Assembly: GCF_003600895.1 (NCBI RefSeq)
Contig: NZ_QYRP01000002.1
Span: 1,364,001-1,428,000 of the forward strand
DNA from: Nocardioides cavernaquae
Lineage (GTDB): Bacteria; Actinomycetota; Actinomycetes; Propionibacteriales; Nocardioidaceae
Reading direction: 5' to 3'
Length of the DNA stretch: 64,000 nucleotides
This document shows positions 1 to 64,000 of the stretch, piece after piece. Under the pieces are notes generated by a model. The model saw only the letters and a list, made by a program, of their open reading frames with translations, searched no databases and was not told where the DNA came from. Both the position numbers and the translations under genes were made by a program. Numbering within the stretch: position 1 is the first letter of the stretch; every line of letters starts with the position of its first letter.

Positions 1-1
1 C

Positions 2-1003
2 GGCCGTCCGCCCGCCACCCTTCAGTTCAACAGTGCTGTCGGTGTCGTCTTCGCCGTCGCGATCGGACGCAGTCGGACCCAGCTCGCGGTCTGCGACCTG
101 GCCGGCAGGATCCAGGCGCAGGACTCGCGTGACCACGCGCCCGGGCTGGCTCCGGGCGCGCGCATGACCGGGATCGTCGAGCGGCTGCGCTCGCTGCTCG
201 ACGAAGCGGGACGAGGTGTGGCCGACGTCCGCGCGATCGGGATCAGCATCCCCGGCACGGTTGACCACGACGCGGGCGCGAGCCTCGACTCGCCGTTGCT
301 GCCCGGCTGGGACGGCGTGCCGCTGGCGCCGTTCTTCGCGGAGTTCGCCGATGCCCCTGTGTTCCTCGACAACGACGCCAACGCGCTCGCCGCGTCGGAG
401 ACCGGGTTCCTGCTGGCGACCTACGACGACCTCCTGCTGGTCAAGGTGTCCACCGGTCTCGGGGTCGGCATCGTCGTACGCGGTGAGCTGGTGCGTGGTG
501 CCTGGGGTGCCGCCGGCGAGCTCGGCCACCTGAAGTCGGCCGCGGCGGCCGGCCGCACCTGCCGATGTGGCGAGGTCGGTTGTCTGGAGGCCGTCGCCGG
601 AGGCTGGGCCCTCGTCCAGGAGCTCAGCGCACGCGGCCGCGAGGTCGAGCACGTGCGCGTCCTGGTGGCACTGGCCCGCGAGGGCGATGCCGAGGCGCGC
701 GCGCTGATCCGCGAGAGTGGTCGCCGGGTGGGCGAGGTGCTGGCCCAGGCCGTCAACCTGCTGAACCCGGCGGCGGTCGTGCTCGGCGGCGACATGGCCG
801 CGGCCTACGACACCTTCGTGGCGGGCTTCCGGGAGGGCCTCTATGCCAACGCTGCCTCCGTGGCGACGCGCAGGCTCCAGGTGCTGCAGTCGACCCACGG
901 CGAGGAGGCCGGCATTGTCGGCTGCACGTCGATGGCGGTGGAGTCGCTGCTCGAGCCAGCACGCCTTGACCGAATGCTCGCCCGCCCGCTCGCGCGGGCC
1001 TAG
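2..1003 (+). CDS. ROK-family protein (transcriptional regulator or sugar kinase), 5' truncated by window edge
   Basis: The frame is open from base 2 and ends at TAG 1001-1003, so the N-terminus lies outside the window. The visible part is an actin-like ROK fold: a DxGxS/T-like first strand (VAIGRSRTQLAV), the GISIPGTVD segment, a DNDANALA motif, a GLGVGIVV strand, and the zinc-binding ROK signature CRCGEVGCLE at about 562-591, followed by the LNPAAVVLGGD strand. ROK members are either glucokinase-like enzymes or NagC/XylR-type repressors with an N-terminal winged helix. About 15 residues precede the first actin-like strand and read out of the left edge, which suits a regulator carrying an upstream HTH domain, but that domain is not visible. 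Ligand unknown. Confidence 0.88.
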   Translation, partial: GRPPATLQFNSAVGVVFAVAIGRSRTQLAVCDLAGRIQAQDSRDHAPGLAPGARMTGIVERLRSLLDEAGRGVADVRAIGISIPGTVDHDAGASLDSPLLPGWDGVPLAPFFAEFADAPVFLDNDANALAASETGFLLATYDDLLLVKVSTGLGVGIVVRGELVRGAWGAAGELGHLKSAAAAGRTCRCGEVGCLEAVAGGWALVQELSARGREVEHVRVLVALAREGDAEARALIRESGRRVGEVLAQAVNLLNPAAVVLGGDMAAAYDTFVAGFREGLYANAASVATRRLQVLQSTHGEEAGIVGCTSMAVESLLEPARLDRMLARPLARA

Positions 1004-1006
1004 TCT
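1001..1006 (+). promoter_or_regulatory. -10 hexamer TAGTCT, leaderless promoter for the 1013 gene
   Basis: TAGTCT ends 6 nt before the ATG at 1013, so transcription would start at or next to the start codon. It overlaps the TAG stop of the upstream ROK gene. No Shine-Dalgarno sequence precedes the ATG. Confidence 0.5.
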
Positions 1007-1012
1007 GCAGTC

Positions 1013-1249
1013 ATGTTCTCAGGTGCTGCGGTCTTCGTCCTCGTCCTTCTCGTGCTGATGCTGGCCTTCTTCGTCTGGTGGGTGCTGATGCTCATCGACG
1101 CCCTCAAGGTGTCCGACGCGACCTGGTCGGCGGCCGGCGAGAGCAAGATCCTCTACGTCCTGCTGATGGTCTTCCTGGGCGTGATCGGCACGATCTTGTA
1201 CGTCGTGATCGCCCGTCCGAAGCTTCGTCTGCAGAGTTCTTCGGCCTGA
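1013..1249 (+). CDS. Small membrane protein with PLDc_N-type domain
   Basis: 78 residues with two predicted membrane helices: residues about 4-29 (FVLVLLVLMLAFFVWWVLMLI) and about 44-65 (ILYVLLMVFLGVIGTILYVV). The layout helix - short polar loop with W - second helix ending in ARPK matches the PLDc_N domain (the N-terminal membrane anchor of cardiolipin synthases), here as a stand-alone protein. Such stand-alone proteins have no assigned function. No Shine-Dalgarno is present; the start fits a leaderless transcript from TAGTCT at 1001-1006. Confidence 0.8.
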   Translation: MFSGAAVFVLVLLVLMLAFFVWWVLMLIDALKVSDATWSAAGESKILYVLLMVFLGVIGTILYVVIARPKLRLQSSSA

Positions 1250-1320
1250 CGTGATCAACTGGTCTAGACCGGACACTGGAAAGCGGGACAACCCGGGCGT
1301 TCCTGTCGCAAGATCTTCCT

Positions 1321-1352
1321 GAACCCGCGGTGACCCGAGACGCCGCGGGTTC
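1321..1352. terminator. Hairpin between convergent genes
   Basis: Perfect 10-bp arms GAACCCGCGG (1321-1330) and CCGCGGGTTC (1343-1352) with a 12-nt loop. The hairpin lies between the 1013 gene (+) and the 1429 gene (-), so it could end transcription from both sides. The downstream sequence is only weakly T-rich. Confidence 0.55.
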
Positions 1353-1428
1353 GCCTATTTCCGGGCAAGTGCGGGGCGCGTTCTCCCGCCAGATCCCGGG
1401 TGCTGCGGGACGAGCTGCTGGCCGGTCG

Positions 1429-2217
1429 TCAGACCTGCTGAGTGGGGGAGAGCAGCTCCTCGAGCACGTTGCTGAACTCGTAGTCCTCGAGCAGCGGGCG
1501 GGTCGGAGGCAGCTTCTCCCCGACCAGTACGGCGCGCAACCGGGCCGTCGCCGCTCCGATCAGCCGCTGGTGGGCGGTGCGGGTGGCGCGAGGGGTGTCG
1601 GACAGGTCGAAGAAGCCGACCATCGTGGCGATCTCGTTGATCCGGACCAACGACATCCGGATGTCCAGGGGGAGCTCCACGCCCGACATGCCGACAGTGC
1701 CGATCGCGACGACGTTGATCTGCTGGTCTCCGCCCTTGGCCCAACCGGTCGTGTCCGTGGTGACGTCGAAGTCCCAGGCCGTGCCGTCGTCATCCTTCGT
1801 GTGCACGGACGTGCAGGTCTTGAAGCTGGCTGCGAGCGCGTCGAACGCCCTCTCGGCTGCCGCCGCGTCGCCAGCCCCGGAGGTGACCGAGTTGAAGACG
1901 CCGGGCAGGCCCGGGTCGCGTTTCGCGGAGAAGCTGATCTCCACGTCGTCCGCGCCTCCGCCGGCGACGTCGTCCGGCGTGAGGCAACCCCAGTCGGCGT
2001 CACCTTCCTCCTGGTCCTCATCCTCGTCGTCGACCTCGAACTGGTCGGAGAGGTGACCGAGGGTGAGCAGCGCGCGCTGGGCGTCCGGGTTGGGGAGTGT
2101 CGAGCTCTGGGTGGTCTGCCCGCTCCTGACTGCCGTGGGCCCGCCCAGGGTGCAGCTGCTGGTCAGCGCGCCCGTCAGAACGAGGGTCAGCGCGAGAGCA
2201 CCAGCAGGAAGACGCAT
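1429..2217 (-). CDS. Putative secreted lipoprotein, unknown function
   Basis: 262 residues. The start at 2217 gives a signal peptide MRLPAGALALTLVLTGAL followed by a lipobox-like TSSC, so the mature protein should begin at Cys22 and be lipid-anchored outside the membrane. An acidic stretch (EVDDEDEDQEEGDADW) follows at about residue 60. The rest has no motif I recognise; a Cys in CLTPDD and one in KTCTS could form a disulfide. The frame stays open upstream of 2217, but the signal peptide and the -10 box TACTCT exactly 6 nt before this ATG fix the start. Divergent from recC. Confidence 0.75.
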   Translation of the reverse strand: MRLPAGALALTLVLTGALTSSCTLGGPTAVRSGQTTQSSTLPNPDAQRALLTLGHLSDQFEVDDEDEDQEEGDADWGCLTPDDVAGGGADDVEISFSAKRDPGLPGVFNSVTSGAGDAAAAERAFDALAASFKTCTSVHTKDDDGTAWDFDVTTDTTGWAKGGDQQINVVAIGTVGMSGVELPLDIRMSLVRINEIATMVGFFDLSDTPRATRTAHQRLIGAATARLRAVLVGEKLPPTRPLLEDYEFSNVLEELLSPTQQV

Positions 2218-2223
2218 GTCCGG

Positions 2224-2229
2224 AGAGTA
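2224..2229 (-). promoter_or_regulatory. -10 hexamer TACTCT, leaderless promoter for the lipoprotein gene
   Basis: On the minus strand TACTCT lies 6 nt before the ATG at 2217. No ribosome binding site is present. Confidence 0.5.
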
Positions 2230-2278
2230 ATGCCGTTGCGCCCTCAGGTCTGTCGGTCCCGCATGGCATCCTGCGCGG

Positions 2279-5200
2279 GTGACGCTCTTCCTCCACCGCG
2301 CGGAACGCACGGACCTCCTGGCCGATGGCCTGGCGGACCTGCTTGCCGATGCGCCGCTGGCGGATCCGTTCGCCCGTGAGCTCGTCGTGGTGCCGGCGCG
2401 CGGCGTCGAGCGGTGGCTCACGCAGCGGTTGTCGCACCGGCTGGGTGTCGGGGCCGGGGGTGGCGATGGTGTGTGCGCTGGCGTGGACTTCGCCAGCCCG
2501 CACTCGCTGGTCGCGATGCTGCTCGGCACCGACGATGCCCCCGCCGGGGATCCGTGGGCGCCGGACCGGTTGGTCTGGCCGTTGCTCGAGGTGATCGACG
2601 CCAGCGCGGGCGAGGCGTGGTGCGCGGTGCTCACGGACCACCTCGGGATCACCTCCGCGGTCGACGACCTGCGCCGCAACCGGCGCTACGCGGTGGCCCG
2701 GCGCCTCGCCGGCCTCTTCGCGTCGTACGCCGTGCAGCGGCCGCAGCTGGTTGCCGACTGGCGCGAGGGGCGCTCCGCCGACGGTGTCGGTGGAGTCCTG
2801 GCCGATGACCTCCAGTGGCAGCCCGAGCTGTGGCGTCGCCTCGTCGCGCAGGTGGGCGGGCCCAGTCCCGACCAGCGCCACGCCGCCGCCGTTGCCTCCC
2901 TCCACGCCGGGGGAGACGGGTTGGACCTCCCGGCCCGGCTGTCGCTGTTCGGCCACACCCGCATCGCGCGCAGCGAGGTGGAGCTGCTGCACGCGCTCGG
3001 CGAGCACCGCGACGTCCACCTCTGGCTCCCGCAGGCATCTGCTGCCGTGTGGGACCAGCTGGCGCCCGAGGTGGCTGCCGGCCCGGTCCCACGCGACGAA
3101 GACCGCACCGGGCTCCTGGTCGAGCACCCGTTGTTGGCCTCTCTCGGCCGCGACGCCCGCGAGCTCCAGCGCACGCTTGCCCCGTTCGTCGATCCCGCGA
3201 TACTCCGGCACGGGTGCGTCCCCCATCCTCCGGATAGCGACCCAACGGTGCCTGAGCGTCCACAGCAGACGGTGCTCGGGTGGCTGCAGCACGACCTGCG
3301 CAGCGACTCCGTTCCCGACCCGGCGACACGGGCCACCCGGGAGAGGGTTCCCGAGGACCGGTCGGTGCAGGTCCATGCCTGCCACGGACCGGCCCGGCAG
3401 GTCGACGTACTCCGTGAGGTGCTCGTCGGCCTGCTCGCCGACGACCCCACCCTGGAGCCGCGCGACATCCTGGTGATGTGTCCCGATGTCGAGGCCTACG
3501 CGCCCCTGATCGGAGCGGCCTTCGGGCTGCCCGAGGTCGGCGGGGATGCGGCCCACCCCGGTCACCAGCTGCGGGTGCGGCTGGCCGACCGCTCGCTCGC
3601 TGCCACCAACCCGCTGCTCCGCATCGCGGCCACGCTGGTCGATCTCGCCGGCAGCAGGCTGACCGCGACGCAGGTGCTCGACCTCGCGGGCGAGGAGCCG
3701 GTGCGCGCCAGGTTCGGCTTCGACGACGACGCACTCGATCGCATGCGCGGGTGGATCGCGGAGTCCGGCGTGCGATGGGGCCTTGACGGTCCGCACCGCC
3801 AGCGCTTCGGGCTCGACCTCGGTGCCAACACCTGGCACTCCGGGCTCGACCGCGTGCTGCTCGGCGTAGCGCTCTCCGGTGACGACCACCGCTACGTCGG
3901 CGCCGTGCTGCCGCTCGACGACGTCGGCTCGGGCGACATCGACCTCGCTGGTGCCCTGACCGAGATGCTCGACCGGCTGCACACCTTCCTGGATGCCGCC
4001 GATCGCGCGACGACCGTGGCGGACTGGATGGCCGCGCTCGGCTCCGCCGTCGCCGCTCTGACCAGGGCGGACGAGCCGTGGCAGGTCACCCAGTTCGACC
4101 GCGAGCTCTCCCGGATCACCGCCGGCGCTGACGGCACGAGCGACACCCAGCTGCGTCTGGCCGACGTCCGGGCCCTGCTCGAGAGCCGCCTGGGTGGACG
4201 ACCGAGCCGGTCCAACTTCCGCACCGGCACGCTGACGGTCTGCACGATGGTGCCGATGCGTTCGGTGCCGCACCGGGTGGTCGCGTTGCTCGGCATGGAT
4301 GACGGTGTCTTCCCGCGCAGCACCATCGCCGATGGTGACGACGTCCTGGCCCGCCGCCCGGTCACGGGCGAGCGTGATGCCCGCGCCGAGGATCGTCAGC
4401 TCCTGCTCGATGCCGTGCTCGCGGCCCGGGAGACGCTGGTGGTCACCTACACCGGTGCGGGCGAGCACACCGGCTCGCCGCGACCGCCGGCCGTGCCTCT
4501 CGGGGAGCTCCTCGATGCACTCACGCTGACCGTCGACGCCGCCGCTGACCTGCACGTCCACCACCCCTTGCAGCCGTTCGATGCGCGCAACCTGACGCCC
4601 GGTGGGCTGGTGCCCGGGCAGCCGTTCAGCTTCGACCGGGCCGCGCTCGCGGGCGCTGAGGCGTCGCGTGGCCACCGCGATCAGCCCGGCCCGCTGGTGA
4701 CCAAGCCACTGCCCGGGGCGTCGGTCACCGAGGTGTCGCTGGCCGACCTGAAGACGTTCTTCGCGCACCCGGTTCGCGGCTTCCTGCGCGACCGGCTCGG
4801 GCTCGCCGCGCCGCTCGAGGCGGACCCGCTCGCCGACGCGGTCCCCATCGATCTCGACGGCCTGCAGAAGTGGGGTGTCGGCGACCGCCTGGTGCGCGAC
4901 GTGCTCGCCGGCATGAGCCCGGCCAACGGCATGACCGCCGAGCTCCTGCGCGGTCTCCTTCCGCCAGGGCAGCTGGGTCAGCGGGAGCTGCGCGACGTCG
5001 TACGCCGCGTCCAGCCGCTCGTCGCCAACGCCCAGCAGCTGCGCAGTGCGCGACAGCGGACGATCGACATCGACGTCGAGCTCAACGGTGTCCGGCTCAC
5101 CGGCACCGTGTCCGATGTCTTCGGCAACGACATCGTCACGGTCACCTACTCGAGCCTCGGGCCGAAGCAGCGCTACGCCGCCTGGCTCGACCTGCTCGCG

Positions 5201-5635
5201 CTGACCGTCGGCCACCCGGACGAGATGTGGCGCTCCCATGCCCTTGGCCGGAAGGGCTCGGGTGCTCAGCGGGCGCTCGGGGGTCCGCTCGACGAACGCG
5301 CGGAGGGCTGGCTGGCCGATGTCCTCGATCTCTACCTGACCGGCCAGCGCACCCCGCTCGCACTCCCGCCGAAGACCGCCCTGGCCTACGCCGAGGAGTT
5401 CGGCCGACTCGAGCGCGGTGCTGACGCCCATCCGGACACGAGGGCCGAGAAGGAGTGGAAGACCGACCCGTTCCACCCGTTCGGCATGAGCGGCGAGGAT
5501 GCCGACCCGTGGCACGTCCGGGCCTGGGGTGCTGATGCCCCGCTCGACGCGCTCCTCCAGGCGGGCCTCGCCGAGCAGTCGTGGCGCATGTGGGGTCCGC
5601 TGGTGAACGGTGCCGAGCTGGTGAGGGCACTGTGA
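2279..5635 (+). CDS. recC: Exodeoxyribonuclease V subunit gamma (RecC)
   Basis: 1118 residues, close to RecC of enterobacteria. RecC is the non-catalytic scaffold of the RecBCD helicase-nuclease that splits the duplex and recognises Chi. Family features seen: the N-terminal FLHRAERTDLLADGLADLL opening, VVPARGVERWLTQRLS, LSLFGHTRIARSEVELLHALGEH, RVPEDRSVQVHACHGPARQ followed by VLREVLVGLL, and the VCTMVPMRSVPHRVVALLGMDDG block. A GTG start at 2279 matches the family N-terminus; a weak -10 (CATCCT, 2267-2272) sits 6 nt upstream. First gene of recC-recB-recD; its TGA overlaps the recB GTG by 4 nt (GTGA). Confidence 0.93.
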   Translation: MTLFLHRAERTDLLADGLADLLADAPLADPFARELVVVPARGVERWLTQRLSHRLGVGAGGGDGVCAGVDFASPHSLVAMLLGTDDAPAGDPWAPDRLVWPLLEVIDASAGEAWCAVLTDHLGITSAVDDLRRNRRYAVARRLAGLFASYAVQRPQLVADWREGRSADGVGGVLADDLQWQPELWRRLVAQVGGPSPDQRHAAAVASLHAGGDGLDLPARLSLFGHTRIARSEVELLHALGEHRDVHLWLPQASAAVWDQLAPEVAAGPVPRDEDRTGLLVEHPLLASLGRDARELQRTLAPFVDPAILRHGCVPHPPDSDPTVPERPQQTVLGWLQHDLRSDSVPDPATRATRERVPEDRSVQVHACHGPARQVDVLREVLVGLLADDPTLEPRDILVMCPDVEAYAPLIGAAFGLPEVGGDAAHPGHQLRVRLADRSLAATNPLLRIAATLVDLAGSRLTATQVLDLAGEEPVRARFGFDDDALDRMRGWIAESGVRWGLDGPHRQRFGLDLGANTWHSGLDRVLLGVALSGDDHRYVGAVLPLDDVGSGDIDLAGALTEMLDRLHTFLDAADRATTVADWMAALGSAVAALTRADEPWQVTQFDRELSRITAGADGTSDTQLRLADVRALLESRLGGRPSRSNFRTGTLTVCTMVPMRSVPHRVVALLGMDDGVFPRSTIADGDDVLARRPVTGERDARAEDRQLLLDAVLAARETLVVTYTGAGEHTGSPRPPAVPLGELLDALTLTVDAAADLHVHHPLQPFDARNLTPGGLVPGQPFSFDRAALAGAEASRGHRDQPGPLVTKPLPGASVTEVSLADLKTFFAHPVRGFLRDRLGLAAPLEADPLADAVPIDLDGLQKWGVGDRLVRDVLAGMSPANGMTAELLRGLLPPGQLGQRELRDVVRRVQPLVANAQQLRSARQRTIDIDVELNGVRLTGTVSDVFGNDIVTVTYSSLGPKQRYAAWLDLLALTVGHPDEMWRSHALGRKGSGAQRALGGPLDERAEGWLADVLDLYLTGQRTPLALPPKTALAYAEEFGRLERGADAHPDTRAEKEWKTDPFHPFGMSGEDADPWHVRAWGADAPLDALLQAGLAEQSWRMWGPLVNGAELVRAL

Positions 5636-5664
5636 GCGGCGAGGTGAGCGGCGAGGTGAGCGCC
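5632..5664 (+). repeat. 12-bp tandem duplication at the recB start
   Basis: GTGAGCGGCGAG occurs twice in tandem (5632-5643, 5644-5655), followed by a partial third copy. Each copy carries a GTG in the recB frame and a GGCGAGG sequence that could serve as a ribosome binding site for the next start. Confidence 0.85.
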
Positions 5665-8600
5665 ATGAAGGCCTTCGATATCCGCGGGCCACTGCCGACC
5701 GGCACGACCCTGCTCGAGGCCAGCGCCGGGACGGGAAAGACCTGGACCATCGCCGCGCTCGTCACCCGCTTCGTTGCGGAGGGTCATGCGCGGCTCGAGG
5801 AGATGCTGGTGGTCACGTTCGGCCGCGCCGCGAGCCAGGAGCTCCGCGAGCGGGTGCGGGCCCAGCTGGTCGAGGCCGAGCGCTGCCTCGCCTCGGGCGA
5901 CAACGCGGGTGACAGCGAGCTGATCGACCTGCTGCTCGACGGCGCCCCCGACGAGATCGCGCTGCGCCACCGCCGCATCCGTGAGGCCCTCACCGGATTC
6001 GATGCCGCGACGATCGCGACCATCCACCAGTTCTGCCAGCAGGTGCTGCGCAGCCTCGGCGTCGCGGGTGACTCCGACGCCGGCGCGCAGCTGGTCGAAG
6101 ACCTCGATGACCTGCTGGTCGAGGTGGCCGACGACCTCTACCTGCGGCGCTACGCCGGCAGCGACGACCAGCCGGCGTTCAGCCGCAAGGAGGCCCTGGC
6201 CCTCGCCCGCGCCGCCACCGCCGATCCGCGCGCCCGCCTCGAGCCGACCGCCGCCGGTCCCGAGATCACCGCCGGCGTTCGCGTGGCTTTCGCCGAGGCC
6301 GTGCGCAAGGAGTTCGCGACCCGCAAGCGCCGCCTCGGCCTGCTCGGCTACGACGACCTGCTGGGCCAGCTCGCCGATGCGCTGATCTCTCCTGACTCCC
6401 CTGCGCGCACCCGCATGCGCGACCGATGGAGCGTGGTGCTCGTCGACGAGTTCCAGGACACCGACCCGGTGCAGTGGCAGGTCTTCGACCGCGCCTTCTC
6501 CGGTGTCGCCACGATGGTGCTGATCGGCGACCCCAAGCAGGCGATCTACGCGTTCCGTGGCGGTGACGTCACGACCTACCTGGCCGCGGCCGAGACCGCG
6601 TCCACCAAGGCCACGCTCGACGTCAACTGGCGCTCCGATGCCGCGCTGCTGACAAGGCTGCAAACCGTGCTGGAGGGTGCCGCGCTGGGCGACCCGCGCA
6701 TCGTCGTACACGGAGTCCGCGCGTCCCAGGAGTCCAGCCGGCTGGAGGGTGCGGGCGATCCGTTCCGCCTGCGGGTGCTGCGTCCCGAGGAGCTCGGCCG
6801 CAACGGGCGCCGGGCCGTGCCGGTGGCGGCGTTCCGCGACCACCTGTGGCCCGACGTGGCCCGTGACATCAAGCGACTGCTGACCTCGGGGGCGACCTTC
6901 GACGGACGCCCGATCGAGCCCCGCGACGTCGCCGTCCTCGCCCACAAGCACAGCGACCTGGCCAACATCCAGCGTGCCCTCGCAGCCGTGGGAGTGCCTG
7001 CCGTGGTGGCCGGCAACGGCAGCGTCTTCGCAACTCCGGCCGCCATCGAGTGGCTGACCCTCCTCGAGTCACTGGAGCAGCCGCACCGGTCCGCCCGGGT
7101 GCGCTCGACGGCGCTGACCGCCTTCATCGGCCGGTCGGTCGAGGAGCTCGCCGACGGTGGCGACGAGCTGACGGACGCGCTCGCCGAGCAGGTCCGCGAC
7201 TGGTCCGAGCTCGTCGTCGCGCGCGGCGTCGCTGCGGTGCTCGAGGGCGCCGTTGCGGGTGGTCTGGTCGCCCGCGTGCTCGGGTGCGTCGGCGGAGAGC
7301 GCATGCTGACCGACCTGCGCCACATCGGCCAGGTGCTGCACAAGGTCTCGACCGAGGAGCGTCTCGGCCCCGTCGCGCTGACCGCGTGGCTGCGTGAGCA
7401 GATCGCCGACGACCGCACCGACAGTGCCGGTGAGCGCACCCGCCGGCTCGATTCCGACGCCGCCGCCGTGCAGCTCGTGACGATCCACGGCAGCAAGGGT
7501 CTGGAGTACCCCGTGGTCTACCTCCCTACCCTCTGGGACCGCTTCCCGCGCGACCCCGACGTCGCGCTCTTCCACGGCCCGGACGGCGCCCGCTGCCGCA
7601 ACGTCGGCGGCCCCGGCCCCGGCTGGACCGAGGACCTGCGCCGACACCAGGAGGAGGACTCCGGTGAGACCCTCCGCCTCCTGTACGTCGCGATGACGCG
7701 CGCCCAGTCGCAGGTCGTCGCCTGGTACGCCCCCGCCTCGCGCAACGCCCCCACCTCGGCGCTGCACCGGCTGCTGCTCGGTCGGCGTCCCGGCACCGCC
7801 GCGGTCCCCGACTCCGCACCGGTCGACGACACGCTCGTTGCCAAGCTGGACTGGTACGCCGCCAACGCGGGGCCGGTGTGGGAACCGGCGCTCTGGGCAT
7901 CCGTGCCTGTCGAGTCGTTGCCGGTGTCCAGCGAGGAGCTGGCCGTCCGCGCCTTCCACCGCTCGATCGACACGGCGTGGCGCCGCACGTCGTACTCCGC
8001 TCTCACAGCGGTCGAGTCGAGCTCGCCCTCCTCGGGCGCTGCGGCGCTCAGTGAGCCGGAGGTCGTGCCGCGCGACGACGAGCCGGATGGTGCCCAGCCC
8101 GCGGCGCTGGCTGCGGCCGGCGCGGCCGCTGTCCGTTCGCCGATGGCCGGGCTGCCGGTCGGCGCCACGTTCGGCTCGCTGGTGCACGCGGTTCTCGAGC
8201 ACACCGACCCGACGGCGCCTGGCCGCGACGGCGGCCTCCGCGCCGAGCTGCTCCACCACATCGACGAGCAGCTGGTCTGGTGGCCGGTGCCGCTCGACCG
8301 GGAGGAGCTCGCGGACGCCCTGGTCGCCGTCTGCGACACCCCGCTCGGACCGCTCGCCGGCGAGGCGACGCTGCGCCAGATCACACGCAAGGACCGGCTC
8401 TGCGAGCTGGACTTCGAGATACCGCTCGCCGGAGGCGACCTCGCCACCGCGGCCACTGCCGCAGCGGGGGACGTGACGCTCGGCGACCTCGTGCCGCTCC
8501 TCGAGCAGCACCTGCCGGAGGGTGATCCGGTTCGCGGCTACACGTCGGCGCTCCAGGACCCGGCTCTCGGCGGGCAGTCGCTCAAGGGCTACCTCACCGG

Positions 8601-9012
8601 CTCGATCGACGTCGTGCTCCGGGTCGAGGTCGACGGCATCACGAGATACCTGACCGTCGACTACAAGACCAACTGGCTGGGGGAGATGGGTGCCGACCTG
8701 AGCACGCTCGCCTACCGGCCCGAGGCGCTGGACGACGCCATGGGGCACTCCGACTACCCGCTGCAGGCGCTGCTCTACGTCGTCGTGCAGCACCGCTACC
8801 TGCGCTGGCGGCTGCCCGGCTACGACCCCGCGGTCCACCTCGGCGGAGTGCTCTACCTGTACCTCCGTGGACTGGCCGGTCCCGAGACCCCGCGGGTCGA
8901 CGGCAAGCCGTGTGGTGTCTTCGCGTGGCAGCCGCCCGTGGCACTGGTCGAGGCCCTCTCGGACCTGCTGGATGGCAAGCGCGACGGCCCGGCCAAGGGG
9001 AGGACCGCATGA
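5632..9012 (+). CDS. recB: Exodeoxyribonuclease V subunit beta (RecB), UvrD-type helicase with C-terminal nuclease
   Basis: 1126 residues from GTG 5632. Helicase motifs are complete: Walker A EASAGTGKTW (about residue 30), DEFQDTDPVQW (about 273), GDPKQAIYAFRGGD (about 299), NWRS, TIHGSKGLEYPVV (about 617) and LLYVAMTRAQ (about 683). The C-terminal RecB nuclease is also intact: GSID (about 990), VDYKTNW (about 1009) and YPLQALLY (about 1041), giving the metal-binding Asp residues and the catalytic Lys. So this should be an active 3'-5' helicase and nuclease. The start lies in a 12-bp tandem duplication offering GTG at 5632, 5644 and 5656 and ATG at 5665. GTG 5632 overlaps the recC stop, which favours coupled translation; ATG 5665 is the main alternative. 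Confidence 0.93.
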   Translation: MSGEVSGEVSAMKAFDIRGPLPTGTTLLEASAGTGKTWTIAALVTRFVAEGHARLEEMLVVTFGRAASQELRERVRAQLVEAERCLASGDNAGDSELIDLLLDGAPDEIALRHRRIREALTGFDAATIATIHQFCQQVLRSLGVAGDSDAGAQLVEDLDDLLVEVADDLYLRRYAGSDDQPAFSRKEALALARAATADPRARLEPTAAGPEITAGVRVAFAEAVRKEFATRKRRLGLLGYDDLLGQLADALISPDSPARTRMRDRWSVVLVDEFQDTDPVQWQVFDRAFSGVATMVLIGDPKQAIYAFRGGDVTTYLAAAETASTKATLDVNWRSDAALLTRLQTVLEGAALGDPRIVVHGVRASQESSRLEGAGDPFRLRVLRPEELGRNGRRAVPVAAFRDHLWPDVARDIKRLLTSGATFDGRPIEPRDVAVLAHKHSDLANIQRALAAVGVPAVVAGNGSVFATPAAIEWLTLLESLEQPHRSARVRSTALTAFIGRSVEELADGGDELTDALAEQVRDWSELVVARGVAAVLEGAVAGGLVARVLGCVGGERMLTDLRHIGQVLHKVSTEERLGPVALTAWLREQIADDRTDSAGERTRRLDSDAAAVQLVTIHGSKGLEYPVVYLPTLWDRFPRDPDVALFHGPDGARCRNVGGPGPGWTEDLRRHQEEDSGETLRLLYVAMTRAQSQVVAWYAPASRNAPTSALHRLLLGRRPGTAAVPDSAPVDDTLVAKLDWYAANAGPVWEPALWASVPVESLPVSSEELAVRAFHRSIDTAWRRTSYSALTAVESSSPSSGAAALSEPEVVPRDDEPDGAQPAALAAAGAAAVRSPMAGLPVGATFGSLVHAVLEHTDPTAPGRDGGLRAELLHHIDEQLVWWPVPLDREELADALVAVCDTPLGPLAGEATLRQITRKDRLCELDFEIPLAGGDLATAATAAAGDVTLGDLVPLLEQHLPEGDPVRGYTSALQDPALGGQSLKGYLTGSIDVVLRVEVDGITRYLTVDYKTNWLGEMGADLSTLAYRPEALDDAMGHSDYPLQALLYVVVQHRYLRWRLPGYDPAVHLGGVLYLYLRGLAGPETPRVDGKPCGVFAWQPPVALVEALSDLLDGKRDGPAKGRTA

Positions 9013-10709
9013 CCACCGGCATCTGGGAGTCGGACGACCCCGTCGACACCCGTCGTGCGCTGAGCGCATCCGGCCTGCTGGCGACGTTCAACGCAGCAGG
9101 CGTGCTCGAAGCCGCCGACGTCCACGTCGCCCGCCATGCCTGCGCCATCGCCGGCGAGCAGGACCCGCAGGCCGCGCTCGCTCTTGCGCTGACCGTCCGC
9201 GCGGTGCGCCACGGTTCGATCTGCCTCGCACTCGATGAGGTCGCCGGTGAGCTGGGGGTCGCCCCCGACCTGCCCTGGCCAGATCCCGCTTCGTGGCTGG
9301 AGTCGCTCAGCTCGAGCCCGCTCGTCACGCAGGGGGTCCTGGCCGTGGAGCACGGGCTGCTCTACCTCGAGCGCTACCGCCGCCAGGAGCAGCAGGTCGC
9401 CGACGACCTCGCCGCCCGCGCGGCGTACCCGGCGCCGGCGGTGGACCGCGCCGCTCTCGACGCGACCCTGGCCCGCCTCTACCCCGACACGAGGTACGCC
9501 GAGCAGCGGGATGCCTGCGCCGGCGCCGCCACCCGGTGGACCACGGTGCTGACGGGTGGCCCCGGCACCGGCAAGACGACCACCGTCAAGCACCTGCTCG
9601 AGGTGCTGGCGGAGCAGGTCGGCCCGGGCGCGCGCATTGCACTGAGTGCTCCCACGGGCAAGGCCGCCGCCCGGTTGCAGGAGCAGGTCGGTCTGCCGGC
9701 GATGACGCTGCACCGGTTGCTCGGCTTCCGCCGCGACAACCAGACCCGGTTCCGGCATGACCGCAGCAACCGGCTCCCGCACGACATCGTGGTGGTCGAC
9801 GAGACCTCGATGGTGTCGCTGACGATGATGGCCCGCCTGCTCGAAGCGGTCCGTCCCGACGCACGCCTGGTCCTCGTGGGTGACCCCGACCAGCTTGCTT
9901 CAGTGGAGGCGGGTGCTGTGCTCGGCGATCTGGTCAGGGGCTACCGCGGTCGCGATGACTCTCCGGTCGCGGAGCTGGAGACGGTGCGGCGCTACGGCAC
10001 CCACATCGGCGAGCTCGCGGCCGCACTCCGTGCCGGTGACGCAGATGCGGCGGTCGCAGTCCTGGGGGCTGGCCACGACGAGGTCCGCTGGCTGCAGGCG
10101 AGCGACGAGGCGATCCGCGAGGCGGCTCTCCCCGCGGCGCTCGCGGTCCACGAACGGGCCCTCGCCGGCGACAGCGCAGGAGCGCTCGCGGCGCTCGACC
10201 GGCACCGGTTGCTGTGCGCCCACCGCGACATGGTCAGCTACTGGAACCACCGCATCGAGCGGTGGCTCAGCGAGGCCACCGGTGACCCGCTCCGCGATCG
10301 CATGTACGCCGGCCGGCCGCTGCTGGTGACCCGCAACGACCTGGCGCTCGGCGTGCACAACGGCGACACCGGTGTCGTGGTCCTTGCCGGCAGCGGCAGC
10401 GCACGCGTGGTCCTCGCGGGCCCCGCCGGGCCGATCGACCTCGCCCCCAACCGGCTCGCCGACGTGGAGACGATGCACGCGCTGACGATCCACAAGAGCC
10501 AGGGAAGCCAGGCCGCGGAGGTCACGGTCGTCCTGCCGGACGAGGACTCGCGACTGCTGACGCGCGAGCTGCTCTACACCGCAGTCACGCGCGCGAGCGG
10601 CGTCGTACGTATCGTGGGGTCCGAAGATGCGCTACGCGCCGCAATCACCCGCCGAGCCCACCGGGCGAGCGGGCTTACCCGGCGACTCTCGGGATCGCTA
10701 ACCTACTGA
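9009..10709 (+). CDS. recD: Exodeoxyribonuclease V subunit alpha (RecD), 5'-3' helicase
   Basis: 566 residues; ATG 9009 overlaps the recB stop (ATGA). RecD is the fast SF1B helicase of RecBCD. Visible motifs: Walker A GGPGTGKTTTVKHLL (about residue 183), VVVDETSMVSL (about 261), GDPDQLASVEAGAVLGDL (about 290), and the C-terminal UvrD_C_2 block TIHKSQGSQAAEV (about 493) with LLYTAVTRA (about 520). An N-terminal domain with the alpha-subunit opening (HACAIAGEQDPQAALALALTVRAVRHG) is present. Third gene of the operon, giving a full RecBCD set. In the better studied actinobacteria (mycobacteria) AdnAB does most end resection and RecBCD serves single-strand annealing; whether that holds here cannot be seen. 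Confidence 0.93.
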   Translation: MTTGIWESDDPVDTRRALSASGLLATFNAAGVLEAADVHVARHACAIAGEQDPQAALALALTVRAVRHGSICLALDEVAGELGVAPDLPWPDPASWLESLSSSPLVTQGVLAVEHGLLYLERYRRQEQQVADDLAARAAYPAPAVDRAALDATLARLYPDTRYAEQRDACAGAATRWTTVLTGGPGTGKTTTVKHLLEVLAEQVGPGARIALSAPTGKAAARLQEQVGLPAMTLHRLLGFRRDNQTRFRHDRSNRLPHDIVVVDETSMVSLTMMARLLEAVRPDARLVLVGDPDQLASVEAGAVLGDLVRGYRGRDDSPVAELETVRRYGTHIGELAAALRAGDADAAVAVLGAGHDEVRWLQASDEAIREAALPAALAVHERALAGDSAGALAALDRHRLLCAHRDMVSYWNHRIERWLSEATGDPLRDRMYAGRPLLVTRNDLALGVHNGDTGVVVLAGSGSARVVLAGPAGPIDLAPNRLADVETMHALTIHKSQGSQAAEVTVVLPDEDSRLLTRELLYTAVTRASGVVRIVGSEDALRAAITRRAHRASGLTRRLSGSLTY

Positions 10710-10747
10710 CGGGTAATCGCTACCCGGAGCCTTCCAGGAGGACGACC

Positions 10748-11485
10748 ATGAGCACACCGCGCGCGTATGCCGCCACAGCATGTCTGGCCGTTGTTGCCCT
10801 GCTCGCCTCCGGATGTGGCAACGATCAGCCCGACAAGGCCGATACCGCCGAGCCCCAGAGCTCCTTCGCCCGTCAGACCGTCGCCGAGATCCGCAGTGCG
10901 ACCGCCACCGACATGGGCAGCATCGAGTCGTTCACGATCACCGGTGACGTCCCCGAGCAGGAGATGACGTTCACCGTCTCGCTCGACTCCGACGGCAACT
11001 GCGCCGGCGGCATCGAGGCCGGGGGCGGCAAGGGCAGTGTCGTCGAGGCTGCGAGTGGCTCGTTCGTCACCGGCGACGAGCTCTTCTGGAACGCCTTCGT
11101 CGGCCCGGAGAAGGCCGCTCAGATGATGGCTGTCGCCGAGGACGCCTGGGTGCGCACGCCCCGCGGGGCCGGCTACTTCCTGCCGCAGTGCGACTTCAAG
11201 GTGATCGTTCCGACGCTCACGACCGGTGACGCCAAGGCGGCCACCAAGGGCAAGGAGTCCGAGGTCGACGGCGAGTCCGCCGTGGCGATCACCTCCTCCG
11301 AGGGCGGTGTGACCAGCACCGCCTGGATCGCCACCGATGCCCCCCACCACCTGCTGAAACTGACCACGAAGGGCGGCAAGGACGCCGGCACCTTCACCCT
11401 GAGCGACTTCGACGAGCCCGTCGACGCATCGCTGCCTGCTGATGCCAAGGTCATCGACCTGGCCCCCACCCGAGAGGCGGAGTGA
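10748..11485 (+). CDS. Putative lipoprotein, LppX/LprG-like architecture
   Basis: 245 residues. Signal peptide (residues 1-22, ATACLAVVALLA) ends in lipobox LASGC. After Cys23 comes SSFARQTVAEIRSAT..MGSIESFTITGDV, then alternating short strands (MTFTVSLDSDGNCAGGI), SGSFVTGDELFWNAF and a C-terminal HHLLKLTTKGGKDAGTFTLSDFDEPVD. This order (T..MGSI.SFTI..V, GDELFW, HHLLKL, F.LSDFDEPV) is shared with the 19473 gene, so the two are paralogs. The pattern resembles LppX/LprAFG-type lipid-carrier lipoproteins; that is inference. Start set by AGGAGG 5 nt before ATG. A small hairpin GGGTA-ATCGC-TACCC lies upstream. Confidence 0.78.
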   Translation: MSTPRAYAATACLAVVALLASGCGNDQPDKADTAEPQSSFARQTVAEIRSATATDMGSIESFTITGDVPEQEMTFTVSLDSDGNCAGGIEAGGGKGSVVEAASGSFVTGDELFWNAFVGPEKAAQMMAVAEDAWVRTPRGAGYFLPQCDFKVIVPTLTTGDAKAATKGKESEVDGESAVAITSSEGGVTSTAWIATDAPHHLLKLTTKGGKDAGTFTLSDFDEPVDASLPADAKVIDLAPTREAE

Positions 11486-11486
11486 C

Positions 11487-12632
11487 ATGAAGCGCACGAT
11501 CTACAACGAGGACCACGAGGACTTCCGCAGCGCAGTGCGGACCTGGCTCGAGCGCTCCGTGATCCCCAACGGCGAGGACTACATCGCCGCGAAGGCACTG
11601 CCGCGCGAGTTCTGGATCGAGGCCGGCGCCCAGGGCTTCCTCGGCCTCGCGATCCCCGAGGAGTACGGCGGCGCCGGCGCCGACGACTTCCGCTTCAACG
11701 CCGTTCTGGCCGAGGAGCTGGCCAAGGTCAACGCCGCGCTCCCGACCTGCGTCGGCATCCACTCCGACATCACCGCGCCGTACCTCGTCGAGCTCGGCAC
11801 CGAGGAGCAGAAGCAGAAGTACCTGCCCAAGGTCGCCTCGGGTGAGTGCCTGCTCGCGATCGGCATGACCGAGCCCTCCGGCGGCTCCGACCTGGCCGCG
11901 CTGAAGACCACCGCGGTCCGCGACGGCGACGAGTGGGTCATCAACGGCTCGAAGACCTTCATCACCAACGGCTACTCCTGCGACCTGGTGATCACCGCCG
12001 TCCGCACCGCTCCGGAGCTCGGCCCCAAGGGCATCACGCTCTTCGCGATCCCGGCCGACGCCCCCGGCTTCAGCCGCGGCCGCAAGCTGGACAAGGTCGG
12101 CATGGAGGAGTCGGACACCGCTGAGCTCTTCTTCGAGAACGTCCGCCTCACCGACGCCGACATCGTGGGCGAGCTCAACAAGGGCTTCATCCACATGATG
12201 GTGAAGCTGGCCCAGGAGCGCATCGCGTGCGCGGTCGCCAACACGGCCCACGCCAAGCAGATCCTCGAGGAGACGATCAAGTACGCCCACGACCGCCAGG
12301 CCTTCGGCCAGTCGATCGGCAAGTTCCAGCACATCAAGTTCCTGCTGGCCGAGCTGGTCACCCAGATCGAGGTCTGCGAGACCTACATGGACAAGTGCGT
12401 CGACGCGCACACCCGTGGCGAGCTGACCGCGGTCGACGCGGCCAAGGCCAAGTGGTGGTCCTCGCAGGCGCAGTCCGAGGTCCTCGACCACTGCGTCCAG
12501 ATCCACGGCGGCTACGGCTTCATGAACGAGTACCGCGTGGCCCGCGCCTGGCGCGACGCCCGCGTCACGAAGATCTGGGCCGGTTCGAACGAGATCATGA
12601 AGGAGCTCATCGGCCGCGAGATCGGCTTCTGA
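11487..12632 (+). CDS. Acyl-CoA dehydrogenase
   Basis: 381 residues, the normal size for a single-domain acyl-CoA dehydrogenase (FAD-dependent alpha,beta-oxidation of an acyl-CoA). Seen: GLAIPEEYGGAGADDFRF, the FAD-binding IGMTEPSGGSDLAALKT and WVINGSKTFITNGYSCDLVI, ERIACAVANTAHAKQILEETIKYAHDRQAFGQSI, the C-terminal QIHGGYGFMNEYRVARAWRDARV and WAGSNEIMKELIGREIGF. At the place where medium- and short-chain enzymes carry the catalytic Glu (YEGTS) this protein has WAGSN; long-chain and isovaleryl-type members instead use a Glu on an earlier helix, so it likely belongs to that branch. ATG 11487 is preceded by GGAG and lies 1 nt after the lipoprotein stop, suggesting cotranscription. Confidence 0.9.
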   Translation: MKRTIYNEDHEDFRSAVRTWLERSVIPNGEDYIAAKALPREFWIEAGAQGFLGLAIPEEYGGAGADDFRFNAVLAEELAKVNAALPTCVGIHSDITAPYLVELGTEEQKQKYLPKVASGECLLAIGMTEPSGGSDLAALKTTAVRDGDEWVINGSKTFITNGYSCDLVITAVRTAPELGPKGITLFAIPADAPGFSRGRKLDKVGMEESDTAELFFENVRLTDADIVGELNKGFIHMMVKLAQERIACAVANTAHAKQILEETIKYAHDRQAFGQSIGKFQHIKFLLAELVTQIEVCETYMDKCVDAHTRGELTAVDAAKAKWWSSQAQSEVLDHCVQIHGGYGFMNEYRVARAWRDARVTKIWAGSNEIMKELIGREIGF

Positions 12633-12670
12633 TCAGCTAGCCGGTTGCGTGCCTCCGGGACACTGGAGGC

Positions 12671-13255
12671 ATGAGGCTTTTCGTCGGGGTGGTCCCGCCA
12701 CAGGATGTGGTGGACCACCTCGACGCGTTTCTGGACGTACGCCGCGAGGTCGCGGCCTTCCGCTGGTCGGCACCCGAGCAGTGGCACGTGACCCTGGCCT
12801 TCTCGGGCGATGCGCCGGAGCGGACGCTGGACGAGGTCTACGAGCGGCTCGAGCGCGCTGCCGGGCGGCGGTCGGCCTTCGATGTCCGGGTTGCGGGTGG
12901 CGGGGCCTTTCCCGATCCGGCGCGAGCGCGGGTGCTCTACGCGGGCGTCGCCGGAACGAATGGGGACGGGTCGGCCAACCGCGACGTCCACGAGCGGCTG
13001 GCACACCTGAGCACCGGCACTCGGGCGGCGCTGGCTCGAGCAGGAGCACCGGTCGACGGGCAGCGCTTTCGCCCCCACCTGACGGTGGCGCGGCTCGGCC
13101 ATCCCGAAGAGGTCAGCAACTGGGTGCGTCTGCTAGACGCCTATGCCGGCCCGGTATGGCGCGTGGACGAGATCTCGCTGATCGCGTCCCACCTCGGCGA
13201 GGGCCCCCGCGGCCGACCCCGCTACGAGGTCATGGAGACCTTCCCCCTGGGTTGA
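12671..13255 (+). CDS. thpR: RNA 2',3'-cyclic phosphodiesterase / 2'-5' RNA ligase
   Basis: 194 residues, the size of ThpR. Both HxTx motifs of the 2H phosphoesterase fold are present: HVTLAF at about residue 40 and HLTVARLGH at about 137, each preceded by the usual strand (RWSAPEQWHVTL; VDGQRFRPHLTV). Such enzymes open 2',3'-cyclic phosphates on RNA and can reversibly ligate 2'-5' ends; the in vivo role in bacteria is unclear. A -10-like GACACT (12659-12664) lies 6 nt before the ATG and no proper Shine-Dalgarno is spaced correctly, so a leaderless transcript is likely. Confidence 0.88.
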   Translation: MRLFVGVVPPQDVVDHLDAFLDVRREVAAFRWSAPEQWHVTLAFSGDAPERTLDEVYERLERAAGRRSAFDVRVAGGGAFPDPARARVLYAGVAGTNGDGSANRDVHERLAHLSTGTRAALARAGAPVDGQRFRPHLTVARLGHPEEVSNWVRLLDAYAGPVWRVDEISLIASHLGEGPRGRPRYEVMETFPLG

Positions 13256-13292
13256 TGGACTGACCAACACACCTGTGCCGATTCCGGGAGTC

Positions 13293-15185
13293 CTACGACA
13301 CCGGCTCGTACGACGCGAAGGTGCGGGTAAAGGTGCCGACGCCATGCGTTGCTGCCCGCAGGTCGATCGCGTAGCGGACCAGCGACCGGTGCGGGACCAG
13401 CGCCTTCGCGAGGGTTCTCCCGCCCGGCCCGCCGGCGCCGACCTGCTCGCTGCCCAGCAGGCGCCCGTGGCGCGCGGAGAGATCGCTCATCACCTCGCCG
13501 ACGACGTCATCGGGGATCAGGACCGACACCTCGTCGTACGGCTCGAGGTCGATCAGCTCGGTGGCCTCAGCCGCCTCGCGCAGAGCGAGCGCACCTGCGC
13601 TCTGGAAGGCCATGTCGGAGCTGTCGACGCTGTGGGACTTGCCGTCGACGAGGGTGACCCGGAGGTCGACCAGCGGGCGCCCGTCGCTGATGCCGCGGGC
13701 CATCTGGGCGACGACGCCCTTCTCGATCGAGGCGACGTACTGGCGCGGGACCGCGCCACCGACGACACGATCGACGAACTCGAACCCGGAACCGCGCGGC
13801 AGGGGCTCGACCTCCAGGTCGCAGATCGCGAACTGCCCGTGCCCGCCGGACTGCTTCACGTGGCGGCCGTGTCCCTTGGCGGGTCCGGCGAAGGTGGAGC
13901 GCAGCGGGATCACCAGGTCCACCTGCGAAACGCTCACTCCGTAACGGTCGCGCAGGCGTCCGAGCGCCACCTCCGCGTGGGCCTCGCCGAGCACCCACAG
14001 GACCACCTGGTGGGTCTCGGCGTTGCGCTCGATCCGCAGCGACGGGTCCTCGGCAGCCAACCGGGCAAGCGCTCCGGAGAGGTGGTCGTCGTCGGACTGC
14101 GTGTCGGCCTCGATCGCGATCGGCAGCTGGGGGTCGGGCAGCTCCCACGGGCGGAGCAGGCGCGGTGACTCGGGGTCGGAGAGTGTGTCACCTGTTTCCG
14201 CGTGGCCCAGCTTCCCCAGGGAGCCGATGTCCCCGGCGATCAGGCGGGGCGTGAGCATCGTGGGCCGGTCGTCCTCGTCGTGGTCCTCGTGCCCGGACCC
14301 GTCGCCGAAGAACGCGGAGAAGTGCCCGGACACGTGCACCGGGTGGTCGGGCTGGAGGGTGCCGGAGAAGACGCGCACGATGCTGACCCGGCCGAGGTAG
14401 TTGTCGCTGGTGGTCTTGACCACCTCCGCCACGAGCGGGCCGGACGGGTCACACGTCAACGCCTCCGCCCGCCCACCAGCTGGCGTGAACACCTCGGGCG
14501 ACGGGTGCTCGTGTGGTGACGGGAAGCCGCGCACGACCAGGTCGAGGAGGTCGGAGAGCCCTTCGCCGGTCGCTGCGCACGCCGGCACCACCGGATGGAA
14601 GGTGCCCCGTGCCATGGCCCGCTCGAGGTCCGCCATCAGCTGCGTCTCCTCGACGGGCTCCCCGGCCAGGTAACGCTCCATCAGCCCTTCATCCTCGGAC
14701 TCCTCGATCACCGCCTCGATGAGGGCATCGGTCCGTTGGAGGACCGGCATCACCCGCTCGCCGTACGCCGCCTGAGCAGCCGCCAGGACGCCGTCGTAGT
14801 CAGCCCGGGCGTGGTCGAGCTTGGTCACGACGATCGCGCGGGGCGTCTGCGAGCACTCGCGCCACAGCTGCCGGGCCGCCTCGTCGATCGCGCCGTTGGC
14901 AGGCAGCACGAACAGGACCGCATCAACCGCCCGCAGTGCGGCGCGCACCTCGCCGGCGAAGTCGGCGTACCCGGGTGTGTCGACGAGGTTGACCTTGGTG
15001 CCGTCGTGGAGCAGCGGCGAGACGGCGAGGGAGACCGAGCGCTCCTGGGCAAGTGGGTCGTGCCCGCCGAGCAGCGCGGCGACGAGTGCGGACTTGCCGG
15101 ATCCGGTCGGGCCGACGAGGGCCACGTTGCGGATCAGGTCCGGCGTGGCCACGTCTACGGTGTTTCCTGGGCGTCCGTTCGCCAT
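13293..15185 (-). CDS. EF-G-like GTPase (EF-G2 type)
   Basis: 630 residues from ATG 15185; an upstream TTG at 15197 is a poorer choice. Translation-factor GTPase followed by EF-G domains II-V. G1 is ALVGPTGSGKSALV, G3 VDTPGYADFAGEV, G4 TKLDHARAD. Later blocks: GRVSIVRVFSGTLQPD (domain II), RIERNAETHQVVLWVLGEAHAEV (III), the GHGRHVKQSGGHGQFAICDLEVEPL stretch (IV), and YDEVSVLIPDDVVGEVMSDLSARHGRLLG (V). It is shorter than canonical EF-G (about 700), and the switch I sequence is RSVSLA where EF-G has RGITI, so the nucleotide-sensing Thr is Ser. Actinobacteria often carry such a second EF-G of unknown role. An AGGAG lies 12 nt upstream of ATG, rather far. Confidence 0.87.
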   Translation of the reverse strand: MANGRPGNTVDVATPDLIRNVALVGPTGSGKSALVAALLGGHDPLAQERSVSLAVSPLLHDGTKVNLVDTPGYADFAGEVRAALRAVDAVLFVLPANGAIDEAARQLWRECSQTPRAIVVTKLDHARADYDGVLAAAQAAYGERVMPVLQRTDALIEAVIEESEDEGLMERYLAGEPVEETQLMADLERAMARGTFHPVVPACAATGEGLSDLLDLVVRGFPSPHEHPSPEVFTPAGGRAEALTCDPSGPLVAEVVKTTSDNYLGRVSIVRVFSGTLQPDHPVHVSGHFSAFFGDGSGHEDHDEDDRPTMLTPRLIAGDIGSLGKLGHAETGDTLSDPESPRLLRPWELPDPQLPIAIEADTQSDDDHLSGALARLAAEDPSLRIERNAETHQVVLWVLGEAHAEVALGRLRDRYGVSVSQVDLVIPLRSTFAGPAKGHGRHVKQSGGHGQFAICDLEVEPLPRGSGFEFVDRVVGGAVPRQYVASIEKGVVAQMARGISDGRPLVDLRVTLVDGKSHSVDSSDMAFQSAGALALREAAEATELIDLEPYDEVSVLIPDDVVGEVMSDLSARHGRLLGSEQVGAGGPGGRTLAKALVPHRSLVRYAIDLRAATHGVGTFTRTFASYEPVS

Positions 15186-15247
15186 GGATCCAGACAACTC
15201 CTGTGGTGTCGGGTGCGCAAGACCCCACCGGTCGGCAGGATGGGGCC

Positions 15248-15874
15248 ATGAAGCTTGCGGTGCTGGGCACAGGCATGGTCGGTACGACGCTGGGTGCCGC
15301 GTTCGCGGCGGCGGGTCACGAGGTCACCCTCGGCACGCGCGACCCCGAGGCAACCGCAGCGCGAGGGGCGATCACCCTGCCGCTGGCCACCTTCGCGGGC
15401 GCCGCAGCGGGCGCAGCGGTCGTGGTCCTGGCCGTCGGCGGAGGGGTCGCCGAATCGGTCCTCGCCGCCGCCGGAGACCTGACCGGCAAGGTCATCCTCG
15501 ACGTGACCAACCCGCTCGACTTCTCCAACGGGTTCCCGCCGAGCCTGACCGTCAAGGACACCGACTCGCTGGCCGAGGTGCTGCAGCGCGCTCATCCGGA
15601 GGCGCAGGTCGTGAAGTCGCTCAACACCGTCAACGCCAGCCTGATGGTCAACCCTTCGGGGCTCGGGGACGGCGACACGACGATTTTCCTGGCTGGCGAC
15701 GAGGCGGCCGCGCGCGACGTCGTACGCGGGCTCCTCGACGACCTCGGCTGGAGCGACATCGTGGAGTTCGAGGCGCTGGAGGCGGCTCGCGGGCTGGAGA
15801 TGTGGCTGCCGTTGTGGGTGCGGCTCATGCAGAACTTCGGCACGGCACAGTTCAACCTGAAGCTCGTCCGCTGA
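15248..15874 (+). CDS. NADPH-dependent F420 reductase-like dinucleotide-binding protein
   Basis: 208 residues. N-terminal Rossmann fold with LGTGMVGTTLGAAFAAAGHEVTLGTRD: GxGxxG followed by a TRD end to strand 2, the NADP-preferring form seen in the F420H2:NADP oxidoreductase / NADP_oxidored family. Later elements typical of the family: ILDVTNPLDFSNGFPPSL, VVKSLNTVNASLMVNP, FLAGDEAAARDVVRGLLDDLGW, and a C-terminal helix with LEMWLPLWVRLMQNFGTAQFNLKLVR. Whether F420 or another substrate is used is not visible. Divergent from the EF-G-like gene; a weak -10 (CAGGAT, 15236-15241) is 6 nt before ATG. Confidence 0.82.
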   Translation: MKLAVLGTGMVGTTLGAAFAAAGHEVTLGTRDPEATAARGAITLPLATFAGAAAGAAVVVLAVGGGVAESVLAAAGDLTGKVILDVTNPLDFSNGFPPSLTVKDTDSLAEVLQRAHPEAQVVKSLNTVNASLMVNPSGLGDGDTTIFLAGDEAAARDVVRGLLDDLGWSDIVEFEALEAARGLEMWLPLWVRLMQNFGTAQFNLKLVR

Positions 15875-15925
15875 CCGCCCCCTGTTTCGCGGGCCGAGCG
15901 GCAATGCCCGCGAAACAGGGGGCGG
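15875..15925. repeat. Perfect 20-bp inverted repeat (terminator or regulatory hairpin)
   Basis: The left arm (15875-15894) starts CCGCCCCCTG and the right arm (15906-15925) ends CAGGGGGCGG; all 20 positions pair, with an 11-nt loop. It starts directly after the stop of the dinucleotide-binding protein and ends 1 nt before the -10 box of the ACT-protein gene. It could act as a terminator, although no T-run follows, or as an operator or dispersed palindrome. Confidence 0.8.
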
Positions 15926-15926
15926 C

Positions 15927-15932
15927 TAGGGT
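15927..15932 (+). promoter_or_regulatory. -10 hexamer TAGGGT, leaderless promoter for the ACT-protein gene
   Basis: TAGGGT lies 6 nt before the ATG at 15939, immediately after the large inverted repeat. No Shine-Dalgarno. Confidence 0.55.
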
Positions 15933-15938
15933 CATGGC

Positions 15939-16559
15939 ATGCCGTTCCTACTCCGCGTCGAGTTGCCCGACATCCCCGGTTCGCTGGGCAGGGTCGCGTC
16001 GGCGATCGGTGAGGCCGGCGGTGACATCGAGGCCATCGAGATCGTCGAGCACCGTGCCGACGGCACCGCAGTCGACGATGTGCTGCTCGAAACAGCGCCC
16101 ACGACCATGCCCGACTCGATCGTCTCGGCGTGCAACGCCCTCGACGGGGTGCGGGTCATCTGGATCTCGCGCTACGCCGCCGGCGGCAACCTGTTCCTCG
16201 ACCTCGAGGCCGTTGAGGAGCTCACGGCCAACCCGGCCGAAGCTCTCGACCGGTTGATCGATCTGCTCCCCGCCACGTTCCGTGCGGACTGGGGTGTGCG
16301 CCTGCGTCGCAACGCCGACGGCTCGACGGCGGTCCTGCACGGCACGGCTGCCGCTCCGGAGAACGTCGACTGGCACGAGATCACCCGCGCCAGCCACGTC
16401 CCGTCGCTCGACGAGAACAACGTGCTCGCAGCGGTTCCGCTGATCGACGGCGAGCTCGTGGTCATCGGGCGCCGCGGTGGGCCCGACATCCTCGACTCCG
16501 AGCTGGCCCGCCTGGGTCACCTGACCGCCCTTGCGGTCTCGATCAGCCGCGCTGGCTGA
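15939..16559 (+). CDS. ACT-domain protein, amino-acid-binding type
   Basis: 206 residues. The N-terminal 75 residues are an ACT domain: LLRVELPDIPGSLGRVASAIGEAGGDIEAIEIVE, with the DxPG turn and the loop that binds small ligands in this fold. The C-terminal half (AADWGVRLRR..GELVVIGRRGGPDILDSELARLGHLTALAV) has no catalytic motif I recognise. Similar actinobacterial proteins are usually called amino acid-binding ACT proteins; they may sense an amino acid. The start is set by the -10 box 6 nt upstream. The stop is 1 nt from the stop of the convergent 16561 gene. Confidence 0.75.
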   Translation: MPFLLRVELPDIPGSLGRVASAIGEAGGDIEAIEIVEHRADGTAVDDVLLETAPTTMPDSIVSACNALDGVRVIWISRYAAGGNLFLDLEAVEELTANPAEALDRLIDLLPATFRADWGVRLRRNADGSTAVLHGTAAAPENVDWHEITRASHVPSLDENNVLAAVPLIDGELVVIGRRGGPDILDSELARLGHLTALAVSISRAG

Positions 16560-16560
16560 C

Positions 16561-17568
16561 TCAGCCGAGCAGGGCCTTGACGGCCGGCGACGAGTAGAAC
16601 GGCGCGAGGCGCGCGCGCACGACCGGCTCCAGCTGCCCGTCGGCGTGGACCGCACGCAGCGCGGTCGAGGCGAAGGACTGCGCGTCGGCCACGAGGTCAT
16701 CGCGGGTGATCGCCAGCTCCTCGAGCAGGATCGTCAGCGGGTACTCCGCGTAGACGGTGAAGAAGCCGTCGATGAGCGCATCGACGAGCACTGCCACCGG
16801 CTCGGTCGGCGCGGCCGAGGCCGCGGCCGCCTGGAGCACGCCGGCGAAGCGCAGCACATCGGCCTCGTCCACGAACGTGTGCGGGGGAGGCAACGGCCGG
16901 TCGGCGTGGAGGTCCCAGACCTCCATCACCGCGGCCTGGGTGGCCGGGTCGGCGAGGGTCTCCAGGATCACCTTGTTGAGCCGCTTGACCGCGAAGGTCG
17001 TGCCGCGTCCTGCGGTGGCGCCGATCAAGCCCTCGAACTGCTTGTCGGCCGCGCCCTTCACCTTCGACGCGGCACTGGTGCCGAACGAGACCAGCGAGCC
17101 CATGCCCGGGATCTTGTCCGCCACGGCCTTGTTGGCTGCCAGCACCTCGCCGACCAGTCGGGACACGAAGCGCGAAGCGGCGGCGGCCACCAGGGGGCTC
17201 TCGGCCAGCTCGTCGAGCGTGCGGTGGGCCAGGCGTGAGGCGCCGAGGACCTCGTTGACGATCGCCTCGACGTGCTCGCGGGCGATCGCCTCGCTCGGAA
17301 CGAAGGGCGTCTCCGGCCCGGCATGGACGATCTGTGCCGCGCGGCGTACGACGTTGTCGGCGGTGGTCGAGCCCGGCACGGTCGCGAAGAGCCGGCGTGC
17401 GACACGCTTGACCTCGTCCGGGGCGACGAGCTGGTCCAGGCGGAGGCCGCCGGTCGCGGCGAGCACCTCGTCGACGTCCTTGGCGACCTGCTCCTCCAGC
17501 CCGGATCCGGTGAGCAGGTCCACGGCCCAGGCGACCTGGGCATCCAGCAACTGCTCCGCGAGCGTCAT
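16561..17568 (-). CDS. Conserved hypothetical protein, helical
   Basis: 335 residues; not recognised. It is Ala/Leu/Val-rich and predicted mostly alpha-helical: MTLAEQLLDAQVAWAVDLLTGSGLEEQVAKDVDEVLAA, then LDQLVAPDEVKRVARRLFATVPGS and VEAIVNEVLGASRLAHRTLDELAESPLVAAAASRFVSRLVGEVL. A small-residue stretch GMGSLVSFGTSAASKVKGAADKQFEGLIGATAGRG lies in the middle. No signal peptide or sure membrane helix. Start at 17568 is fixed by TACGCT 6 nt upstream; the frame itself is open further upstream. Confidence 0.7.
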   Translation of the reverse strand: MTLAEQLLDAQVAWAVDLLTGSGLEEQVAKDVDEVLAATGGLRLDQLVAPDEVKRVARRLFATVPGSTTADNVVRRAAQIVHAGPETPFVPSEAIAREHVEAIVNEVLGASRLAHRTLDELAESPLVAAAASRFVSRLVGEVLAANKAVADKIPGMGSLVSFGTSAASKVKGAADKQFEGLIGATAGRGTTFAVKRLNKVILETLADPATQAAVMEVWDLHADRPLPPPHTFVDEADVLRFAGVLQAAAASAAPTEPVAVLVDALIDGFFTVYAEYPLTILLEELAITRDDLVADAQSFASTALRAVHADGQLEPVVRARLAPFYSSPAVKALLG

Positions 17569-17574
17569 GTGTCG

Positions 17575-17580
17575 AGCGTA
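17575..17580 (-). promoter_or_regulatory. -10 hexamer TACGCT, leaderless promoter for the 16561 gene
   Basis: On the minus strand TACGCT lies 6 nt before the ATG at 17568. Confidence 0.5.
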
Positions 17581-17678
17581 CGTGGCGCTCAGGGACGGAT
17601 CAGGGGCAGGTCCGGGGTCATGCCTGAGTCGCGGCGCGGACCGGTCGAGCACACTGGAAGCACCGATGAGGAGAGAAC

Positions 17679-18077
17679 ATGTCCGAGAACCCGTATGCCG
17701 TCCACCCGAACCCGAACGCACCCCTGACCCCCGAGCAGGAACGCACCTGGGCCGTGGGGACCCACGTCATCACCGGTGCCGCGACGGTGCTGAGCGTCGG
17801 CACGCTCGGCTTCGTCGCCGCGCTCGTGGTCTACCTGATGTACAAGGACCGCGGCCCGTTCGTGCGCCGCGCCGCCGCGAACTCGATGAACATCCAGCTC
17901 AACGGCCTGCTCTGGTACGTCGGCGTCGTGATCGTGGGCGTCCTGACCCTGGGCATCGGCTTCGTCCTGTGGCCCGTCGTCGCGGTGGTCATGGTCGCCC
18001 TGCACGTCATCGCTGCCGTCAAGAACAGCCAGGGTCAGTGGTACGACCCGCCCTTCACGATCCGCTTCGTTTCCTGA
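17679..18077 (+). CDS. DUF4870-type (Tic20-like) membrane protein
   Basis: 132 residues. After a short polar Pro-rich N-terminus (NPYAVHPNPNAPLTPEQERTWAVGTHV) there are three or four membrane segments, around residues 27-53, 68-90 and 86-108. The RRAAANSMNIQLNGLLWY segment at the second helix is the DUF4870 hallmark. Function unknown; the fold is related to Tic20. GAGGAG lies 6 nt before the ATG, so this gene, unlike its neighbours, has a normal leader; a -10-like CACACT occurs near 17650. Confidence 0.82.
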   Translation: MSENPYAVHPNPNAPLTPEQERTWAVGTHVITGAATVLSVGTLGFVAALVVYLMYKDRGPFVRRAAANSMNIQLNGLLWYVGVVIVGVLTLGIGFVLWPVVAVVMVALHVIAAVKNSQGQWYDPPFTIRFVS

Positions 18078-18081
18078 CCGA

Positions 18082-18087
18082 TAGCCT
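18082..18087 (+). promoter_or_regulatory. -10 hexamer TAGCCT, leaderless promoter for menB
   Basis: TAGCCT lies 7 nt before the menB ATG at 18095; no Shine-Dalgarno is present. Confidence 0.5.
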
Positions 18088-18094
18088 GCGCTCC

Positions 18095-19039
18095 ATGAGT
18101 GCGATCGATGGCGTGAGCGAGATCTTCGACCCGGCCGACTGGGACGAGGTGCCCGGGTTCGAGGACCTGACCGACCTCACCTACCACCGCGCGAAGGAGC
18201 ACGGCACCGTCCGGATCGCCTTCGACCGGCCCGACGTGCTCAACGCGTTCCGGCCCAACACCGTCGACGAGCTGCTGCGCACGCTCGACCACGCGCGGAT
18301 GAGCGCCGACGTCGGCTGCGTGATCCTGACCGGCAACGGTCCGTCGGCCAAGAACGGCAAGTGGGCGTTCTGCACCGGCGGCGACCAGCGCATCCGGGGC
18401 AAGGCCGGTTATCAGTACGAGGACAAGGCCATCGGTGCTGCCGAAACCGGCGCCGAGGACCCGAGCGTGATCAACAAGGCCAAGCTCGCGCGGCTGCACA
18501 TCCTCGAGTGCCAGCGGCTGATCCGCTTCATGCCGAAGGTCGTCATCTGCGTGGTCCCGGGCTGGGCGGCCGGCGGCGGGCACTCGCTGCACGTCGTCTG
18601 CGACCTGACGCTGGCGTCGAAGGAGCACGCGCGCTTCAAGCAGACCGACGCTGACGTGGGTTCGTTCGACGGCGGCTACGGCTCGGCGTACCTCGCGAAG
18701 ATGGTCGGCCAGAAGTTCGCCCGCGAGATCTTCTTCCTCGCCGACGAGTACGACGCCGAGCAGATGCACACCATGGGCGCCGTCAACCGCGTCGTCGAGC
18801 ACGCGCAGCTGGAGAAGGTCGCGCTCGAGTGGGGCCGCAAGATCAACGGCAAGTCCCCGACGGCGCAGCGGATGCTGAAGTACTCCTTCAACCTCCTCGA
18901 CGACGGCCTGGTCGGCCAGCAGCTCTTCGCCGGCGAGACCACCCGCCTCGCCTACATGACCGACGAGGCGCAGGAGGGCCGCGACCAGTTCCTCGAGAAG
19001 CGCGAGCCCGACTGGTCGCCGTACCCCTGGTACTACTGA
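18095..19039 (+). CDS. menB: 1,4-dihydroxy-2-naphthoyl-CoA synthase (MenB)
   Basis: 314 residues, a length typical of actinobacterial MenB. Crotonase-fold enzyme that cyclises o-succinylbenzoyl-CoA in menaquinone synthesis. Diagnostic segments: FDRPDVLNAFRPNTVDELL, WAFCTGGDQRIRGKAGY, VICVVPGWAAGGGHSLHVVCDLTLAS (oxyanion hole), KQTDADVGSFDGGYGSAYLA (catalytic Asp/Gly loop), MGAVNRVVEHAQLE, and the C-terminal EGRDQFLEKREPDWSPYPWYY tail that closes the active site of the neighbouring subunit. No other men gene lies in the window. Convergent with the 19047 gene, 7 nt apart. Confidence 0.95.
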   Translation: MSAIDGVSEIFDPADWDEVPGFEDLTDLTYHRAKEHGTVRIAFDRPDVLNAFRPNTVDELLRTLDHARMSADVGCVILTGNGPSAKNGKWAFCTGGDQRIRGKAGYQYEDKAIGAAETGAEDPSVINKAKLARLHILECQRLIRFMPKVVICVVPGWAAGGGHSLHVVCDLTLASKEHARFKQTDADVGSFDGGYGSAYLAKMVGQKFAREIFFLADEYDAEQMHTMGAVNRVVEHAQLEKVALEWGRKINGKSPTAQRMLKYSFNLLDDGLVGQQLFAGETTRLAYMTDEAQEGRDQFLEKREPDWSPYPWYY

Positions 19040-19046
19040 GCCTCGG

Positions 19047-19415
19047 TCAGTGGGGCTTGTCGATGCGGCAGGCGTCGGTCGAACCCGGCAACCGGTAGCG
19101 GTTGGCGGCCACCCAGCGGTAGGCCACCGCGGCGAGCAGGCGCAGCACCGGCAGCGTCATCAGCCACCCGAGCAACCGGTAACCGGGACCGCAGGTCCGC
19201 AGCGCGGCCGCGACTGCCTGTGCACCCGATGCCGTTGCCTGGCCTGAGGAATCGAGCCACCAGGCGGCCGTGGTGACGTCGTCGACGGTCAGGTGCAGGG
19301 CCTCGAGATCGACTGACTGCCACGGGGTGACCGCGCAGCTACCGTGGCGCTCCAGCCAGTGGGCCGTGGTCGTGCAGAAGCCGCAGTCGGCGTCGTACAG
19401 GACGGTTCCGGTCAT
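19047..19415 (-). CDS. DCC-family (DUF393) thiol-disulfide oxidoreductase-like protein
   Basis: 122 residues. Begins TVLYDADCGFCTTTAHWL: the YDxxCxxC signature of the DCC/DUF393 family, a small thioredoxin-like fold with a CxxC redox centre (Cys11, Cys14). The C-terminal half holds a hydrophobic helix (LLGWLMTLPVLRLLAAVAYRWVA) followed by NRYRLPG, also typical. Substrate unknown. Start fixed by TAGGCT 6 nt upstream. Confidence 0.85.
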   Translation of the reverse strand: MTGTVLYDADCGFCTTTAHWLERHGSCAVTPWQSVDLEALHLTVDDVTTAAWWLDSSGQATASGAQAVAAALRTCGPGYRLLGWLMTLPVLRLLAAVAYRWVAANRYRLPGSTDACRIDKPH

Positions 19416-19421
19416 GTCCTC

Positions 19422-19427
19422 AGCCTA
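19422..19427 (-). promoter_or_regulatory. -10 hexamer TAGGCT, leaderless promoter for the DCC-family gene
   Basis: On the minus strand TAGGCT lies 6 nt before the ATG at 19415. The divergent lipoprotein gene (19473) has its own -10-like CAGCAT at 19460-19465, 7 nt before its ATG. Confidence 0.5.
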
Positions 19428-19472
19428 GGCGGCGCTGGCCAGATCGCCCCATCACCTGACAGCATCCCCCGC

Positions 19473-20141
19473 ATGCGCCTTTCCGTAGCACTCGCTGTCT
19501 CGACCGTTCTGCCCTTCGCCGTCGCCTGCAGTTCGTACGCCGACACGTCGGCCAAGCAGGTGGAGAAGGACGTCAAGGCGGCCATGTCCGGCCTCAAGTC
19601 GGTCCACCTGGGCGGCGAGGTGGAGCAGGACGGCACCAAGCTCGAGCTGGATCTCTCCCTCAACACCGATGGCGACTGCACGGGCTCGATCGGGCTGGGC
19701 ACGATGGGCAAGCTCGACCTGATCCGGGTTGACGGCGCGTCCTTCGTGCGGCCCGACGAGGCATTCTGGACTGCGAGCGGCGCGGGAGCGGTCGCCAAGG
19801 CTGCCAAGGGCAAGTGGATCGGCGGTGAGGACGCGTTCGGCGGCATGGCCGGCCAGATCTGCGACCTCGACGGGATGCTCGACGACATCAACTCGGACGA
19901 CGACAGCTACGGCAAGGTGAGCGAAGCCGAGCCCATCGACGGCAAGGACGTCGTGAAGGTCGCTTTCACCACGACCGACGACTCGAAGGGCACGCTCTAC
20001 GTGCTCAGCGACGACCCGCACTACGTCGTGAAGGCCGACGTCGGCGACGAGGGTTCAATCACGTTCTCCGAGTTCGATGAGCCGGTCGAGCCGAAGGCAC
20101 CCGCGAAGAACCAGGTCATCGACGCGTCGAAGCTGGGCTGA
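19473..20141 (+). CDS. Putative lipoprotein, paralog of the 10748 gene
   Basis: 222 residues. Signal peptide MRLSVALAVSTVLPFAVAC with lipobox AVAC and mature Cys19. Shares with the 10748 protein: a T/S-rich opening, MSGLKSVHLGGEVEQDGTKLELDLSLNTDGDC, ASFVRPDEAFWTA, an internal CDLDGM Cys, and the C-terminal HYVVKADVGDEGSITFSEFDEPVEPKAP. Likely the same LppX/LprG-like lipid-binding beta-sheet fold (inference). The upstream frame is open, but the signal peptide sets the start. The stop overlaps the ATG of the sirtuin gene by 1 nt (TGATG), so the two are cotranscribed. Confidence 0.78.
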   Translation: MRLSVALAVSTVLPFAVACSSYADTSAKQVEKDVKAAMSGLKSVHLGGEVEQDGTKLELDLSLNTDGDCTGSIGLGTMGKLDLIRVDGASFVRPDEAFWTASGAGAVAKAAKGKWIGGEDAFGGMAGQICDLDGMLDDINSDDDSYGKVSEAEPIDGKDVVKVAFTTTDDSKGTLYVLSDDPHYVVKADVGDEGSITFSEFDEPVEPKAPAKNQVIDASKLG

Positions 20142-20842
20142 TGCGGGTCGTCGTCCTCACTGGCGCCGGGGTCTCGGCCGAGAGCGGAGTCCCGACGTTC
20201 CGCGACGCCGACGGCCTGTGGGAAGGCCATCGCGTGGAGGACGTGGCCACCCCCGAGGCGTACGACGCGAACCCCGGTCTGGTCCAGGAGTTCTACGATG
20301 CCCGGCGTGCTGCGCTCAAGCGGGTCACGCCGAATCCGGCCCACACCGCGCTGGCCCGGCTCGGCGACGTACTCGGCGACGACCTGCTGCTGGTCACCCA
20401 GAACGTCGACGACCTGCACGAGCGCGGGGGATCGCACGACGTCCTCCACATGCACGGCGAGCTGTTGTCAGCGCTGTGCCGCGCCTGCGGCCACCGCTAC
20501 CGCTGGGCCGACGAGCTGAGTTCTCGCCCGCCGTGCCCCGGCTGCGGGGTGCGCGAGCTGCGGCCCGACATCGTCTGGTTCGGCGAGATGCCCTACGAGA
20601 TGGAGCGCATCTACCGGGCGCTCGCCGAGGCTGACCTGTTCGTGTCCGTCGGCACCTCGGGCGCGGTCTACCCGGCCGCGGGGTTCGTGGTGGAGGCACG
20701 CGCGAACGGCGTCCGCTCGCTGGAGCTCAACCTGCAACCGAGCGAGGGCACCCACTGGTTCGACGAGGCACGCCACGGCAAGGCAGGTGACCTCGTGCCC
20801 CGATGGGTCGACGAGGTGCTCGCCTCGGGCGTCGACCTCTGA
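20141..20842 (+). CDS. cobB: NAD-dependent protein deacylase, SIR2 family (class III type)
   Basis: 233 residues. NAD-binding GAGVSAESGVPTFRDADGLW, QNVDDLHERGG, catalytic His in HMHGELL, four zinc cysteines (CRACG and CPGCG), PDIVWFGEMPYEMERI, VGTSGAVYPAAGFV and LNLQPSEGTHWFD. The EFYDARRAAL segment has the Tyr-x-x-Arg pair that marks class III (SIRT5/CobB-like) sirtuins, which remove succinyl and malonyl groups as well as acetyl. Coupled by a 1-nt overlap to the upstream lipoprotein gene, an unusual partner. Confidence 0.92.
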   Translation: MRVVVLTGAGVSAESGVPTFRDADGLWEGHRVEDVATPEAYDANPGLVQEFYDARRAALKRVTPNPAHTALARLGDVLGDDLLLVTQNVDDLHERGGSHDVLHMHGELLSALCRACGHRYRWADELSSRPPCPGCGVRELRPDIVWFGEMPYEMERIYRALAEADLFVSVGTSGAVYPAAGFVVEARANGVRSLELNLQPSEGTHWFDEARHGKAGDLVPRWVDEVLASGVDL

Positions 20843-20853
20843 CGCAGCGTCAG
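20839..20853. repeat. 15-bp palindrome spanning two convergent stops
   Basis: CTGACGC-A-GCGTCAG is a perfect 7+1+7 palindrome. It contains the TGA of the sirtuin gene (20840-20842) and the complement of the stop of the 20850 gene. It may form a short hairpin shared by both transcripts. Confidence 0.5.
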
Positions 20854-21452
20854 TCGGCCACGGCGGTCACGACCGCGTTTCCGAGCGGATCGCCCGGGTG
20901 CAGCGGACCGCCCGTGCTGATCAGGCGGAGCTCGGGACGAGACGTCGTGGCGAAGACCTCGGCGGCGGGGAACTTTCCCTGCGGGTAGTAGGCGACGCCG
21001 GTCACGCGGTAGTCCACCGTGCGGCGATCCTGTCGCCGCAGGGTCACGACGTCGCCTTCGCGCAGCCTGCTCATCCCATGCAGTGCGCCCGGCTGCTTCG
21101 CGGTCCGCGCGATGTAGCCGGTGACGACGGTGATGCCGACCTGGCCGGGTGTTGCGGAGGTGGCGTCCCAGCCGGTCGCGCGCAGCGGCGGGAGCGTCAG
21201 GGTCGTGCCGCCGGATGCCGCCCGGAGCTCGTGGACCTTGGTGGCCAGGTCGAGCCGCTCGATCACGATCCGCGACGGGGGTGAGGCCGGGAGCGGTGCC
21301 CCGGCAGCCGCTGCGGCCGGTGGTGCGGACTCCCGGGGAGCGGTGGTCGTGGCGCCGGCGCCGAACGCCATCGCGCCGACTCCAGCGGCGAGGCAGGCCG
21401 CGACACCGGCGGTGGCGAAACGGCGGGGACGGCTGAGGGTGGTCGTGGGCAT
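20850..21452 (-). CDS. Class F sortase-like protein lacking catalytic Cys and His (predicted pseudoenzyme)
   Basis: 200 residues with an N-terminal signal-anchor (residues 11-33) and an Ala/Pro linker, then a sortase beta-barrel. It aligns with the adjacent 21469 sortase: VGITVVTGYIAR versus VGPAIVAGHVDSR, and SRPELRLISTGG versus PRPELRLITCGG. The catalytic His is Tyr113 and the catalytic Cys is Thr180, so transpeptidation by the known mechanism is not possible. The fold-defining parts (GDVVTLRR.DRRTVDYRVTGV, FPAAEVFATTSRPELRLI) are well kept, which argues against a decaying gene. Last gene of the minus-strand surface cluster. It could be a binding subunit or have a new activity; that is inference. 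Confidence 0.8.
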   Translation of the reverse strand: MPTTTLSRPRRFATAGVAACLAAGVGAMAFGAGATTTAPRESAPPAAAAAGAPLPASPPSRIVIERLDLATKVHELRAASGGTTLTLPPLRATGWDATSATPGQVGITVVTGYIARTAKQPGALHGMSRLREGDVVTLRRQDRRTVDYRVTGVAYYPQGKFPAAEVFATTSRPELRLISTGGPLHPGDPLGNAVVTAVAD

Positions 21453-21468
21453 GGGAAGCCTCCGTGGG

Positions 21469-22143
21469 TCAGGCGGGGGTGAGGTCGGTCAGGTGGGCGA
21501 AGACGACGACGTTGGCCAGGTAGTGACCGGCGGCTGCGTCGAAGTCGCCGCCGCAGGTGATCAGGCGGAGCTCGGGCCGCGGGGTCGCGCCGTACACGCG
21601 CCGGGTGGGGAACGCGTCCTTGGCGACCTCGTCGACGTGGTCGACGGTGAACGTCGCCCGACGGCCGTCGCTCCGGTCGACGAGGACGCGGTCGCCGCGG
21701 CGGAGCTCACGAAGCCGGAAGAAGACCGCCGGACCCGTCCGGGAGTCGACATGGCCGGCGACGATCGCCGGTCCGACATCGCCGGGGTTCGGGGATCGGT
21801 CGTACCAGCTGGCCGTGTCCGCCTTTGAGAGCGGCGGGACCTCGAGCTCCCTCCTCGGGGTGAGTCCGAGGCTCATCAGGCCTGTGTCGACCCCGATCCG
21901 CGGCACCCGGAGCCGCACCGGCTCCGACGGGACCGGCGCGCTCACCGGCCGGTCGGGGCGCTCTGCCTCGGCCGCCGCAGTGCGAGGTCGGTCGAAACCT
22001 GCGGTTCCGCCGGTCTGCGACGGCAGGAACGACCAGGCGACGATCAGCCCGACCAGCGTCGACACGGCGAGCAGGATCACGCCGAGTCCGACGGCCATCG
22101 ACGGGTGCGGCGCGGGCGGGCGGAGCGGGCTGTTGGTGCTCAT
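21469..22143 (-). CDS. Class F sortase
   Basis: 224 residues. One N-terminal membrane helix (about 17-39), a linker, then the sortase domain: LRVPRIGVDTGLMSLGLTP, PGDVGPAIVAGHVDSRTGPAVFFRL (catalytic His131), GDRVLVDRSDGRRATFTVDHVDEV, FPTRRVYGATPRPELRLITCGGDF (catalytic Cys197). Class F sortases are actinobacterial membrane enzymes; their substrates are poorly known. No Arg follows the Cys in the C-terminal 27 residues, whereas sortases normally have a catalytic Arg there, so even this member is atypical. It starts 4 nt after the stop of the 22148 gene. Confidence 0.87.
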   Translation of the reverse strand: MSTNSPLRPPAPHPSMAVGLGVILLAVSTLVGLIVAWSFLPSQTGGTAGFDRPRTAAAEAERPDRPVSAPVPSEPVRLRVPRIGVDTGLMSLGLTPRRELEVPPLSKADTASWYDRSPNPGDVGPAIVAGHVDSRTGPAVFFRLRELRRGDRVLVDRSDGRRATFTVDHVDEVAKDAFPTRRVYGATPRPELRLITCGGDFDAAAGHYLANVVVFAHLTDLTPA

Positions 22144-22147
22144 GCGG

Positions 22148-23344
22148 TCACCCCTCCGCCGGGCTCTCCACCATCGACACCGCGTGAGCGAACACGATGG
22201 TGTTGCGACCGGAGTCGTCGTCGTACCCGACGAGGCGCAGCAGCGGGTCGTCGTCGGCGCCGTACACCTTCTGTGTCGGGAAGGAGCGGGCGTCGACCTC
22301 GGTCACGCGGTCGACCGTGAAGTCGATCTGGCTGCCGTCAGCGCGGACCACCCGGAGCGCCTGACCGGGCTTCGCGTGGTGCAGGCCAGCGAAGACGCTG
22401 TCGAGCGAGCCGATCAGGACCGCGGGGCCGCGCTGGCCAGGCGCCGCACCCTGACCGAACCAGGCAGCCTGCAGCGGGTCGGGCGTCACGAGCACACCCT
22501 CTGCGGTCATCCGGGCCTTCCGCAGTGGCGTGGCCACCCGCCCCGCCCGGAACTCGACGTACGCCGGGCGGAGACGTGCGCGGGTGTCCCAGGTGGCGAG
22601 CTTCGCGCCCCCGCCAGCCGTGCCGTCCGCAGCGTCGCCGCCCGGGCCGTGCACGTGGACGTCGCCATCCTCGTGCACATGGGTCTTCCGTTTGCTGGTC
22701 GACTGGAATCCCTCGCCGTTCGCCAGACGCGGGTCGTTCGCAGCGGGGGAGGTGTCGTCACGCTCGAGGAGCGGGGCGAGAAGGACGACCGACGCCACCA
22801 CCCCGACGAAGAGCACGAGCGTGGCGAGCCGCTGCTGGGTCGGCTGGAGCCGGGGGAACAGTGTGCGGGCGCCGAGCTGGCGCGGCGCCGCCTCGGGAGA
22901 GGGCGTGGTCGCCGGGACTGTGGTGGAGGGCACTGCACCCGCCAGCCGCTGACCCTGGTGCCGCCACCTCGGCAGCAGGACCGGCAGGATGACCGCCCGC
23001 CCGAGCAGCACGGCACCCCAGACCATCGTGAAGTAGGCCAGATGGGTGCCCAGCGGCGCCGCTGCGTCGAAGGCGCGCAGCACGAGCCAGGAGGAGGCGG
23101 CCTCGGGCAGCCACGACAGCAGCGTGAAGACGCGCGGCCAGTCACCGTCCCAGCGGCGTTCCTGCAGCGCGTTGTGGAGCAGGTCCCAGCCCAGTCCGAG
23201 CCCGGTGATCACCACGAGGCCGAGAAGGGCACCGCCGAGGGTGAGTGTGTCCAGGACGATGGCGGCGAGCACGGCGACGGGCACACCCAGGAGCAGGCTG
23301 AGTGCCAGCCGCGTCTGCAGCCGTCCGGCAAGTGTGGGAGTCAC
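22148..23344 (-). CDS. Multi-pass membrane protein fused to a degenerate class F sortase domain
   Basis: 398 residues from GTG 23344, which overlaps the stop of the flavoprotein gene (GTGA). The N-terminal 195 residues hold about five membrane helices (about 10-33, 36-52, 75-92, 100-125, 172-192). Then comes a His-rich segment (HVHEDGDVHVHG, 222-233) that could bind metal, and a sortase-like domain (about 258-390). Alignment to the neighbouring sortase gives GPAVLIGSLDS for GPAIVAGHVDS and PLLRLVGYDD for ELRLITCGG, so the catalytic His is Ser313 and the Cys is Tyr374. FPTQKVYGADDDPLLRL and TIVFAHAV keep the fold. Fusion of a polytopic module to a dead sortase domain is unusual; I know of no described function. 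Confidence 0.8.
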   Translation of the reverse strand: MTPTLAGRLQTRLALSLLLGVPVAVLAAIVLDTLTLGGALLGLVVITGLGLGWDLLHNALQERRWDGDWPRVFTLLSWLPEAASSWLVLRAFDAAAPLGTHLAYFTMVWGAVLLGRAVILPVLLPRWRHQGQRLAGAVPSTTVPATTPSPEAAPRQLGARTLFPRLQPTQQRLATLVLFVGVVASVVLLAPLLERDDTSPAANDPRLANGEGFQSTSKRKTHVHEDGDVHVHGPGGDAADGTAGGGAKLATWDTRARLRPAYVEFRAGRVATPLRKARMTAEGVLVTPDPLQAAWFGQGAAPGQRGPAVLIGSLDSVFAGLHHAKPGQALRVVRADGSQIDFTVDRVTEVDARSFPTQKVYGADDDPLLRLVGYDDDSGRNTIVFAHAVSMVESPAEG

Positions 23345-24822
23345 AGCGACTTCCCTCCGATCCACTGGAACCATCCACGCGCGGAGCGCAGCGGGGTGAG
23401 CTGATCCCCGACGCCGGCCTCGGCCAACGCGTCGGCGACCGACAGGGCCGCCTGCTGCAGGCCCAGGAACGAGTCGATTGGCCCGTGGTGGGCGCCGCGA
23501 GCGGTGCTGCCGGTCGCAAACATCCGGCCGTCGCCGCTCGCACCGCCCTCGACCATCCAGCTCTCGTCGACCCGGAGACCGCCGAGCCGGTTGGTCGAGA
23601 CCGGGCTGAAGGCGAGCAGGTCGGCGACGAGGGGATGGTGACGTGCTTCAGGGTCGAGGCCGGTGGCGTCGAAGAAGTGGTCCCCGGAGACCGTCATCCG
23701 TTTGCCGTTCTGGAGACGGACGACGGTCGACAACCGGTTGCCCGCCTCGGTGATGGAGTCGATCTCGCCGACCACCGCGTCGTACCAGCCCTCGCGGCGG
23801 CCCGCCTCGAGCAGGTCCATGCCCTTCCGGCGCGGGCGGACGGTGGGGGCGCCGAGACGCTCGATGGTGTCCAGCCGCTCGGCCTCGTCGAGGGAGGCGA
23901 CCTCGTCGCGGAGCGTTCCGCTCCAGGCCGACCGCGGGAAGTCGAGCGCCTGATGACGGAAGCCGAGGGCCTCGTCGCGGCCGCTCGACCCGTCCGGCCA
24001 GGACCGCATCACGTGCCAGATGTGGACGTCGCGTCCGTGGCGTGCGCGCGCCTTCGTGAGCCGCTCCAGGAGCTGCAGCGCGGCTGACCCCGAGCCGCGG
24101 ACGATCACGTGTCCGCCGCGATTCGCGACCGTGTCGAGGGCCGCCGTGTTGTCGTCGTACGCCGTGCTCAGACGGCTACTGTCCGGGAACGCCGCACGGT
24201 ACGCCGCGACCTCCGGCGTGACGCGCGGACCCGGGCTGCCCGTGGCCAGGTGGATGTGGTCGCAGCGGATCGCGACCAGCTTGCCGCGCTCACGGCAGAT
24301 CGCGAAGTACCCGCCCTCGCGTCGCTTGAAGAGGTACTCCGCCGGTGAGCCGCTCGTCATGCGGCGCCAGCCGATGCGGCGGGATTCGCGATCGAGCGCC
24401 TGGCGGACGATCCCGACGGTGGGGCTGTACCCCTCGCCGAGCGCGCCCTCCAGGAGGAGGCGGGTGAGCGGACGGAGGCTGCGGGTACGGCGGGCCTCGT
24501 GGCCGGCGTACCCGGGGAAGCCCCAGAGGTTGTCGATGCGCGCGGCCGACTCGCTGCGCAGTCGACTGTCATCGTCGAGTCCGAGCGCTGAGCAGCGTGC
24601 GAAGAACGCCGCGCCGGGCCCCTGGTGGGCACCGACCACGGCGATGTCCTCGGCGGGTAGGCCGGCGATCCGGAGCCGGTCGACCACTGCAAACGACCCG
24701 AGACCGCCGCCGATCGTCGCGAACACGACGCGGGTGACCGGGATCCCTGCTGCCTCGAGCTGTTCGTCGCTGACGAGGCGCTCCGCGGCGTTCGTCGCGG
24801 GCTGCACGGTGGAGAGCGTCAT
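23341..24822 (-). CDS. FAD/NAD(P)-binding oxidoreductase in the surface-protein operon
   Basis: 493 residues. The first Rossmann motif is VVFATIGGGLGSFAVVDRLRIAG (GGGxGS at about residue 38), a second nucleotide-binding motif is GGHVIVRGSGSAALQLLERL (about 236), and a late SGDHFFDATGLDPEAR segment resembles the ATG motif of FAD enzymes. The general plan resembles flavin monooxygenases and pyridine-nucleotide oxidoreductases, but no signature fixes the substrate. No signal peptide or membrane helix, so it is cytosolic. It lies between the secreted-protein genes and the sortase-like genes and overlaps the next gene by 4 nt. Its role in a surface cluster is unexplained; it might oxidise a cofactor, lipid or modified residue used by the system (inference). 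Confidence 0.75.
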   Translation of the reverse strand: MTLSTVQPATNAAERLVSDEQLEAAGIPVTRVVFATIGGGLGSFAVVDRLRIAGLPAEDIAVVGAHQGPGAAFFARCSALGLDDDSRLRSESAARIDNLWGFPGYAGHEARRTRSLRPLTRLLLEGALGEGYSPTVGIVRQALDRESRRIGWRRMTSGSPAEYLFKRREGGYFAICRERGKLVAIRCDHIHLATGSPGPRVTPEVAAYRAAFPDSSRLSTAYDDNTAALDTVANRGGHVIVRGSGSAALQLLERLTKARARHGRDVHIWHVMRSWPDGSSGRDEALGFRHQALDFPRSAWSGTLRDEVASLDEAERLDTIERLGAPTVRPRRKGMDLLEAGRREGWYDAVVGEIDSITEAGNRLSTVVRLQNGKRMTVSGDHFFDATGLDPEARHHPLVADLLAFSPVSTNRLGGLRVDESWMVEGGASGDGRMFATGSTARGAHHGPIDSFLGLQQAALSVADALAEAGVGDQLTPLRSARGWFQWIGGKSL

Positions 24823-24849
24823 GGGGGCCTCTCAATGAGGTGGTGGGGA

Positions 24850-24897
24850 GCTGACGGGGTGCGGCGGGAGGGGAGGGAGGGGCCGCACCCCGTCAGC
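24850..24897. terminator. 16-bp hairpin with G-quadruplex-type loop inside the operon
   Basis: Perfect 16-bp arms (24850-24865 and 24882-24897; GCTGACGGGG...CCCCGTCAGC) flank a 16-nt G-rich loop. The + strand loop plus the first arm base reads as four G-runs (GGGAGGGGAGGGAGGGG). It sits downstream of the secreted-protein gene stop (24913) and 28 nt before the flavoprotein start, so it may partially end transcription within the operon and set the ratio of secreted protein to enzymes. Confidence 0.65.
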
Positions 24898-24912
24898 GGG
24901 GGATCTCGCGTG

Positions 24913-27363
24913 TCAGCGCGAGCGGCGCGAGCGCACGCGCTGTGCCGTGACGGCACCGGCGCCTGCGATCAGGAGCAGCCAGACGAGGCCGTTGCCCTCG
25001 TCGTCCTGCCCGTGGGTGAGGACCGGCACGTCGACCGCCATACCGCCGCCGCCCGTGCCCACGCCGCCGCGGGGCATCGGGAACGCGCCCGCGGACGGAT
25101 CGACCTGCTGCTGCAGGCCGGTCGGGGCAGGTACGCCGCCGACGATGACGCCGCCCGGCACACCCGAGCCGGCGACACCGGCCGAGGAAACGGTGCCCAC
25201 CGAGCTGCCCGTGCCCACCGAGGATCCGGTGTCGACAGTCGACGGAGTGCCGCTCGTGACGCCACCGGACGTGGCCCCCGGAGCGGCCGCCGCCGGAGCG
25301 ACACCACGCAGGGCAACCGTCCGGCTGGCCGTCGTACGGTCGCCGTCCACCGTCACAGCCGACACCTGGATCGGCGTGGACTGAGCGCCTTCCTGCGGAA
25401 CGATCCGCGCACTGCAGGTGGCCGTCTCGCCGGGAGCGAGGTCGGTCTCAGTGCAGCGGATCTCCTCCGAGCCAGCCTGGCCCGACAGGTCGGTGATCTC
25501 GTCGTTGCCGGTGTTGGCGACCCTGAACTGCATCGTCGCCGGCCTGTTCGCCTCGGCGCTCAGCTTGCCGAGACCGTCAGCGCTCTTGCCGTTGACAGTC
25601 GGGTCGGTGATTGCCAGCGGCTCGGTGCCGTCGGTTCCGTCGGTTGACGTGGACCCGTCGGTCGAGCCGTCGGTGCCATCGGCACCGTCAGTCGAGCCAG
25701 GCGTGGACCCGTCGGTCGAGCCGTCGGTGCCGTCAGTCGGCGTGGAGCCGTCGGTCGGAGTGGTGCTGCCGTCCGTGCCGTCCGTGCCGTCCGTGCCGTC
25801 GACACCGTGAGTCGAGCCAGGCGTGGAGCCGTCGGTCCCGTCAGTCGGCGTGGAGCCGTCGGTCGGCGTGGTGCTGCCGTCCGTGCCATCGGCACCGTCA
25901 GTCGAGCCAGGCGTGGACCCGTCGGTCGAGCCGTCGGTGCCGTCAGTCGGCGTGGAGCCGTCGGTCGGCGTGGTGCTGCCGTCCGTGCCGTCGACACCGT
26001 CAGTCGAGCCAGGCGTGGAGCCGTCGGTCGGCGTGGTGCTGCCGTCCGTGCCATCGGCACCGTCAGTCGAGCCAGGCGTGGAGCCGTCGGTCCCGTCCGT
26101 GCCGTCGGTGGGTGCGGAGCCGTCAGTCGAGCCAGGCGTGGAGCCGTCCGGCACACCGGTGACGTACGCAGTGCCGTGGGTGGTGGTGCTTCCACCCTCG
26201 GACGTCACGCCGTACACAGTGATCGGAACGACCTGGTCGCCGGACTCCGGCTGCATCTGTCCCGAGCAGGCAGTCGCCTCGGTAGGAGCCAGCTCGGAGT
26301 CGGCGCACGTGAGCGGGCCTTCCGGGCTGGTTGCAGACAGATCTGTCACGGTCTTGTCACCCGAGTTGTAGACCGGGATCGAGAGCGTGGCGGCGGATCC
26401 GGTCGGTGCCTCGACATTGCCGGGGGCGCCGGCAGCCTTGCCGCCGACGGTCGGGGTTCCGGCCGTCAGGTTGCAGTCGCAGTCCTCGTCCGGGGACCCA
26501 CCGGCGACAGGGGTGGTGCCCCCGGTGGTTCCGGCGGATGTCCCGGCCGAGCCGGCTGCACCGGCGAGACCAGTGACGAACAGGAGCGCAGAGCTGGACA
26601 CGTCTCCTCCGTCGGGCAAGGAGCCGTCGGCGTAGATCGGTGCGCTCTGCTCCCCGGCGTTCGGCGCGTAGCTTCCGCTGCACGTCGTCGACGCATCGAC
26701 GGCGAGCGTCGTTGCGTCACACGCCATCGCCCCGCCCGGACCGGAGACAGTCAGGCCGGTGACGGCGAGGTCGCCGGTGTTCGAGACGGGTACGGCGACC
26801 GCCACAGGCTCGTCGGCAGCAACCTGAGCCTTGCCAGGCGCTCCCGCCGAGGTGCCGTTGACCGTCGGCGTACCCATCGTGATGGTGCAGTCGCAGTCCG
26901 CCGGCGTCGACGTCGACGATGTGGTGGCACCCGGTGCCGACGCTGGGTCGGTGGTGGAGGCCAGGGGGTCCGGCGCAGGGCCGGACGCGGCAGCCAGGTC
27001 GGCGTCCGAGGTCGTGCTCTCTGAGTGAGCGGTGACCCCGGTCGTCGGGGCTGCCAGCTGGGTAGCGAGCATCGTTTCGGCCTTCACCGGCTTCGGCGGA
27101 GGCATGACGTGCTCCCTCACGGAGACCGTGGGGACGTCGTACGTCGTGGTGGTCGAGCCGGTCAGCGTGCCGACGGTGGAGGTGAGGCCCTCTAGGGCCC
27201 CACCGCCTTCCAGCAGCTGCGTGACGGACCCGAGGATCTCTTGGTCCGGCGGAGGGGTCGTTCCCCCGTCCTCGGCGTGAGCAGTGCCCACGCCGAGGAG
27301 GAGGAAGCCCCCGACGGCCAAGCCGGTCCCTACGGACCGCTTCATCCAGGGATTCATGGTCAT
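24913..27363 (-). CDS. Large secreted repeat protein with C-terminal membrane anchor
   Basis: 816 residues. Signal peptide MKRSVGTGLAVGGFLLLGVGTAHA. Two beta-sandwich modules of about 95 residues open with CDC (CDCTITMGTPTVNGTSAGAPGK, then CDCNLTAGTPTVGGKAAGAPGN) and contain VSNTGDLAVTGL-type CARDB-like strands. A stalk of about 170 residues follows, built from T/D/G/S/P repeats (TDGTDGSTPGSTDGADGTDG type). A third module (AITDPTVNGKSADGLGK) lies after the stalk. The C-terminus has a membrane helix and basic tail (LVWLLLIAGAGAVTAQRVRSRRSR) but no clear LPxTG; LTHG just before it may be a remnant or variant sorting signal. Lies 14 nt downstream of the 27378 gene in the same orientation. Probably a cell-wall-spanning surface protein. 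Confidence 0.8.
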   Translation of the reverse strand: MTMNPWMKRSVGTGLAVGGFLLLGVGTAHAEDGGTTPPPDQEILGSVTQLLEGGGALEGLTSTVGTLTGSTTTTYDVPTVSVREHVMPPPKPVKAETMLATQLAAPTTGVTAHSESTTSDADLAAASGPAPDPLASTTDPASAPGATTSSTSTPADCDCTITMGTPTVNGTSAGAPGKAQVAADEPVAVAVPVSNTGDLAVTGLTVSGPGGAMACDATTLAVDASTTCSGSYAPNAGEQSAPIYADGSLPDGGDVSSSALLFVTGLAGAAGSAGTSAGTTGGTTPVAGGSPDEDCDCNLTAGTPTVGGKAAGAPGNVEAPTGSAATLSIPVYNSGDKTVTDLSATSPEGPLTCADSELAPTEATACSGQMQPESGDQVVPITVYGVTSEGGSTTTHGTAYVTGVPDGSTPGSTDGSAPTDGTDGTDGSTPGSTDGADGTDGSTTPTDGSTPGSTDGVDGTDGSTTPTDGSTPTDGTDGSTDGSTPGSTDGADGTDGSTTPTDGSTPTDGTDGSTPGSTHGVDGTDGTDGTDGSTTPTDGSTPTDGTDGSTDGSTPGSTDGADGTDGSTDGSTSTDGTDGTEPLAITDPTVNGKSADGLGKLSAEANRPATMQFRVANTGNDEITDLSGQAGSEEIRCTETDLAPGETATCSARIVPQEGAQSTPIQVSAVTVDGDRTTASRTVALRGVAPAAAAPGATSGGVTSGTPSTVDTGSSVGTGSSVGTVSSAGVAGSGVPGGVIVGGVPAPTGLQQQVDPSAGAFPMPRGGVGTGGGGMAVDVPVLTHGQDDEGNGLVWLLLIAGAGAVTAQRVRSRRSR
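25625..26150. repeat. Degenerate tandem repeats encoding a Thr/Asp/Gly/Ser/Pro stalk
   Basis: About 525 bp of nested repeats built from GTCGGTCGAGCCGTCGGTG-like and GTCAGTCGAGCCAGGCGTG-like units. Longer blocks of about 100 bp are themselves repeated. The repeats keep several frames open on both strands; only the minus-strand frame of the secreted protein is supported. Such a tract is prone to length change by recombination. Confidence 0.9.
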
Positions 27364-27377
27364 GGGAGGTACTTCCC

Positions 27378-30359
<2,982 letters not shown>

Positions 30360-30417
30360 GAGAGGTTCTCCTGGTTCAGGGAAGTTCGAAGGAATCGACT
30401 GCAGAGGCTGGGCTGGG

Positions 30418-30473
30418 CACAGCTGTGTTCCTGCGAATACCGGCGTCACGGCGTCGGGATGGGTGGTCGACCA
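30418..30473. promoter_or_regulatory. Short palindromes upstream of the 27378 gene
   Basis: Two perfect 10-bp palindromes, CACAGCTGTG (30418-30427) and TGGTCGACCA (30464-30473), lie 59-114 nt upstream of the start of the large secreted protein. They may be operator sites; no promoter hexamers are clear. Confidence 0.35.
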
Positions 30474-30500
30474 TCCGGCGTACGGCGCGGGGTGCCGGCT

Positions 30501-30524
30501 GCCACGTCACTCAGAGGACGTGGC
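30501..30524 (-). terminator. Hairpin after the 30533 gene
   Basis: Perfect 8-bp arms GCCACGTC (30501-30508) and GACGTGGC (30517-30524) with an 8-nt loop, 8 nt downstream of the stop of the 30533 gene. No clear T-run on the minus strand. Confidence 0.5.
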
Positions 30525-30532
30525 TTCCTTGA

Positions 30533-31699
30533 TCAGTCAGGCGAGAAGGCCGGGTCTGCGGCCGGCGTGCCCGGCATCGGCCCGGCAGGGCCCTCGATCG
30601 GCTTGGCGACTTCGAACTCGACCGTCGGCCCGGACTCGACGCGCACCAGCGTCTGGTCCAGGCGCGGGGCCGGGGTCGTGCCGCCGTTGCCGGAGGTGAA
30701 GCCTGCTCCGGACACCGGCACCGGAAGAACGGTGACGATGTCCGAGGCGGGCGGCACCGCGACGGTGGTGGAGTCGTTGGAGTCCGGCGGCGGGACCGCC
30801 GGGCCGGAGAGGACGCGGCCCTCGAGGGACTGGCTCGCCTGCGTGCTGGCGAGCTGAGCGGCTGTCGCTTCGCCGGCGACCGGGCTCGAGCCGAAGGCGT
30901 CGGTTGCCGGCAGCTGAGCCGACGCCGCTCCGGCGCTGGGGCCGGTCACGGCGATGGTCCCGGCCGGGCTGGTGATCGTCTCCAGGATCGGGGAGAGGGC
31001 CGAGCCGGCCAGGTCGACGGCCTGGTCTGCGGTCCCCGCGACGGCGTACGTCGTGCCGACGACGACCTGCGTCGTCAGCTCGAGGGTGCCGGTCACCGTG
31101 CGGAGCGTGTCGGTCAGCCCACCCGCGAGCGGAAGCGGGACGGCGAGGACCTCGGCGGCGCCGAGGACGGCGCCCGCAGTGGAGACCACCTGGTGGGCGA
31201 GTCCGGCAACCAGCGGAGCAGCGGTCGAGCCGGCTGACGGCAGCTTCACGTCGAGCAGCTTCTCGCCGCCGGCCGAGTCGGCGGTGTCGCGGACTGTCTC
31301 TGCGAGGGTCCCGACGGCGTCGATGCTGCTGACGACCGGGAGGTTGGCTGCGACTTGTGTTGCCTCAGGTGCCTTGCCTGTAAGGCCGTTGAGCGTCTTG
31401 GTCGCGATGTCGGTGACCTGCTGGACCGGGAGAGCGGCGGCCGTGTCGCCGACGTTCGCCAGGATCTCGCCGACGAGGGGGAGGGGCTGCGCGTCCGGAG
31501 TGGTCGGGCTGGCGCTGGGCGCCGCGGCGCAGGCCTGCTTCTCGCAGGGAGCGGCCTGGGCCGCCCCGCCGAGGAGGATTATCGCGACCCAGGAGAGCCC
31601 GAGCAGCACGACGAGGCGCCAGCAGCCGCGGGACCAGGTCCGCGCGCGGCGCCGGGAGCGCACCTGACCGCACGAGGCGGTCGCAGTGGCTGCTTCCAT
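30533..31699 (-). CDS. Secreted protein of the surface cluster, unknown function
   Basis: 388 residues from ATG 31699 (GGGAG 8 nt upstream; a TTG start 30 nt earlier is less likely). An Arg-rich N-region (RSRRRARTWSRGCWR) and a hydrophobic core (LVVLLGLSWVAIILLGGAAQA) form a signal peptide. The mature part starts with CEKQACAAAP, then LPLVGEILANVGD, which resembles the LP(I/V)VGDLL units of the 27378 protein, and long small-residue helices (LAHQVVSTAGAVLGAAEVLAVPLPLAGG). The C-terminal third is Pro/Ser/Thr-rich and disordered-looking. No anchor. First gene of the cluster in transcription order; not recognised beyond this. Confidence 0.7.
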   Translation of the reverse strand: MEAATATASCGQVRSRRRARTWSRGCWRLVVLLGLSWVAIILLGGAAQAAPCEKQACAAAPSASPTTPDAQPLPLVGEILANVGDTAAALPVQQVTDIATKTLNGLTGKAPEATQVAANLPVVSSIDAVGTLAETVRDTADSAGGEKLLDVKLPSAGSTAAPLVAGLAHQVVSTAGAVLGAAEVLAVPLPLAGGLTDTLRTVTGTLELTTQVVVGTTYAVAGTADQAVDLAGSALSPILETITSPAGTIAVTGPSAGAASAQLPATDAFGSSPVAGEATAAQLASTQASQSLEGRVLSGPAVPPPDSNDSTTVAVPPASDIVTVLPVPVSGAGFTSGNGGTTPAPRLDQTLVRVESGPTVEFEVAKPIEGPAGPMPGTPAADPAFSPD

Positions 31700-31879
31700 C
31701 GTCGAGTCTCCCGAGAGTGTGAAGGGCAAGGGACGCCGCCGGTCACGTCGGGGCCCGCGGGTGCGGGTACTGACGTGGTGGAACGGCGAACTGAGTTTTT
31801 CTGCCTGGCCCCTGGTGCTCGGAATGCGACAGCTGTCGCCACCTCAGGCCTTGGATACTCGGGATCTCGGAATTCCCGA

Positions 31880-31894
31880 ACACCAATTTGGTGT
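31880..31894. promoter_or_regulatory. 15-bp perfect palindrome upstream of the surface cluster
   Basis: ACACCAA-T-TTGGTGT (7+1+7). It lies 181 nt upstream of the first gene of the surface cluster and 70 nt downstream of the TetR gene. Candidate binding site for a dimeric regulator. Confidence 0.45.
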
Positions 31895-31903
31895 CATCCT
31901 GCA

Positions 31904-31931
31904 CCCGGTCTGGGCAGGTGTCTAGACCGGG
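31904..31931. terminator. Hairpin downstream of the TetR gene
   Basis: Arms CCCGGTCT (31904-31911) and AGACCGGG (31924-31931) with a 12-nt loop, 33 nt after the TetR stop. Could end TetR transcription before the surface cluster; no T-run on the minus strand. Confidence 0.4.
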
Positions 31932-31963
31932 ACCGAAAAATTCTGGTGACCGTCCGATGGCCG

Positions 31964-32692
31964 TCAGCGGACGAGCTCGGAGTCGAGCACGGCAAGCAGC
32001 CGGCCCAGGTCGCGGACGAGGCCGAACCGTGCCAGCCAGTCGACCAGCGTGCTCCGGAAGACGGCAGCACTCGCCACCAAGGAGGGCTCGACGTAACCGG
32101 TGGCCTCCAGAGCGATCACGCCGTGCAGGGACGTGAGGACCCGTGCGTGCAGCCAGGACAAGGAGTCGGGCGAGGCCTCGGGAGCGGCGCGCGGGGTCAG
32201 GGCACGGAGCGCCGTCCCGGCCTCGAGGGGGACGGGAGGCAGCACGACCTCGTGCTGGCTGGCAAGCTCCTGCAGGAGCTTGCCGAGGAAGGCATCGGAC
32301 AGTGCCCGGATCGGGGTTTGCCCACTGCGGGGACGGGACACCACCAGGCGGAACTCGCCCGGGTGGCTCAGGGCCCAGGTCCGCAGCCGGGTCCACCCCA
32401 CGACCCAGCGCACTGATGCGTCGGGCGACATCACCTCATCGACGGCAGCCGCGATGTCGTGCGCCGCGCTCTCGTCGATCGAGACGGCCACGAGGTCACG
32501 GAGCTCGTCGAGATGTGCGACATAGCGGTAGAGGCCGGCCGGGCTCGCGCCCATCGAGGCGGCGACACCGCGCAGGGTCAGCTCCTGGCCGTCCGCGATC
32601 AGCCTCCGGGCAGCCGCCACGATCGCGTCGTACGTCGCGGCTCGCTGCCGCGCTTGTCGGTTCGGATAGGCGCCGCGCGATCCCGTGGACAT
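31964..32692 (-). CDS. TetR/AcrR-family transcriptional regulator
   Basis: 242 residues. The N-terminal HTH is typical: RAATYDAIVAAARRLIADGQELTLRGVAASMGASPAGLYRYVAHLDELRDLV. The C-terminal ligand domain contains LRTWALSHPGEFRLVVSRP, the TetR_C-type block found in regulators of the WHG-domain kind. AGGAGG lies 6 nt before the ATG. A perfect 15-bp palindrome (32735-32749) sits 43 nt upstream of the start, so autoregulation is likely. The target gene is unknown; the surface cluster downstream and the PhzE-type gene upstream are both possible. Confidence 0.87.
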   Translation of the reverse strand: MSTGSRGAYPNRQARQRAATYDAIVAAARRLIADGQELTLRGVAASMGASPAGLYRYVAHLDELRDLVAVSIDESAAHDIAAAVDEVMSPDASVRWVVGWTRLRTWALSHPGEFRLVVSRPRSGQTPIRALSDAFLGKLLQELASQHEVVLPPVPLEAGTALRALTPRAAPEASPDSLSWLHARVLTSLHGVIALEATGYVEPSLVASAAVFRSTLVDWLARFGLVRDLGRLLAVLDSELVR

Positions 32693-32734
32693 GTGCGCCC
32701 TCCTGCCCCGATGCAGTGGTTTTCACGCTCAAGT

Positions 32735-32749
32735 GCGAACAGTGTTCGC
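32735..32749. promoter_or_regulatory. Palindromic operator upstream of the TetR gene
   Basis: GCGAACA-G-TGTTCGC, a perfect 7+1+7 palindrome, the usual size for a TetR-family operator. Its position 43-57 nt upstream of the TetR start fits repression of its own promoter. Confidence 0.6.
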
Positions 32750-32996
32750 GTCTACCGTGTGGTGCTCCCTCCGCGGCCGGCCCGCTCATCCGAGTAGTCG
32801 GACCGGCCGCGCAGGTGCTACTCGGGACGGCTCCCGGGCGCACCCCGGACGTTAGCGATCCGTGGCTGATTCCGCGAAGTCGGTTTGTCCGTGTTGGGTG
32901 CTTTGGGATGCCTCGTCCCCATGCCAGTCGCGATGGGGGCCGCACGCGCACTGTTCGGGGGCCGGAACTGAGGTGCTGCGGGAGTGGCCCACCGGT

Positions 32997-33002
32997 TAGC
33001 GT
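32997..33002 (+). promoter_or_regulatory. -10 hexamer TAGCGT, leaderless promoter for the PhzE-type gene
   Basis: TAGCGT lies 6 nt before the ATG at 33009; no Shine-Dalgarno. Confidence 0.55.
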
Positions 33003-33008
33003 GCGGTC

Positions 33009-34943
33009 ATGACCGACACGCCTGCTGCCGCTGATGAGACCCGGGCTCTGCTCGACGCGATCACGGGGCGCGAAGCGTGGGCGGCGATCCGGCTGCGCGA
33101 TTCTGCGACGGTGACCGTGGTCGCGGGCACCCGCTCCGAGGTGGCCAGCATCCTCGACATCCCTGTCCAGCAAGGGATTCCGACGCCGGGGCGCCGGTTC
33201 GACACCCTCGTCGCGATCCCGTTCCGGCAGGTCCGCGAGCGTGGCTTCGAAGCCCATGACGACGGCACGCCGCTCGTCGTGGTGGACATCGACACGGAGA
33301 CCGAGGTCCCGCTGGCCGACCTGCTCGGCGTACTCCCTGACGTGGCGGTCGAGTTCACCGACCGCGGGGGCTTCGAGAGCACCGACGAGGACTACGCCAA
33401 GGTCGTCGAGACGATCATCCGTGACGAGATCGGGCAGGGCGAAGGCGCGAACCTGGTCGTCGGACGGCACTTCCGTGCACAGCTCTCGTCGTGGGGCACT
33501 CCCGAGGCACTGACCGTCTTCCGCCGTCTGCTCGAACGCGAGCGCGGCGCCTACTGGACCTACGTCTTCTTCACGGGTGACCGCTTCCTCGTCGGCGCCT
33601 CCCCGGAGCGCCACGTTTCGGTGACCGGCGGCGATGTCCGGATGAACCCCATCTCCGGCACCTTCCGCATCCCGCGTGATCCTGCGCTGCAGTCAATGGC
33701 GGCCCGCAAGGCAGCGCTCCTCGACTTCCTCGCCGACGAGAAGGAGATCTACGAGCTCTTCATGGTCGTCGACGAAGAGCTCAAGATGATGTGCGACATC
33801 TGCAACGAGGGTGGACAGGTCCTCGGTCCGTTCCTCAAGCCGATGACGCACCTGGTCCACACCGAGTACCTGCTCGCCGGCCGCTCCACACGCGATGTCC
33901 GCGAGATCCTCCGCGACACGATGTACGCCGCGACGGTCACCGGATCGCCCGTCGAGAACGCCTGCCGGCTGATCAAGAAGTACGAGGCGGAAGGCCGTGG
34001 CTACTACGCCTCCGCGCTTGCGCTGATCGGCCGCGACGCCACCGGTGAGCCCACTGCAGACAGCCCGATCATCATCCGCACCGCAGACGTCTCCGTCTCC
34101 GGGGCGTTGAAGGTGACGGCCGGCGCGACGCTCGTGCGCGACTCGGACCCGGCGTACGAGGTGGCGGAGACGCACGCCAAGGCGGGCGGCATCCTGTCGG
34201 CGTTCGGCCTGGTCCCGGCAGCCGTCGGAGCTCCTGAGGGAATTGCCGAGCTGACCCGCGACGAGGACGTCCTGATCGCGCTGAACAAGCGCAACCAGCG
34301 GCTCTCGAAGTTCTGGCTCACCGACCAGGCCGGCACCACGCCGGACCCGGCGCTGCGCGGCCGGAGTGCGGTCATCCTCGACGGCGAGGACGACTTCGTG
34401 AACATGATCCGGCACGTGCTCTCCGTGCTCGGCATGACCTCCTCGGTGGTGCGCCACGAGGACGTGCCGGCGTGGCTCTCCTCCGGTGGCGTGGGCTCCT
34501 CGGACCTGGTCATCGTGGGCCCCGGGCCCGGTGACCCGCGCGACGGATCGGTGCCCAAGATCGCAGCCTTCCGGTCGGCGACCGATGAGCTCATCGCCGC
34601 AGGCCAACCGTTCCTCTCGGTCTGCCTGGGACACCAGACGCTGTGCGAGCGGCTGGGCCTTCCGCTGGCGATGAAGGACATCGTCTTCCAGGGAACGCAG
34701 TCGCCCGTCACCATCGACGGTCGCGTGGAGCGGGTCGGTTTCTACAACACCTTCGTGGGCCGCTCCCTGCCCGGCGACGAGCTCCCTGCCGGCGTGAGCG
34801 TCGAGGCCGACCCGGAGAGCGGAGACATCCACCTGGTGCGTGGATCGACGTTCCGGGGGATCCAGTTCCACGCCGAGTCGATCCTCACGGAGAACGGCTT
34901 CTCCCTGATCCATGACCTGGTCTGCGAGCTGCTCCTGCCGTGA
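33009..34943 (+). CDS. PhzE-type 2-amino-2-desoxyisochorismate synthase (fused synthase and glutamine amidotransferase)
   Basis: 644 residues, the length of PhzE. Residues 1-430 are a chorismate-using (MST) domain and about 440-640 a class I glutamine amidotransferase. PhzE-like stretches: IPFRQVRERGFEAHDDGTPL, IRDEIGQGEGANLVVGRHF, YWTYVFFTGDRFLVGASPER, MNPISGTFR, VDEELKMMCDICNEGG, VTGSPVENACRLIKKYE. The PISGT motif separates PhzE from TrpE (PIAGT) and PabB (PIKGT). The amidotransferase has its Cys in VCLGHQTLC (about 538) and His-Glu in QFHAES (about 619). The predicted reaction is chorismate plus glutamine to ADIC. No other phz gene is visible, so the product may feed another pathway. The pabA-like and pabB-like genes follow. 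Confidence 0.88.
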   Translation: MTDTPAAADETRALLDAITGREAWAAIRLRDSATVTVVAGTRSEVASILDIPVQQGIPTPGRRFDTLVAIPFRQVRERGFEAHDDGTPLVVVDIDTETEVPLADLLGVLPDVAVEFTDRGGFESTDEDYAKVVETIIRDEIGQGEGANLVVGRHFRAQLSSWGTPEALTVFRRLLERERGAYWTYVFFTGDRFLVGASPERHVSVTGGDVRMNPISGTFRIPRDPALQSMAARKAALLDFLADEKEIYELFMVVDEELKMMCDICNEGGQVLGPFLKPMTHLVHTEYLLAGRSTRDVREILRDTMYAATVTGSPVENACRLIKKYEAEGRGYYASALALIGRDATGEPTADSPIIIRTADVSVSGALKVTAGATLVRDSDPAYEVAETHAKAGGILSAFGLVPAAVGAPEGIAELTRDEDVLIALNKRNQRLSKFWLTDQAGTTPDPALRGRSAVILDGEDDFVNMIRHVLSVLGMTSSVVRHEDVPAWLSSGGVGSSDLVIVGPGPGDPRDGSVPKIAAFRSATDELIAAGQPFLSVCLGHQTLCERLGLPLAMKDIVFQGTQSPVTIDGRVERVGFYNTFVGRSLPGDELPAGVSVEADPESGDIHLVRGSTFRGIQFHAESILTENGFSLIHDLVCELLLP

Positions 34944-34945
34944 CC

Positions 34946-35011
34946 CGCCGAAGGGCCAGGTTTGGCTCGCCGAGAGGCCAGGAATGGCGGCTCGAGGGGC
35001 CAGGAATGGCG
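34946..35011 (+). repeat. Dispersed 66-bp element, copy 1 (three 22-bp units)
   Basis: Three tandem units at 34946-34967, 34968-34989 and 34990-35011. Each starts CGCCGA (third unit GCTCGA), has the core GGCCAGG and ends TTTGGCT or AATGGCG. The array begins 2 nt after the PhzE-type stop and ends 8 nt before the -10 box of the next gene. Confidence 0.88.
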
Positions 35012-35019
35012 CCAAGCAC

Positions 35020-35025
35020 TAGCGT
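35020..35025 (+). promoter_or_regulatory. -10 hexamer TAGCGT, leaderless promoter for the pabA-like gene
   Basis: TAGCGT lies 6 nt before the GTG at 35032. It suggests the PabAB pair is transcribed separately from the PhzE-type gene. Confidence 0.5.
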
Positions 35026-35031
35026 GGCGCC

Positions 35032-35610
35032 GTGAGCAGCCCGGGTCCGCGTGTCGTGGTGGTGGACCACTACGACTCCTACACCTGGAACCTGGTGCAC
35101 CTGATCGCCTCGGTGACCGGTGTCCTGCCGGACGTGGTCGAGCACGACACTGTCGCGCTCGCCGACCTCGCGGCGTACACGCACGTGGTGTTGTCGCCCG
35201 GTCCCGGCACGCCCGACGACCCGGCCGACTTCGCCATCGGACGGGAGCTGCTGCTGGCGGGGGACCGTCCCGTGCTCGGGGTCTGCCTCGGGATGCAGGG
35301 CCTGGTCACGGCGTACGGCGGGGTGGTCGAGCGCGTCGAGCCCGCCCACGGCGAGCTGGCGTCGGTGACCCATGACGGGACCGGGCTCTTCGCCGGTGTG
35401 CCGGACCGCTTCGCGGCGGTCCGCTATCACTCGCTCGCGGCCGTGACGCTGCCCGCGGTGCTCCGCCGCACGGCTGTCGACGAGCTCTCGGGAGTGACGA
35501 TGGCGGTGGCGCACGAAACCCTGCCGCTGGTGGGTGTGCAGTTCCACCCGGAGTCGATCCTCTCCGAGCATGGCGCCGCGATCGTGGCGAACTTCCTGGT
35601 GCTGACGTGA
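35032..35610 (+). CDS. pabA: Aminodeoxychorismate synthase glutamine amidotransferase component (PabA-like)
   Basis: 192 residues. Class I glutamine amidotransferase: VVVVDHYDSYTWNLVHLI opening, VVLSPGPGTPDD, nucleophile Cys in GVCLGMQGLVTAYGG (about residue 84), RYHSLAAV, and the His-Glu pair in GVQFHPESILSEHG (about 172). It supplies ammonia to the PabB-like partner, whose GTG start overlaps this gene's TGA by 4 nt. Could also serve anthranilate synthase, as some PabA proteins are shared. Confidence 0.9.
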   Translation: MSSPGPRVVVVDHYDSYTWNLVHLIASVTGVLPDVVEHDTVALADLAAYTHVVLSPGPGTPDDPADFAIGRELLLAGDRPVLGVCLGMQGLVTAYGGVVERVEPAHGELASVTHDGTGLFAGVPDRFAAVRYHSLAAVTLPAVLRRTAVDELSGVTMAVAHETLPLVGVQFHPESILSEHGAAIVANFLVLT

Positions 35611-36854
35611 CCGATCCGGTGCCCTTCTTCACCGACGTCGCGGCCACCCACGACCGCTGCTTCTGGCTCGACGGCGGCGGCTCACGCCCCTGGTCCGGGC
35701 ACCGCTCGATCGTCGGCTGGCTGGACGAGTCCGATGTGTCGCTGACCTACAAGAGCGCGGAGCAGGCGGTCTATCGGACCGCGGACGGCGGGACCGAGTG
35801 GGTTGGAACGGACGTCTTCGACGTGCTCGCCGCGGAGATGGCGGGAGACGGTCCGGATGTCCACTGGGTCGGCTACCTCGGCTACGCCTGCCGATCGGAC
35901 CTGCCGGCGCGCCCCTCGGACGGCCTTCCTGACGCAGTCTGGATGCGGACCCGCAACGTCCGGATCTTCGACCACGACCCGGAGGTGACGGAGCGCCATC
36001 TCGGCACACCAAAGCTGACCTCTCGGCACACCAAACCTGACCTCTCGGCGCCGGAGGCCTATCAGCAGGCGTTCGAGAAAGTCCAGGAGGAGCTGCACCT
36101 GGGCAACTCCTACGAGGTCAACCTGACCTACCGGACGAAGGTCGAGAGCGACCTTGACCCGGTCAGCGCCTATCTGCGTCTGCGCGAGCTCAACCCCGCG
36201 CCGTACGCCGGGTTCCTGCAGCACCAGGGCACCTGGCTGCTGAGCTCGAGCCCCGAGCGCTACGCCGTGATCGACCGTCACCGGACCATCGAGACCAAGC
36301 CGATCAAGGGCACGACCCCACGCGGCAGCACTCCCGAGGACGACGCCCGGCTCCGTGAGCAACTCGCGACCGACCCGAAGTTCCGCGCCGAGAACCTGAT
36401 GATCGTCGACCTGCTCCGCAACGACCTCGGCATGGTCTGCGAGGCCGGTTCCGTCGAGGTGCCGGTGCTCATGGACGTCGAGTCCTATCCGTCCGTGCAC
36501 CAGCTCGTGTCCACTGTCAGGGGGCGGCTCCGGCCCGAGGTGAGCACCATCGACGCGCTGCGCGCGATCTTCCCCGCCGGGTCGATGACGGGGGCACCCA
36601 AGCTCCGGACGATGCAGATCATCGACGCCGTCGAGGCGACCCCGCGAGGCGTCTACTCCGGGGCGTTCGGCTGGATCTCCGGCGATGGCCGGGCGGACCT
36701 GGGGGTCGTCATCCGGTCCTTGATGACGACCGGTGACGGCACCTGGACCCTCGGCACCGGCGGCGGCATCACGGTCCGCTCCGACTGCGCCGAGGAGTAC
36801 GCCGAGTCGCGGTGGAAGGCGGACCGGCTGCTGCACGTGCTGGCGCCCGGTTGA
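35607..36854 (+). CDS. pabB: Aminodeoxychorismate synthase component I (PabB-like), with in-frame repeat insertion
   Basis: 415 residues. C-terminal MST domain with NSYEVNLTYRTKVE, YAGFLQHQGTWLLSSSPER, the PabB-type TKPIKGTTPRG (Lys of PIKGT is the active-site nucleophile), ENLMIVDLLRNDLGMVCEAGSVEVP, VHQLVSTVRGRL, FPAGSMTGAPKLRTMQIID and GGGITVRSD. Predicted to make 4-amino-4-deoxychorismate with the PabA-like protein for folate. Residues about 127-148 (35985-36050) are encoded by a copy of the dispersed 22-bp repeat, giving LGTPKLTSRHTKPDLSA just before the catalytic domain. The frame is kept, and the insertion falls in a linker between the N-terminal and catalytic parts. Confidence 0.9.
   Translation: MTDPVPFFTDVAATHDRCFWLDGGGSRPWSGHRSIVGWLDESDVSLTYKSAEQAVYRTADGGTEWVGTDVFDVLAAEMAGDGPDVHWVGYLGYACRSDLPARPSDGLPDAVWMRTRNVRIFDHDPEVTERHLGTPKLTSRHTKPDLSAPEAYQQAFEKVQEELHLGNSYEVNLTYRTKVESDLDPVSAYLRLRELNPAPYAGFLQHQGTWLLSSSPERYAVIDRHRTIETKPIKGTTPRGSTPEDDARLREQLATDPKFRAENLMIVDLLRNDLGMVCEAGSVEVPVLMDVESYPSVHQLVSTVRGRLRPEVSTIDALRAIFPAGSMTGAPKLRTMQIIDAVEATPRGVYSGAFGWISGDGRADLGVVIRSLMTTGDGTWTLGTGGGITVRSDCAEEYAESRWKADRLLHVLAPG
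35985..36050 (-). repeat. Dispersed 66-bp element, copy 2, inside the pabB-like gene
   Basis: Reverse orientation. Two clear 22-bp units at 36007-36028 and 36029-36050 (CACCAAA.CTGACC..CTCGGC on the + strand). The stretch 35985-36006 keeps only the unit's end (TCTCGGCA), so it is either a decayed third unit or the insertion edge. Confidence 0.8.
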
Positions 36855-36916
36855 GTTGAGTGCGCCGCATGTGGCGGATGCAGCCACCTGTGCGCTCGAC
36901 TCGCGGATCAGGCAGC

Positions 36917-38293
36917 TCAGTCCGGGCTGACCTTGCCGGGCAGGCGGAGCGTGAAGAGCGCGCCACCGGACGACCCACGGGCCGCCTCGATGCGCCCGGA
37001 GTGCCTCACGGCGATCTGGCGGACGATGGAGAGCCCGAGGCCGGAGCCCGGCATCGACCGGGACTCCCGCGAGCGGTAGAACCGGTCGAACACGTGGGGC
37101 AGGTCCTCAGCCGCGATGCCAGGGCCTTCGTCCTCGACGCGCAGCAGCCCGCCCGACAGGGTGACTGTCACGGTGCCCCCGATCGGGCTCCACTTGGCGG
37201 CGTTGTCGAGCACGTTGAGCACCGCGCGCTCGAGGGCGTTGGCCTCGCCCGTGACCCACCACGGGTCGACGTCGAGCCTGAAGGTGACCTCGGGCGCCCG
37301 TCGCCGGACCCGCACCACCGCACGCTCCACGACCTCGGCGAGGTCGACCGGTTCGACGACATGGGTCAGCTCCTCCTCGCGGGCCAGCTCGACCAGGTCG
37401 CCGATCAGCGTGGTCAGCTCCTCGATCTGCGCCTCTACGTCGTCGAGCAACTCGCGGCGTGCCCCCGGGGGCATCGTGCCGGAGTCACCTGCGTCGATCT
37501 GCGCCAGCAGGTCGAGGTTCGTGCGGAGCGAGGTGAGCGGCGTACGCAGCTCGTGGCCGGCGTCGGCCACCAGCTGGCGCTGGCGGTCGCGGGACGCCGC
37601 GAGCGCGGTGAGCATCTGGTTGAACGCCGTCGCGAGACGCGCGATCTCGTCGTTGCCGCCGACCTCGATCGGGCGCAGGTCCTCGGTGCGGGCGATCTCC
37701 TCGGCGGCCAGCGTCAGCTTGCGGACCGGCCGGAGCCCGTTGCGTGCGACAGCCCAGCCGGCCAGGCCGGCGCCGATGACGCCGGCACCACCCAGCAGCA
37801 GCATGACCAGGCCGAGTCGCTTGAGCACGCTCTCCTGCGGGCTCAGCGACTGCACCAGGACGATCGCGCGGCCATCGGCACCGAGGGTCGGCCAGCTGGC
37901 GGCGCGGAACCGGTCGCCGCCGTGGGTGATCGTGCGGACCTCGCTGTCGCGATCGCCGCCCGCGACCTCGAACTCCTCCGCGCCGAACGCGGGCGATCCG
38001 GCGCGGTCCGCGGAGTAGACGATGCCGTCCTCGGTCACCAGGTAGAGACGCACGTCGGAGGCGCCGAGCAACCAGCTGGGCACGCGGTAGTCCGTGCCGC
38101 GCACCTCGGCTTCCTGCACGGTCGCGGCGACGGCCTTGGCGCGTTCGAGGAGTGAGGAGTCGAGCGTGCGCTGCATCTGCATGCGCACCGTGACGAAGGC
38201 ACCCAGGGCGACGAACGCGACGGCGACACCGACGGCGATCGTCGTGAGCAGCGTGACGCGGCTGGCCAGGCTCCGGCGATAGTGCATCTTCAC
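36917..38293 (-). CDS. Sensor histidine kinase, MprB-like
   Basis: 458 residues. Membrane helix at about 12-34, an extracytoplasmic sensor loop of about 120 residues, second helix at about 160-182, HAMP (RNGLRPVRKLTLAAEEIART), HisKA with phospho-His in DAGHELRTPLTSLRTNLDLL (about 257), then HATPase N box NVLDNAAKWSP, G1 VEDEGPGIAAEDLPHVFDRFYRS and G2 GSGLGLSIVRQI. Overall like MprB of mycobacteria, which senses envelope stress; that ligand role is inferred. GTG 38293 has AAGG 5 nt upstream; ATG 38287 is possible. Downstream of and cotranscribed with its response regulator (10-nt gap). Confidence 0.92.
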   Translation of the reverse strand: MKMHYRRSLASRVTLLTTIAVGVAVAFVALGAFVTVRMQMQRTLDSSLLERAKAVAATVQEAEVRGTDYRVPSWLLGASDVRLYLVTEDGIVYSADRAGSPAFGAEEFEVAGGDRDSEVRTITHGGDRFRAASWPTLGADGRAIVLVQSLSPQESVLKRLGLVMLLLGGAGVIGAGLAGWAVARNGLRPVRKLTLAAEEIARTEDLRPIEVGGNDEIARLATAFNQMLTALAASRDRQRQLVADAGHELRTPLTSLRTNLDLLAQIDAGDSGTMPPGARRELLDDVEAQIEELTTLIGDLVELAREEELTHVVEPVDLAEVVERAVVRVRRRAPEVTFRLDVDPWWVTGEANALERAVLNVLDNAAKWSPIGGTVTVTLSGGLLRVEDEGPGIAAEDLPHVFDRFYRSRESRSMPGSGLGLSIVRQIAVRHSGRIEAARGSSGGALFTLRLPGKVSPD

Positions 38294-38303
38294 TGGCCCC
38301 TTC

Positions 38304-39014
38304 TCAAGGGCTTTCGCGGAGCACGTATCCCACGCCGCGGACGGTGTGGATCAGCCGCTGCTCACCTTCGGCCTCGGTCTTGCGACGCAGGTAGCCGACG
38401 TAGACCTCCAGGGAGTTGGCCGTCGTCGGGAAGTCGTAGCCCCACACCTCTTCGAGGATGAAGCTGCGCTCGAGCACGCGGCGCGGTCGGCGCAGGAACA
38501 TCTCCAGGAGCGTGAACTCGGTGCGGGTCAGCTCCATCGCGCGGTCGCCGCGCTTCACCTCGCGCGACGCGAGATCCATGGTCAGGTCGGCGAACCCGAG
38601 GGTCTCGTCCATGCCGTCCTCATGGGGTACGACGCGGCGGAGCAACGCCCGCAGCCGGGCCAGCAGCTCCTGCAGGGCGAAGGGCTTGGTCAGGTAGTCG
38701 TCGGCCCCGGCGTCCAGCCCGTCAACCCGGTCGCCCACGGCGTCGCGCGCGGTGAGCACCAGGATCGGGACGTCGTGACCGGCCGACCGGAGCGCCTTGG
38801 TCGTCTCGATCCCGTCGAGCCGCGGCATCATCACGTCCATCACCACGACGTCCGGGTTCACCTTGCCGAAGCCGGCCAGCGCCTCGGCGCCGTCGGTGGC
38901 CAGGGAGACGGCGTACCCGTTGAACTCGAGGGACCGTCGCAGCGACTCACGCACTGCCCGGTCGTCGTCGACGACGAGCACGTGGGGGCGCGGAACGGAC
39001 GAGGAGTTGGGCAC
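38304..39014 (-). CDS. Response regulator, OmpR/PhoB type (MprA-like)
   Basis: 236 residues. Receiver domain: [18 protein letters not shown] (acidic pair), phospho-Asp in [15 protein letters not shown] (about residue 61), VLTARD, and Lys in [24 protein letters not shown]-terminal winged helix ends [46 protein letters not shown]. Start GTG 39014 follows a -10-like CAGAGT (39021-39026) by 6 nt; the frame is open further upstream but that part does not resemble a response regulator. Pairs with the adjacent histidine kinase. Confidence 0.93.
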
Positions 39015-39058
39015 GGGGCAACTCTGCCACCGACGCCTGAAACCCGGCTGAGAGACGA

Positions 39059-39124
39059 CGCCATACCTGACGGCTCGGCACACCAAACCTGACGGCTCGG
39101 CACACCAAACCTGGCCTTTCGGCG
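39059..39124 (-). repeat. Dispersed 66-bp element, copy 3
   Basis: Reverse orientation, three 22-bp units at 39059-39080, 39081-39102 and 39103-39124 (CACCAAACCTGACGGCTCGG type). It fills much of the gap between the response-regulator start and the 3' end of the kinase-like gene, stopping 2 nt before its stop codon complement at 39127. Confidence 0.9.
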
Positions 39125-39126
39125 GA

Positions 39127-39981
39127 TCAGGTGAGGTCGTCGGCGATGCGCGCGGCGCGGGCGGCGTACCCACCGCCGAACATGCACGCGTGCACCAGCA
39201 GGGGGAACAGCTGGTGGATGCCGACGCGGTCCTCCCAGCCGTCGGCGAGCGGCGTGACCTCGGAGTACGCCGCGAGGACGCGCGGCAGCTGTGGCAGTCC
39301 GAAGAGGGAGAGCATGGCGAGGTCGGTCTCGCGGTGGCCGGCGTGGACCGCCGGATCGAGCAGGTACGCCGTGTGGTCGAGGCCCCACAGGACGTTGCCG
39401 TTCCACAGGTCACCGTGGAGCAGGGCGGGCGGTTCCTCAGGCACGAGGGAGCCCAGGCGCGGGAAGAGCTCCTCGATCGTGCCGGCGTCGTCGGGGTCGA
39501 TGCGGCCACGGTCGACGCCGAGCCGGAGGTAGGGCTCGAGGCGGCGGGTCGCATAGAACTCCGCCCAGGTCGGGGCGGGAGCGTTGGGGAGCGGCAGCCG
39601 GCCGATGAACCCGTCCTGGTCCGCGCCGAACGCCGGCTCCTCCACCGCGTGCAGGGCGGCGAGCGCGCGGCCGAGCTGCTCGGCCATCTCCACGATGACC
39701 TTGCCCGGCTCGAGCCAGGGCAACACCAGGCAGTCCTCGTCGACGGCGAGCACGGCGGGGACCGGAGCGCCGGCCGCGGCGAGGGTGCGCAGCCCGTGGG
39801 CCTCGGCCGGGAAGAACCCGGGCGGAGGGGAGGGCTGGCTCTTCAGCAGCACGTTGCGGCCGTCGGAGAGCCGCAGCCGGGTGGCGGTGTTGATGTCCCC
39901 GCCCGCGACCGGCGCCGTCGAGACCACCGCTGCCCCGAGCAGCTGCTCGGCACGGCGGGCGATCGCGGACTGGCGGGTCAT
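39127..39981 (-). CDS. Fructosamine kinase-family protein
   Basis: 284 residues. APH/ChoK-type kinase fold: [25 protein letters not shown] (nucleotide loop and Lys), [20 protein letters not shown], catalytic loop [13 protein letters not shown] (about residue 192), and the metal-binding [18 protein letters not shown]. This set is typical of fructosamine/ketosamine-3-kinases that repair glycated proteins. Its ATG overlaps the stop of the phosphatase gene by 4 nt (ATGA), so the two are translated together; both act on covalently modified proteins. Confidence 0.9.
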
Positions 39982-40508
39982 GACAACCGGTGCCCCACGT
40001 CGGGCTGAGCCATCGCCTCGAGGTCGGTCACGATGCCGTCCGCGGTCCGCTCGATCATGACCAGCACGTCGGTGAACCCGGCCGGGCCGCCGTAGAACGG
40101 GTCGGGCACGTCCCCACCTGTCGGCCCATCGGGCTCCGGGTCCCACGAGCGGAACAGCCAGAGCCGCTCGTGTGGGACGCCCAGCGAGCCGAGCTGGCTG
40201 AAGTGGCCGGCGTCCATCGCGAGCACCAGGTCGTAGTCGGAGGCCACCCCCGGGCCGAACTGCCGCGCGCGGTGCCGACTGCCGTCGTACCCCGCGGCGA
40301 TGAGGGACGACCCCGAGCGGTGGTCGATGCCCTCGCCGACGTGCCAGCCGCCCGTGCCGAAGCTGTCGACGGTGATGCCCGGGAGCCCGGCCTCGGCGAT
40401 CTTGTCGTTGAGCACGACGTCGGCGACCGGGGACCGGCAGATGTTGCCCGAGCAGACCACCGCGATGCGGTAGCCCTCGCCTCGCGGAGCCGGCAGCTGG
40501 GCGGTCAT
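39978..40508 (-). CDS. Low-molecular-weight protein tyrosine phosphatase
   Basis: 176 residues. P-loop AVVCSGNICRSPVADVVL with the CX5R signature (Cys19, Arg25) near the N-terminus, and the general-acid Asp in VPDPFYGG. SGTGGWHVGEGIDHRS and DYDLVLAMDAGHF are also family blocks. Dephosphorylates phosphotyrosine or phosphoarginine in other bacteria; substrate here unknown. The start at 40508 overlaps the stop of the PF04020-type gene by 1 nt; the stop overlaps the kinase start. Middle gene of a three-gene operon. Confidence 0.92.
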   Translation of the reverse strand: MTAQLPAPRGEGYRIAVVCSGNICRSPVADVVLNDKIAEAGLPGITVDSFGTGGWHVGEGIDHRSGSSLIAAGYDGSRHRARQFGPGVASDYDLVLAMDAGHFSQLGSLGVPHERLWLFRSWDPEPDGPTGGDVPDPFYGGPAGFTDVLVMIERTADGIVTDLEAMAQPDVGHRLS

Positions 40509-40882
40509 CAGTCGTCCTCGATCGCGACCATGTCGATGAAGCCGGTGACGAGGGTGACGATCACGCTGCCGACCAGTGCGGCCCAGAAGCCGTCGACCGT
40601 GAAGCCGACATCGGCCTTGCCCGCGATCCACGAGGTCAGCATCAGCATCAGCGCGTTGATCACCAGCAGGAAGAGGCCGATGGTCACGATGATGAAGGGG
40701 AGCGAGAGCAGCTTGACCACCGGCTTGACCGAGATCGAGACCAGGCCGAGGATCACGGCAGCGCCAGCGAGCGGCAGGAGCTTGTCCTGCCAGGTCGCCC
40801 CGTCGAGGTGGATGCCGTCGAGCAGCCACGCAGCGACCGCCAGGCCAGCCATCGTGGTGAGGATCCAGAGGAGCAGCTTCAC
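40508..40882 (-). CDS. Phage-holin-family (PF04020-type) membrane protein
   Basis: 124 residues with four predicted helices: KLLLWILTTMAGLAVAAWLL, KLLPLAGAAVILGLVSI, LPFIIVTIGLFLLVINALMLMLTSWI and WAALVGSVIVTLVTGFI. The VKPVVKLLSLPFIIVTIGLFLLVINA stretch is the hallmark of the PF04020 family (YvlD-like). These are chromosomal proteins of unknown role, not phage lysis proteins. GTG 40882 is chosen because TAGGGT lies 7 nt upstream; a GTG at 40891 overlaps the -10 box itself. Confidence 0.87.
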   Translation of the reverse strand: MKLLLWILTTMAGLAVAAWLLDGIHLDGATWQDKLLPLAGAAVILGLVSISVKPVVKLLSLPFIIVTIGLFLLVINALMLMLTSWIAGKADVGFTVDGFWAALVGSVIVTLVTGFIDMVAIEDD

Positions 40883-40889
40883 GACTGCC

Positions 40890-40895
40890 ACCCTA
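40890..40895 (-). promoter_or_regulatory. -10 hexamer TAGGGT, leaderless promoter for the three-gene operon
   Basis: On the minus strand TAGGGT lies 7 nt before GTG 40882 and includes the base of an alternative GTG, which decides the start of the membrane-protein gene. Confidence 0.5.
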
Positions 40896-40918
40896 GGCGG
40901 GTGGGGGATGGACCGGAA

Positions 40919-40950
40919 CCCGCGCCGGTACGGGGGACAACCAGCGCGGG
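40919..40950 (-). terminator. Hairpin after the LPQTG surface-protein gene
   Basis: Arms CCCGCGC (40919-40925) and GCGCGGG (40944-40950), 18 nt downstream of the stop at 40968. GC-rich, no T-run. Confidence 0.4.
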
Positions 40951-40967
40951 CCCAGCCAACTCGTGGA

Positions 40968-43900
40968 TCACTCCTTGCGGGTACGCCGCATCAGGCTCAG
41001 GCCGCCTGCGATCAGGGCCAGGCCGAGGAAGGCCATCTGGAGCATTCCGGCAGGTGCGCCGGTCTGCGGCAGGGGGCCGTCCTTCTTCGGCGGCTCGTTG
41101 GTCACTCCGGCCGGTGCCTTGAACAGCGCGGTCACGACGACCTCGTTGCTCCGCAGCACGATGTGGGTCATCGGCAGGTCCACCGCTGCTGCGGTGGCGA
41201 GCAGTCCGGCCCGCCCAGCGGCGCGCGAGAGGCGTGCGGCAGGTGTCGTCGGTCCGGTGACCTCGTCCCACTCCAGGAAGCCGACGTTCCACAGCGTGGC
41301 CTCGTAGGTCTCTCCGGGGTCGAGCTGCAGGTCCGCAGGACGGTCGGGGAAGACCACCTCCATGACTGCCGTGCCACCGATCGTGACGCCGGGGTCGGGC
41401 TCGAGGTCGCCGATGTCCCAGGTGACCAGCTGCGTCTCGGGGTCGACCGACGTGGTGCAGACCAGGCCGTCCTCGCACACGGCGCTGCCCGGGACGAGCG
41501 TTCCGTCGACGGTGGAGGTCGTGTCCTCGGGGTTGAATCCGGGCACGAAGTCGGTGACCTTGACGCCGTGGAAGTTCTTCGGCCCGGTGGCCTCGACCGC
41601 AACTTCGTAGCGGACGGTGTCTCCGAAGCCGACCCTGCCGTCACTCTCGACCCAGGCGCCGTTGATGAGCTCGAACTGGCGCTTGGCGACGATCGCGAGG
41701 TTGCCTTCACCGAAGTCGGTGACCACGATCGGGGCCATCTCGCCGCCCTCTTCCGTGCCGACGAAGTTCGCCTCGTCGATCTGGATACCCATCACGTTGA
41801 CCGTCGGCAGCGAGTAGCCGGGCGGCGGCACGGTCTCGACCAGCAGGTAGCAGCCGTGCTGCAGGTCGTTGAAGAGCGCGTGTCCGTCGACGCCGGTCAC
41901 CGAGGTGCCGAGCGACTCGTCTGCGTCGTCGACCACCGGCGGGCTGGCGAACGTGCAGTCTCCGCCCTCGGTGAGGTCGTTGTTCGCGTCCAGGAAGAGC
42001 TCGAACGTTGCGCCCGCCAGGACCTCCTCGGTCTCCACGTCACGCTTCTCGACCACCATCGTGGTCACGTCCGGGGTGTCCGTCGTGGTCTCGCACTCGG
42101 CGGTGTTGTCCGGCGGGGCCTCCTCGCTGGCTGCGGGGACGTCGCCGGCCGGGATGCACTCGCCGCCACTCAGCGGCGCAGGCGTCGCGATGTTGTGGAG
42201 CGTCACGTTCCAGGCACCTTCGTCGATCTGGACGACGTACGTCACCGTGAGCGGCGGGTCGTCGGGTCCCAGGTCGCTGATGGTCCAGGTGAGGAGGCCC
42301 TCGTCGCTGAGGGACAGCCCCTGGGCAGCCAGGGCATCCGTGCTGGTGATCATCTCGGCGTTGTTGAGCACGTCGCTGACGTCATCGGTGACGGTCGTGT
42401 TCACGATCGCGTCCGCGGTGTCGTTGTCGACAGTGAGCGAGTACGACAGCCGCTCGCCCGGCTCGGCGAGGCCGTCGTCGTCGCCGGGTTCGGCGAGCAG
42501 CGTGACTGCCTTGTCGAGCGTGTAGTGCGGCGTGAAGTGCTCGGTGAAGTCGCAGTCGATCACGCCCTCTTCGGTCACCTCGTCGACACAGGGTGTCGGG
42601 CCGGGCGTCACCTGGTTCTCGATCACCGAGTCCCAGGCGTCCGGGCCGACGGTGACCGTGTAGGTCAGCGTCAACGGGGTGTCGCCCAGCTCGTCGATGT
42701 GCCAGGTGATGACACCGTTGAGGATCGTCGCGCCGTCGTCGGCCAGTCCGGTGACCCAGCCGTCCTCGACACCGGTCAGGGTGTCGGTGACGTCGAAGTT
42801 CAGGACCGGCACGCCGTCACCGACCTTGGTCAGCGTCACGGTGTAGTCGATCTCGCTGTTGGGCAGGACGGTCGCGCCGCTGCCCGGGTCGGAGGTCTTC
42901 TCGAGCATGTAGCTGCTCGGGACCGCGATGTTGATGATCGTGCAGACGACGTCCTGATCGAGGCCCACGGTGACCTGGTTGGCGGTCACGCTGACGGGGC
43001 CGTCCTCGTCCACGCAGCTCCAGCCGGCCGGGTCCTCGGTGTACGTCGCCGGGCCGGTCTCGTCCAGCGTGTAGGTGCCGACCATGACCGTGTCGGAGGC
43101 GCCGCCATCCCCGACGAGCGGGTCCTGGCCCTCGATGCCGTCCGGTGTCGCCGAGAGCTCGAACGCCGTCTCCGGGGTGTCGTCGAAGGTGCCGTTGCGG
43201 TCGAACGCCTTGACCAGTGTCAGGGTCGGTGCGTTCGCCGTGTTGGTGATGTCGCAGGAGACCTCCTGGCTGGCGTCGAGCTCGATCTGCGCCTCGCCGT
43301 CGACGATGACGACGTCGACGGGGTCACCCGAGTCGTCGTCGGTGCACGTCCAGGCGCCATCGGTGTAGCCAGCGGGACCGCCGACCTCGTCGAGCACGTA
43401 GGTGCCCGCCTTCGTGGCACCTTCCGCGTGTCCGTCGCCCTCGATCGTGGCCTGGCCCTCGATGCCGTCCGGAGTGGCGCTGAGGGTCCAGTCGCTGCTC
43501 ACGGCTCCGTCGCCGGACTCGCTCACGACGTGCTTGTCGAGCTGGAGGAAGCCGGGGCTGTCCACGTTGGTGAACGTGCACGTGACCGTCGTACCCACCG
43601 GGACCTGGACTGATGTGACCGTGCCATTGCCACAGTCGACTCCGGTCCAGCTGTAGCCGTCAGGACCGCCGAGCTCGTCGAACGTGAACGTCTCGGCAGG
43701 ATCGACGTCGAACGGTACGTTTCCGCCCACGGATCCGGGGGTGGTCAGGTTCGAGCCTTCGCCCTCCGGGTCAGCGACGAGTGTCCAGTCGCTCGCAACG
43801 GCCGTGCCACCGTTGGGGTTGAGCACTTCCTTCGTGAGCACCAGCTTGCCGACACAGGTGACGGCGTTGGTGATCTCGTAGTGGTTTGCTCCGCCGCCGA

Positions 43901-45464
43901 GCACGACGTTGGCCGCCAGGGACTGGTTGACCGGGGACCCGTTCGCCTCGGTCAGCCGCCCCTGCTGCGAGGCGTCCTCACTGGCCCAGCGGCAGTAGTC
44001 GCCGAAGGTCACCGAGGTCTCGTCGATGCTCGCCGTGGCACCCTCGAGGTAGCCGCTGTAGATCTGGCTCCAGTTCTTGTTCGCCTGGTCGATCAGCAGC
44101 TGGGCGCTCAGGCCGAGCTGCTGCGGCAGGGCGCTGCCGTCCGGCACCGCTGTTGCGCCGTTGATGGACCAGAACTTGTCGACCTCGATGGTCGCCTCGT
44201 GGCTGTTGGTGAAGACGCAGGTCACGGTGTCGTCATCAGCGAGGGTGAGCGCCACCGCGGTGTCGGTCTCGACTCCTGCGGTCGAGCCGGTGCAGGTGAT
44301 GTCGGTCAGGTCCCATCCGGGTTCCGGCGTCTCCGTGACGGTGGTGACACCCGGCGGCACGTTGTAGGTGACCGTGTTGGTCGGCGTTCCGTCATCGACC
44401 AGGTCGAAGTCGGTGGCCAGGTTGTTGGGCGCGGAGAGGTTGAAGTCGAACGGCGTGGAGCTGTTCGGCAGCGCGTTCTTGACGACGGTGACTGTCGCGA
44501 AGTCCACGGCGTCCGCCATCAGCTGGTTGTCACGCTTGCCTGAGTCGCATCCCCAGGTGCCATCGGTCGGGACGATCGAGAAGTGGTACGGCGCTCCCTC
44601 GATGGAGCCGGCGCTGGAGTCAGGGCCGTAGTTGATCTCGGAGGCGATGTGCCCGGCCCAGGTGATCGTCGCGGTGGGGTCGCCGGCCGCCACGATCGTG
44701 AACGTGATCGTCACGAACTCGGTCTGCGTCCCGACGGGCGGGTTGCTCACCGGTGCCGGCCCCTCGAAGGCGTCCCACGTCGGCTGCGGAGCACCGGCGC
44801 TGCCACTGATCGCGAGGTCGCTCACGAAGTCGTAGGCGTACTTCCCGTTCTTCGTGACGTCGTAGCTGAAGCCGATGGTGTACGTCCCGGGCACGAGGCC
44901 ACCGAGCTCCACCTTCTGGGGGACGAAGTCGCCCTCGGCGTAGTTGCTGTTGTTCTGGTTCAGCGCACCGTTGATCCAGCTGCCGCCGCTGTTCTCCTGC
45001 GTGTTCTGGTCGAAGTCGGTGACAGTGCAGTCCGGGTCGGGCGGGTCAGCGAGAGCGGAGATCTTGCCGTTGTCCTTGGGCGCGTTGCCCGCAGCGGGTT
45101 CCTCGGCGGCCGGCTCTTCGGCCGCGGGCTCCTCAGCTGCGGGTTCTTCAGCAGCGGGCTCCTCGGCGGCCGGTTCCTCGGCCGCGGGCTCCTCAGCTGC
45201 GGGCTCCTCCGCCGCCGGCTCCTGGGCAGGCTCCTCAGCCGCCGGCTCCTCGGCCGGCGCTGGGGCGGGTGGATCCTCGCTCGCAGGCGGATCGGCGGTT
45301 GTCTCTGCGGCCACGATCGGTGCCTCGCCCTCGGCGTACGACGCCTGGGTGAGCAGTGGGACCGAGAGGAAGGAGAGGGAGAGGGCTACGACGACCCTGA
45401 CCAGGCGTGCGACGAAGGGCGCGCGCACGGACTGACCGCCCGCGCGGCGGGAACTGATGGACAC
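40968..45464 (-). CDS. LPQTG-anchored multi-domain surface protein (SpaA/DUF11-like)
   Basis: 1498 residues from GTG 45464 (GGGGG 7 nt upstream). Signal peptide VARLVRVVVALSLSFLSVPLLTQASYA, then an acidic PAAEEP repeat tract, a folded N-terminal region with Cys residues, and a long series of beta-sandwich repeats: several of about 75 residues of the kind TLSATPDGIEGQATIEGDG / YVLDEVGGPAGYTDGAW.C (SpaA/prealbumin-like), then DUF11-like modules (DYTVTLTKVGDGVPVLNFDVTDTL; LSYSLTVDNDTADAIVNTTVTDDVSD) and a Cna-B/SpaA-type module (VVEKRDVETEEVLAGATFELFLD). The C-terminus is a classic sorting signal: LPQTGAPAGMLQMAFLGLALIAGG plus LMRRTRKE. Covalent wall anchoring by a sortase is expected; no sortase gene is adjacent. 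Pilin-like or adhesin role is inferred. Confidence 0.9.
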   Translation of the reverse strand: MSISSRRAGGQSVRAPFVARLVRVVVALSLSFLSVPLLTQASYAEGEAPIVAAETTADPPASEDPPAPAPAEEPAAEEPAQEPAAEEPAAEEPAAEEPAAEEPAAEEPAAEEPAAEEPAAEEPAAGNAPKDNGKISALADPPDPDCTVTDFDQNTQENSGGSWINGALNQNNSNYAEGDFVPQKVELGGLVPGTYTIGFSYDVTKNGKYAYDFVSDLAISGSAGAPQPTWDAFEGPAPVSNPPVGTQTEFVTITFTIVAAGDPTATITWAGHIASEINYGPDSSAGSIEGAPYHFSIVPTDGTWGCDSGKRDNQLMADAVDFATVTVVKNALPNSSTPFDFNLSAPNNLATDFDLVDDGTPTNTVTYNVPPGVTTVTETPEPGWDLTDITCTGSTAGVETDTAVALTLADDDTVTCVFTNSHEATIEVDKFWSINGATAVPDGSALPQQLGLSAQLLIDQANKNWSQIYSGYLEGATASIDETSVTFGDYCRWASEDASQQGRLTEANGSPVNQSLAANVVLGGGANHYEITNAVTCVGKLVLTKEVLNPNGGTAVASDWTLVADPEGEGSNLTTPGSVGGNVPFDVDPAETFTFDELGGPDGYSWTGVDCGNGTVTSVQVPVGTTVTCTFTNVDSPGFLQLDKHVVSESGDGAVSSDWTLSATPDGIEGQATIEGDGHAEGATKAGTYVLDEVGGPAGYTDGAWTCTDDDSGDPVDVVIVDGEAQIELDASQEVSCDITNTANAPTLTLVKAFDRNGTFDDTPETAFELSATPDGIEGQDPLVGDGGASDTVMVGTYTLDETGPATYTEDPAGWSCVDEDGPVSVTANQVTVGLDQDVVCTIINIAVPSSYMLEKTSDPGSGATVLPNSEIDYTVTLTKVGDGVPVLNFDVTDTLTGVEDGWVTGLADDGATILNGVITWHIDELGDTPLTLTYTVTVGPDAWDSVIENQVTPGPTPCVDEVTEEGVIDCDFTEHFTPHYTLDKAVTLLAEPGDDDGLAEPGERLSYSLTVDNDTADAIVNTTVTDDVSDVLNNAEMITSTDALAAQGLSLSDEGLLTWTISDLGPDDPPLTVTYVVQIDEGAWNVTLHNIATPAPLSGGECIPAGDVPAASEEAPPDNTAECETTTDTPDVTTMVVEKRDVETEEVLAGATFELFLDANNDLTEGGDCTFASPPVVDDADESLGTSVTGVDGHALFNDLQHGCYLLVETVPPPGYSLPTVNVMGIQIDEANFVGTEEGGEMAPIVVTDFGEGNLAIVAKRQFELINGAWVESDGRVGFGDTVRYEVAVEATGPKNFHGVKVTDFVPGFNPEDTTSTVDGTLVPGSAVCEDGLVCTTSVDPETQLVTWDIGDLEPDPGVTIGGTAVMEVVFPDRPADLQLDPGETYEATLWNVGFLEWDEVTGPTTPAARLSRAAGRAGLLATAAAVDLPMTHIVLRSNEVVVTALFKAPAGVTNEPPKKDGPLPQTGAPAGMLQMAFLGLALIAGGLSLMRRTRKE
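45097..45250. repeat. Tandem repeats encoding PAAEEP
   Basis: About ten 15-bp units (GGCTCCTCGGCGGCC type on the + strand) encode the acidic EEPAA stalk after the signal peptide of the LPQTG protein. Confidence 0.9.
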
Positions 45465-45768
45465 AGGAAATCCCCCATGATTTCCAGGTGCGGGCCGGCC
45501 CTCCCAAGCCGCGGCGGACACCTGAGCAGATGTTGCGATTCCTCGCCCGATTGGGCGAGAGCAGACGAACCCCCGAGAGCGGCCGAGCGGCCGTTGGAAA
45601 CGACATGTGACTGGTCTTGATCGTGTGCCTTCACCAACCGATGCGGCACTAGGGCATGACCCCAGTGACACCCCAGAAGACCCGGGTCATCCCACCCCAG
45701 TCGGGTCCCTGCGGAGATCCCGGCACTCTGCGCCCGGGCGCCAGGGTCCGTCCGGCACGATGGGGTGC
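45465..45768. other. 304-bp intergenic region between LPQTG protein and CDF genes
   Basis: Contains a hairpin CTCGCCC-GATT-GGGCGAG (45542-45559), two CGGCCG boxes around 45577-45592 and the -10 box of the CDF gene. On the minus-strand side it would give the LPQTG gene a leader, consistent with its ribosome binding site. No further open frame or repeat is supported. Confidence 0.55.
45756..45761 (+). promoter_or_regulatory. -10-like CACGAT that selects the CDF start
   Basis: CACGAT lies 7 nt before ATG 45769 and overlaps the alternative ATG at 45760, so a leaderless transcript would use 45769. Confidence 0.4.
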
Positions 45769-46707
45769 ATGGGACACGGACACGGGCACGGCCAGGCGCA
45801 GGGTCACGGCGAGGGTCGTGCGGCGGACCGCCGCCGGCTGGTGCTCGTGCTCCTGGTGTCCGTCGCGGTCATCGCGGTCGAGCTGGTCGGCGCCTGGCTC
45901 ACCGGCTCGCTCGCGCTGGCGGCCGATGCCGGACACGTCGCGTCAGATGCTGTCGGGGTTGCGCTCGCGCTCGGTGCGTCGTACGCCGCGATGCGGCCGC
46001 CGACCGCTCGGCGTACGTTCGGGTTGCACCGCGCGGAGGTGCTCGCGGCCCTGGCGAATGCCGTCGTCATGCTCGGTCTCTCCGCCTGGCTGCTCTGGAC
46101 CGCGATCGGCCGACTGCGCGACCCGGTGTCCGTCGATGCCGGACCGCTGGTGGTCTTCGCCCTCGTGGGCCTGCTGGCCAACGTCGTCGCGCTGGCCATC
46201 CTGACGCGCGGCGACACCTCGGCGCTCCACATGCGGAGCGCGCTCCTGGAGGTCCTGGGCGACGCGGTCGGTTCGGCCCTCGTCGTCGTGTCGGGCATCG
46301 TGATCCTGCTGACCGACTTCCACCGCGCCGACGCCATCGCCTCGATCCTGATCGCCGTGCTCATCGCGCCTCGCGCCCTGCTGCTCCTCCGCGACACCGT
46401 GCTCGTGCTGCTCGAGGCGACCCCGGCGGGTCTGGACCTCGAGAAGGTCCGTGGCGGGCTGGTGACGATCGATGGTGTGGTCGGGGTCCATGACCTCCAC
46501 GCGTGGACGATCACCAGCGGCATGCTCAGCCTGTCGGCGCACGTCACCGTGGCTGACGACGTGCTCGCGTCGCGGGGTGTCGGCGCGGTCCTCGACGATC
46601 TCGCCGACAGGGTGGCGACCGACCACGGCATCCGGCACGCGACGTTCCAGGTCGAGCCCGCCTCACACCGAGAGCACGAGGACCTGGGCGAGACCGGCTG
46701 CGGCTGA
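45769..46707 (+). CDS. Cation diffusion facilitator (CDF) family metal transporter
   Basis: 312 residues. A His-rich N-terminus (MGHGHGHGQAQGHGEG) precedes six helices. Transport-site motif in TM2 is DAGHVASDAVG (HxxxD); the TM5 counterpart reads ALLEVLGDAVGSAL, with Glu where zinc CDFs usually have His. The C-terminal cytoplasmic ferredoxin-like domain is present (VRGGLVTIDGVVGVHDLHAWTITSGMLSLSAHVTV). Likely exports zinc or another divalent cation in exchange for protons; the Glu may alter metal choice. Confidence 0.92.
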   Translation: MGHGHGHGQAQGHGEGRAADRRRLVLVLLVSVAVIAVELVGAWLTGSLALAADAGHVASDAVGVALALGASYAAMRPPTARRTFGLHRAEVLAALANAVVMLGLSAWLLWTAIGRLRDPVSVDAGPLVVFALVGLLANVVALAILTRGDTSALHMRSALLEVLGDAVGSALVVVSGIVILLTDFHRADAIASILIAVLIAPRALLLLRDTVLVLLEATPAGLDLEKVRGGLVTIDGVVGVHDLHAWTITSGMLSLSAHVTVADDVLASRGVGAVLDDLADRVATDHGIRHATFQVEPASHREHEDLGETGCG

Positions 46708-46828
46708 CGCCGTCCGCCGGGCGGCGTACCTTCACGCGACGTTCCGTGTCGCGTCACCGTCACGTGGTCCCTGCCCGAGAGGCTCGCGCGCACATCCGTG
46801 CCCGTTCCCCCGAGCGAAGGACGCCTCC

Positions 46829-48610
46829 TTGCACACCTCTCTCCGCGCAGCCCTCGTGGCCGTCGCCCTGCTCCCGATCGCGTCGGTGCTCTCGCCGGCC
46901 AATGCTGCGGTCCCGCCCGGTGCGGAACTCGTGAAGGTCAACGAGGTCGAGTCCAGCGGCGGCACGCCGGGTGACTGGATCGAGCTCCACAACACCGGCA
47001 CCGCAACGATCGACCTGTCCGGCTTCCGGCTCAAGGACAGCGCGAAGAGCAGCAACTACACGATCCCCTCGGGCACCACGATCGCCGCCGGCGCGTACCG
47101 CGTCTTCGACGAGTCGGTGTTCGGCTTCGGTCTGGGCGCGAGCGACCAGGCGCGCCTCTTCGCGCCGGACGGCACGAGCCTGGTCGACTCCACCAGCTGG
47201 AGCTCGCACGCATCCGTGACCTGGGGTCGTTGCCCCAACGGCACGGGCGCCTTCGCCACCACGCTCGCGTCGACCAAGGGCGCGGCGAACTCCTGTTCGA
47301 CGCCCGTCAACGTGAAGATCAACGAGGTCGAGTCCAACGGCGGTACGCCGGGTGACTGGGTCGAGATCATCAACAACGGATCGACGACCGCCGACCTGAG
47401 CGGCTACGTCTTCAAGGACGACGCGAACTCGTGGACGCTCCCCTCCGGCTCGACCGTGGTGGCTGGCGGCTATCGCGTGATCGAGGAGGCGCAGTTCGGC
47501 TTCGGCCTGGGAGCCCCCGAGTCCGCGAAGCTCTACCAGCCGGGCGGCTCGATCCTCGTCGACAGCACCAGCTGGTCCGCGCACGCGGCCACGACGCTGG
47601 GCCGTTGCCCCAACGGCACCGGAGCGTTCGAGGCGACCGCCGCCGCGACCAAGGCCGCCGCCAACTCCTGCTCGGCTCCGCTGCAGACCCAGGCCTGGCC
47701 TGGCTCGTCGAGCGCCTCCACGGTCGATCCGGCCAACGCGCTCGGCACCAACATGAGCGGCCTGGCCTACGAGGGCTCCGGCTCCTCGGCAGTCCTGTGG
47801 GCCGCCAAGAACGGCGTCGGCACGCTGCACCGTCTGACCTTCAACGGCACCAACTGGGCGCCGTCGACCGGCTGGACCTCGGGCAAGGTGCTGCACTACC
47901 CGAGCGGCACCGGTGACGTCGACGCAGAGGGCGTGACCTTCGCCAACGGATCAGCCAGCGGCGTCTACGTGGCGGCTGAGCGCGACAACGGCAACAGCAG
48001 CGTCAGCCGCAACAGCATCCTGAGCTTCGACGTGTCCGGCTCGGGCTCGTCGCTCAACGCCACCCGCGAGTGGAACCTCACCAGCCTGATCCCGGCCACC
48101 TCGGCCAACACCGGCTTCGAGGCGGTCTCCTTCATCCCCAACGCGGCGCTGGTTGCCAAGGGCTTCGTCGACGCCACCACGGGCGCCGTCTACGACCCCG
48201 CGTCGTACGCCGACCACGCCGGTGGCCTCTTCTTCGCAGGTGTCGAGCAGACCGGTGACATCCACGCGTTCGCGCTCAACCACACGACCGGCACGGCGAC
48301 GAAGGTCGCCACCATCGACAGCCCGTTCATCGGTGTCATGGACCTGTCGTTCGACACCCAGACCGGCAAGCTCTGGGCCGCGTGCGACGACAACTGCACC
48401 GGCCGCAGCGCGGTCCTGGACGTCAACGCCTCGGGTGCCTTCGCGGCCGAGGTCATCAACGAGCGCCCGACCGGCATGGCCAACCTCAACAACGAGGGCT
48501 TCACCCTCGCCCCCGCCGCGGACTGCGTCGCGGGCAGCAAGCCGGTCTTCTGGTCCGACGACTCGAACACCGGTGGCTTCGCGATCCGCAAGGGCTCCAT
48601 CACCTGCTGA
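46829..48610 (+). CDS. Secreted protein with two lamin-tail domains and a C-terminal repeat-propeller-like region
   Basis: 593 residues from TTG 46829 (AAGGA 7 nt upstream). Signal peptide HTSLRAALVAVALLPIASVLSPANA. Two tandem lamin-tail (LTD) domains of about 125 residues start VKVNEVESSGGTPGDWIELH and VKINEVESNGGTPGDWVEII; each ends with GRCPNGTGAF and a Cys. The C-terminal 350 residues (ALGTNMSGLAYEGSGSSAVL.., GFEAVSFIPNAAL, FIGVMDLSFDTQTGKLWAACDDNC, NNEGFTLAP) resemble beta-propellers of the SdiA-regulated or esterase-like phytase kind. LTD domains in bacteria occur in secreted proteins, often linked to nucleases or lipoproteins. No anchor is visible. Confidence 0.82.
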   Translation: MHTSLRAALVAVALLPIASVLSPANAAVPPGAELVKVNEVESSGGTPGDWIELHNTGTATIDLSGFRLKDSAKSSNYTIPSGTTIAAGAYRVFDESVFGFGLGASDQARLFAPDGTSLVDSTSWSSHASVTWGRCPNGTGAFATTLASTKGAANSCSTPVNVKINEVESNGGTPGDWVEIINNGSTTADLSGYVFKDDANSWTLPSGSTVVAGGYRVIEEAQFGFGLGAPESAKLYQPGGSILVDSTSWSAHAATTLGRCPNGTGAFEATAAATKAAANSCSAPLQTQAWPGSSSASTVDPANALGTNMSGLAYEGSGSSAVLWAAKNGVGTLHRLTFNGTNWAPSTGWTSGKVLHYPSGTGDVDAEGVTFANGSASGVYVAAERDNGNSSVSRNSILSFDVSGSGSSLNATREWNLTSLIPATSANTGFEAVSFIPNAALVAKGFVDATTGAVYDPASYADHAGGLFFAGVEQTGDIHAFALNHTTGTATKVATIDSPFIGVMDLSFDTQTGKLWAACDDNCTGRSAVLDVNASGAFAAEVINERPTGMANLNNEGFTLAPAADCVAGSKPVFWSDDSNTGGFAIRKGSITC

Positions 48611-48635
48611 CAGTCCGACCACCTGCGACACCGGT

Positions 48636-48673
48636 GGGGCCCGGCACGCCGTACGTCCGGCGAGTCGGGCCCC
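48636..48673 (+). terminator. Hairpin after the lamin-tail protein gene
   Basis: Arms GGGGCCCG (48636-48643) and CGGGCCCC (48666-48673) with an inner GCCG/CGGC pairing, 26 nt after the stop. Downstream sequence GTTGTCGTCG is only mildly T-rich. Confidence 0.55.
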
Positions 48674-48760
48674 GTTGTCGTCGCTGATGGTCGTGGCTCT
48701 GGTCGTGGCTCGAGGCGCACATTGAGGCGCGGCTGACTCCCGATCGTGACCGCGGACCGG

Positions 48761-48766
48761 TAGCGT
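48761..48766 (+). promoter_or_regulatory. Likely -10 box TAGCGT of the BCKDH operon
   Basis: TAGCGT is the commonest -10 sequence in this window. Here it lies 84 nt before the ATG at 48851, predicting a leader of about 78 nt; a GAGGAG ribosome binding site precedes the ATG. Confidence 0.35.
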
Positions 48767-48850
48767 GGAGTGACGCGGCCCACACACCCCCGTGGTTCCG
48801 CACCACCACCGCACCGGCAATCCCGTGGCGGCATAGCGAGGAGACGGCTG

Positions 48851-49969
48851 ATGTCGGATCTGATCCAGCTGCTCACCCCCGAGGGCGAGCGCGTCGAGCA
48901 CCCCGAGTTTCGTTTCGACCCCGGTCCGGGAGTCGACGAGGCAGAGATGATCCGGGGCCTGCTCCGCGACATGGTTCTCTGTCGTCGGCTCGACACCGAG
49001 GCCACGGCACTGCAGCGGCACGGCGAGCTCGGCATCTGGGCCCCGTTGCTCGGTCAGGAGGCTGCCCAGGTCGGCGCCGGCCGGGCACTGCGCAAGCAGG
49101 ACCATGTGTTCCCGACCTACCGCGAGCACGGGGTCGCGTGGTGCCGCGGCATCGACCCGCTCGACATGTTGAGCACCTGGCGCGGCACCGACCACGGCGG
49201 CTGGGACCCGGTCGCGACCGGCTTCCACCTCTACACGATCGTGATCGGCGCGCAGACCCTGCACGCCACGGGCTATGCCATGGGCGTCCAGCGCGACGGC
49301 CTCGTCGGCACCGGCGACCCGGACCGCGACACCGCGGTGATCGCTCACTTCGGTGACGGCGCTTCGTCGCAGGGTGACGTCAACGAGGCCTTCGTCTTCG
49401 CGGCGTCCTACAACTCACCGGTCGTCTTCTTCTGCCAGAACAACCAGTGGGCGATCTCGGAGCCGATGGAGCGACAGTCCCGCATCCCGCTCTTCAAGCG
49501 GGCCCAGGGCTTCGGCTTCCCGGGTTACCAGGTCGACGGCAACGACGTCCTCGCGACGTACGCCGTGGCGCAGGCCGCGCTCCAGCGGGCCCGTGACGGC
49601 GAGGGTCCGACCCTGGTCGAGGCCTACACCTACCGGATGGGCGCCCACACGACCACCGACGACCCGACGCGCTACCGGCTCAGCGAGGACGTCGAGCACT
49701 GGAAGCTGAAGGACCCGATCGCGCGCGTCGAGGCCTACCTCCGCCGCAACGGCCTGGTCTCCGACGAGTGGTTCGCGGAGCTCGAGGCCGAGGCGGACGC
49801 GCTCGGAGTCCGGATGCGCGAGGGCTGCCATGCGCTGCCTGACCCCTCGCCGCTCTCGCCGTTCAACGAGGCCTATGCCGAGATCACGCCGGAGCTGGAG
49901 ACGCAGCGCGACGAGTTCGCGGCGTACCTCTCCGGTCTCCAGGGCGCCGCGCCGGAGGTGACCCGATGA
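48851..49969 (+). CDS. bkdA: Branched-chain 2-oxoacid (or pyruvate) dehydrogenase E1 alpha
   Basis: 372 residues. Thiamine-diphosphate enzyme: GELGIWAPLLGQEAAQVGAGRAL, FPTYREHGVAWCRGIDP, the TPP-binding motif HFGDGASSQGDVNEAF to NNQWAIS, and TYRMGAHTTTDDPTRYR with the phosphorylation-loop region of branched-chain E1 proteins. Forms an alpha2beta2 E1 with the next gene and decarboxylates the 2-oxoacid. First gene of E1a-E1b-E2; no E3 gene is present, so a shared lipoamide dehydrogenase is expected. Branched-chain specificity is inferred from the GHTxxDDP block and the operon type. Confidence 0.9.
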   Translation: MSDLIQLLTPEGERVEHPEFRFDPGPGVDEAEMIRGLLRDMVLCRRLDTEATALQRHGELGIWAPLLGQEAAQVGAGRALRKQDHVFPTYREHGVAWCRGIDPLDMLSTWRGTDHGGWDPVATGFHLYTIVIGAQTLHATGYAMGVQRDGLVGTGDPDRDTAVIAHFGDGASSQGDVNEAFVFAASYNSPVVFFCQNNQWAISEPMERQSRIPLFKRAQGFGFPGYQVDGNDVLATYAVAQAALQRARDGEGPTLVEAYTYRMGAHTTTDDPTRYRLSEDVEHWKLKDPIARVEAYLRRNGLVSDEWFAELEAEADALGVRMREGCHALPDPSPLSPFNEAYAEITPELETQRDEFAAYLSGLQGAAPEVTR

Positions 49970-50943
49970 GCACCGTGACCCTGGCGAAGGCGCTCAACCT
50001 CGGCCTGCGCCGCGCGATGGAGGAGGACCCGAAGGTGCTGGTGATGGGCGAGGACGTCGGCCGGCTCGGCGGCGTCTTCCGGATCACCGACGGGCTCCAG
50101 AAGGACTTCGGCGAGGACCGGGTCATCGACACCCCTCTCGCCGAGTCGGGCATCGTCGGCACTGCGGTCGGTCTGGCGCTGCGTGGCTACCGGCCGGTGG
50201 TGGAGATCCAGTTCGACGGGTTCGTCTACCCGGCCTACGACCAGATCGTGTGCCAGGTCGCGAAGATGCACTCCCGCTCGCGGGGGCGGCTGCGGTTGCC
50301 GATCGTCATCCGGATCCCGTTCGGCGGCGGCATCGGCGCGGTCGAGCACCACAGCGAGTCACCGGAGGCTCAGTTCGCGCACACGCCCGGGCTCAAGGTG
50401 GTGGCCTGCTCCAACCCGGTCGACGGCTACTGGATGCTCCAGCAGGCCATCGCCCACGATGACCCGGTGGTCTTCCTGGAGCCCAAGCGGCAGTACCACT
50501 CCGGCAAGGCGGAGCTTGATGCCGCCGTGGGCCCCGGGCCGCTCTTCGCCTCGCGGGTGGCTCGCGCCGGCGGCGACGTGACGCTGCTCTGCTACGGCCC
50601 GACGGTGAAGACCTGCCTGGCCGCCGCAGATGCCGCCGCCACCGAGGGGCGCTCGCTCGAGGTCATCGACCTGCGCACGCTCTCGCCGCTCGACATGGAC
50701 CCCGTCCTCGACTCCGTACGCCGCACCGGCCGCGCCGTCGTGGTCCACGAGGCGCACATGAACCTCGGCATGGGCTCCGAGATCGCGGCCCGGATCACCG
50801 AGAAGTGCTTCTACTCGCTCGAGGCGCCGGTGCTGCGTGTCGGCGGCTTCGACACCCCCTATCCGTCAGCCCGCATCGAGCACGAGTGGCTCCCTGACGT
50901 CGACCGTGTGCTCGACGCGGTCGACCGGGTTCTGGGGTTCTGA
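49966..50943 (+). CDS. bkdB: Branched-chain 2-oxoacid (or pyruvate) dehydrogenase E1 beta
   Basis: 325 residues, full length. Transketolase pyrimidine-binding domain: TLAKALNLGLRRAMEEDPKVLVMGEDVGRLGGVFRITDGL, DTPLAESGIVGTAVGLALRGYRPVVEIQF, LPIVIRIPFGGGIGAVEHHSESPEAQFAHTPGLKVV, and a C-terminal transketolase domain (VTLLCYGPTVKTCLAA, LEVIDLRTLSPLD, HEAHMNLGMGSEIAARI). ATG overlaps the E1 alpha stop by 4 nt and its own stop overlaps the E2 start by 1 nt. Confidence 0.93.
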   Translation: MSTVTLAKALNLGLRRAMEEDPKVLVMGEDVGRLGGVFRITDGLQKDFGEDRVIDTPLAESGIVGTAVGLALRGYRPVVEIQFDGFVYPAYDQIVCQVAKMHSRSRGRLRLPIVIRIPFGGGIGAVEHHSESPEAQFAHTPGLKVVACSNPVDGYWMLQQAIAHDDPVVFLEPKRQYHSGKAELDAAVGPGPLFASRVARAGGDVTLLCYGPTVKTCLAAADAAATEGRSLEVIDLRTLSPLDMDPVLDSVRRTGRAVVVHEAHMNLGMGSEIAARITEKCFYSLEAPVLRVGGFDTPYPSARIEHEWLPDVDRVLDAVDRVLGF

Positions 50944-52265
50944 TGGCTGAGTACCGCCTGCCCGACCCGGGCGAGGGTCTGACCGAGGCCGAGATCGTCG
51001 CCTGGCACGTGGCCGTGGGTGATGTGATCGCGGTCAACGACCCGGTCGTCGACATCGAGACCGCCAAGTCGATCGTCGAGCTGCCCTCGCCCTATGCCGG
51101 CACCGTCGAGGCGCTGCTGGTCGCCGTGGGGGAGACCGTCGAGGTCGGCACGCCGATCCTGCGGGTGACCACCGCCGACGACGTGGCGCCCGTTGTCGAC
51201 GAGGAGGCGGCAGAGGGTCCCGCCACGCTGGTCGGCTACGGCCCGCGCGATCGCGCGTCTCGCCGGCGCTCGTCCGCCAGCGAAAAGCCGAGGACTTCTG
51301 GTCAGCAGGTGACGAAAAGTCTTCACACTGATGGGGCCGCCCTCGCCAACCCCTCCGTCCAGGTGGCTGTCGGAAGCCAGCGCCCGCTGGCCAAGCCGCC
51401 GGTGCGGTTGCTGGCCCGTGAGCTCGGGGTCGACCTGAACGCGGTCGCGCACGCCGGCCCGGTGATCACCCGGGCGGATGTCGAGGCAGCCACCCAGCCA
51501 GCTGCCCCTGCAGGCCGGGCGACACCGGCACCGACCGAGCTGCCTCCGCTGCTCGACCGGGAGTACCGCGAACCGGTCAAGGGCGTCCGCAAGGTGATGG
51601 CGCAGGCGATGGTCACCTCGGCGTACTCCGCTCCGCACGTGACCGAGTGGGTCGAGGTGGACGCCACCCGCACGGTCGAGCGCGTGGCCGCGCTGCGCAA
51701 GGACCCGGCGTACGACGGGGTGCGGGTGACGACGACGCTGATCGTGGCGCAGGCCTGTGTCGCCGCGTTGCGCGAGTTTCCCGAGCTCAACGCGCGGTGG
51801 GACGGCGAGGCGGTGACGTTCCGCCGCTACGTGAACCTCGGGATCGCGGCGGCCACGCCGCGCGGGCTGCTTGTGCCCAACATCAAGGACGCGGGCGACC
51901 TCTCCGGGCCGGAGCTGGCGATGGCGCTGGAGCAGCTCACCGCGACTGCACGCGAGGGCAGGACCCAGCCGGCCGAGCAGACCGGCGGCACCTTCACGAT
52001 CACCAATATCGGGGTCTTCGGCATCGACGCGGGTACCCCGATCATCAACCCCGGTGAGTCGGCGATCCTGGCCGTCGGCGCGATCCGCAAGAAGCCGTGG
52101 GTGGTCACGACCGCCGCGGGCGATGACGCACTGGCGATCCGGCACGTGGCGACGCTCGCGCTGAGCTTCGATCACCGGCTGGTCGACGGCGAGAAGGGGT
52201 CACGCTTCCTGGCCTCGATCGCGCGGGCACTCGAAGATCCCGGGAGTGAGGCTCAGAAGTCGTAG
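50943..52265 (+). CDS. bkdC: 2-oxoacid dehydrogenase E2 (dihydrolipoamide acyltransferase)
   Basis: 440 residues. One lipoyl domain (YRLPDPGEGLTEAEIVAWHV; lipoylated Lys in DIETAKSIVELPSP, about residue 42), a linker, the peripheral subunit-binding domain (LAKPPVRLLARELGVDLNAV, about 140-175) and the catalytic domain ending SFDHRLVDGEKG (His-x-x-x-Asp-Gly, about 408). The linker region SEKPRTSGQQVTKSLHTDG is encoded by a small DNA hairpin element (51281-51324) unlike the surrounding Ala/Pro-type linkers. The last 13 nt overlap the 3' end of the convergent AccD3-like gene. Confidence 0.93.
   Translation: MAEYRLPDPGEGLTEAEIVAWHVAVGDVIAVNDPVVDIETAKSIVELPSPYAGTVEALLVAVGETVEVGTPILRVTTADDVAPVVDEEAAEGPATLVGYGPRDRASRRRSSASEKPRTSGQQVTKSLHTDGAALANPSVQVAVGSQRPLAKPPVRLLARELGVDLNAVAHAGPVITRADVEAATQPAAPAGRATPAPTELPPLLDREYREPVKGVRKVMAQAMVTSAYSAPHVTEWVEVDATRTVERVAALRKDPAYDGVRVTTTLIVAQACVAALREFPELNARWDGEAVTFRRYVNLGIAAATPRGLLVPNIKDAGDLSGPELAMALEQLTATAREGRTQPAEQTGGTFTITNIGVFGIDAGTPIINPGESAILAVGAIRKKPWVVTTAAGDDALAIRHVATLALSFDHRLVDGEKGSRFLASIARALEDPGSEAQKS
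51281..51324. repeat. Small inverted-repeat element inside the E2 linker
   Basis: GAGGACTTCTGGTC (51290-51303) and GACGAAAAGTCTTC (51311-51324) pair at 11 of 14 positions around a 7-nt loop, and CGAAAAG occurs twice (51281, 51313). It is AT-rich compared with its surroundings and lies in the flexible linker, which looks like an inserted palindromic element kept in frame. Confidence 0.55.
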
Positions 52266-53767
52266 CGGGCGGCGCGCTGGGCCGGCGTCCCCGGCCCGGC
52301 GATCCGCAACGCGGCGAGCTCGCCGGCGATGACGTCTGCCAGCCGGACCGAGAAGGTGTCGGGCTCGTCGGCGGCGTCGGGTAGCTCCGGGACGATGACG
52401 TCGACGACGCCGCGCTCGTGGAGCTGCAGCGCGAGCACCTGCTGCGATCGCGCCAGGTCGGCGGCCCGCTCGGTGGTCCGGTGGACGATCGCGCTCGCCC
52501 CTTCGGGCGGCAGCGGCGACAGCCAGGCGTGCTGGGCGGCGAGGATGCGGTCGGCGGGGAGGAACGCGAGCGCGCCTCCTCCGTTGCCCTCGCCGAGCAG
52601 GACCGAGAGCGTGGGCGCGCCGCAGGCGACGAGCTCGGAGAGGCAGCGGGCGATCTCGCCGGCGACCGCACCTTCCTCGGCGTCGACCGAAAGCTCAGCG
52701 CCACGGGTGTCGATCACGGTGACGACCGGAATGCGCAGCTCGGCCGCCAGCGCGAACCCGCGCCGCGCGACCCGGAGCCCGGCCGGCCCGAGCTTCTCGC
52801 CGGCCGCCTCGGCCGCGCGGTCCTGGCCCACGACCACACACGGCTGGCCGCCGAACCGGGCCAGCGCGAGGGCGATCGTCGCGTCGGTCTCGCCGGCCTG
52901 CGTGCCGTTGAGGAGTACGACGTCGGACGCCGCCGCGAGCAGCTCGCACACACCGGGCCGGTCCTCACGGCGTGTGCGCGTGACCGCCTCCCACGCGTCC
53001 ACCCCGCCGAAAGGTCGGGTCTGGTCCGCCGAAGGGTCAACTCTGGCGCGTCGAGAGGTCAAGTCCGGCGCGGCGGTCCCTGTCGGAAGCGCGTCAACCG
53101 TCAGCGCGCGCAGCGTGGTGCCGAGCAGCTCGCGCAGGTCGGAGGGCTCGACAGCTCCGTCGATGACACCGATGTCGGCGAGGTGCTCGGCCAGCTGGAT
53201 GCCGGACGGGAAGTCCTGGCCATGCATCGCGGAGTAGACCCGCGGGCCGAGGAAGCCGACCAGGGCACCGGGCTCGGCGAAGACGATCTGCCCCAGTGCG
53301 CCCCACGAGGCCATCACGCCACCCGTGGTCGGGTGGCGCAGGTAGGCCACATAGGCGAGGCCCGCCGCGCGGTGTGCGGTGATGGCGGCTCCGATGCGGA
53401 CCATCTGCACGAAGGCGGGGGTGCCCTCCTGCATGCGGGTGCCGCCACTGCAGGTCAGGCCGACCAGCGGCAGTCCTTCCGCGGTCGCGTGCTCGACGGC
53501 GGCGACGAGGCGGTCGGCGGCGGCCCGGCCGATCGAGCCGGCCAAGAAGCCGAACTCGCCTGCGATGAGCGCTACCGGGCGCCCCTCGATCGTGGCCCTG
53601 CCGGTGAGGACGGACTCGTCGACGCCGGACTTCTCCGCTGCGGCGGCCAGCTCCGCGGCGTACTCCTCGGAGATCTCGCTCCGGACGACGGCCGTGTCCC
53701 ACGAGGTCCAGGAACCGTCGTCGACGAGGCTCGCGATCAGTTCGGAGGCGGAGAGGCGGTCAGACAC
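52253..53767 (-). CDS. Fused acyl-CoA carboxylase carboxyltransferase (AccD3-like), with in-frame repeat insertion
   Basis: 504 residues, close to the 495 of mycobacterial AccD3. N-terminal beta-like half: GRATIEGRPVALIAGEFGFLAGSIGRAAADRLVAAVEHA, LPLVGLTCSGGTRMQEG, TTGGVMASWGALGQIVFAEPGALVGFLGPRV. C-terminal alpha-like half: RFGGQPCVVVGQDRA, GFALAAELRIPVVTVIDTRGAELS, LVACGAPTLSVLLGEGNGGGALAFLPADRI. The N-terminal zinc ribbon of bacterial AccD is absent. Residues 233-254 are encoded by a copy of the dispersed 66-bp element (53005-53070), at the junction of the two halves. TAGGGT lies 6 nt before GTG 53767. Substrate unknown. Confidence 0.87.
   Translation of the reverse strand: MSDRLSASELIASLVDDGSWTSWDTAVVRSEISEEYAAELAAAAEKSGVDESVLTGRATIEGRPVALIAGEFGFLAGSIGRAAADRLVAAVEHATAEGLPLVGLTCSGGTRMQEGTPAFVQMVRIGAAITAHRAAGLAYVAYLRHPTTGGVMASWGALGQIVFAEPGALVGFLGPRVYSAMHGQDFPSGIQLAEHLADIGVIDGAVEPSDLRELLGTTLRALTVDALPTGTAAPDLTSRRARVDPSADQTRPFGGVDAWEAVTRTRREDRPGVCELLAAASDVVLLNGTQAGETDATIALALARFGGQPCVVVGQDRAAEAAGEKLGPAGLRVARRGFALAAELRIPVVTVIDTRGAELSVDAEEGAVAGEIARCLSELVACGAPTLSVLLGEGNGGGALAFLPADRILAAQHAWLSPLPPEGASAIVHRTTERAADLARSQQVLALQLHERGVVDVIVPELPDAADEPDTFSVRLADVIAGELAALRIAGPGTPAQRAARYDF
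53005..53070 (+). repeat. Dispersed 66-bp element, copy 4, inside the AccD3-like gene
   Basis: Three tandem 22-bp units at 53005-53026, 53027-53048 and 53049-53070, each starting CGCCGA or CGTCGA with core GGTC and ending CTGGTC, CTGGCG or CCGGCG. Encodes 22 codons on the minus strand (DLTSRRARVDPSADQTRPFG) at the domain junction. Confidence 0.88.
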
Positions 53768-53773
53768 GGGGAC

Positions 53774-53779
53774 ACCCTA
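53774..53779 (-). promoter_or_regulatory. -10 hexamer TAGGGT, leaderless promoter for the AccD3-like gene
   Basis: On the minus strand TAGGGT lies 6 nt before GTG 53767. Confidence 0.55.
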
Positions 53780-53809
53780 TTTCACGGTGGCGGGCACGAA
53801 GAGAAATGA

Positions 53810-53848
53810 CCGGCGCCCCGGACCGCTCGAGAGCAGCCGGGGCGCCGG
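53810..53848 (-). terminator. Terminator of the FadE5-like gene
   Basis: Perfect 12-bp arms CCGGCGCCCCGG (53810-53821) and CCGGGGCGCCGG (53837-53848), 15-nt loop, 13 nt after the stop at 53862. On the minus strand it is followed by the T-rich TCATTTCTCTTCG. Confidence 0.75.
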
Positions 53849-53861
53849 GTGATGCGTCAGA

Positions 53862-55730
53862 TCAGAACGCGTCCTCGGAGAGCTCCATGAGCTCGAGGTT
53901 CACGGTCTTGGCGATCGCCAGCTCGGAGGTGATCTTCGGGAGCACGTTGGCCGCGAAGAACTTCGCCGCAGCAACCTTGCCCTGGTAGAACGCCTCGTCC
54001 TTGCCCGCGTCGCCGGCGGCCAGGCGAGCCTGGGCCACCTCGGCGCCGCGCAGCAGCATCCAGGCGCAGACCACGTCGCCGAGAGCCATGAGCACGCGGG
54101 TGGTGTTGAGGCCCACCTTGTAGATGCTCTTGATCTCGTTCATAGCGGCCATCAGGTCGTTGATGACCAGGGTGACCAGCTCGCCGGCCTCGGCGAGGCC
54201 GGTCGCGAGGAGCTCGCGCTCGACCTTGAGCTCGGGGGAGGCGGTCTCGGAGGCGAGGAACGCCTCGATCTCCGACTGGATGTGGCCGAGGGCCGCGCCC
54301 TGGTCCTTGACGATCTTGCGGAAGAAGAAATCCATGCCCTGGATCGCGGTGGTGCCCTCGTAGAGGGTGTCGATCTTGGCGTCTCGGACGTACTGCTCGA
54401 TCGGGTACTCCTGCAGGAAGCCGGAGCCACCGAAGGTCTGCAGCGACTCGGTGCCGAGCAGGGTCCAGGACTTCTCCGAGCCGTAGCCCTTCACGATCGG
54501 GAGCAGCAGGTCGTTGACCTTCTCCGCGAGCGAGTGGTCCTCACCAGCGGCCTTGGCCATCTGGATCTTGTCCTGCCAGGAAGCCGTGTAGATGACGAGG
54601 GCGCGCATGGCCTCGGCGTACGACTTCTGGGTCATCAGCGAACGGCGGACGTCGGGGTGGTGCGTGATGGTGACCTTCGGGGCGGCCTTGTCGGCGGCCT
54701 GGGTGAGGTCGGGGCCCTGCACGCGGGACTTCGCGTAGTCCAGCGCGTTCAGGTAGCCGGTCGAGAGCGTCGCAATGGCCTTGGTGCCGACCATCATGCG
54801 GGCGTTCTCGATGACGTCGAACATCTGGGCGATGCCGTCGTGGACCTCGCCGAGCAGCCAGCCCTGGGCCGGCTCGCCGCCGCCGACCTGCGGGTCGCCG
54901 AAGGTGACCTCACAGGTGTTGGACGACTTGATGCCCATCTTGTGCTCGACGTTGGTGACGTAGGCGCCGTTGCGGGCGCCGGTCAGCTCACCGGTCTCGT
55001 GGTCGAAGTGGAACTTCGGGACCAGGAAGAGCGAGAGGCCCTTGGTGCCCGGGCCGCCGATGCCGTCCACGCCCTTCGGGCGGGCCAGCACCAGGTGCAT
55101 GATGTTCTCCTGCAGGTCCGACTCGGCGCTGGTGATGAAGCGCTTGACGCCGGAGATGTTCCAGGAGCCGTCCTCGTTCGGCGTGGCGAAGGCCTTGCCC
55201 GCGCCCACGTCGGAGCCCGCGTCGGGCTCGGTGAGGACCATCGTGGCGCCCCAGAGGCGCTCCACCATGATCTCGGCGATGCGCACGTCGCGGGCGACGC
55301 CGTTGGCGTTGTTGTAGACAACGCCGGCGAAGAACGGGCCGGCGGCATACATCCAGATCGGGGCGTTGGCGCCGCAGATCATCTCGGCGGAGGACCACAC
55401 GAGGGAGGACGGCGCGGTCTGGCCGCCGATCTCGGCGGGGGTCTGGATCGCCCACATGCCGGAGTTCATGAAGGCGTCGTAGGACTTCTTGAACGCCGCG
55501 CCGACGGGGGCGGTGTTGGTCTTGGGGTCGAAGACCGGCGGGTTGCGGTCGGAGTCGACGAACGAGGCGGAGAGGTCCTGCGTCGAGATGCGCTCGATCT
55601 CCGCGAGGATCTCGCGGGCGGTGTCGGCGTCCATCTCCTCGAAGGGACCGGTGCCGAGGTACTCCTGCGTGTTCAGCACCTCGAAGAGGTTGAACTCGAT
55701 GTCGCGGAGGTTGCTCTTGTAGTGGCTCAC
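53862..55730 (-). CDS. Acyl-CoA dehydrogenase, FadE5/AidB-like long form
   Basis: 622 residues, the length of the FadE5 group rather than the usual 380. N-terminal extension [17 protein letters not shown], dehydrogenase core with [76 protein letters not shown], a catalytic Glu in [18 protein letters not shown] (about residue 462), and a C-terminal helical domain typical of the long forms. Mycobacterial FadE5 oxidises a broad range of acyl-CoAs. AAAGGG lies 7 nt before GTG 55730. A palindromic operator lies in the gap to the divergent Rrf2 gene. Confidence 0.92.
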
Positions 55731-55763
55731 GAAGCGACCCTTTCCGGGCAGTCAGTGGAGTGA

Positions 55764-55777
55764 TTACTCATCAGTAA
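55764..55777. promoter_or_regulatory. Operator-like palindrome between FadE5-like and Rrf2 genes
   Basis: TTACT-CATC-AGTAA, with flanking AT-rich sequence in an otherwise GC-rich region. On the minus strand the site continues as TAAGTTACTG, sharing TAAGTTAC with the operator at 59769-59799. Confidence 0.55.
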
Positions 55778-55868
55778 CTTAATTCTGCAACGCCGTGTCC
55801 GCTCATGCAAGACGAACCCGTGATGATCTGTGCCACGAAACTGGAGCGAGTCCTGCGACAATGTCGTC

Positions 55869-56327
55869 ATGCGAGTGTCCGCGAAGTCCGACTACGCCCT
55901 GCGCGCCCTCATCGAGATGGCCGGCCGCGACGATGGCCGCCCGGTGAGTGCCGAGGAGCTCGGCCGACTGCAGGAGATCCCGCACGGATTCCTCCAGGCG
56001 ATCCTGGCCGACCTCCGCCGTGCCGGCGTCGTGATGTCCCAGCGTGGCCAGTCCGGCGGCTGGCGCCTCGCGCGTGAGGCCTCGACCGTGACCGTGGCCG
56101 ACGTGATCCGTGCCGTCGACGGACCCCTGGTCTCCGTCTACGGACTTCGCCCCGAGGCGGTCACCTACAACGAGAAGGCGGACGGGCTCCAGCAGGTCTG
56201 GATCGCCGCGCGCTCGGCTCTTCGCGATGTCTTCGAGAAGGTGACCATCGACTCGCTCGCGACCCGCGAGCTGCCGCAGGAAGTCACCAGCCGCACCGCC
56301 GACGAGGACGCCTGGCAGCCCCACTGA
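55869..56327 (+). CDS. Rrf2-family transcriptional regulator without Fe-S cysteines
   Basis: 152 residues. Rrf2 winged helix: MRVSAKSDYALRALIEMAGR, SAEELGRLQEIPHGFLQAILADLRRAGVVMSQRGQSGGWRLAR, and the dimerisation helix ADVIRAVDGPLVSVYG. There are no Cys residues at all, so it cannot bind the [2Fe-2S] cluster of IscR or NsrR; CymR-like members also lack it and respond through protein or metabolite binding. -10-like GACAAT (55857-55862) is 6 nt before the ATG. Likely controls the divergent FadE5-like gene (inference). Confidence 0.88.
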   Translation: MRVSAKSDYALRALIEMAGRDDGRPVSAEELGRLQEIPHGFLQAILADLRRAGVVMSQRGQSGGWRLAREASTVTVADVIRAVDGPLVSVYGLRPEAVTYNEKADGLQQVWIAARSALRDVFEKVTIDSLATRELPQEVTSRTADEDAWQPH

Positions 56328-56328
56328 T

Positions 56329-56374
56329 CCAGCTGATCGGTCTGGACCAGGTGGACCAGACCGGGATCAGCTGG
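56329..56374. terminator. Bidirectional terminator hairpin
   Basis: CCAGCTGATC-GGTCTGG (56329-56345) pairs with CCAGACC-GGGATCAGCTGG (56356-56374) with a one-sided bulge and a 10-nt loop. It starts 2 nt after the Rrf2 stop and covers the stop of the convergent 56367 gene. Confidence 0.7.
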
Positions 56375-56954
56375 CGCGGATCTGCTGGAGCTTGTCCTTC
56401 AGCTCGCCGCGCTTCTGCTTGAGCTTGACGATGCGCCGCTCGAGGTCGGCGGTCCGGGTGTCGCGCGCGAGCTCGACAATGCGTGCGAGCAACGTGTCGA
56501 GGTCGTCGCCCTCCTCGAGGGTCAGGACGTGCAGGCGGCTGGCCTTCACGGCCTGCGTCCACGGCTCGATCAGCTCGTCGATGCCCTCGGTGCCGCGCGG
56601 GGCCGTGATCACGACGTGCGTGCGGAACCCCGCCAGCCCGTCGAGCAGCAGAGAGATCTGCGCCGGCTCCGCAGCGACGTACGCCGCGTTGCCGAACAGC
56701 ACGTCGCCCTTCCGCTTCTCGGCCTTGCGGCACACCCGTGCCCAGCTGCCCTCGACGTCCGAGCGGCGCAGGCCGTCGGCCTTGTGCCTGCGGAGCAGCT
56801 CGACGCCGGAGCGGAAGAGGTCCGCCTGCGTGACCTTCGGGAGCGAGAGAGCGGCCTCGTCGAGAACCTCGGAGCGGCGGGCCAGCTCGTCGATCAGCTC
56901 GTCGTCGGCCGGGATGCTGGGGCCGACGAGCACGAATGCGTGGTGCTTGGACAT
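56367..56954 (-). CDS. Hypothetical protein, possibly sulfotransferase-like
   Basis: 195 residues; not firmly recognised. SKHHAFVLVGPSIPADDELIDELARRS, VTQADLFRSGVELLRRHK, WARVCRKAEKRKGDVLFGNAAYVAA, LAGFRTHVVITAPRGTEGIDELIEPWTQAVK and a C-terminal coiled coil (DLERRIVKLKQKRGELKDKLQQI). The order of a short N-terminal strand, a central GDVLFGN and HVVITAP strand and a W-containing helix loosely recalls small sulfotransferase-like actinobacterial proteins, but the PAPS loop is not evident. Start set by CACGCT 6 nt before ATG 56954. Confidence 0.6.
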   Translation of the reverse strand: MSKHHAFVLVGPSIPADDELIDELARRSEVLDEAALSLPKVTQADLFRSGVELLRRHKADGLRRSDVEGSWARVCRKAEKRKGDVLFGNAAYVAAEPAQISLLLDGLAGFRTHVVITAPRGTEGIDELIEPWTQAVKASRLHVLTLEEGDDLDTLLARIVELARDTRTADLERRIVKLKQKRGELKDKLQQIRAS

Positions 56955-57098
56955 GGGCACAGCGTGGCACCACCCGGGGACGTACGGGTGAACGCAGCGC
57001 AAATGGGACGTCGTGGCGCGTGTGATGCCCGTGACCTGTGACGGATCGCTGGTGCCGGCGCGTCGATGGGGGTGATGATCCATTCACCGAGGAGGGAC

Positions 57099-57602
57099 AT
57101 GTCGAGAACCGACGACTTCGAGGAGTTCGCCCAAGCGCGGCTTCCGCAGCTCTACCGCGCGGCATGGCTGCTCTGCGGCGACACGCACCTGGCCGAGGAC
57201 CTGGTGCAGGAGGCCCTGGCCAAGGTCTACGCGCGCTGGATGCGCCGGCTCGCCCCGCCGATCGAGAACCCCGCGGCGTACGCCCAGACCACGCTCGTGC
57301 GCACGTTCATCAGCCAGCGGCGTCGGCGCAGCTCGCACGAGCTGCCGAGCGGGGCGCTGCCCGAACTGGCCTCACTCGAGGGTGATGCCGACCTGCGGAT
57401 GTCGCTGTCGGCGGCCCTGGCTGCCCTGCCACCACTGGATCGGGCAGTGCTCGTGCTCCGCTTCCTCGACGACCGCAGCGTGGCCGACACGGCCACCCAG
57501 CTCGGCGTCTCCGAAGGTGCCGTCCGCAACCGGAGCATGCGTGCGCTCTCGCGGCTGCGGGACCACTTCGGCGCCTCCCTCCCCGACCTCACGACCCTCT
57601 AA
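57099..57602 (+). CDS. SigE-family (ECF) RNA polymerase sigma factor
   Basis: 167 residues. Sigma region 2: FEEFAQARLPQLYRAAWLLCGDTHLAEDLVQEALAKVYARW; region 4: LSAALAALPPLDRAVLVLRFLDDRSVADTATQLGVSEGAVRNRSMRALSRLRDHF. This matches the actinobacterial SigE-family of ECF sigma factors (Streptomyces-type). AGGAG lies 4 nt before ATG 57099; an in-frame ATG at 57066 is less likely. The 57612 gene begins 9 nt after the stop and encodes a candidate anti-sigma or partner protein. Confidence 0.92.
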   Translation: MSRTDDFEEFAQARLPQLYRAAWLLCGDTHLAEDLVQEALAKVYARWMRRLAPPIENPAAYAQTTLVRTFISQRRRRSSHELPSGALPELASLEGDADLRMSLSAALAALPPLDRAVLVLRFLDDRSVADTATQLGVSEGAVRNRSMRALSRLRDHFGASLPDLTTL

Positions 57603-57611
57603 GGACCCCTG

Positions 57612-58388
57612 ATGACTGACGACACCCAGGTGGCCGAGCTCTTCCGCTCCGCCACCTCAGATCTCGAACCGCCCACCGGCGTGGTTGCCCGGGCCGCCTC
57701 GCGTGGCCGCTCGCTGCGCCGACGCCACATCGCGGGCACGACGGTGGTCTCGCTCGCCTTCGTCGGGCTCGCTGCCGTTGCCGTGCCGCAGCTCCTGCCG
57801 GCGGGGACGGAGGGCCCGCCGAGCGTTGGGCCCGTCACTCAGCCGAGCGTCGCCGTGGTTCCGGATGCGGTCCCTGGTGACCGCGTCCCGATCAAGGCGG
57901 ACCGGGGCGCCAGCACGCTGGTCAATCTGCTGCCCAACGGCAGCTTCAGCGAGCCGGCGAACGATGCTGGCGTCGAGCCGGGTGACGTGGCGAGCCGCGT
58001 GGTCTTTGCGGGCGGCACGGTGGAGGCAACGGTTGGCGTCCTGCACAGCCAGGCCGACATCGACAAGGCGAAGCAGCTCGGGTCGGTCCTGTCGACGGCC
58101 CGCGACGAGTGCGGATTCGGCCGGGACGACGCGTGCACGCGGCTCACGGACGGCAGCTACTTCCGTGCCGTGACGTCCACCGAGCGCGAGCCCGGCATGG
58201 AGCCCCTCCGACAGGTCAAGGTCACTCTCTGGACCACGGACGGCTACGTCGTCGGGCTGATCGCGTTCAACGCCCGGCCGATCTCCGAGACCGAGGTGGC
58301 GTTCGTGCCCGGTCGTCAGCCTGTGCTGACCGCAGCACAGCTCCAGGAGATCGCCATCAGCCCTGACTGGTTCCGGGCGGCACCCTGA
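57612..58388 (+). CDS. Membrane-anchored partner of the SigE-type sigma factor (candidate anti-sigma)
   Basis: 258 residues. A short cytoplasmic N-terminus (TDDTQVAELFRSATSDLEPPTGVVARAASRGRSLRRRH), one membrane helix (IAGTTVVSLAFVGLAAVAVPQLL, about 40-62) and an extracellular domain of about 190 residues with two Cys (ECGFGRDDACTRL) likely forming a disulfide. No zinc anti-sigma HxxxCxxC motif. The layout (sigma factor gene, then single-pass protein with a basic pre-membrane segment) is common for actinobacterial SigE-family pairs. Function inferred from position only. Confidence 0.75.
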   Translation: MTDDTQVAELFRSATSDLEPPTGVVARAASRGRSLRRRHIAGTTVVSLAFVGLAAVAVPQLLPAGTEGPPSVGPVTQPSVAVVPDAVPGDRVPIKADRGASTLVNLLPNGSFSEPANDAGVEPGDVASRVVFAGGTVEATVGVLHSQADIDKAKQLGSVLSTARDECGFGRDDACTRLTDGSYFRAVTSTEREPGMEPLRQVKVTLWTTDGYVVGLIAFNARPISETEVAFVPGRQPVLTAAQLQEIAISPDWFRAAP

Positions 58389-58405
58389 TCCGGGCGGCAC
58401 CCTGA
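58372..58405. repeat. 17-bp tandem duplication at a stop codon
   Basis: TCCGGGCGGCACCCTGA occurs twice (58372-58388 and 58389-58405), the first copy ending in the stop of the 57612 gene. A partial third copy (TTCGAGCGGCA) follows. Confidence 0.85.
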
Positions 58406-58427
58406 TTCGAGCGGCATACGCGATGTT

Positions 58428-58464
58428 GTGTGACTGGCGTGCATCCGTTGCACGCCAGTCGCAC
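58428..58464. terminator. Bidirectional terminator hairpin
   Basis: 16-bp arms GTGTGACTGGCGTGCA (58428-58443) and TGCACGCCAGTCGCAC (58449-58464), one mismatch, 5-nt loop, between the convergent 57612 and 58474 genes. Confidence 0.7.
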
Positions 58465-58473
58465 AGGGTCCCC

Positions 58474-59097
58474 TCAGAGCGCGGTGGCCCAGTCGACCAG
58501 CGGGCGCAGCGTCCGCCAGTCAGCGCGTACGACGTCGAGCAGCTCGGGCGTGTGGATCACCGGCTCGAAGCCGAGCGTGCGTCCGACCGTCAGTGACTTG
58601 TGGCGGAGCAGCTCGATGCGGGGGTGGTCGGAGTCGTAGCCGCGCGGGGTGGTCTTCAGGCGGTCGCCGCCGATCTCCCAGCCCCCGGCCTCGAGCGCCT
58701 TGATGATCGAGGCGAGCTGGGTGCCGCGGCGCTCGTCGTCGACCGCGCTCCGGTAGGCGGCGAGCCGCTCGCTGCTGGCCTCGTAGAACCCCGCGCCGAT
58801 GCGTACGCCGCGGGCCGAGACCTCGACGTACCAGCCGGTGGCGGGGGCCGCCCCGGTGAAGGAACCCTGGCTGGTCTTGTAGGGCGTCTTGTCCTTCGCG
58901 AACCGCACGTCGCGGAACGGGCGGAAGACCTTGGCCTTGCCGAACTCGGGCTCGAGGGCGTCGGTCAGCGCGACCATCGGTGCCTTGACCGACTCCAGGT
59001 AGACCGGCTTGTGGGCCTCCCAGAACGACTTGGTGTTGTCGAGCTCGAGGTCGTCGTAGAAGTCCAGCGCAGCAACGGGAAAACCAGTGAACGTCAC
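58474..59097 (-). CDS. DUF2461 / TIGR02453-type protein
   Basis: 207 residues. TFTGFPVAALDFYDDLELDNTKSFWEAHKPVYLESVKAP, FRPFRDVRFAKDKTPYKTSQG, GWYVEVSARGVRIGAGFYE and the C-terminal RGYDSDHPRIELLRHKSLTVGR are the usual blocks of this widespread family of unknown function. GTG 59097 follows TAGGCT by 7 nt; the upstream extension in the same frame does not fit the family. Confidence 0.88.
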   Translation of the reverse strand: MTFTGFPVAALDFYDDLELDNTKSFWEAHKPVYLESVKAPMVALTDALEPEFGKAKVFRPFRDVRFAKDKTPYKTSQGSFTGAAPATGWYVEVSARGVRIGAGFYEASSERLAAYRSAVDDERRGTQLASIIKALEAGGWEIGGDRLKTTPRGYDSDHPRIELLRHKSLTVGRTLGFEPVIHTPELLDVVRADWRTLRPLVDWATAL

Positions 59098-59104
59098 GAG
59101 CGTG

Positions 59105-59110
59105 AGCCTA
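59105..59110 (-). promoter_or_regulatory. -10 hexamer TAGGCT, leaderless promoter for the DUF2461 gene
   Basis: On the minus strand TAGGCT lies 7 nt before GTG 59097, just upstream of the end of the TetR gene (59115). Confidence 0.5.
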
Positions 59111-59114
59111 CGAC

Positions 59115-59729
59115 TCAGCCATCGACGCCGGCGTCGGCGACCGTGGCGATCATCCGCCGGCAGCGCTCCGTCATCTGCGCAGGCGTCTGCCGCGGGTGTC
59201 GCAGCCACCAGTTGACCAACGCGGTCACCAGCCCCATCCAGACCTCGGTCAGGGCCGAGACGTCGAGCTGGTCGAGCCTGCTGTCGCCCGCGACGACGGA
59301 GGAGGCGCCGGTGGCGGCCTGGCCGGCGATGCGGCGTCGGACCGCGCGGGCCGCGTCTGCCGCCTCGCCGTGCTCGGGCAGGGTCTGGTCGAAGATGACG
59401 TTCCAGTCGTGGGGGCGCGGCTGGAGTGCGGTGAAGATCGCCTCGAGGGTGCGCTCGGCCATGACCGGAAGGGGCACCTCGGCGTCGGCGATGGCGGCGC
59501 CGATGTGCTCGGTGAGCACGTCGCCCGCGCGCCGCACGCACGCGGCGTACAGGCCGTCCTTGGTGCCGAAGTAGCCGTAGACCAGTGGCTTGGAGACTCC
59601 GGCGCGGGCCGCGACCTCGGCCATCGAGAGCCCGGCGAAGCCGACCCGGCCGATCTCGGCCGCCGCGACGTCGAGGATCTGCTGCTCGCGCTCGGGGCGG
59701 GGGACCCGCTTGGTGCCGACTGTGGTCAT
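59115..59729 (-). CDS. TetR/AcrR-family transcriptional regulator
   Basis: 204 residues from ATG 59729; an in-frame TTG at 59741 is the alternative. HTH: REQQILDVAAAEIGRVGFAGLSMAEVAARAGVSKPLVYGYFGTKDGLYAACV. The C-terminal domain includes LTEVWMGLVTALVNWWLRHP. Divergent from the sterol-desaturase-like gene, with a 31-bp palindrome in the gap, so it probably represses that gene and itself. Fatty-acyl or lipid ligands are likely given the target (inference). Confidence 0.88.
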   Translation of the reverse strand: MTTVGTKRVPRPEREQQILDVAAAEIGRVGFAGLSMAEVAARAGVSKPLVYGYFGTKDGLYAACVRRAGDVLTEHIGAAIADAEVPLPVMAERTLEAIFTALQPRPHDWNVIFDQTLPEHGEAADAARAVRRRIAGQAATGASSVVAGDSRLDQLDVSALTEVWMGLVTALVNWWLRHPRQTPAQMTERCRRMIATVADAGVDG

Positions 59730-59768
59730 GCGCACATCCAATCATCGGGGCTTGACGACCCGAGTCAG

Positions 59769-59799
59769 TTGACCAGATAGTAAGTTACCAATCGGTCAA
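59769..59799. promoter_or_regulatory. 31-bp TetR-type operator palindrome
   Basis: TTGACC...T.GTAAGTTAC.A...GGTCAA: 11 of 15 half-site positions are symmetric around a central base. Lies between the divergent TetR and sterol-desaturase-like genes and ends 1 nt before AGGAG of the latter. Confidence 0.7.
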
Positions 59800-59811
59800 A
59801 AGGAGTATGGC

Positions 59812-60774
59812 GTGGAGTTCGTGACGTACCTGTGGGAGACGGCCCAGAACCCGATCCTGTATGCCCTGCCGGTCTTTGCGGCCTGCATCGCGATCGAGGT
59901 TGCCTTCTTCTGGTGGGACACGAAGAACGACCAGCGCGACGCGGTCCAGAAGGGCTACTCGGCGCTCGACACCCGCACGTCGATCTCGATGGGCGCGGTC
60001 GCGTTGCAGTTCCAGGTCGTCTTCAAGATCCTCAGCCTGGTCGTGTTCGCGTTCCTCTACGAGACCGTCGCGCCGTGGCACCTGCCCACCGACAACGTCT
60101 GGTTCTGGGTCGGACTCGTGGTCGTCGTCGACTTCGCCTGGTACTGCAACCACCGCTTCGGCCACGAGGTCCGGATCGCATGGGCCGCGCACCAGGCTCA
60201 CCACTCGAGTGAGTACTTCAACTTCGGCACCGCACTGCGGCAGAAGTGGAACCCGTGGTTCGAGTTCTTCTTCTGGCTGCCGCTCCCGCTGCTAGGCGTC
60301 CCGCCGTACGCCATCTACCTGGTCTTCGGCTTCAACCTCGTCTACCAGTTCTTCAGCCACACCGAGCGCGTCGGCAAGCTGTGGCGCCCGATCGAGCTGG
60401 TCCTCAACACCCCGTCGCACCACCGCGTTCACCACGGCTCGGACGACATCTACCTCGACAAGAACTACGGCGGCATCTTCATCGTCTGGGATCGCCTGTT
60501 CGGCACGTTCCAGGAGGAGGTCTTCACGCCGAGCTACGGCCTGACCTGGAAGGTGGAGACCTACAACCTCCTCGAGCTGCAGTACGGCGAGTACGCCCGC
60601 ATCGCTCGCGACGTCCGGACTGCCCAGGGCCTGCGCGCCAAGCTCGGCTACGCCTTCGGCCCTCCGGGCTGGAACCCGGTCGACGGCCGCCCGCAGCTGC
60701 CGGCGCGCAACGACCCGGCCCGCCAGCTTCAGGACGCCCGCGGAGCGAAGTCGCTCAGCGGAACGGGATCGTGA
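59812..60774 (+). CDS. Sterol desaturase / fatty acid hydroxylase-family membrane protein
   Basis: 320 residues. Membrane helices at about 13-36, 55-83, 98-116 and 160-185. Iron-binding His motifs: HRFGHE (about 120), HQAHHSSEYFNF (about 131) and HHRVHHGSDDIYLDKNYGG (about 203), the His-cluster pattern of the non-heme di-iron hydroxylase/desaturase family. The substrate may be a lipid or carotenoid. GTG 59812 has AAGGAG 6 nt upstream. Regulated by the operator at 59769-59799. The last 20 nt overlap the convergent lipoprotein gene. Confidence 0.9.
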   Translation: MEFVTYLWETAQNPILYALPVFAACIAIEVAFFWWDTKNDQRDAVQKGYSALDTRTSISMGAVALQFQVVFKILSLVVFAFLYETVAPWHLPTDNVWFWVGLVVVVDFAWYCNHRFGHEVRIAWAAHQAHHSSEYFNFGTALRQKWNPWFEFFFWLPLPLLGVPPYAIYLVFGFNLVYQFFSHTERVGKLWRPIELVLNTPSHHRVHHGSDDIYLDKNYGGIFIVWDRLFGTFQEEVFTPSYGLTWKVETYNLLELQYGEYARIARDVRTAQGLRAKLGYAFGPPGWNPVDGRPQLPARNDPARQLQDARGAKSLSGTGS

Positions 60775-61357
60775 ACTTCGATCCTTGCATCGTCAGCGTC
60801 AGGGCGTCCTTGGTGCAGGTGAAGGTGACCGGCTTCTTGTCGATGCCGTCGTCCTGGGTAGTCGCCGTTGAGCTCTGACCCCCACCAGTGGTCGTGTGCG
60901 TGCTGGTCAGGGTGCTGTCCCAGCCGCTGGTCGGAACCAGCTTGCCGTCCTCCTCGGTCCAGGTGCCGGTGACGGTGCCCTTGGTGTGAACGACGCTCGT
61001 GAGGCTTTGGCCAGCAGGCAAGTCCATGGAGGCGGTCGTCGTGGTGTCCTGGGCGTAGCGGGCACGGAGCTCTTCATCGACGGTGAGCGTCGCGGCTCCC
61101 GTCGTGTGGAAGTCCTTCAGCTGGCCCATCGAGATCCGCTCCACGGTCTCGCGGGCCAAGCGTTCCGTGTCCGCCTCCCACGGGCTGCCCTCGACGAGGC
61201 ACTTCAAGGCCTCGCCGTGAGGATTCGCCGGCGAGGGTGACTGGCTGTGGCTTGTGGAGGGCAGCTGCTGCGGGGTCTGCTTGGTGTCACCACAGCCGTT
61301 CATCGCGAGCGCCGCCGTCAGGGCGACTGACGCGCGGAAAATGGACGTTCCAGACAT
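60755..61357 (-). CDS. Putative lipoprotein, unknown function
   Basis: 200 residues. Signal peptide TSIFRASVALTAALAMNGC with lipobox MNGC and mature Cys22, then a Ser/Pro/Gln linker and a beta-rich domain (TTGAATLTVDEELRARYAQDTTTTASMDLPAG, TGTWTEEDGKLVPTSGWDSTLTSTHTTTGGG, KPVTFTCTKDALTLTMQGSKFTIPF). Two Cys in the mature domain. Not recognised. TACGCT lies 7 nt before the ATG. Overlaps the 59812 gene by 20 nt at the 3' ends. Confidence 0.72.
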   Translation of the reverse strand: MSGTSIFRASVALTAALAMNGCGDTKQTPQQLPSTSHSQSPSPANPHGEALKCLVEGSPWEADTERLARETVERISMGQLKDFHTTGAATLTVDEELRARYAQDTTTTASMDLPAGQSLTSVVHTKGTVTGTWTEEDGKLVPTSGWDSTLTSTHTTTGGGQSSTATTQDDGIDKKPVTFTCTKDALTLTMQGSKFTIPFR

Positions 61358-61364
61358 GTCGGCC

Positions 61365-61370
61365 AGCGTA
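61365..61370 (-). promoter_or_regulatory. -10 hexamer TACGCT, leaderless promoter for the 60755 lipoprotein gene
   Basis: On the minus strand TACGCT lies 7 nt before the ATG at 61357. Confidence 0.5.
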
Positions 61371-61378
61371 GGGCTGCA

Positions 61379-62263
61379 TCACGGATGACGGATACCGGCG
61401 CCGGAGAGGATTTCGAGGTAGCCCTCGGCGTACGTCGGGAAGGTGGGCTGCCAGCCGGTCGCCCGCAGGCGCGCGTTGCTGCACGCGCGATCGGCGCCGC
61501 GGTTGCTGCTCGCTTCCGCGGTCTGCGGCTCGGGGGCTCCCAGCTCGCGCGCGAGGAACCGCACGACCTCAGCCTGGGTGGCGGCTGCGTCGTCCACGCC
61601 GAGGTAGACCTGCTCCGGCGAGTCAGCCATCGAGATCAGGTGCACGACCGCGGTCGCCGCGTCGTCGCGATGGATCCGGGTCGTACGCCGCGTGGTCGCC
61701 CGGGCCTCGCCGGTCCGCACCTGGTCGATCAGTCGCGAGCGGCCGGGGCCGTAGATGCCACCGAGACGCAGCACGATGCCGGCCGTCGGGGTGCCCTCCA
61801 GCCGGCTCAGGAGGAGCAGCTCTGCCTCGCGCATGACCCGGCCGTTGAACGCGGTGGGCTCGGCCGGCGTCTGCTCGTCGACGTCGCCCGAGGTGCTGCC
61901 GTAGACCGCCGTCGAGCTCACGAAGAGCACGCGCCGCGGGACCACGCCATCGCGAGACAGTGCCTCGAGCACGCGCGCCACCCCGCCGACGTACGCCGCG
62001 CGGTAGGCGTCCTCGTCGTGCCCGTCAGCCGCCACGGCGATGACGACGAGGTCGGTGCCGGGAGGAACGGGCGGGAGCTCGCGGGTCAGATCGGCGGCAA
62101 CGCCCGCGATCCCGGCAGGCAGCTTCTCCGGTGAGCGGCGCCAGCCGACGACGCGGTGGCCGGCCGCGGCAAGGCGCAGGCCAGCCTCGGTGCCGAGGTC
62201 ACCACAACCGACGATCAGGACTGTGGCCGAGGGGTTCGCCGTGCGCGCGTGTGACCTCGACAT
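61379..62263 (-). CDS. NAD(P)-dependent epimerase/dehydratase-like protein (SDR, YeeZ-like)
   Basis: 294 residues. Extended/atypical SDR with VLIVGCGDLGTEAGLRLAAAGHRVVGWRRS (GxGxxG at about residue 18), LVVIAVAADGHDEDAYRAAYV, VLFVSSTAVYGSTSGDVDEQTP (Ser and Tyr of the active site), GIVLRLGGIYGPGRSRLI and RIHRDDAATAVVHLI, ending ATGWQPTFPTYAEGYLEIL. Resembles YeeZ-type sugar-nucleotide-epimerase-like proteins of unknown substrate. Start fixed by TACGAT 7 nt before ATG 62263. Confidence 0.87.
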   Translation of the reverse strand: MSRSHARTANPSATVLIVGCGDLGTEAGLRLAAAGHRVVGWRRSPEKLPAGIAGVAADLTRELPPVPPGTDLVVIAVAADGHDEDAYRAAYVGGVARVLEALSRDGVVPRRVLFVSSTAVYGSTSGDVDEQTPAEPTAFNGRVMREAELLLLSRLEGTPTAGIVLRLGGIYGPGRSRLIDQVRTGEARATTRRTTRIHRDDAATAVVHLISMADSPEQVYLGVDDAAATQAEVVRFLARELGAPEPQTAEASSNRGADRACSNARLRATGWQPTFPTYAEGYLEILSGAGIRHP

Positions 62264-62270
62264 GGGGTGG

Positions 62271-62276
62271 ATCGTA
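62271..62276 (-). promoter_or_regulatory. -10 hexamer TACGAT, leaderless promoter for the 61379 gene
   Basis: On the minus strand TACGAT lies 7 nt before the ATG at 62263. Confidence 0.5.
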
Positions 62277-62397
62277 TCGGCGAAGCCATGAATGGCCTGC
62301 GCGGCTGTTACCGTCGATGAAGCGGCAATCTTGCCGTTCCTCAGGGCAGACGCATCGTTGACCGTTGGGTTCGACCCCAGCCACGAAGCCCGTCGCC

Positions 62398-62419
62398 TCC
62401 TCTGGGACTTCTCAGAGGA
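62398..62419 (+). promoter_or_regulatory. Hairpin sequestering the ribosome binding site of the DUF1611 gene
   Basis: TCCTCTG (62398-62404) pairs perfectly with CAGAGGA (62413-62419), which contains the Shine-Dalgarno AGAGGA of ATG 62425. The stem has 7 bp and an 8-nt loop. The leader upstream is about 100 nt or more and contains further short hairpins, so translation may be controlled. Confidence 0.45.
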
Positions 62420-62424
62420 TCTCC

Positions 62425-63576
62425 ATGCTCGCGCCTTTCGACGCACCGTCAATTGACACCCATGACCTGGCGCAAGCCTTTGCGCTGCCCGCCGGTGTGC
62501 GCGCTGTCGTCTACTGCGAGGGCCAGTTCGGCGAGCAGGACGGCAAGACCGCCAACGGCCTGGTCCGCCACTCGGAGAAGTACGACATCCTCAGCGTCAT
62601 CGACAGCCGGTCTGCCGGACAGGACTCAGGCACGTTCCTCGACGGCACGCCCAACGGCATTCCGGTGCTGGCCAGCCTCGATGACGCCATCGCGCACGCA
62701 GGCGACATGCCGGACTACCTGATCTGTGGGCTGGCGCCTGCGGACGGGCTGCTGTCCCCGGACCAGCGTGTGGTGCTTCTCGCGGGTATTGCGAGCGGCA
62801 TGCACGTGATCAACGGACTGCACGAGTTCCTCAACGATGACGTCGAGTTCGTTGCTGCCGCTGCGTTCGCCCAGGTGACGATCACCGACATCCGGCGCCC
62901 GCCGCACACCCGCGACCTGCACCTGTTCTCGGGACGCATCTTCGACGTCACGTGTCCCCGCATTGCCGTGCTCGGCACGGACGGCGCGGTCGGCAAGCGG
63001 ACCACGGCGACCCTGCTGGTGCAGGCGCTGAAGGACCACGGCATCAACGCCGTCCTGGTCGGCACGGGACAGACCACCCTGATCCAGGGTGGAAGGTACG
63101 GCGTCGCGCTGGACGCCATGGTTCCTCAGTTCTGCTCGGGCGAGGTCGAGAACCAGGTCGTGACCGCCTTCGAGATCGAGGACCCGGACATCATCGTGGT
63201 GGAAGGGCAGGGCGCCCTGAGCCACCCGGCGTACCTGACCAGCGCGCACATCCTCCGCGGCAGCCGGCCCGCTGGAGTGATCGTCCAGCACGCCCCCATG
63301 CGCAAGGTCCTCGGTGACTTCCCGATGGTGGCCGTCCCCACTGTCGCCAGCGAGATCGCCCTGATCGAGTCCTTCGTGGACACCCGGGTCATCGGCGTCA
63401 CGATCAACCACGAGGGCATGGAGCCCGACGAGATCGACAGCGCGATCGCGGAGCACCGCCTCGAGCTGTCCCTCCCGGTGACCGATCCGCTCACCCGGCC
63501 CGGCGCCGAGCTGGTCGACCTGGTCCTTCGGGCCTTCCCCGCGCTCTCCCGACCGAGGGTGTCCCGGACAGCGTGA
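62425..63576 (+). CDS. DUF1611-family protein (DgcN-like N-acetyltransferase candidate)
   Basis: 383 residues. N-terminal Rossmann-like part (VRAVVYCEGQFGEQDGKTANGLVRHSEKYDILSVIDSRSAG) and a C-terminal P-loop domain (IAVLGTDGAVGKRTTATLLVQAL, about residue 185), then GTGQTTLIQGGRYGVALDAMVPQFCSGEVENQV and DIIVVEGQGALSHPAYLTSAHILRGS, all typical of DUF1611. A characterised member, DgcN, acetylates D-glutamate in marine bacteria. The stop overlaps the GTG of a PLP-dependent racemase-like gene by 4 nt, which supports a role with D-amino acids or a related racemic substrate. Confidence 0.85.
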   Translation: MLAPFDAPSIDTHDLAQAFALPAGVRAVVYCEGQFGEQDGKTANGLVRHSEKYDILSVIDSRSAGQDSGTFLDGTPNGIPVLASLDDAIAHAGDMPDYLICGLAPADGLLSPDQRVVLLAGIASGMHVINGLHEFLNDDVEFVAAAAFAQVTITDIRRPPHTRDLHLFSGRIFDVTCPRIAVLGTDGAVGKRTTATLLVQALKDHGINAVLVGTGQTTLIQGGRYGVALDAMVPQFCSGEVENQVVTAFEIEDPDIIVVEGQGALSHPAYLTSAHILRGSRPAGVIVQHAPMRKVLGDFPMVAVPTVASEIALIESFVDTRVIGVTINHEGMEPDEIDSAIAEHRLELSLPVTDPLTRPGAELVDLVLRAFPALSRPRVSRTA

Positions 63577-64000
63577 CCACGCCGCGGCTCGAGGTCGACC
63601 TGGACAAGATCGAGGCGAACACGCGGCACCTGGTCGAGCAGCTCGACCCGCGCGGCATCCGGGTCACGGGTGTCACCAAGGCAGCACTGGGATCTCCCGG
63701 CGTGGGCGCAGCGATGATGCGCGGTGGCGCGTCCGGTCTGGCTGACTCCCGGATCGAGAACCTGGCCAGGCTGGCCGAGGGGACTCCTGAAGCAGCGTCA
63801 CGCACGCTGATCCGGTCCCCGATGCTGAGCCAGGTCGAGCGGGTGGTCCGGAGCGCGACCACATCGCTCAACACCGGGCTGACGGTCCTCGACGCCCTGG
63901 ACCTGGCGGCGCGCAACCAGCGGCGCACGCATCACGTGATCCTCATGGTCGAGCTGGGTGACCTGCGCGAGGGCGTCTCCCCGGCGGCCGTCGTCGAGCT
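63573..64000 (+). CDS. Alanine racemase-like PLP enzyme (amino acid racemase), cut by window end
   Basis: The first 142 residues are visible. TTPRLEVDLDKIEANTRHLVEQL and the PLP-Lys motif GIRVTGVTKAALGSPGV (Lys at about residue 37), then MMRGGASGLADSRIENL and HHVILMVELGDLREGVSP, as in the alanine racemase-like group that includes ornithine racemase and YhfX. The start GTG 63573 overlaps the DUF1611 stop. The C-terminal part lies outside the window, so the second catalytic residue cannot be checked. Confidence 0.85.
   Translation, partial: MTTPRLEVDLDKIEANTRHLVEQLDPRGIRVTGVTKAALGSPGVGAAMMRGGASGLADSRIENLARLAEGTPEAASRTLIRSPMLSQVERVVRSATTSLNTGLTVLDALDLAARNQRRTHHVILMVELGDLREGVSPAAVVE

Follow-up and report, generated by a model that had tools for sequence, protein, structure and literature searches.

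The window, i.e., the whole 64,000-nucleotide stretch of Nocardioides cavernaquae DNA analysed here, carries four arrays of 22-bp units among its host genes (Table 1). A preliminary description had reported four such arrays, and all were found with the positions, strands, and unit make-up that it gave; a 21-mer of the unit, searched with up to three mismatches, yielded 4 matches in the window and 0 in 100 shuffles. Two arrays adjoin gene ends and two lie inside genes, as had been claimed, and both gene-end arrays have their 5′ boundary 2 nt past a stop, which for array 1 is that of the upstream chorismate-binding/GATase gene. Array 2 is in frame and antisense within the pabB-like gene, and 995 bp separate the scored arrays 1 and 2.

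Table 1. Arrays of 22-bp units and neighbouring host genes in the window.
Feature	Positions	Strand	Remarks
Host gene, Chorismate_bind + GATase fusion (644 aa)	33009..34943	+	
Array 1	34946..35011	+	three 22-bp units; left arm of inward-facing pair
Inward-facing array pair	34946..36050	.	spans pabA-like gene and start of pabB
Host gene, GATase (pabA-like)	35056..35610	+	alternative start 35032
Host gene, Chorismate_bind (pabB-like)	35607..36854	+	array 2 in its variable linker
Array 2	35985..36050	-	two clear units (36007-36050) and decayed third; right arm, paired with array 1
Host gene, response regulator	38304..39014	-	downstream of array 3
Array 3	39059..39124	-	three units; 5′ boundary 2 nt past fructosamine-kinase gene stop
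Host gene, fructosamine kinase	39127..39981	-	upstream of array 3
Host gene, carboxyltransferase	52253..53767	-	array 4 inside
Array 4	53005..53070	+	three units; linker of carboxyltransferase (accD-like) gene, in frame, antisense

Number, phasing, and placement of the arrays

The search of the full genome proposed in the preliminary description revealed many more copies. Across the genome, the 21-mer (≤3 mismatches) matched 59 times and a reversed-pattern control 0 times; at E≤0.1, a profile built from 36 arrays gave 68 matches, of which long arrays accounted for several each. By chaining matches in the fetched regions, 57 arrays with 179 units were obtained for the 3.47-Mb genome, 25 on the + strand and 32 on the − strand; three profile places (1196092, 2099997, and 469917; E 0.001–0.03) fell below the chaining threshold and lie outside this count. 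Three units per array, presented earlier as the exact number, is the commonest (31/57) but not the sole one, as 2 arrays have one unit, 9 have two, 14 have four, and 1 has ten. Further copies and periodic spacing, the two points on which the idea of a defined element had been staked, were both found, and the repeat arrays are confirmed as real and more extensive than the window shows.

The genome's own unit is asymmetric and starts CGCCGA. In this genome, where units were gathered without any spacing rule, 109 of 110 steps measure 22 bp; over five species sets the figure is 331/336, with the unit tables of the other species built from arrays found under a 22-bp rule, so that off-phase arrays are under-counted there. 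Adjacent units here agree at about 16.6–16.8 of 22 positions (~5 differ), compared with 15.4 for random units. The arrays are also polar. In the relative J54, the consensus match falls clearly from the outside inward (19.5, 18.3, 17.9, 17.1, and 15.3 of 22), whereas the gradient in this genome is weaker, the first two units being equal (18.0, 18.1, 16.9, and 15.8). The strongest mutual information within this genome's units links adjacent positions, 8–9 and 16–17.

Neutral, satellite-like repeats generated by tandem copying, with neither binding nor mobility, would fit the slight excess likeness of adjacent units (16.6 vs. 15.4) and the ten-unit array, which contains a run of identical units and thus indicates that tandem expansion does happen. 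This explanation is already disfavoured and appears very improbable: the spacing is almost unchanged against ~5 substitutions per step, the arrays pair inward and conserve their outer units, and the skeleton of the unit is common to other species.

Twenty-one of the 57 arrays begin ≤12 nt after a same-strand stop. Convergent junctions hold 16 of this genome's 43 intergenic arrays and, in relatives, 28 of 50 sites; in twelve control stretches from this genome, used as background, 31 of 213 junctions are convergent. Fourteen arrays lie inside called genes, 8 antisense and 6 sense, and those between co-directional genes divide into 11 sense and 11 antisense by our count; a link of orientation to replication was rejected, 24/57 arrays being co-oriented with the fork. 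More than 1.1 Mb from dnaA, sites are scarce, though not absent (4 of 44 vs. 16.0 expected, P=4e-5, for a cut-off picked after seeing the data and a distribution from one genome only). A lower number of convergent junctions far from dnaA was rejected for the sampled stretches (16 vs. 15 per 114 kb).

Many arrays begin ~2 nt past a stop, in sense, as would be expected of an RNA element of 3′ UTRs, i.e., hairpin repeats past the stop that serve as transcription terminators or shield the end of the mRNA. The 4-bp dyad GYCA-N4-TGGY is compatible with a weak hairpin and its variation with G-U pairs, the place of a J54 element is taken in one relative by a hairpin resembling an intrinsic terminator, and strong hairpins occur in 1/16 array-bearing convergent gaps here vs. 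12/67 array-free ones (all lengths). However, 8/14 in-gene arrays and 11/22 of those between co-directional genes are antisense, hairpins followed by T runs are found in 1/16 array-bearing and 1/67 array-free gaps here, and strong hairpins in the relatives show no difference (5/29 vs. 7/47). Base-pair covariation is not clear: the predicted consensus fold has 11 pairs, one of which is changed on both sides, in 3 of 36 sequences. The arms of paired arrays are not mutually complementary beyond the consensus. Rfam gave no match in three loci. Such a 3′ UTR element is unlikely, and the RNA-processing element suggested in the preliminary description is weakly supported at best.

Inward-facing pairs and the question of mobility

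Close array neighbours in this genome (n=14) comprise 11 inward, 3 tandem, and 0 outward pairs, and none of 5000 shuffles of orientation gave as many inward pairs. The paired arms are 0.2–2.3 kb apart, mostly with host genes between them; 35/57 arrays belong to no close inward pair. Applied to the named relatives, our rule gave 15 tightly spaced inward pairs (gaps 1–120 bp) and no outward pair; by this rule, 42/57 sites in relatives show one arm only, some with a decayed second arm. We take the complete element to consist of two inward-facing arrays with the best unit outermost, many arrays being single.

A hairpin or palindrome kept through arm-to-arm pairing is unsupported. In J54, the likeness between the two arms of an element (16.2, 8 pairs) does not exceed that between arms taken from different elements (16.7); thus, arm-to-arm pairing is not the conserved property. 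An origin of pairs by local inverted duplication was rejected: only 911796/913291 among 12 comparisons exceeds random-array likeness. The idea that a pair delimits a gene cassette or composite transposon was rejected because the enclosed genes examined are host genes (mshD, dapF, CobN/CobG, and CobC/CobB, with the CobG assignment just below its cut-off) and pabA lies directly beside pabB. This adjacency recurs in 28 of 29 relatives; the locus of the remaining one gave no match for pabA.

The same design was matched in 13 of 214 other Nocardioides congeners, in 5 of the 13 by one imperfect match only. The species have the skeleton CGA-N3-GYCR-N4-TGGY in common and their own letters at the remaining positions; the J54 unit happens to start CGTC. 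The pabB and cobN linkers of relatives are filled by other sequences, some of them repeats, and the cobN linker here exceeds the short forms, but other sequence occupies it in some relatives. The array-bearing accD linker is longer than in 12 relatives' loci by 8–14 aa, not 22. Where J54 has one of its elements, with 251 bp between the flanks matched, the relative G002 has 91 bp that include a terminator-like hairpin; the flanks are 0.8–1.3 kb apart in six other relatives, one relative matched one flank only, and a clean empty site was not reached in this comparison (209 genomes, 61 of them without a score). The GTCTCGATAC repeat of relatives was uninformative, occurring 0 times in this genome's stretches and 0 times in the relatives' loci too.

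These observations bear on a purely selfish REP/MITE-like element without host function, in which the units would be sites of a transposase, lost or located elsewhere, with the outermost the strongest. The arm architecture agrees with this, as it does with MITE/DDE transposon ends: several 22-bp sites, inverted arms, and the outer site best, with the weaker gradient here than in J54. So do the other repeats in the pabB and cobN linkers of some relatives and an IS3-family transposase enclosed by one MAG array pair; the latter insertion sequence has its own ends and therefore more likely landed within the element. Against it, the Y1 family PF01797 (REP-associated, GTAG family) had 0 genome matches at E≤0.001, controls being positive in 5/14. 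A search for rve gave two places, one insertion sequence, which was rejected as the array source since its 2,010-bp copies carry other, unrelated ends, from which the units are absent. No mobility enzyme linked to the arrays was thus found in these two families. Searches for an array source in phages and viral contigs gave no match, and in plasmids five weak Clavibacter matches. No target-site duplication was seen by eye in the flanks of tight J54 pairs, and the genes enclosed here are host genes (mshD, dapF, cobN/cobG, and pabA). On balance, a purely selfish element is possible but doubtful. The mobile miniature repeat proposed earlier is supported in part: REP-like spread is supported by the 13/214 congeners, species-own units, and linker variation, but no mobility enzyme of the Y1 or rve family accompanies it.

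Comparison with known systems

REP/BIME elements are 20–40 bp palindromes tagged GTAG or CGTC (super-families), and the arrays resemble them in being short, dispersed, extragenic, in many copies, and often between convergent genes, with dimers, in-frame intragenic copies, and several families in different species (PMC3733652, PMC1525189). Placement at gene ends is likewise shared. The arrays differ in their asymmetric 22-bp units, phased as direct repeats and non-palindromic save for the 4-bp dyad, in a unit that starts CGCCGA without either tag, and in that no Y1 tyrosine transposase was found in the genome (PF01797, E≤0.001).

The ends of Mu and Tn7 contain multiple 22-bp transposase sites and are inverted, with the outermost site most important. 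The arms described here share several 22-bp sites per arm, inversion, and a strongest outermost site, but have no transposase gene between them and no target duplication was seen; their interior holds host genes here and almost nothing in relatives. In Galileo-type foldback elements, too, the inverted arms are long, contain internal repeats, and carry several transposase binding sites, but these elements are eukaryotic, their arms are longer, and an autonomous coding form exists. Mycobacteriophage stoperators have uniform orientation relative to transcription. They are asymmetric sites with many copies across a genome, as here, but serve a phage repressor on phage genomes, whereas the arrays are even in orientation (8 antisense/6 sense in genes, 11/11 between co-directional genes).

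The nucleoid-occlusion sites bound by SlmA in E. coli and by Noc in B. subtilis number dozens, are dispersed, and are absent from the terminus (PMC6657595, PMC4331003). The arrays are similarly dispersed in dozens and, in this one genome, scarce rather than absent far from dnaA (4/44 vs. 16.0); the SlmA and Noc sites, however, are separate, palindromic in the case of Noc, and apparently not phased arrays (PMC6657595, PMC4331003). A ParB-domain search of the genome returned a single ParB_N protein, adjoining dnaA, and no Noc-like ParB paralogue. A literature search found nothing on this element, nor on such chromosome-organisation sites in Nocardioides.

Putative protein-binding arrays

Of the three options in the preliminary description, an array of binding sites agrees best with the 331/336 phasing, the even orientation, and the dependence between neighbouring bases, although binding itself is inferred. 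Orientation evenness and the mutual information of adjacent positions fit best with action at the DNA rather than the RNA level, and a phased binding array in DNA is preferred because there is no palindrome, no Y1 transposase was found, and covariation is not clear. We therefore favour, at a probability of roughly 0.45, a REP-like dispersed repeat whose arms are polar, phased arrays of putative protein-binding sites acting as a boundary. The 22-bp phase could also stem from a transposase or from array copying, given the slightly greater likeness of adjacent units. Several further observations weigh against this reading, namely the arrays outside close inward pairs here (35/57), the one-armed sites of relatives (42/57), paired arms that lie as much as 2.2 kb apart in this genome, the dyad's compatibility with a weak hairpin, and a ParB-domain search that gave just the dnaA-adjoining protein.

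Under the favoured boundary reading, the 66-bp element would be one arm of a repeat present in part of the genus Nocardioides. In each arm, a sequence-specific DNA-binding protein would find an asymmetric site every 22 bp (~two helical turns), and the array would be polar, its sites losing strength from the outer (5′) end inward. Two facing arms would form the complete element, with many arms alone, and the element would settle where lengthening the DNA is cheap, i.e., right after stops, between convergent genes, and in protein linkers. Proteins bound side by side on one face may assemble into a filament or bridge two arms, and the complex may serve as a boundary for transcription insulation, supercoil handling, or chromosome anchoring.

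A more specific proposal, which we consider distinctly unlikely, is that the arrays serve as chromosomal landmarks for a chromosome-organisation or division-placement system not described before in actinobacteria, in which a protein polymerises on the 22-bp sites and inward arms are bridged. Because few sites occur in the chromosome third most distant from dnaA, the complexes would mark the origin-proximal two thirds, and co-evolution of protein and site would give each species its own unit on one skeleton.

The arrays represent a dispersed bacterial repeat of unusual, well-kept architecture, combining near-exact phase, polarity, facing pairs, and species letters on one skeleton. This architecture raises two testable questions, namely what protein recognises an array phased at 22 bp and by what means the repeat spreads with no transposase found. 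The dnaA-distal gap, if also present in other species, would indicate a role in chromosome organisation in Nocardioides.

Array census and spread among relatives

All four array positions that the preliminary description gave for the window proved correct (table); the unit with up to three mismatches occurs there four times, against none in 100 shuffles. The same search located further copies beyond the window, with 59 matches genome-wide versus none for the reversed pattern. A sequence profile built from 36 arrays returned 68 matches in the N. cavernaquae genome (E ≤ 0.1). Chained in fetched regions, these gave 57 arrays (runs of 22-bp units) with 179 units, leaving out three profile places below the chaining threshold (1196092, 2099997 and 469917). 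Copies of exactly three units had been described; this size holds for 31 of the 57 arrays, and the other 26 have one (2 arrays), two (9), four (14) or ten units (1). The ten-unit array contains a run of identical units, which is a recent tandem expansion. A unit sub-family of the type CGCCGAGATGTCG...TGGCC (G000:C2 97206, 806686, 1884168, 2099487 and 2679300) scores lower in the profile, and more of its copies may have been missed by detection.

Coordinates of arrays and associated features (G000, N. cavernaquae genome; L numbers, single fetched loci)
Feature	Coordinates	Strand	Setting
Array 1	window 34946-35011	+	
Array 2	window 35985-36050	-	pabB linker
Array 3	window 39059-39124	-	
Array 4	window 53005-53070	+	accD linker
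Ten-unit array	L061:5594-5814 (G000:C2:767593-767813)		between response-regulator gene and mshD
Interior of shortest N. cavernaquae inward pair	G000:C2:1883932-1884167		no called gene
IS3-family insertion sequence	L163:95-1379		between two arms, Nocardioidaceae MAG
rve insertion sequence, copy 1	L117:4031-6040		N. cavernaquae
rve insertion sequence, copy 2	L118:4500-6509		N. cavernaquae

The unit consensus is CGCCGARAGGTCAGGTYTGGYG in N. cavernaquae, CGTCGAGACGTCACTTGTGGCG in Nocardioides sp. J54, CGCCGAAGTGTCAGGGTTGGTC in N. immobilis and GGCCGAGGTGTCACATCTGGTC in N. limicola; the relatives' units share the skeleton CGA-N3-GYCR-N4-TGGY, the other letters being species-specific. A two-unit skeleton pattern (≤1 mismatch) was found in 14 of 215 congeneric genomes, including N. 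cavernaquae, with five of the 13 others known by one 1-mismatch match only; its reversed control matched once over all 215. In GTDB r220 (one genome per species), the stricter exact pattern yielded 69 stretches: 12 Nocardioidaceae or Propionibacteriales genomes account for 63, and the other six, taken as chance, come from other lineages, one per genome. Searching 57 relatives for the N. cavernaquae unit itself gave no more than chance: 12 matches, spread over 9 genomes, versus 23 for the reversed control.

Placement relative to genes

With genes called by custom codon-bias callers, 21/57 arrays begin no more than 12 nt past a same-strand stop, and 23/57 end within 60 nt of an opposite-strand stop, which in 10 of these 23 is supplied by the last unit itself, 12 nt inside the unit. 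Of the 43 intergenic arrays in N. cavernaquae, 16 are at convergent junctions (P=2e-4), as are 28 of the relatives' 50 sites (P=1e-11), against a background of 31/213; only 3/50 of the relatives' sites are at divergent junctions (P=0.15; background 29/213). For both species sets the background is that of twelve control stretches of the N. cavernaquae genome. In convergent gaps that contain an array, the sequence left over outside it has a median length of 9 bp (n=16 gaps). By manual count, the remaining intergenic arrays of N. cavernaquae lie between co-directional genes (11 sense, 11 antisense) or divergent genes (4), with one unclear.

Fourteen arrays lie within called genes (8 antisense, 6 sense), although two of the sense arrays are so close to where their gene is called to begin that its true start may lie downstream of them. 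Because the host genes are open, the unit's antisense TGA is altered in 5/5 units where it is in frame; in the same arrays, 12/16 units that are out of frame keep TCA intact, as do 97/148 units elsewhere. The pabB linker is strongly variable across relatives (L076-L104), with sequences differing by Nocardioides genome, several of them palindromic and repeat-like. The cobN linker, which hosts another N. cavernaquae array, is likewise variable (L245-L257), with other repeats in some relatives; these linkers are thus permissive sites, filled differently by species. In relative G003, the cobN linker (L255) carries in-frame tandem repeats of a SAALDQRGGG-like peptide. The accD linker of N. cavernaquae exceeds those of relatives by 8-14 aa, against an array length of 22 aa, so either the linker had been short before or some of its sequence has gone.

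Pairing and polarity of the arrays

Among neighbouring N. cavernaquae arrays up to 2.7 kb apart (n=14), 11 face inward, with outer units at their 5' ends, three are tandem and none face outward. Eleven inward pairs were never reached by 5000 orientation shuffles (maximum 9), and random array positions (0.09 to 2.26 Mb) gave a mean of 0.93 and a maximum of 6; 35/57 arrays are in no inward pair. The named relatives have 15 tight inward pairs (gap 1-120 bp) and no outward pairs, two self-overlapping palindromes from outside the array family being omitted, and another inward pair with a 1304 bp gap. Under the rule used for tight pairs, 42/57 of their sites have a single arm. Consensus match is best in the outer unit and drops inward, clearly in J54 and more weakly in N. 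cavernaquae, whose first two units match equally well. Arms within one J54 element are no more alike than arms from different elements, and the same holds for N. cavernaquae pair members, one pair excepted. By eye, the interior of the shortest N. cavernaquae pair has a stretch resembling a ribosome-binding site, together with a hairpin and a very short ORF; this could be a leader.

Transposon ends can carry several transposase sites, and the polarity and pairing of the arrays resemble such ends; however, no matching transposase was found in the two families searched (rve and Y1), and no target duplication was seen by eye at tight J54 pairs. The arrays might also be selfish elements with no host function, a reading somewhat less probable than that of protein-binding arrays. 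Their spread, species specificity and placement are similar to those of REP elements, but the 22-bp unit is not palindromic and, unlike for REP elements, no Y1 transposase was found in the N. cavernaquae genome. Insertion sequences observed include an IS3-family element with its own ends and a 2,010-bp rve element in two copies, 99.75% identical (table); REP-targeting IS3 elements are known (PMC1525189).

Phasing and chromosomal distribution

In N. cavernaquae, where units were gathered without a spacing rule, the step from one unit to the next is 22 bp in 109 of 110 cases. The figures for J54 (131/132), N. immobilis (55/55), N. limicola (18/18) and one MAG (18/21) are biased upward because a 22-bp rule was used there. 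Between adjacent units, 16.6-19.4 of the 22 positions are identical. On the chromosome, dnaA, adjoined by a parB-type gene, lies at 1.19 Mb; arrays number 23-28 per Mb up to 0.9 Mb from it, and 4/57 arrays lie beyond 1.1 Mb (4/44 sites versus 16.0 expected, P=4e-5, at a cut-off chosen post hoc with the data already seen). Six control stretches far from dnaA and six closer to it are similar in coding density and convergent junctions. There is no fork-orientation bias (24/57 arrays co-oriented).

A phase kept despite divergence, the even orientation to transcription in N. cavernaquae, and dependence between neighbouring rather than pairing bases favour protein-bound DNA. We put the probability of this reading, arrays of sites for a putative binding protein, at about 45%.
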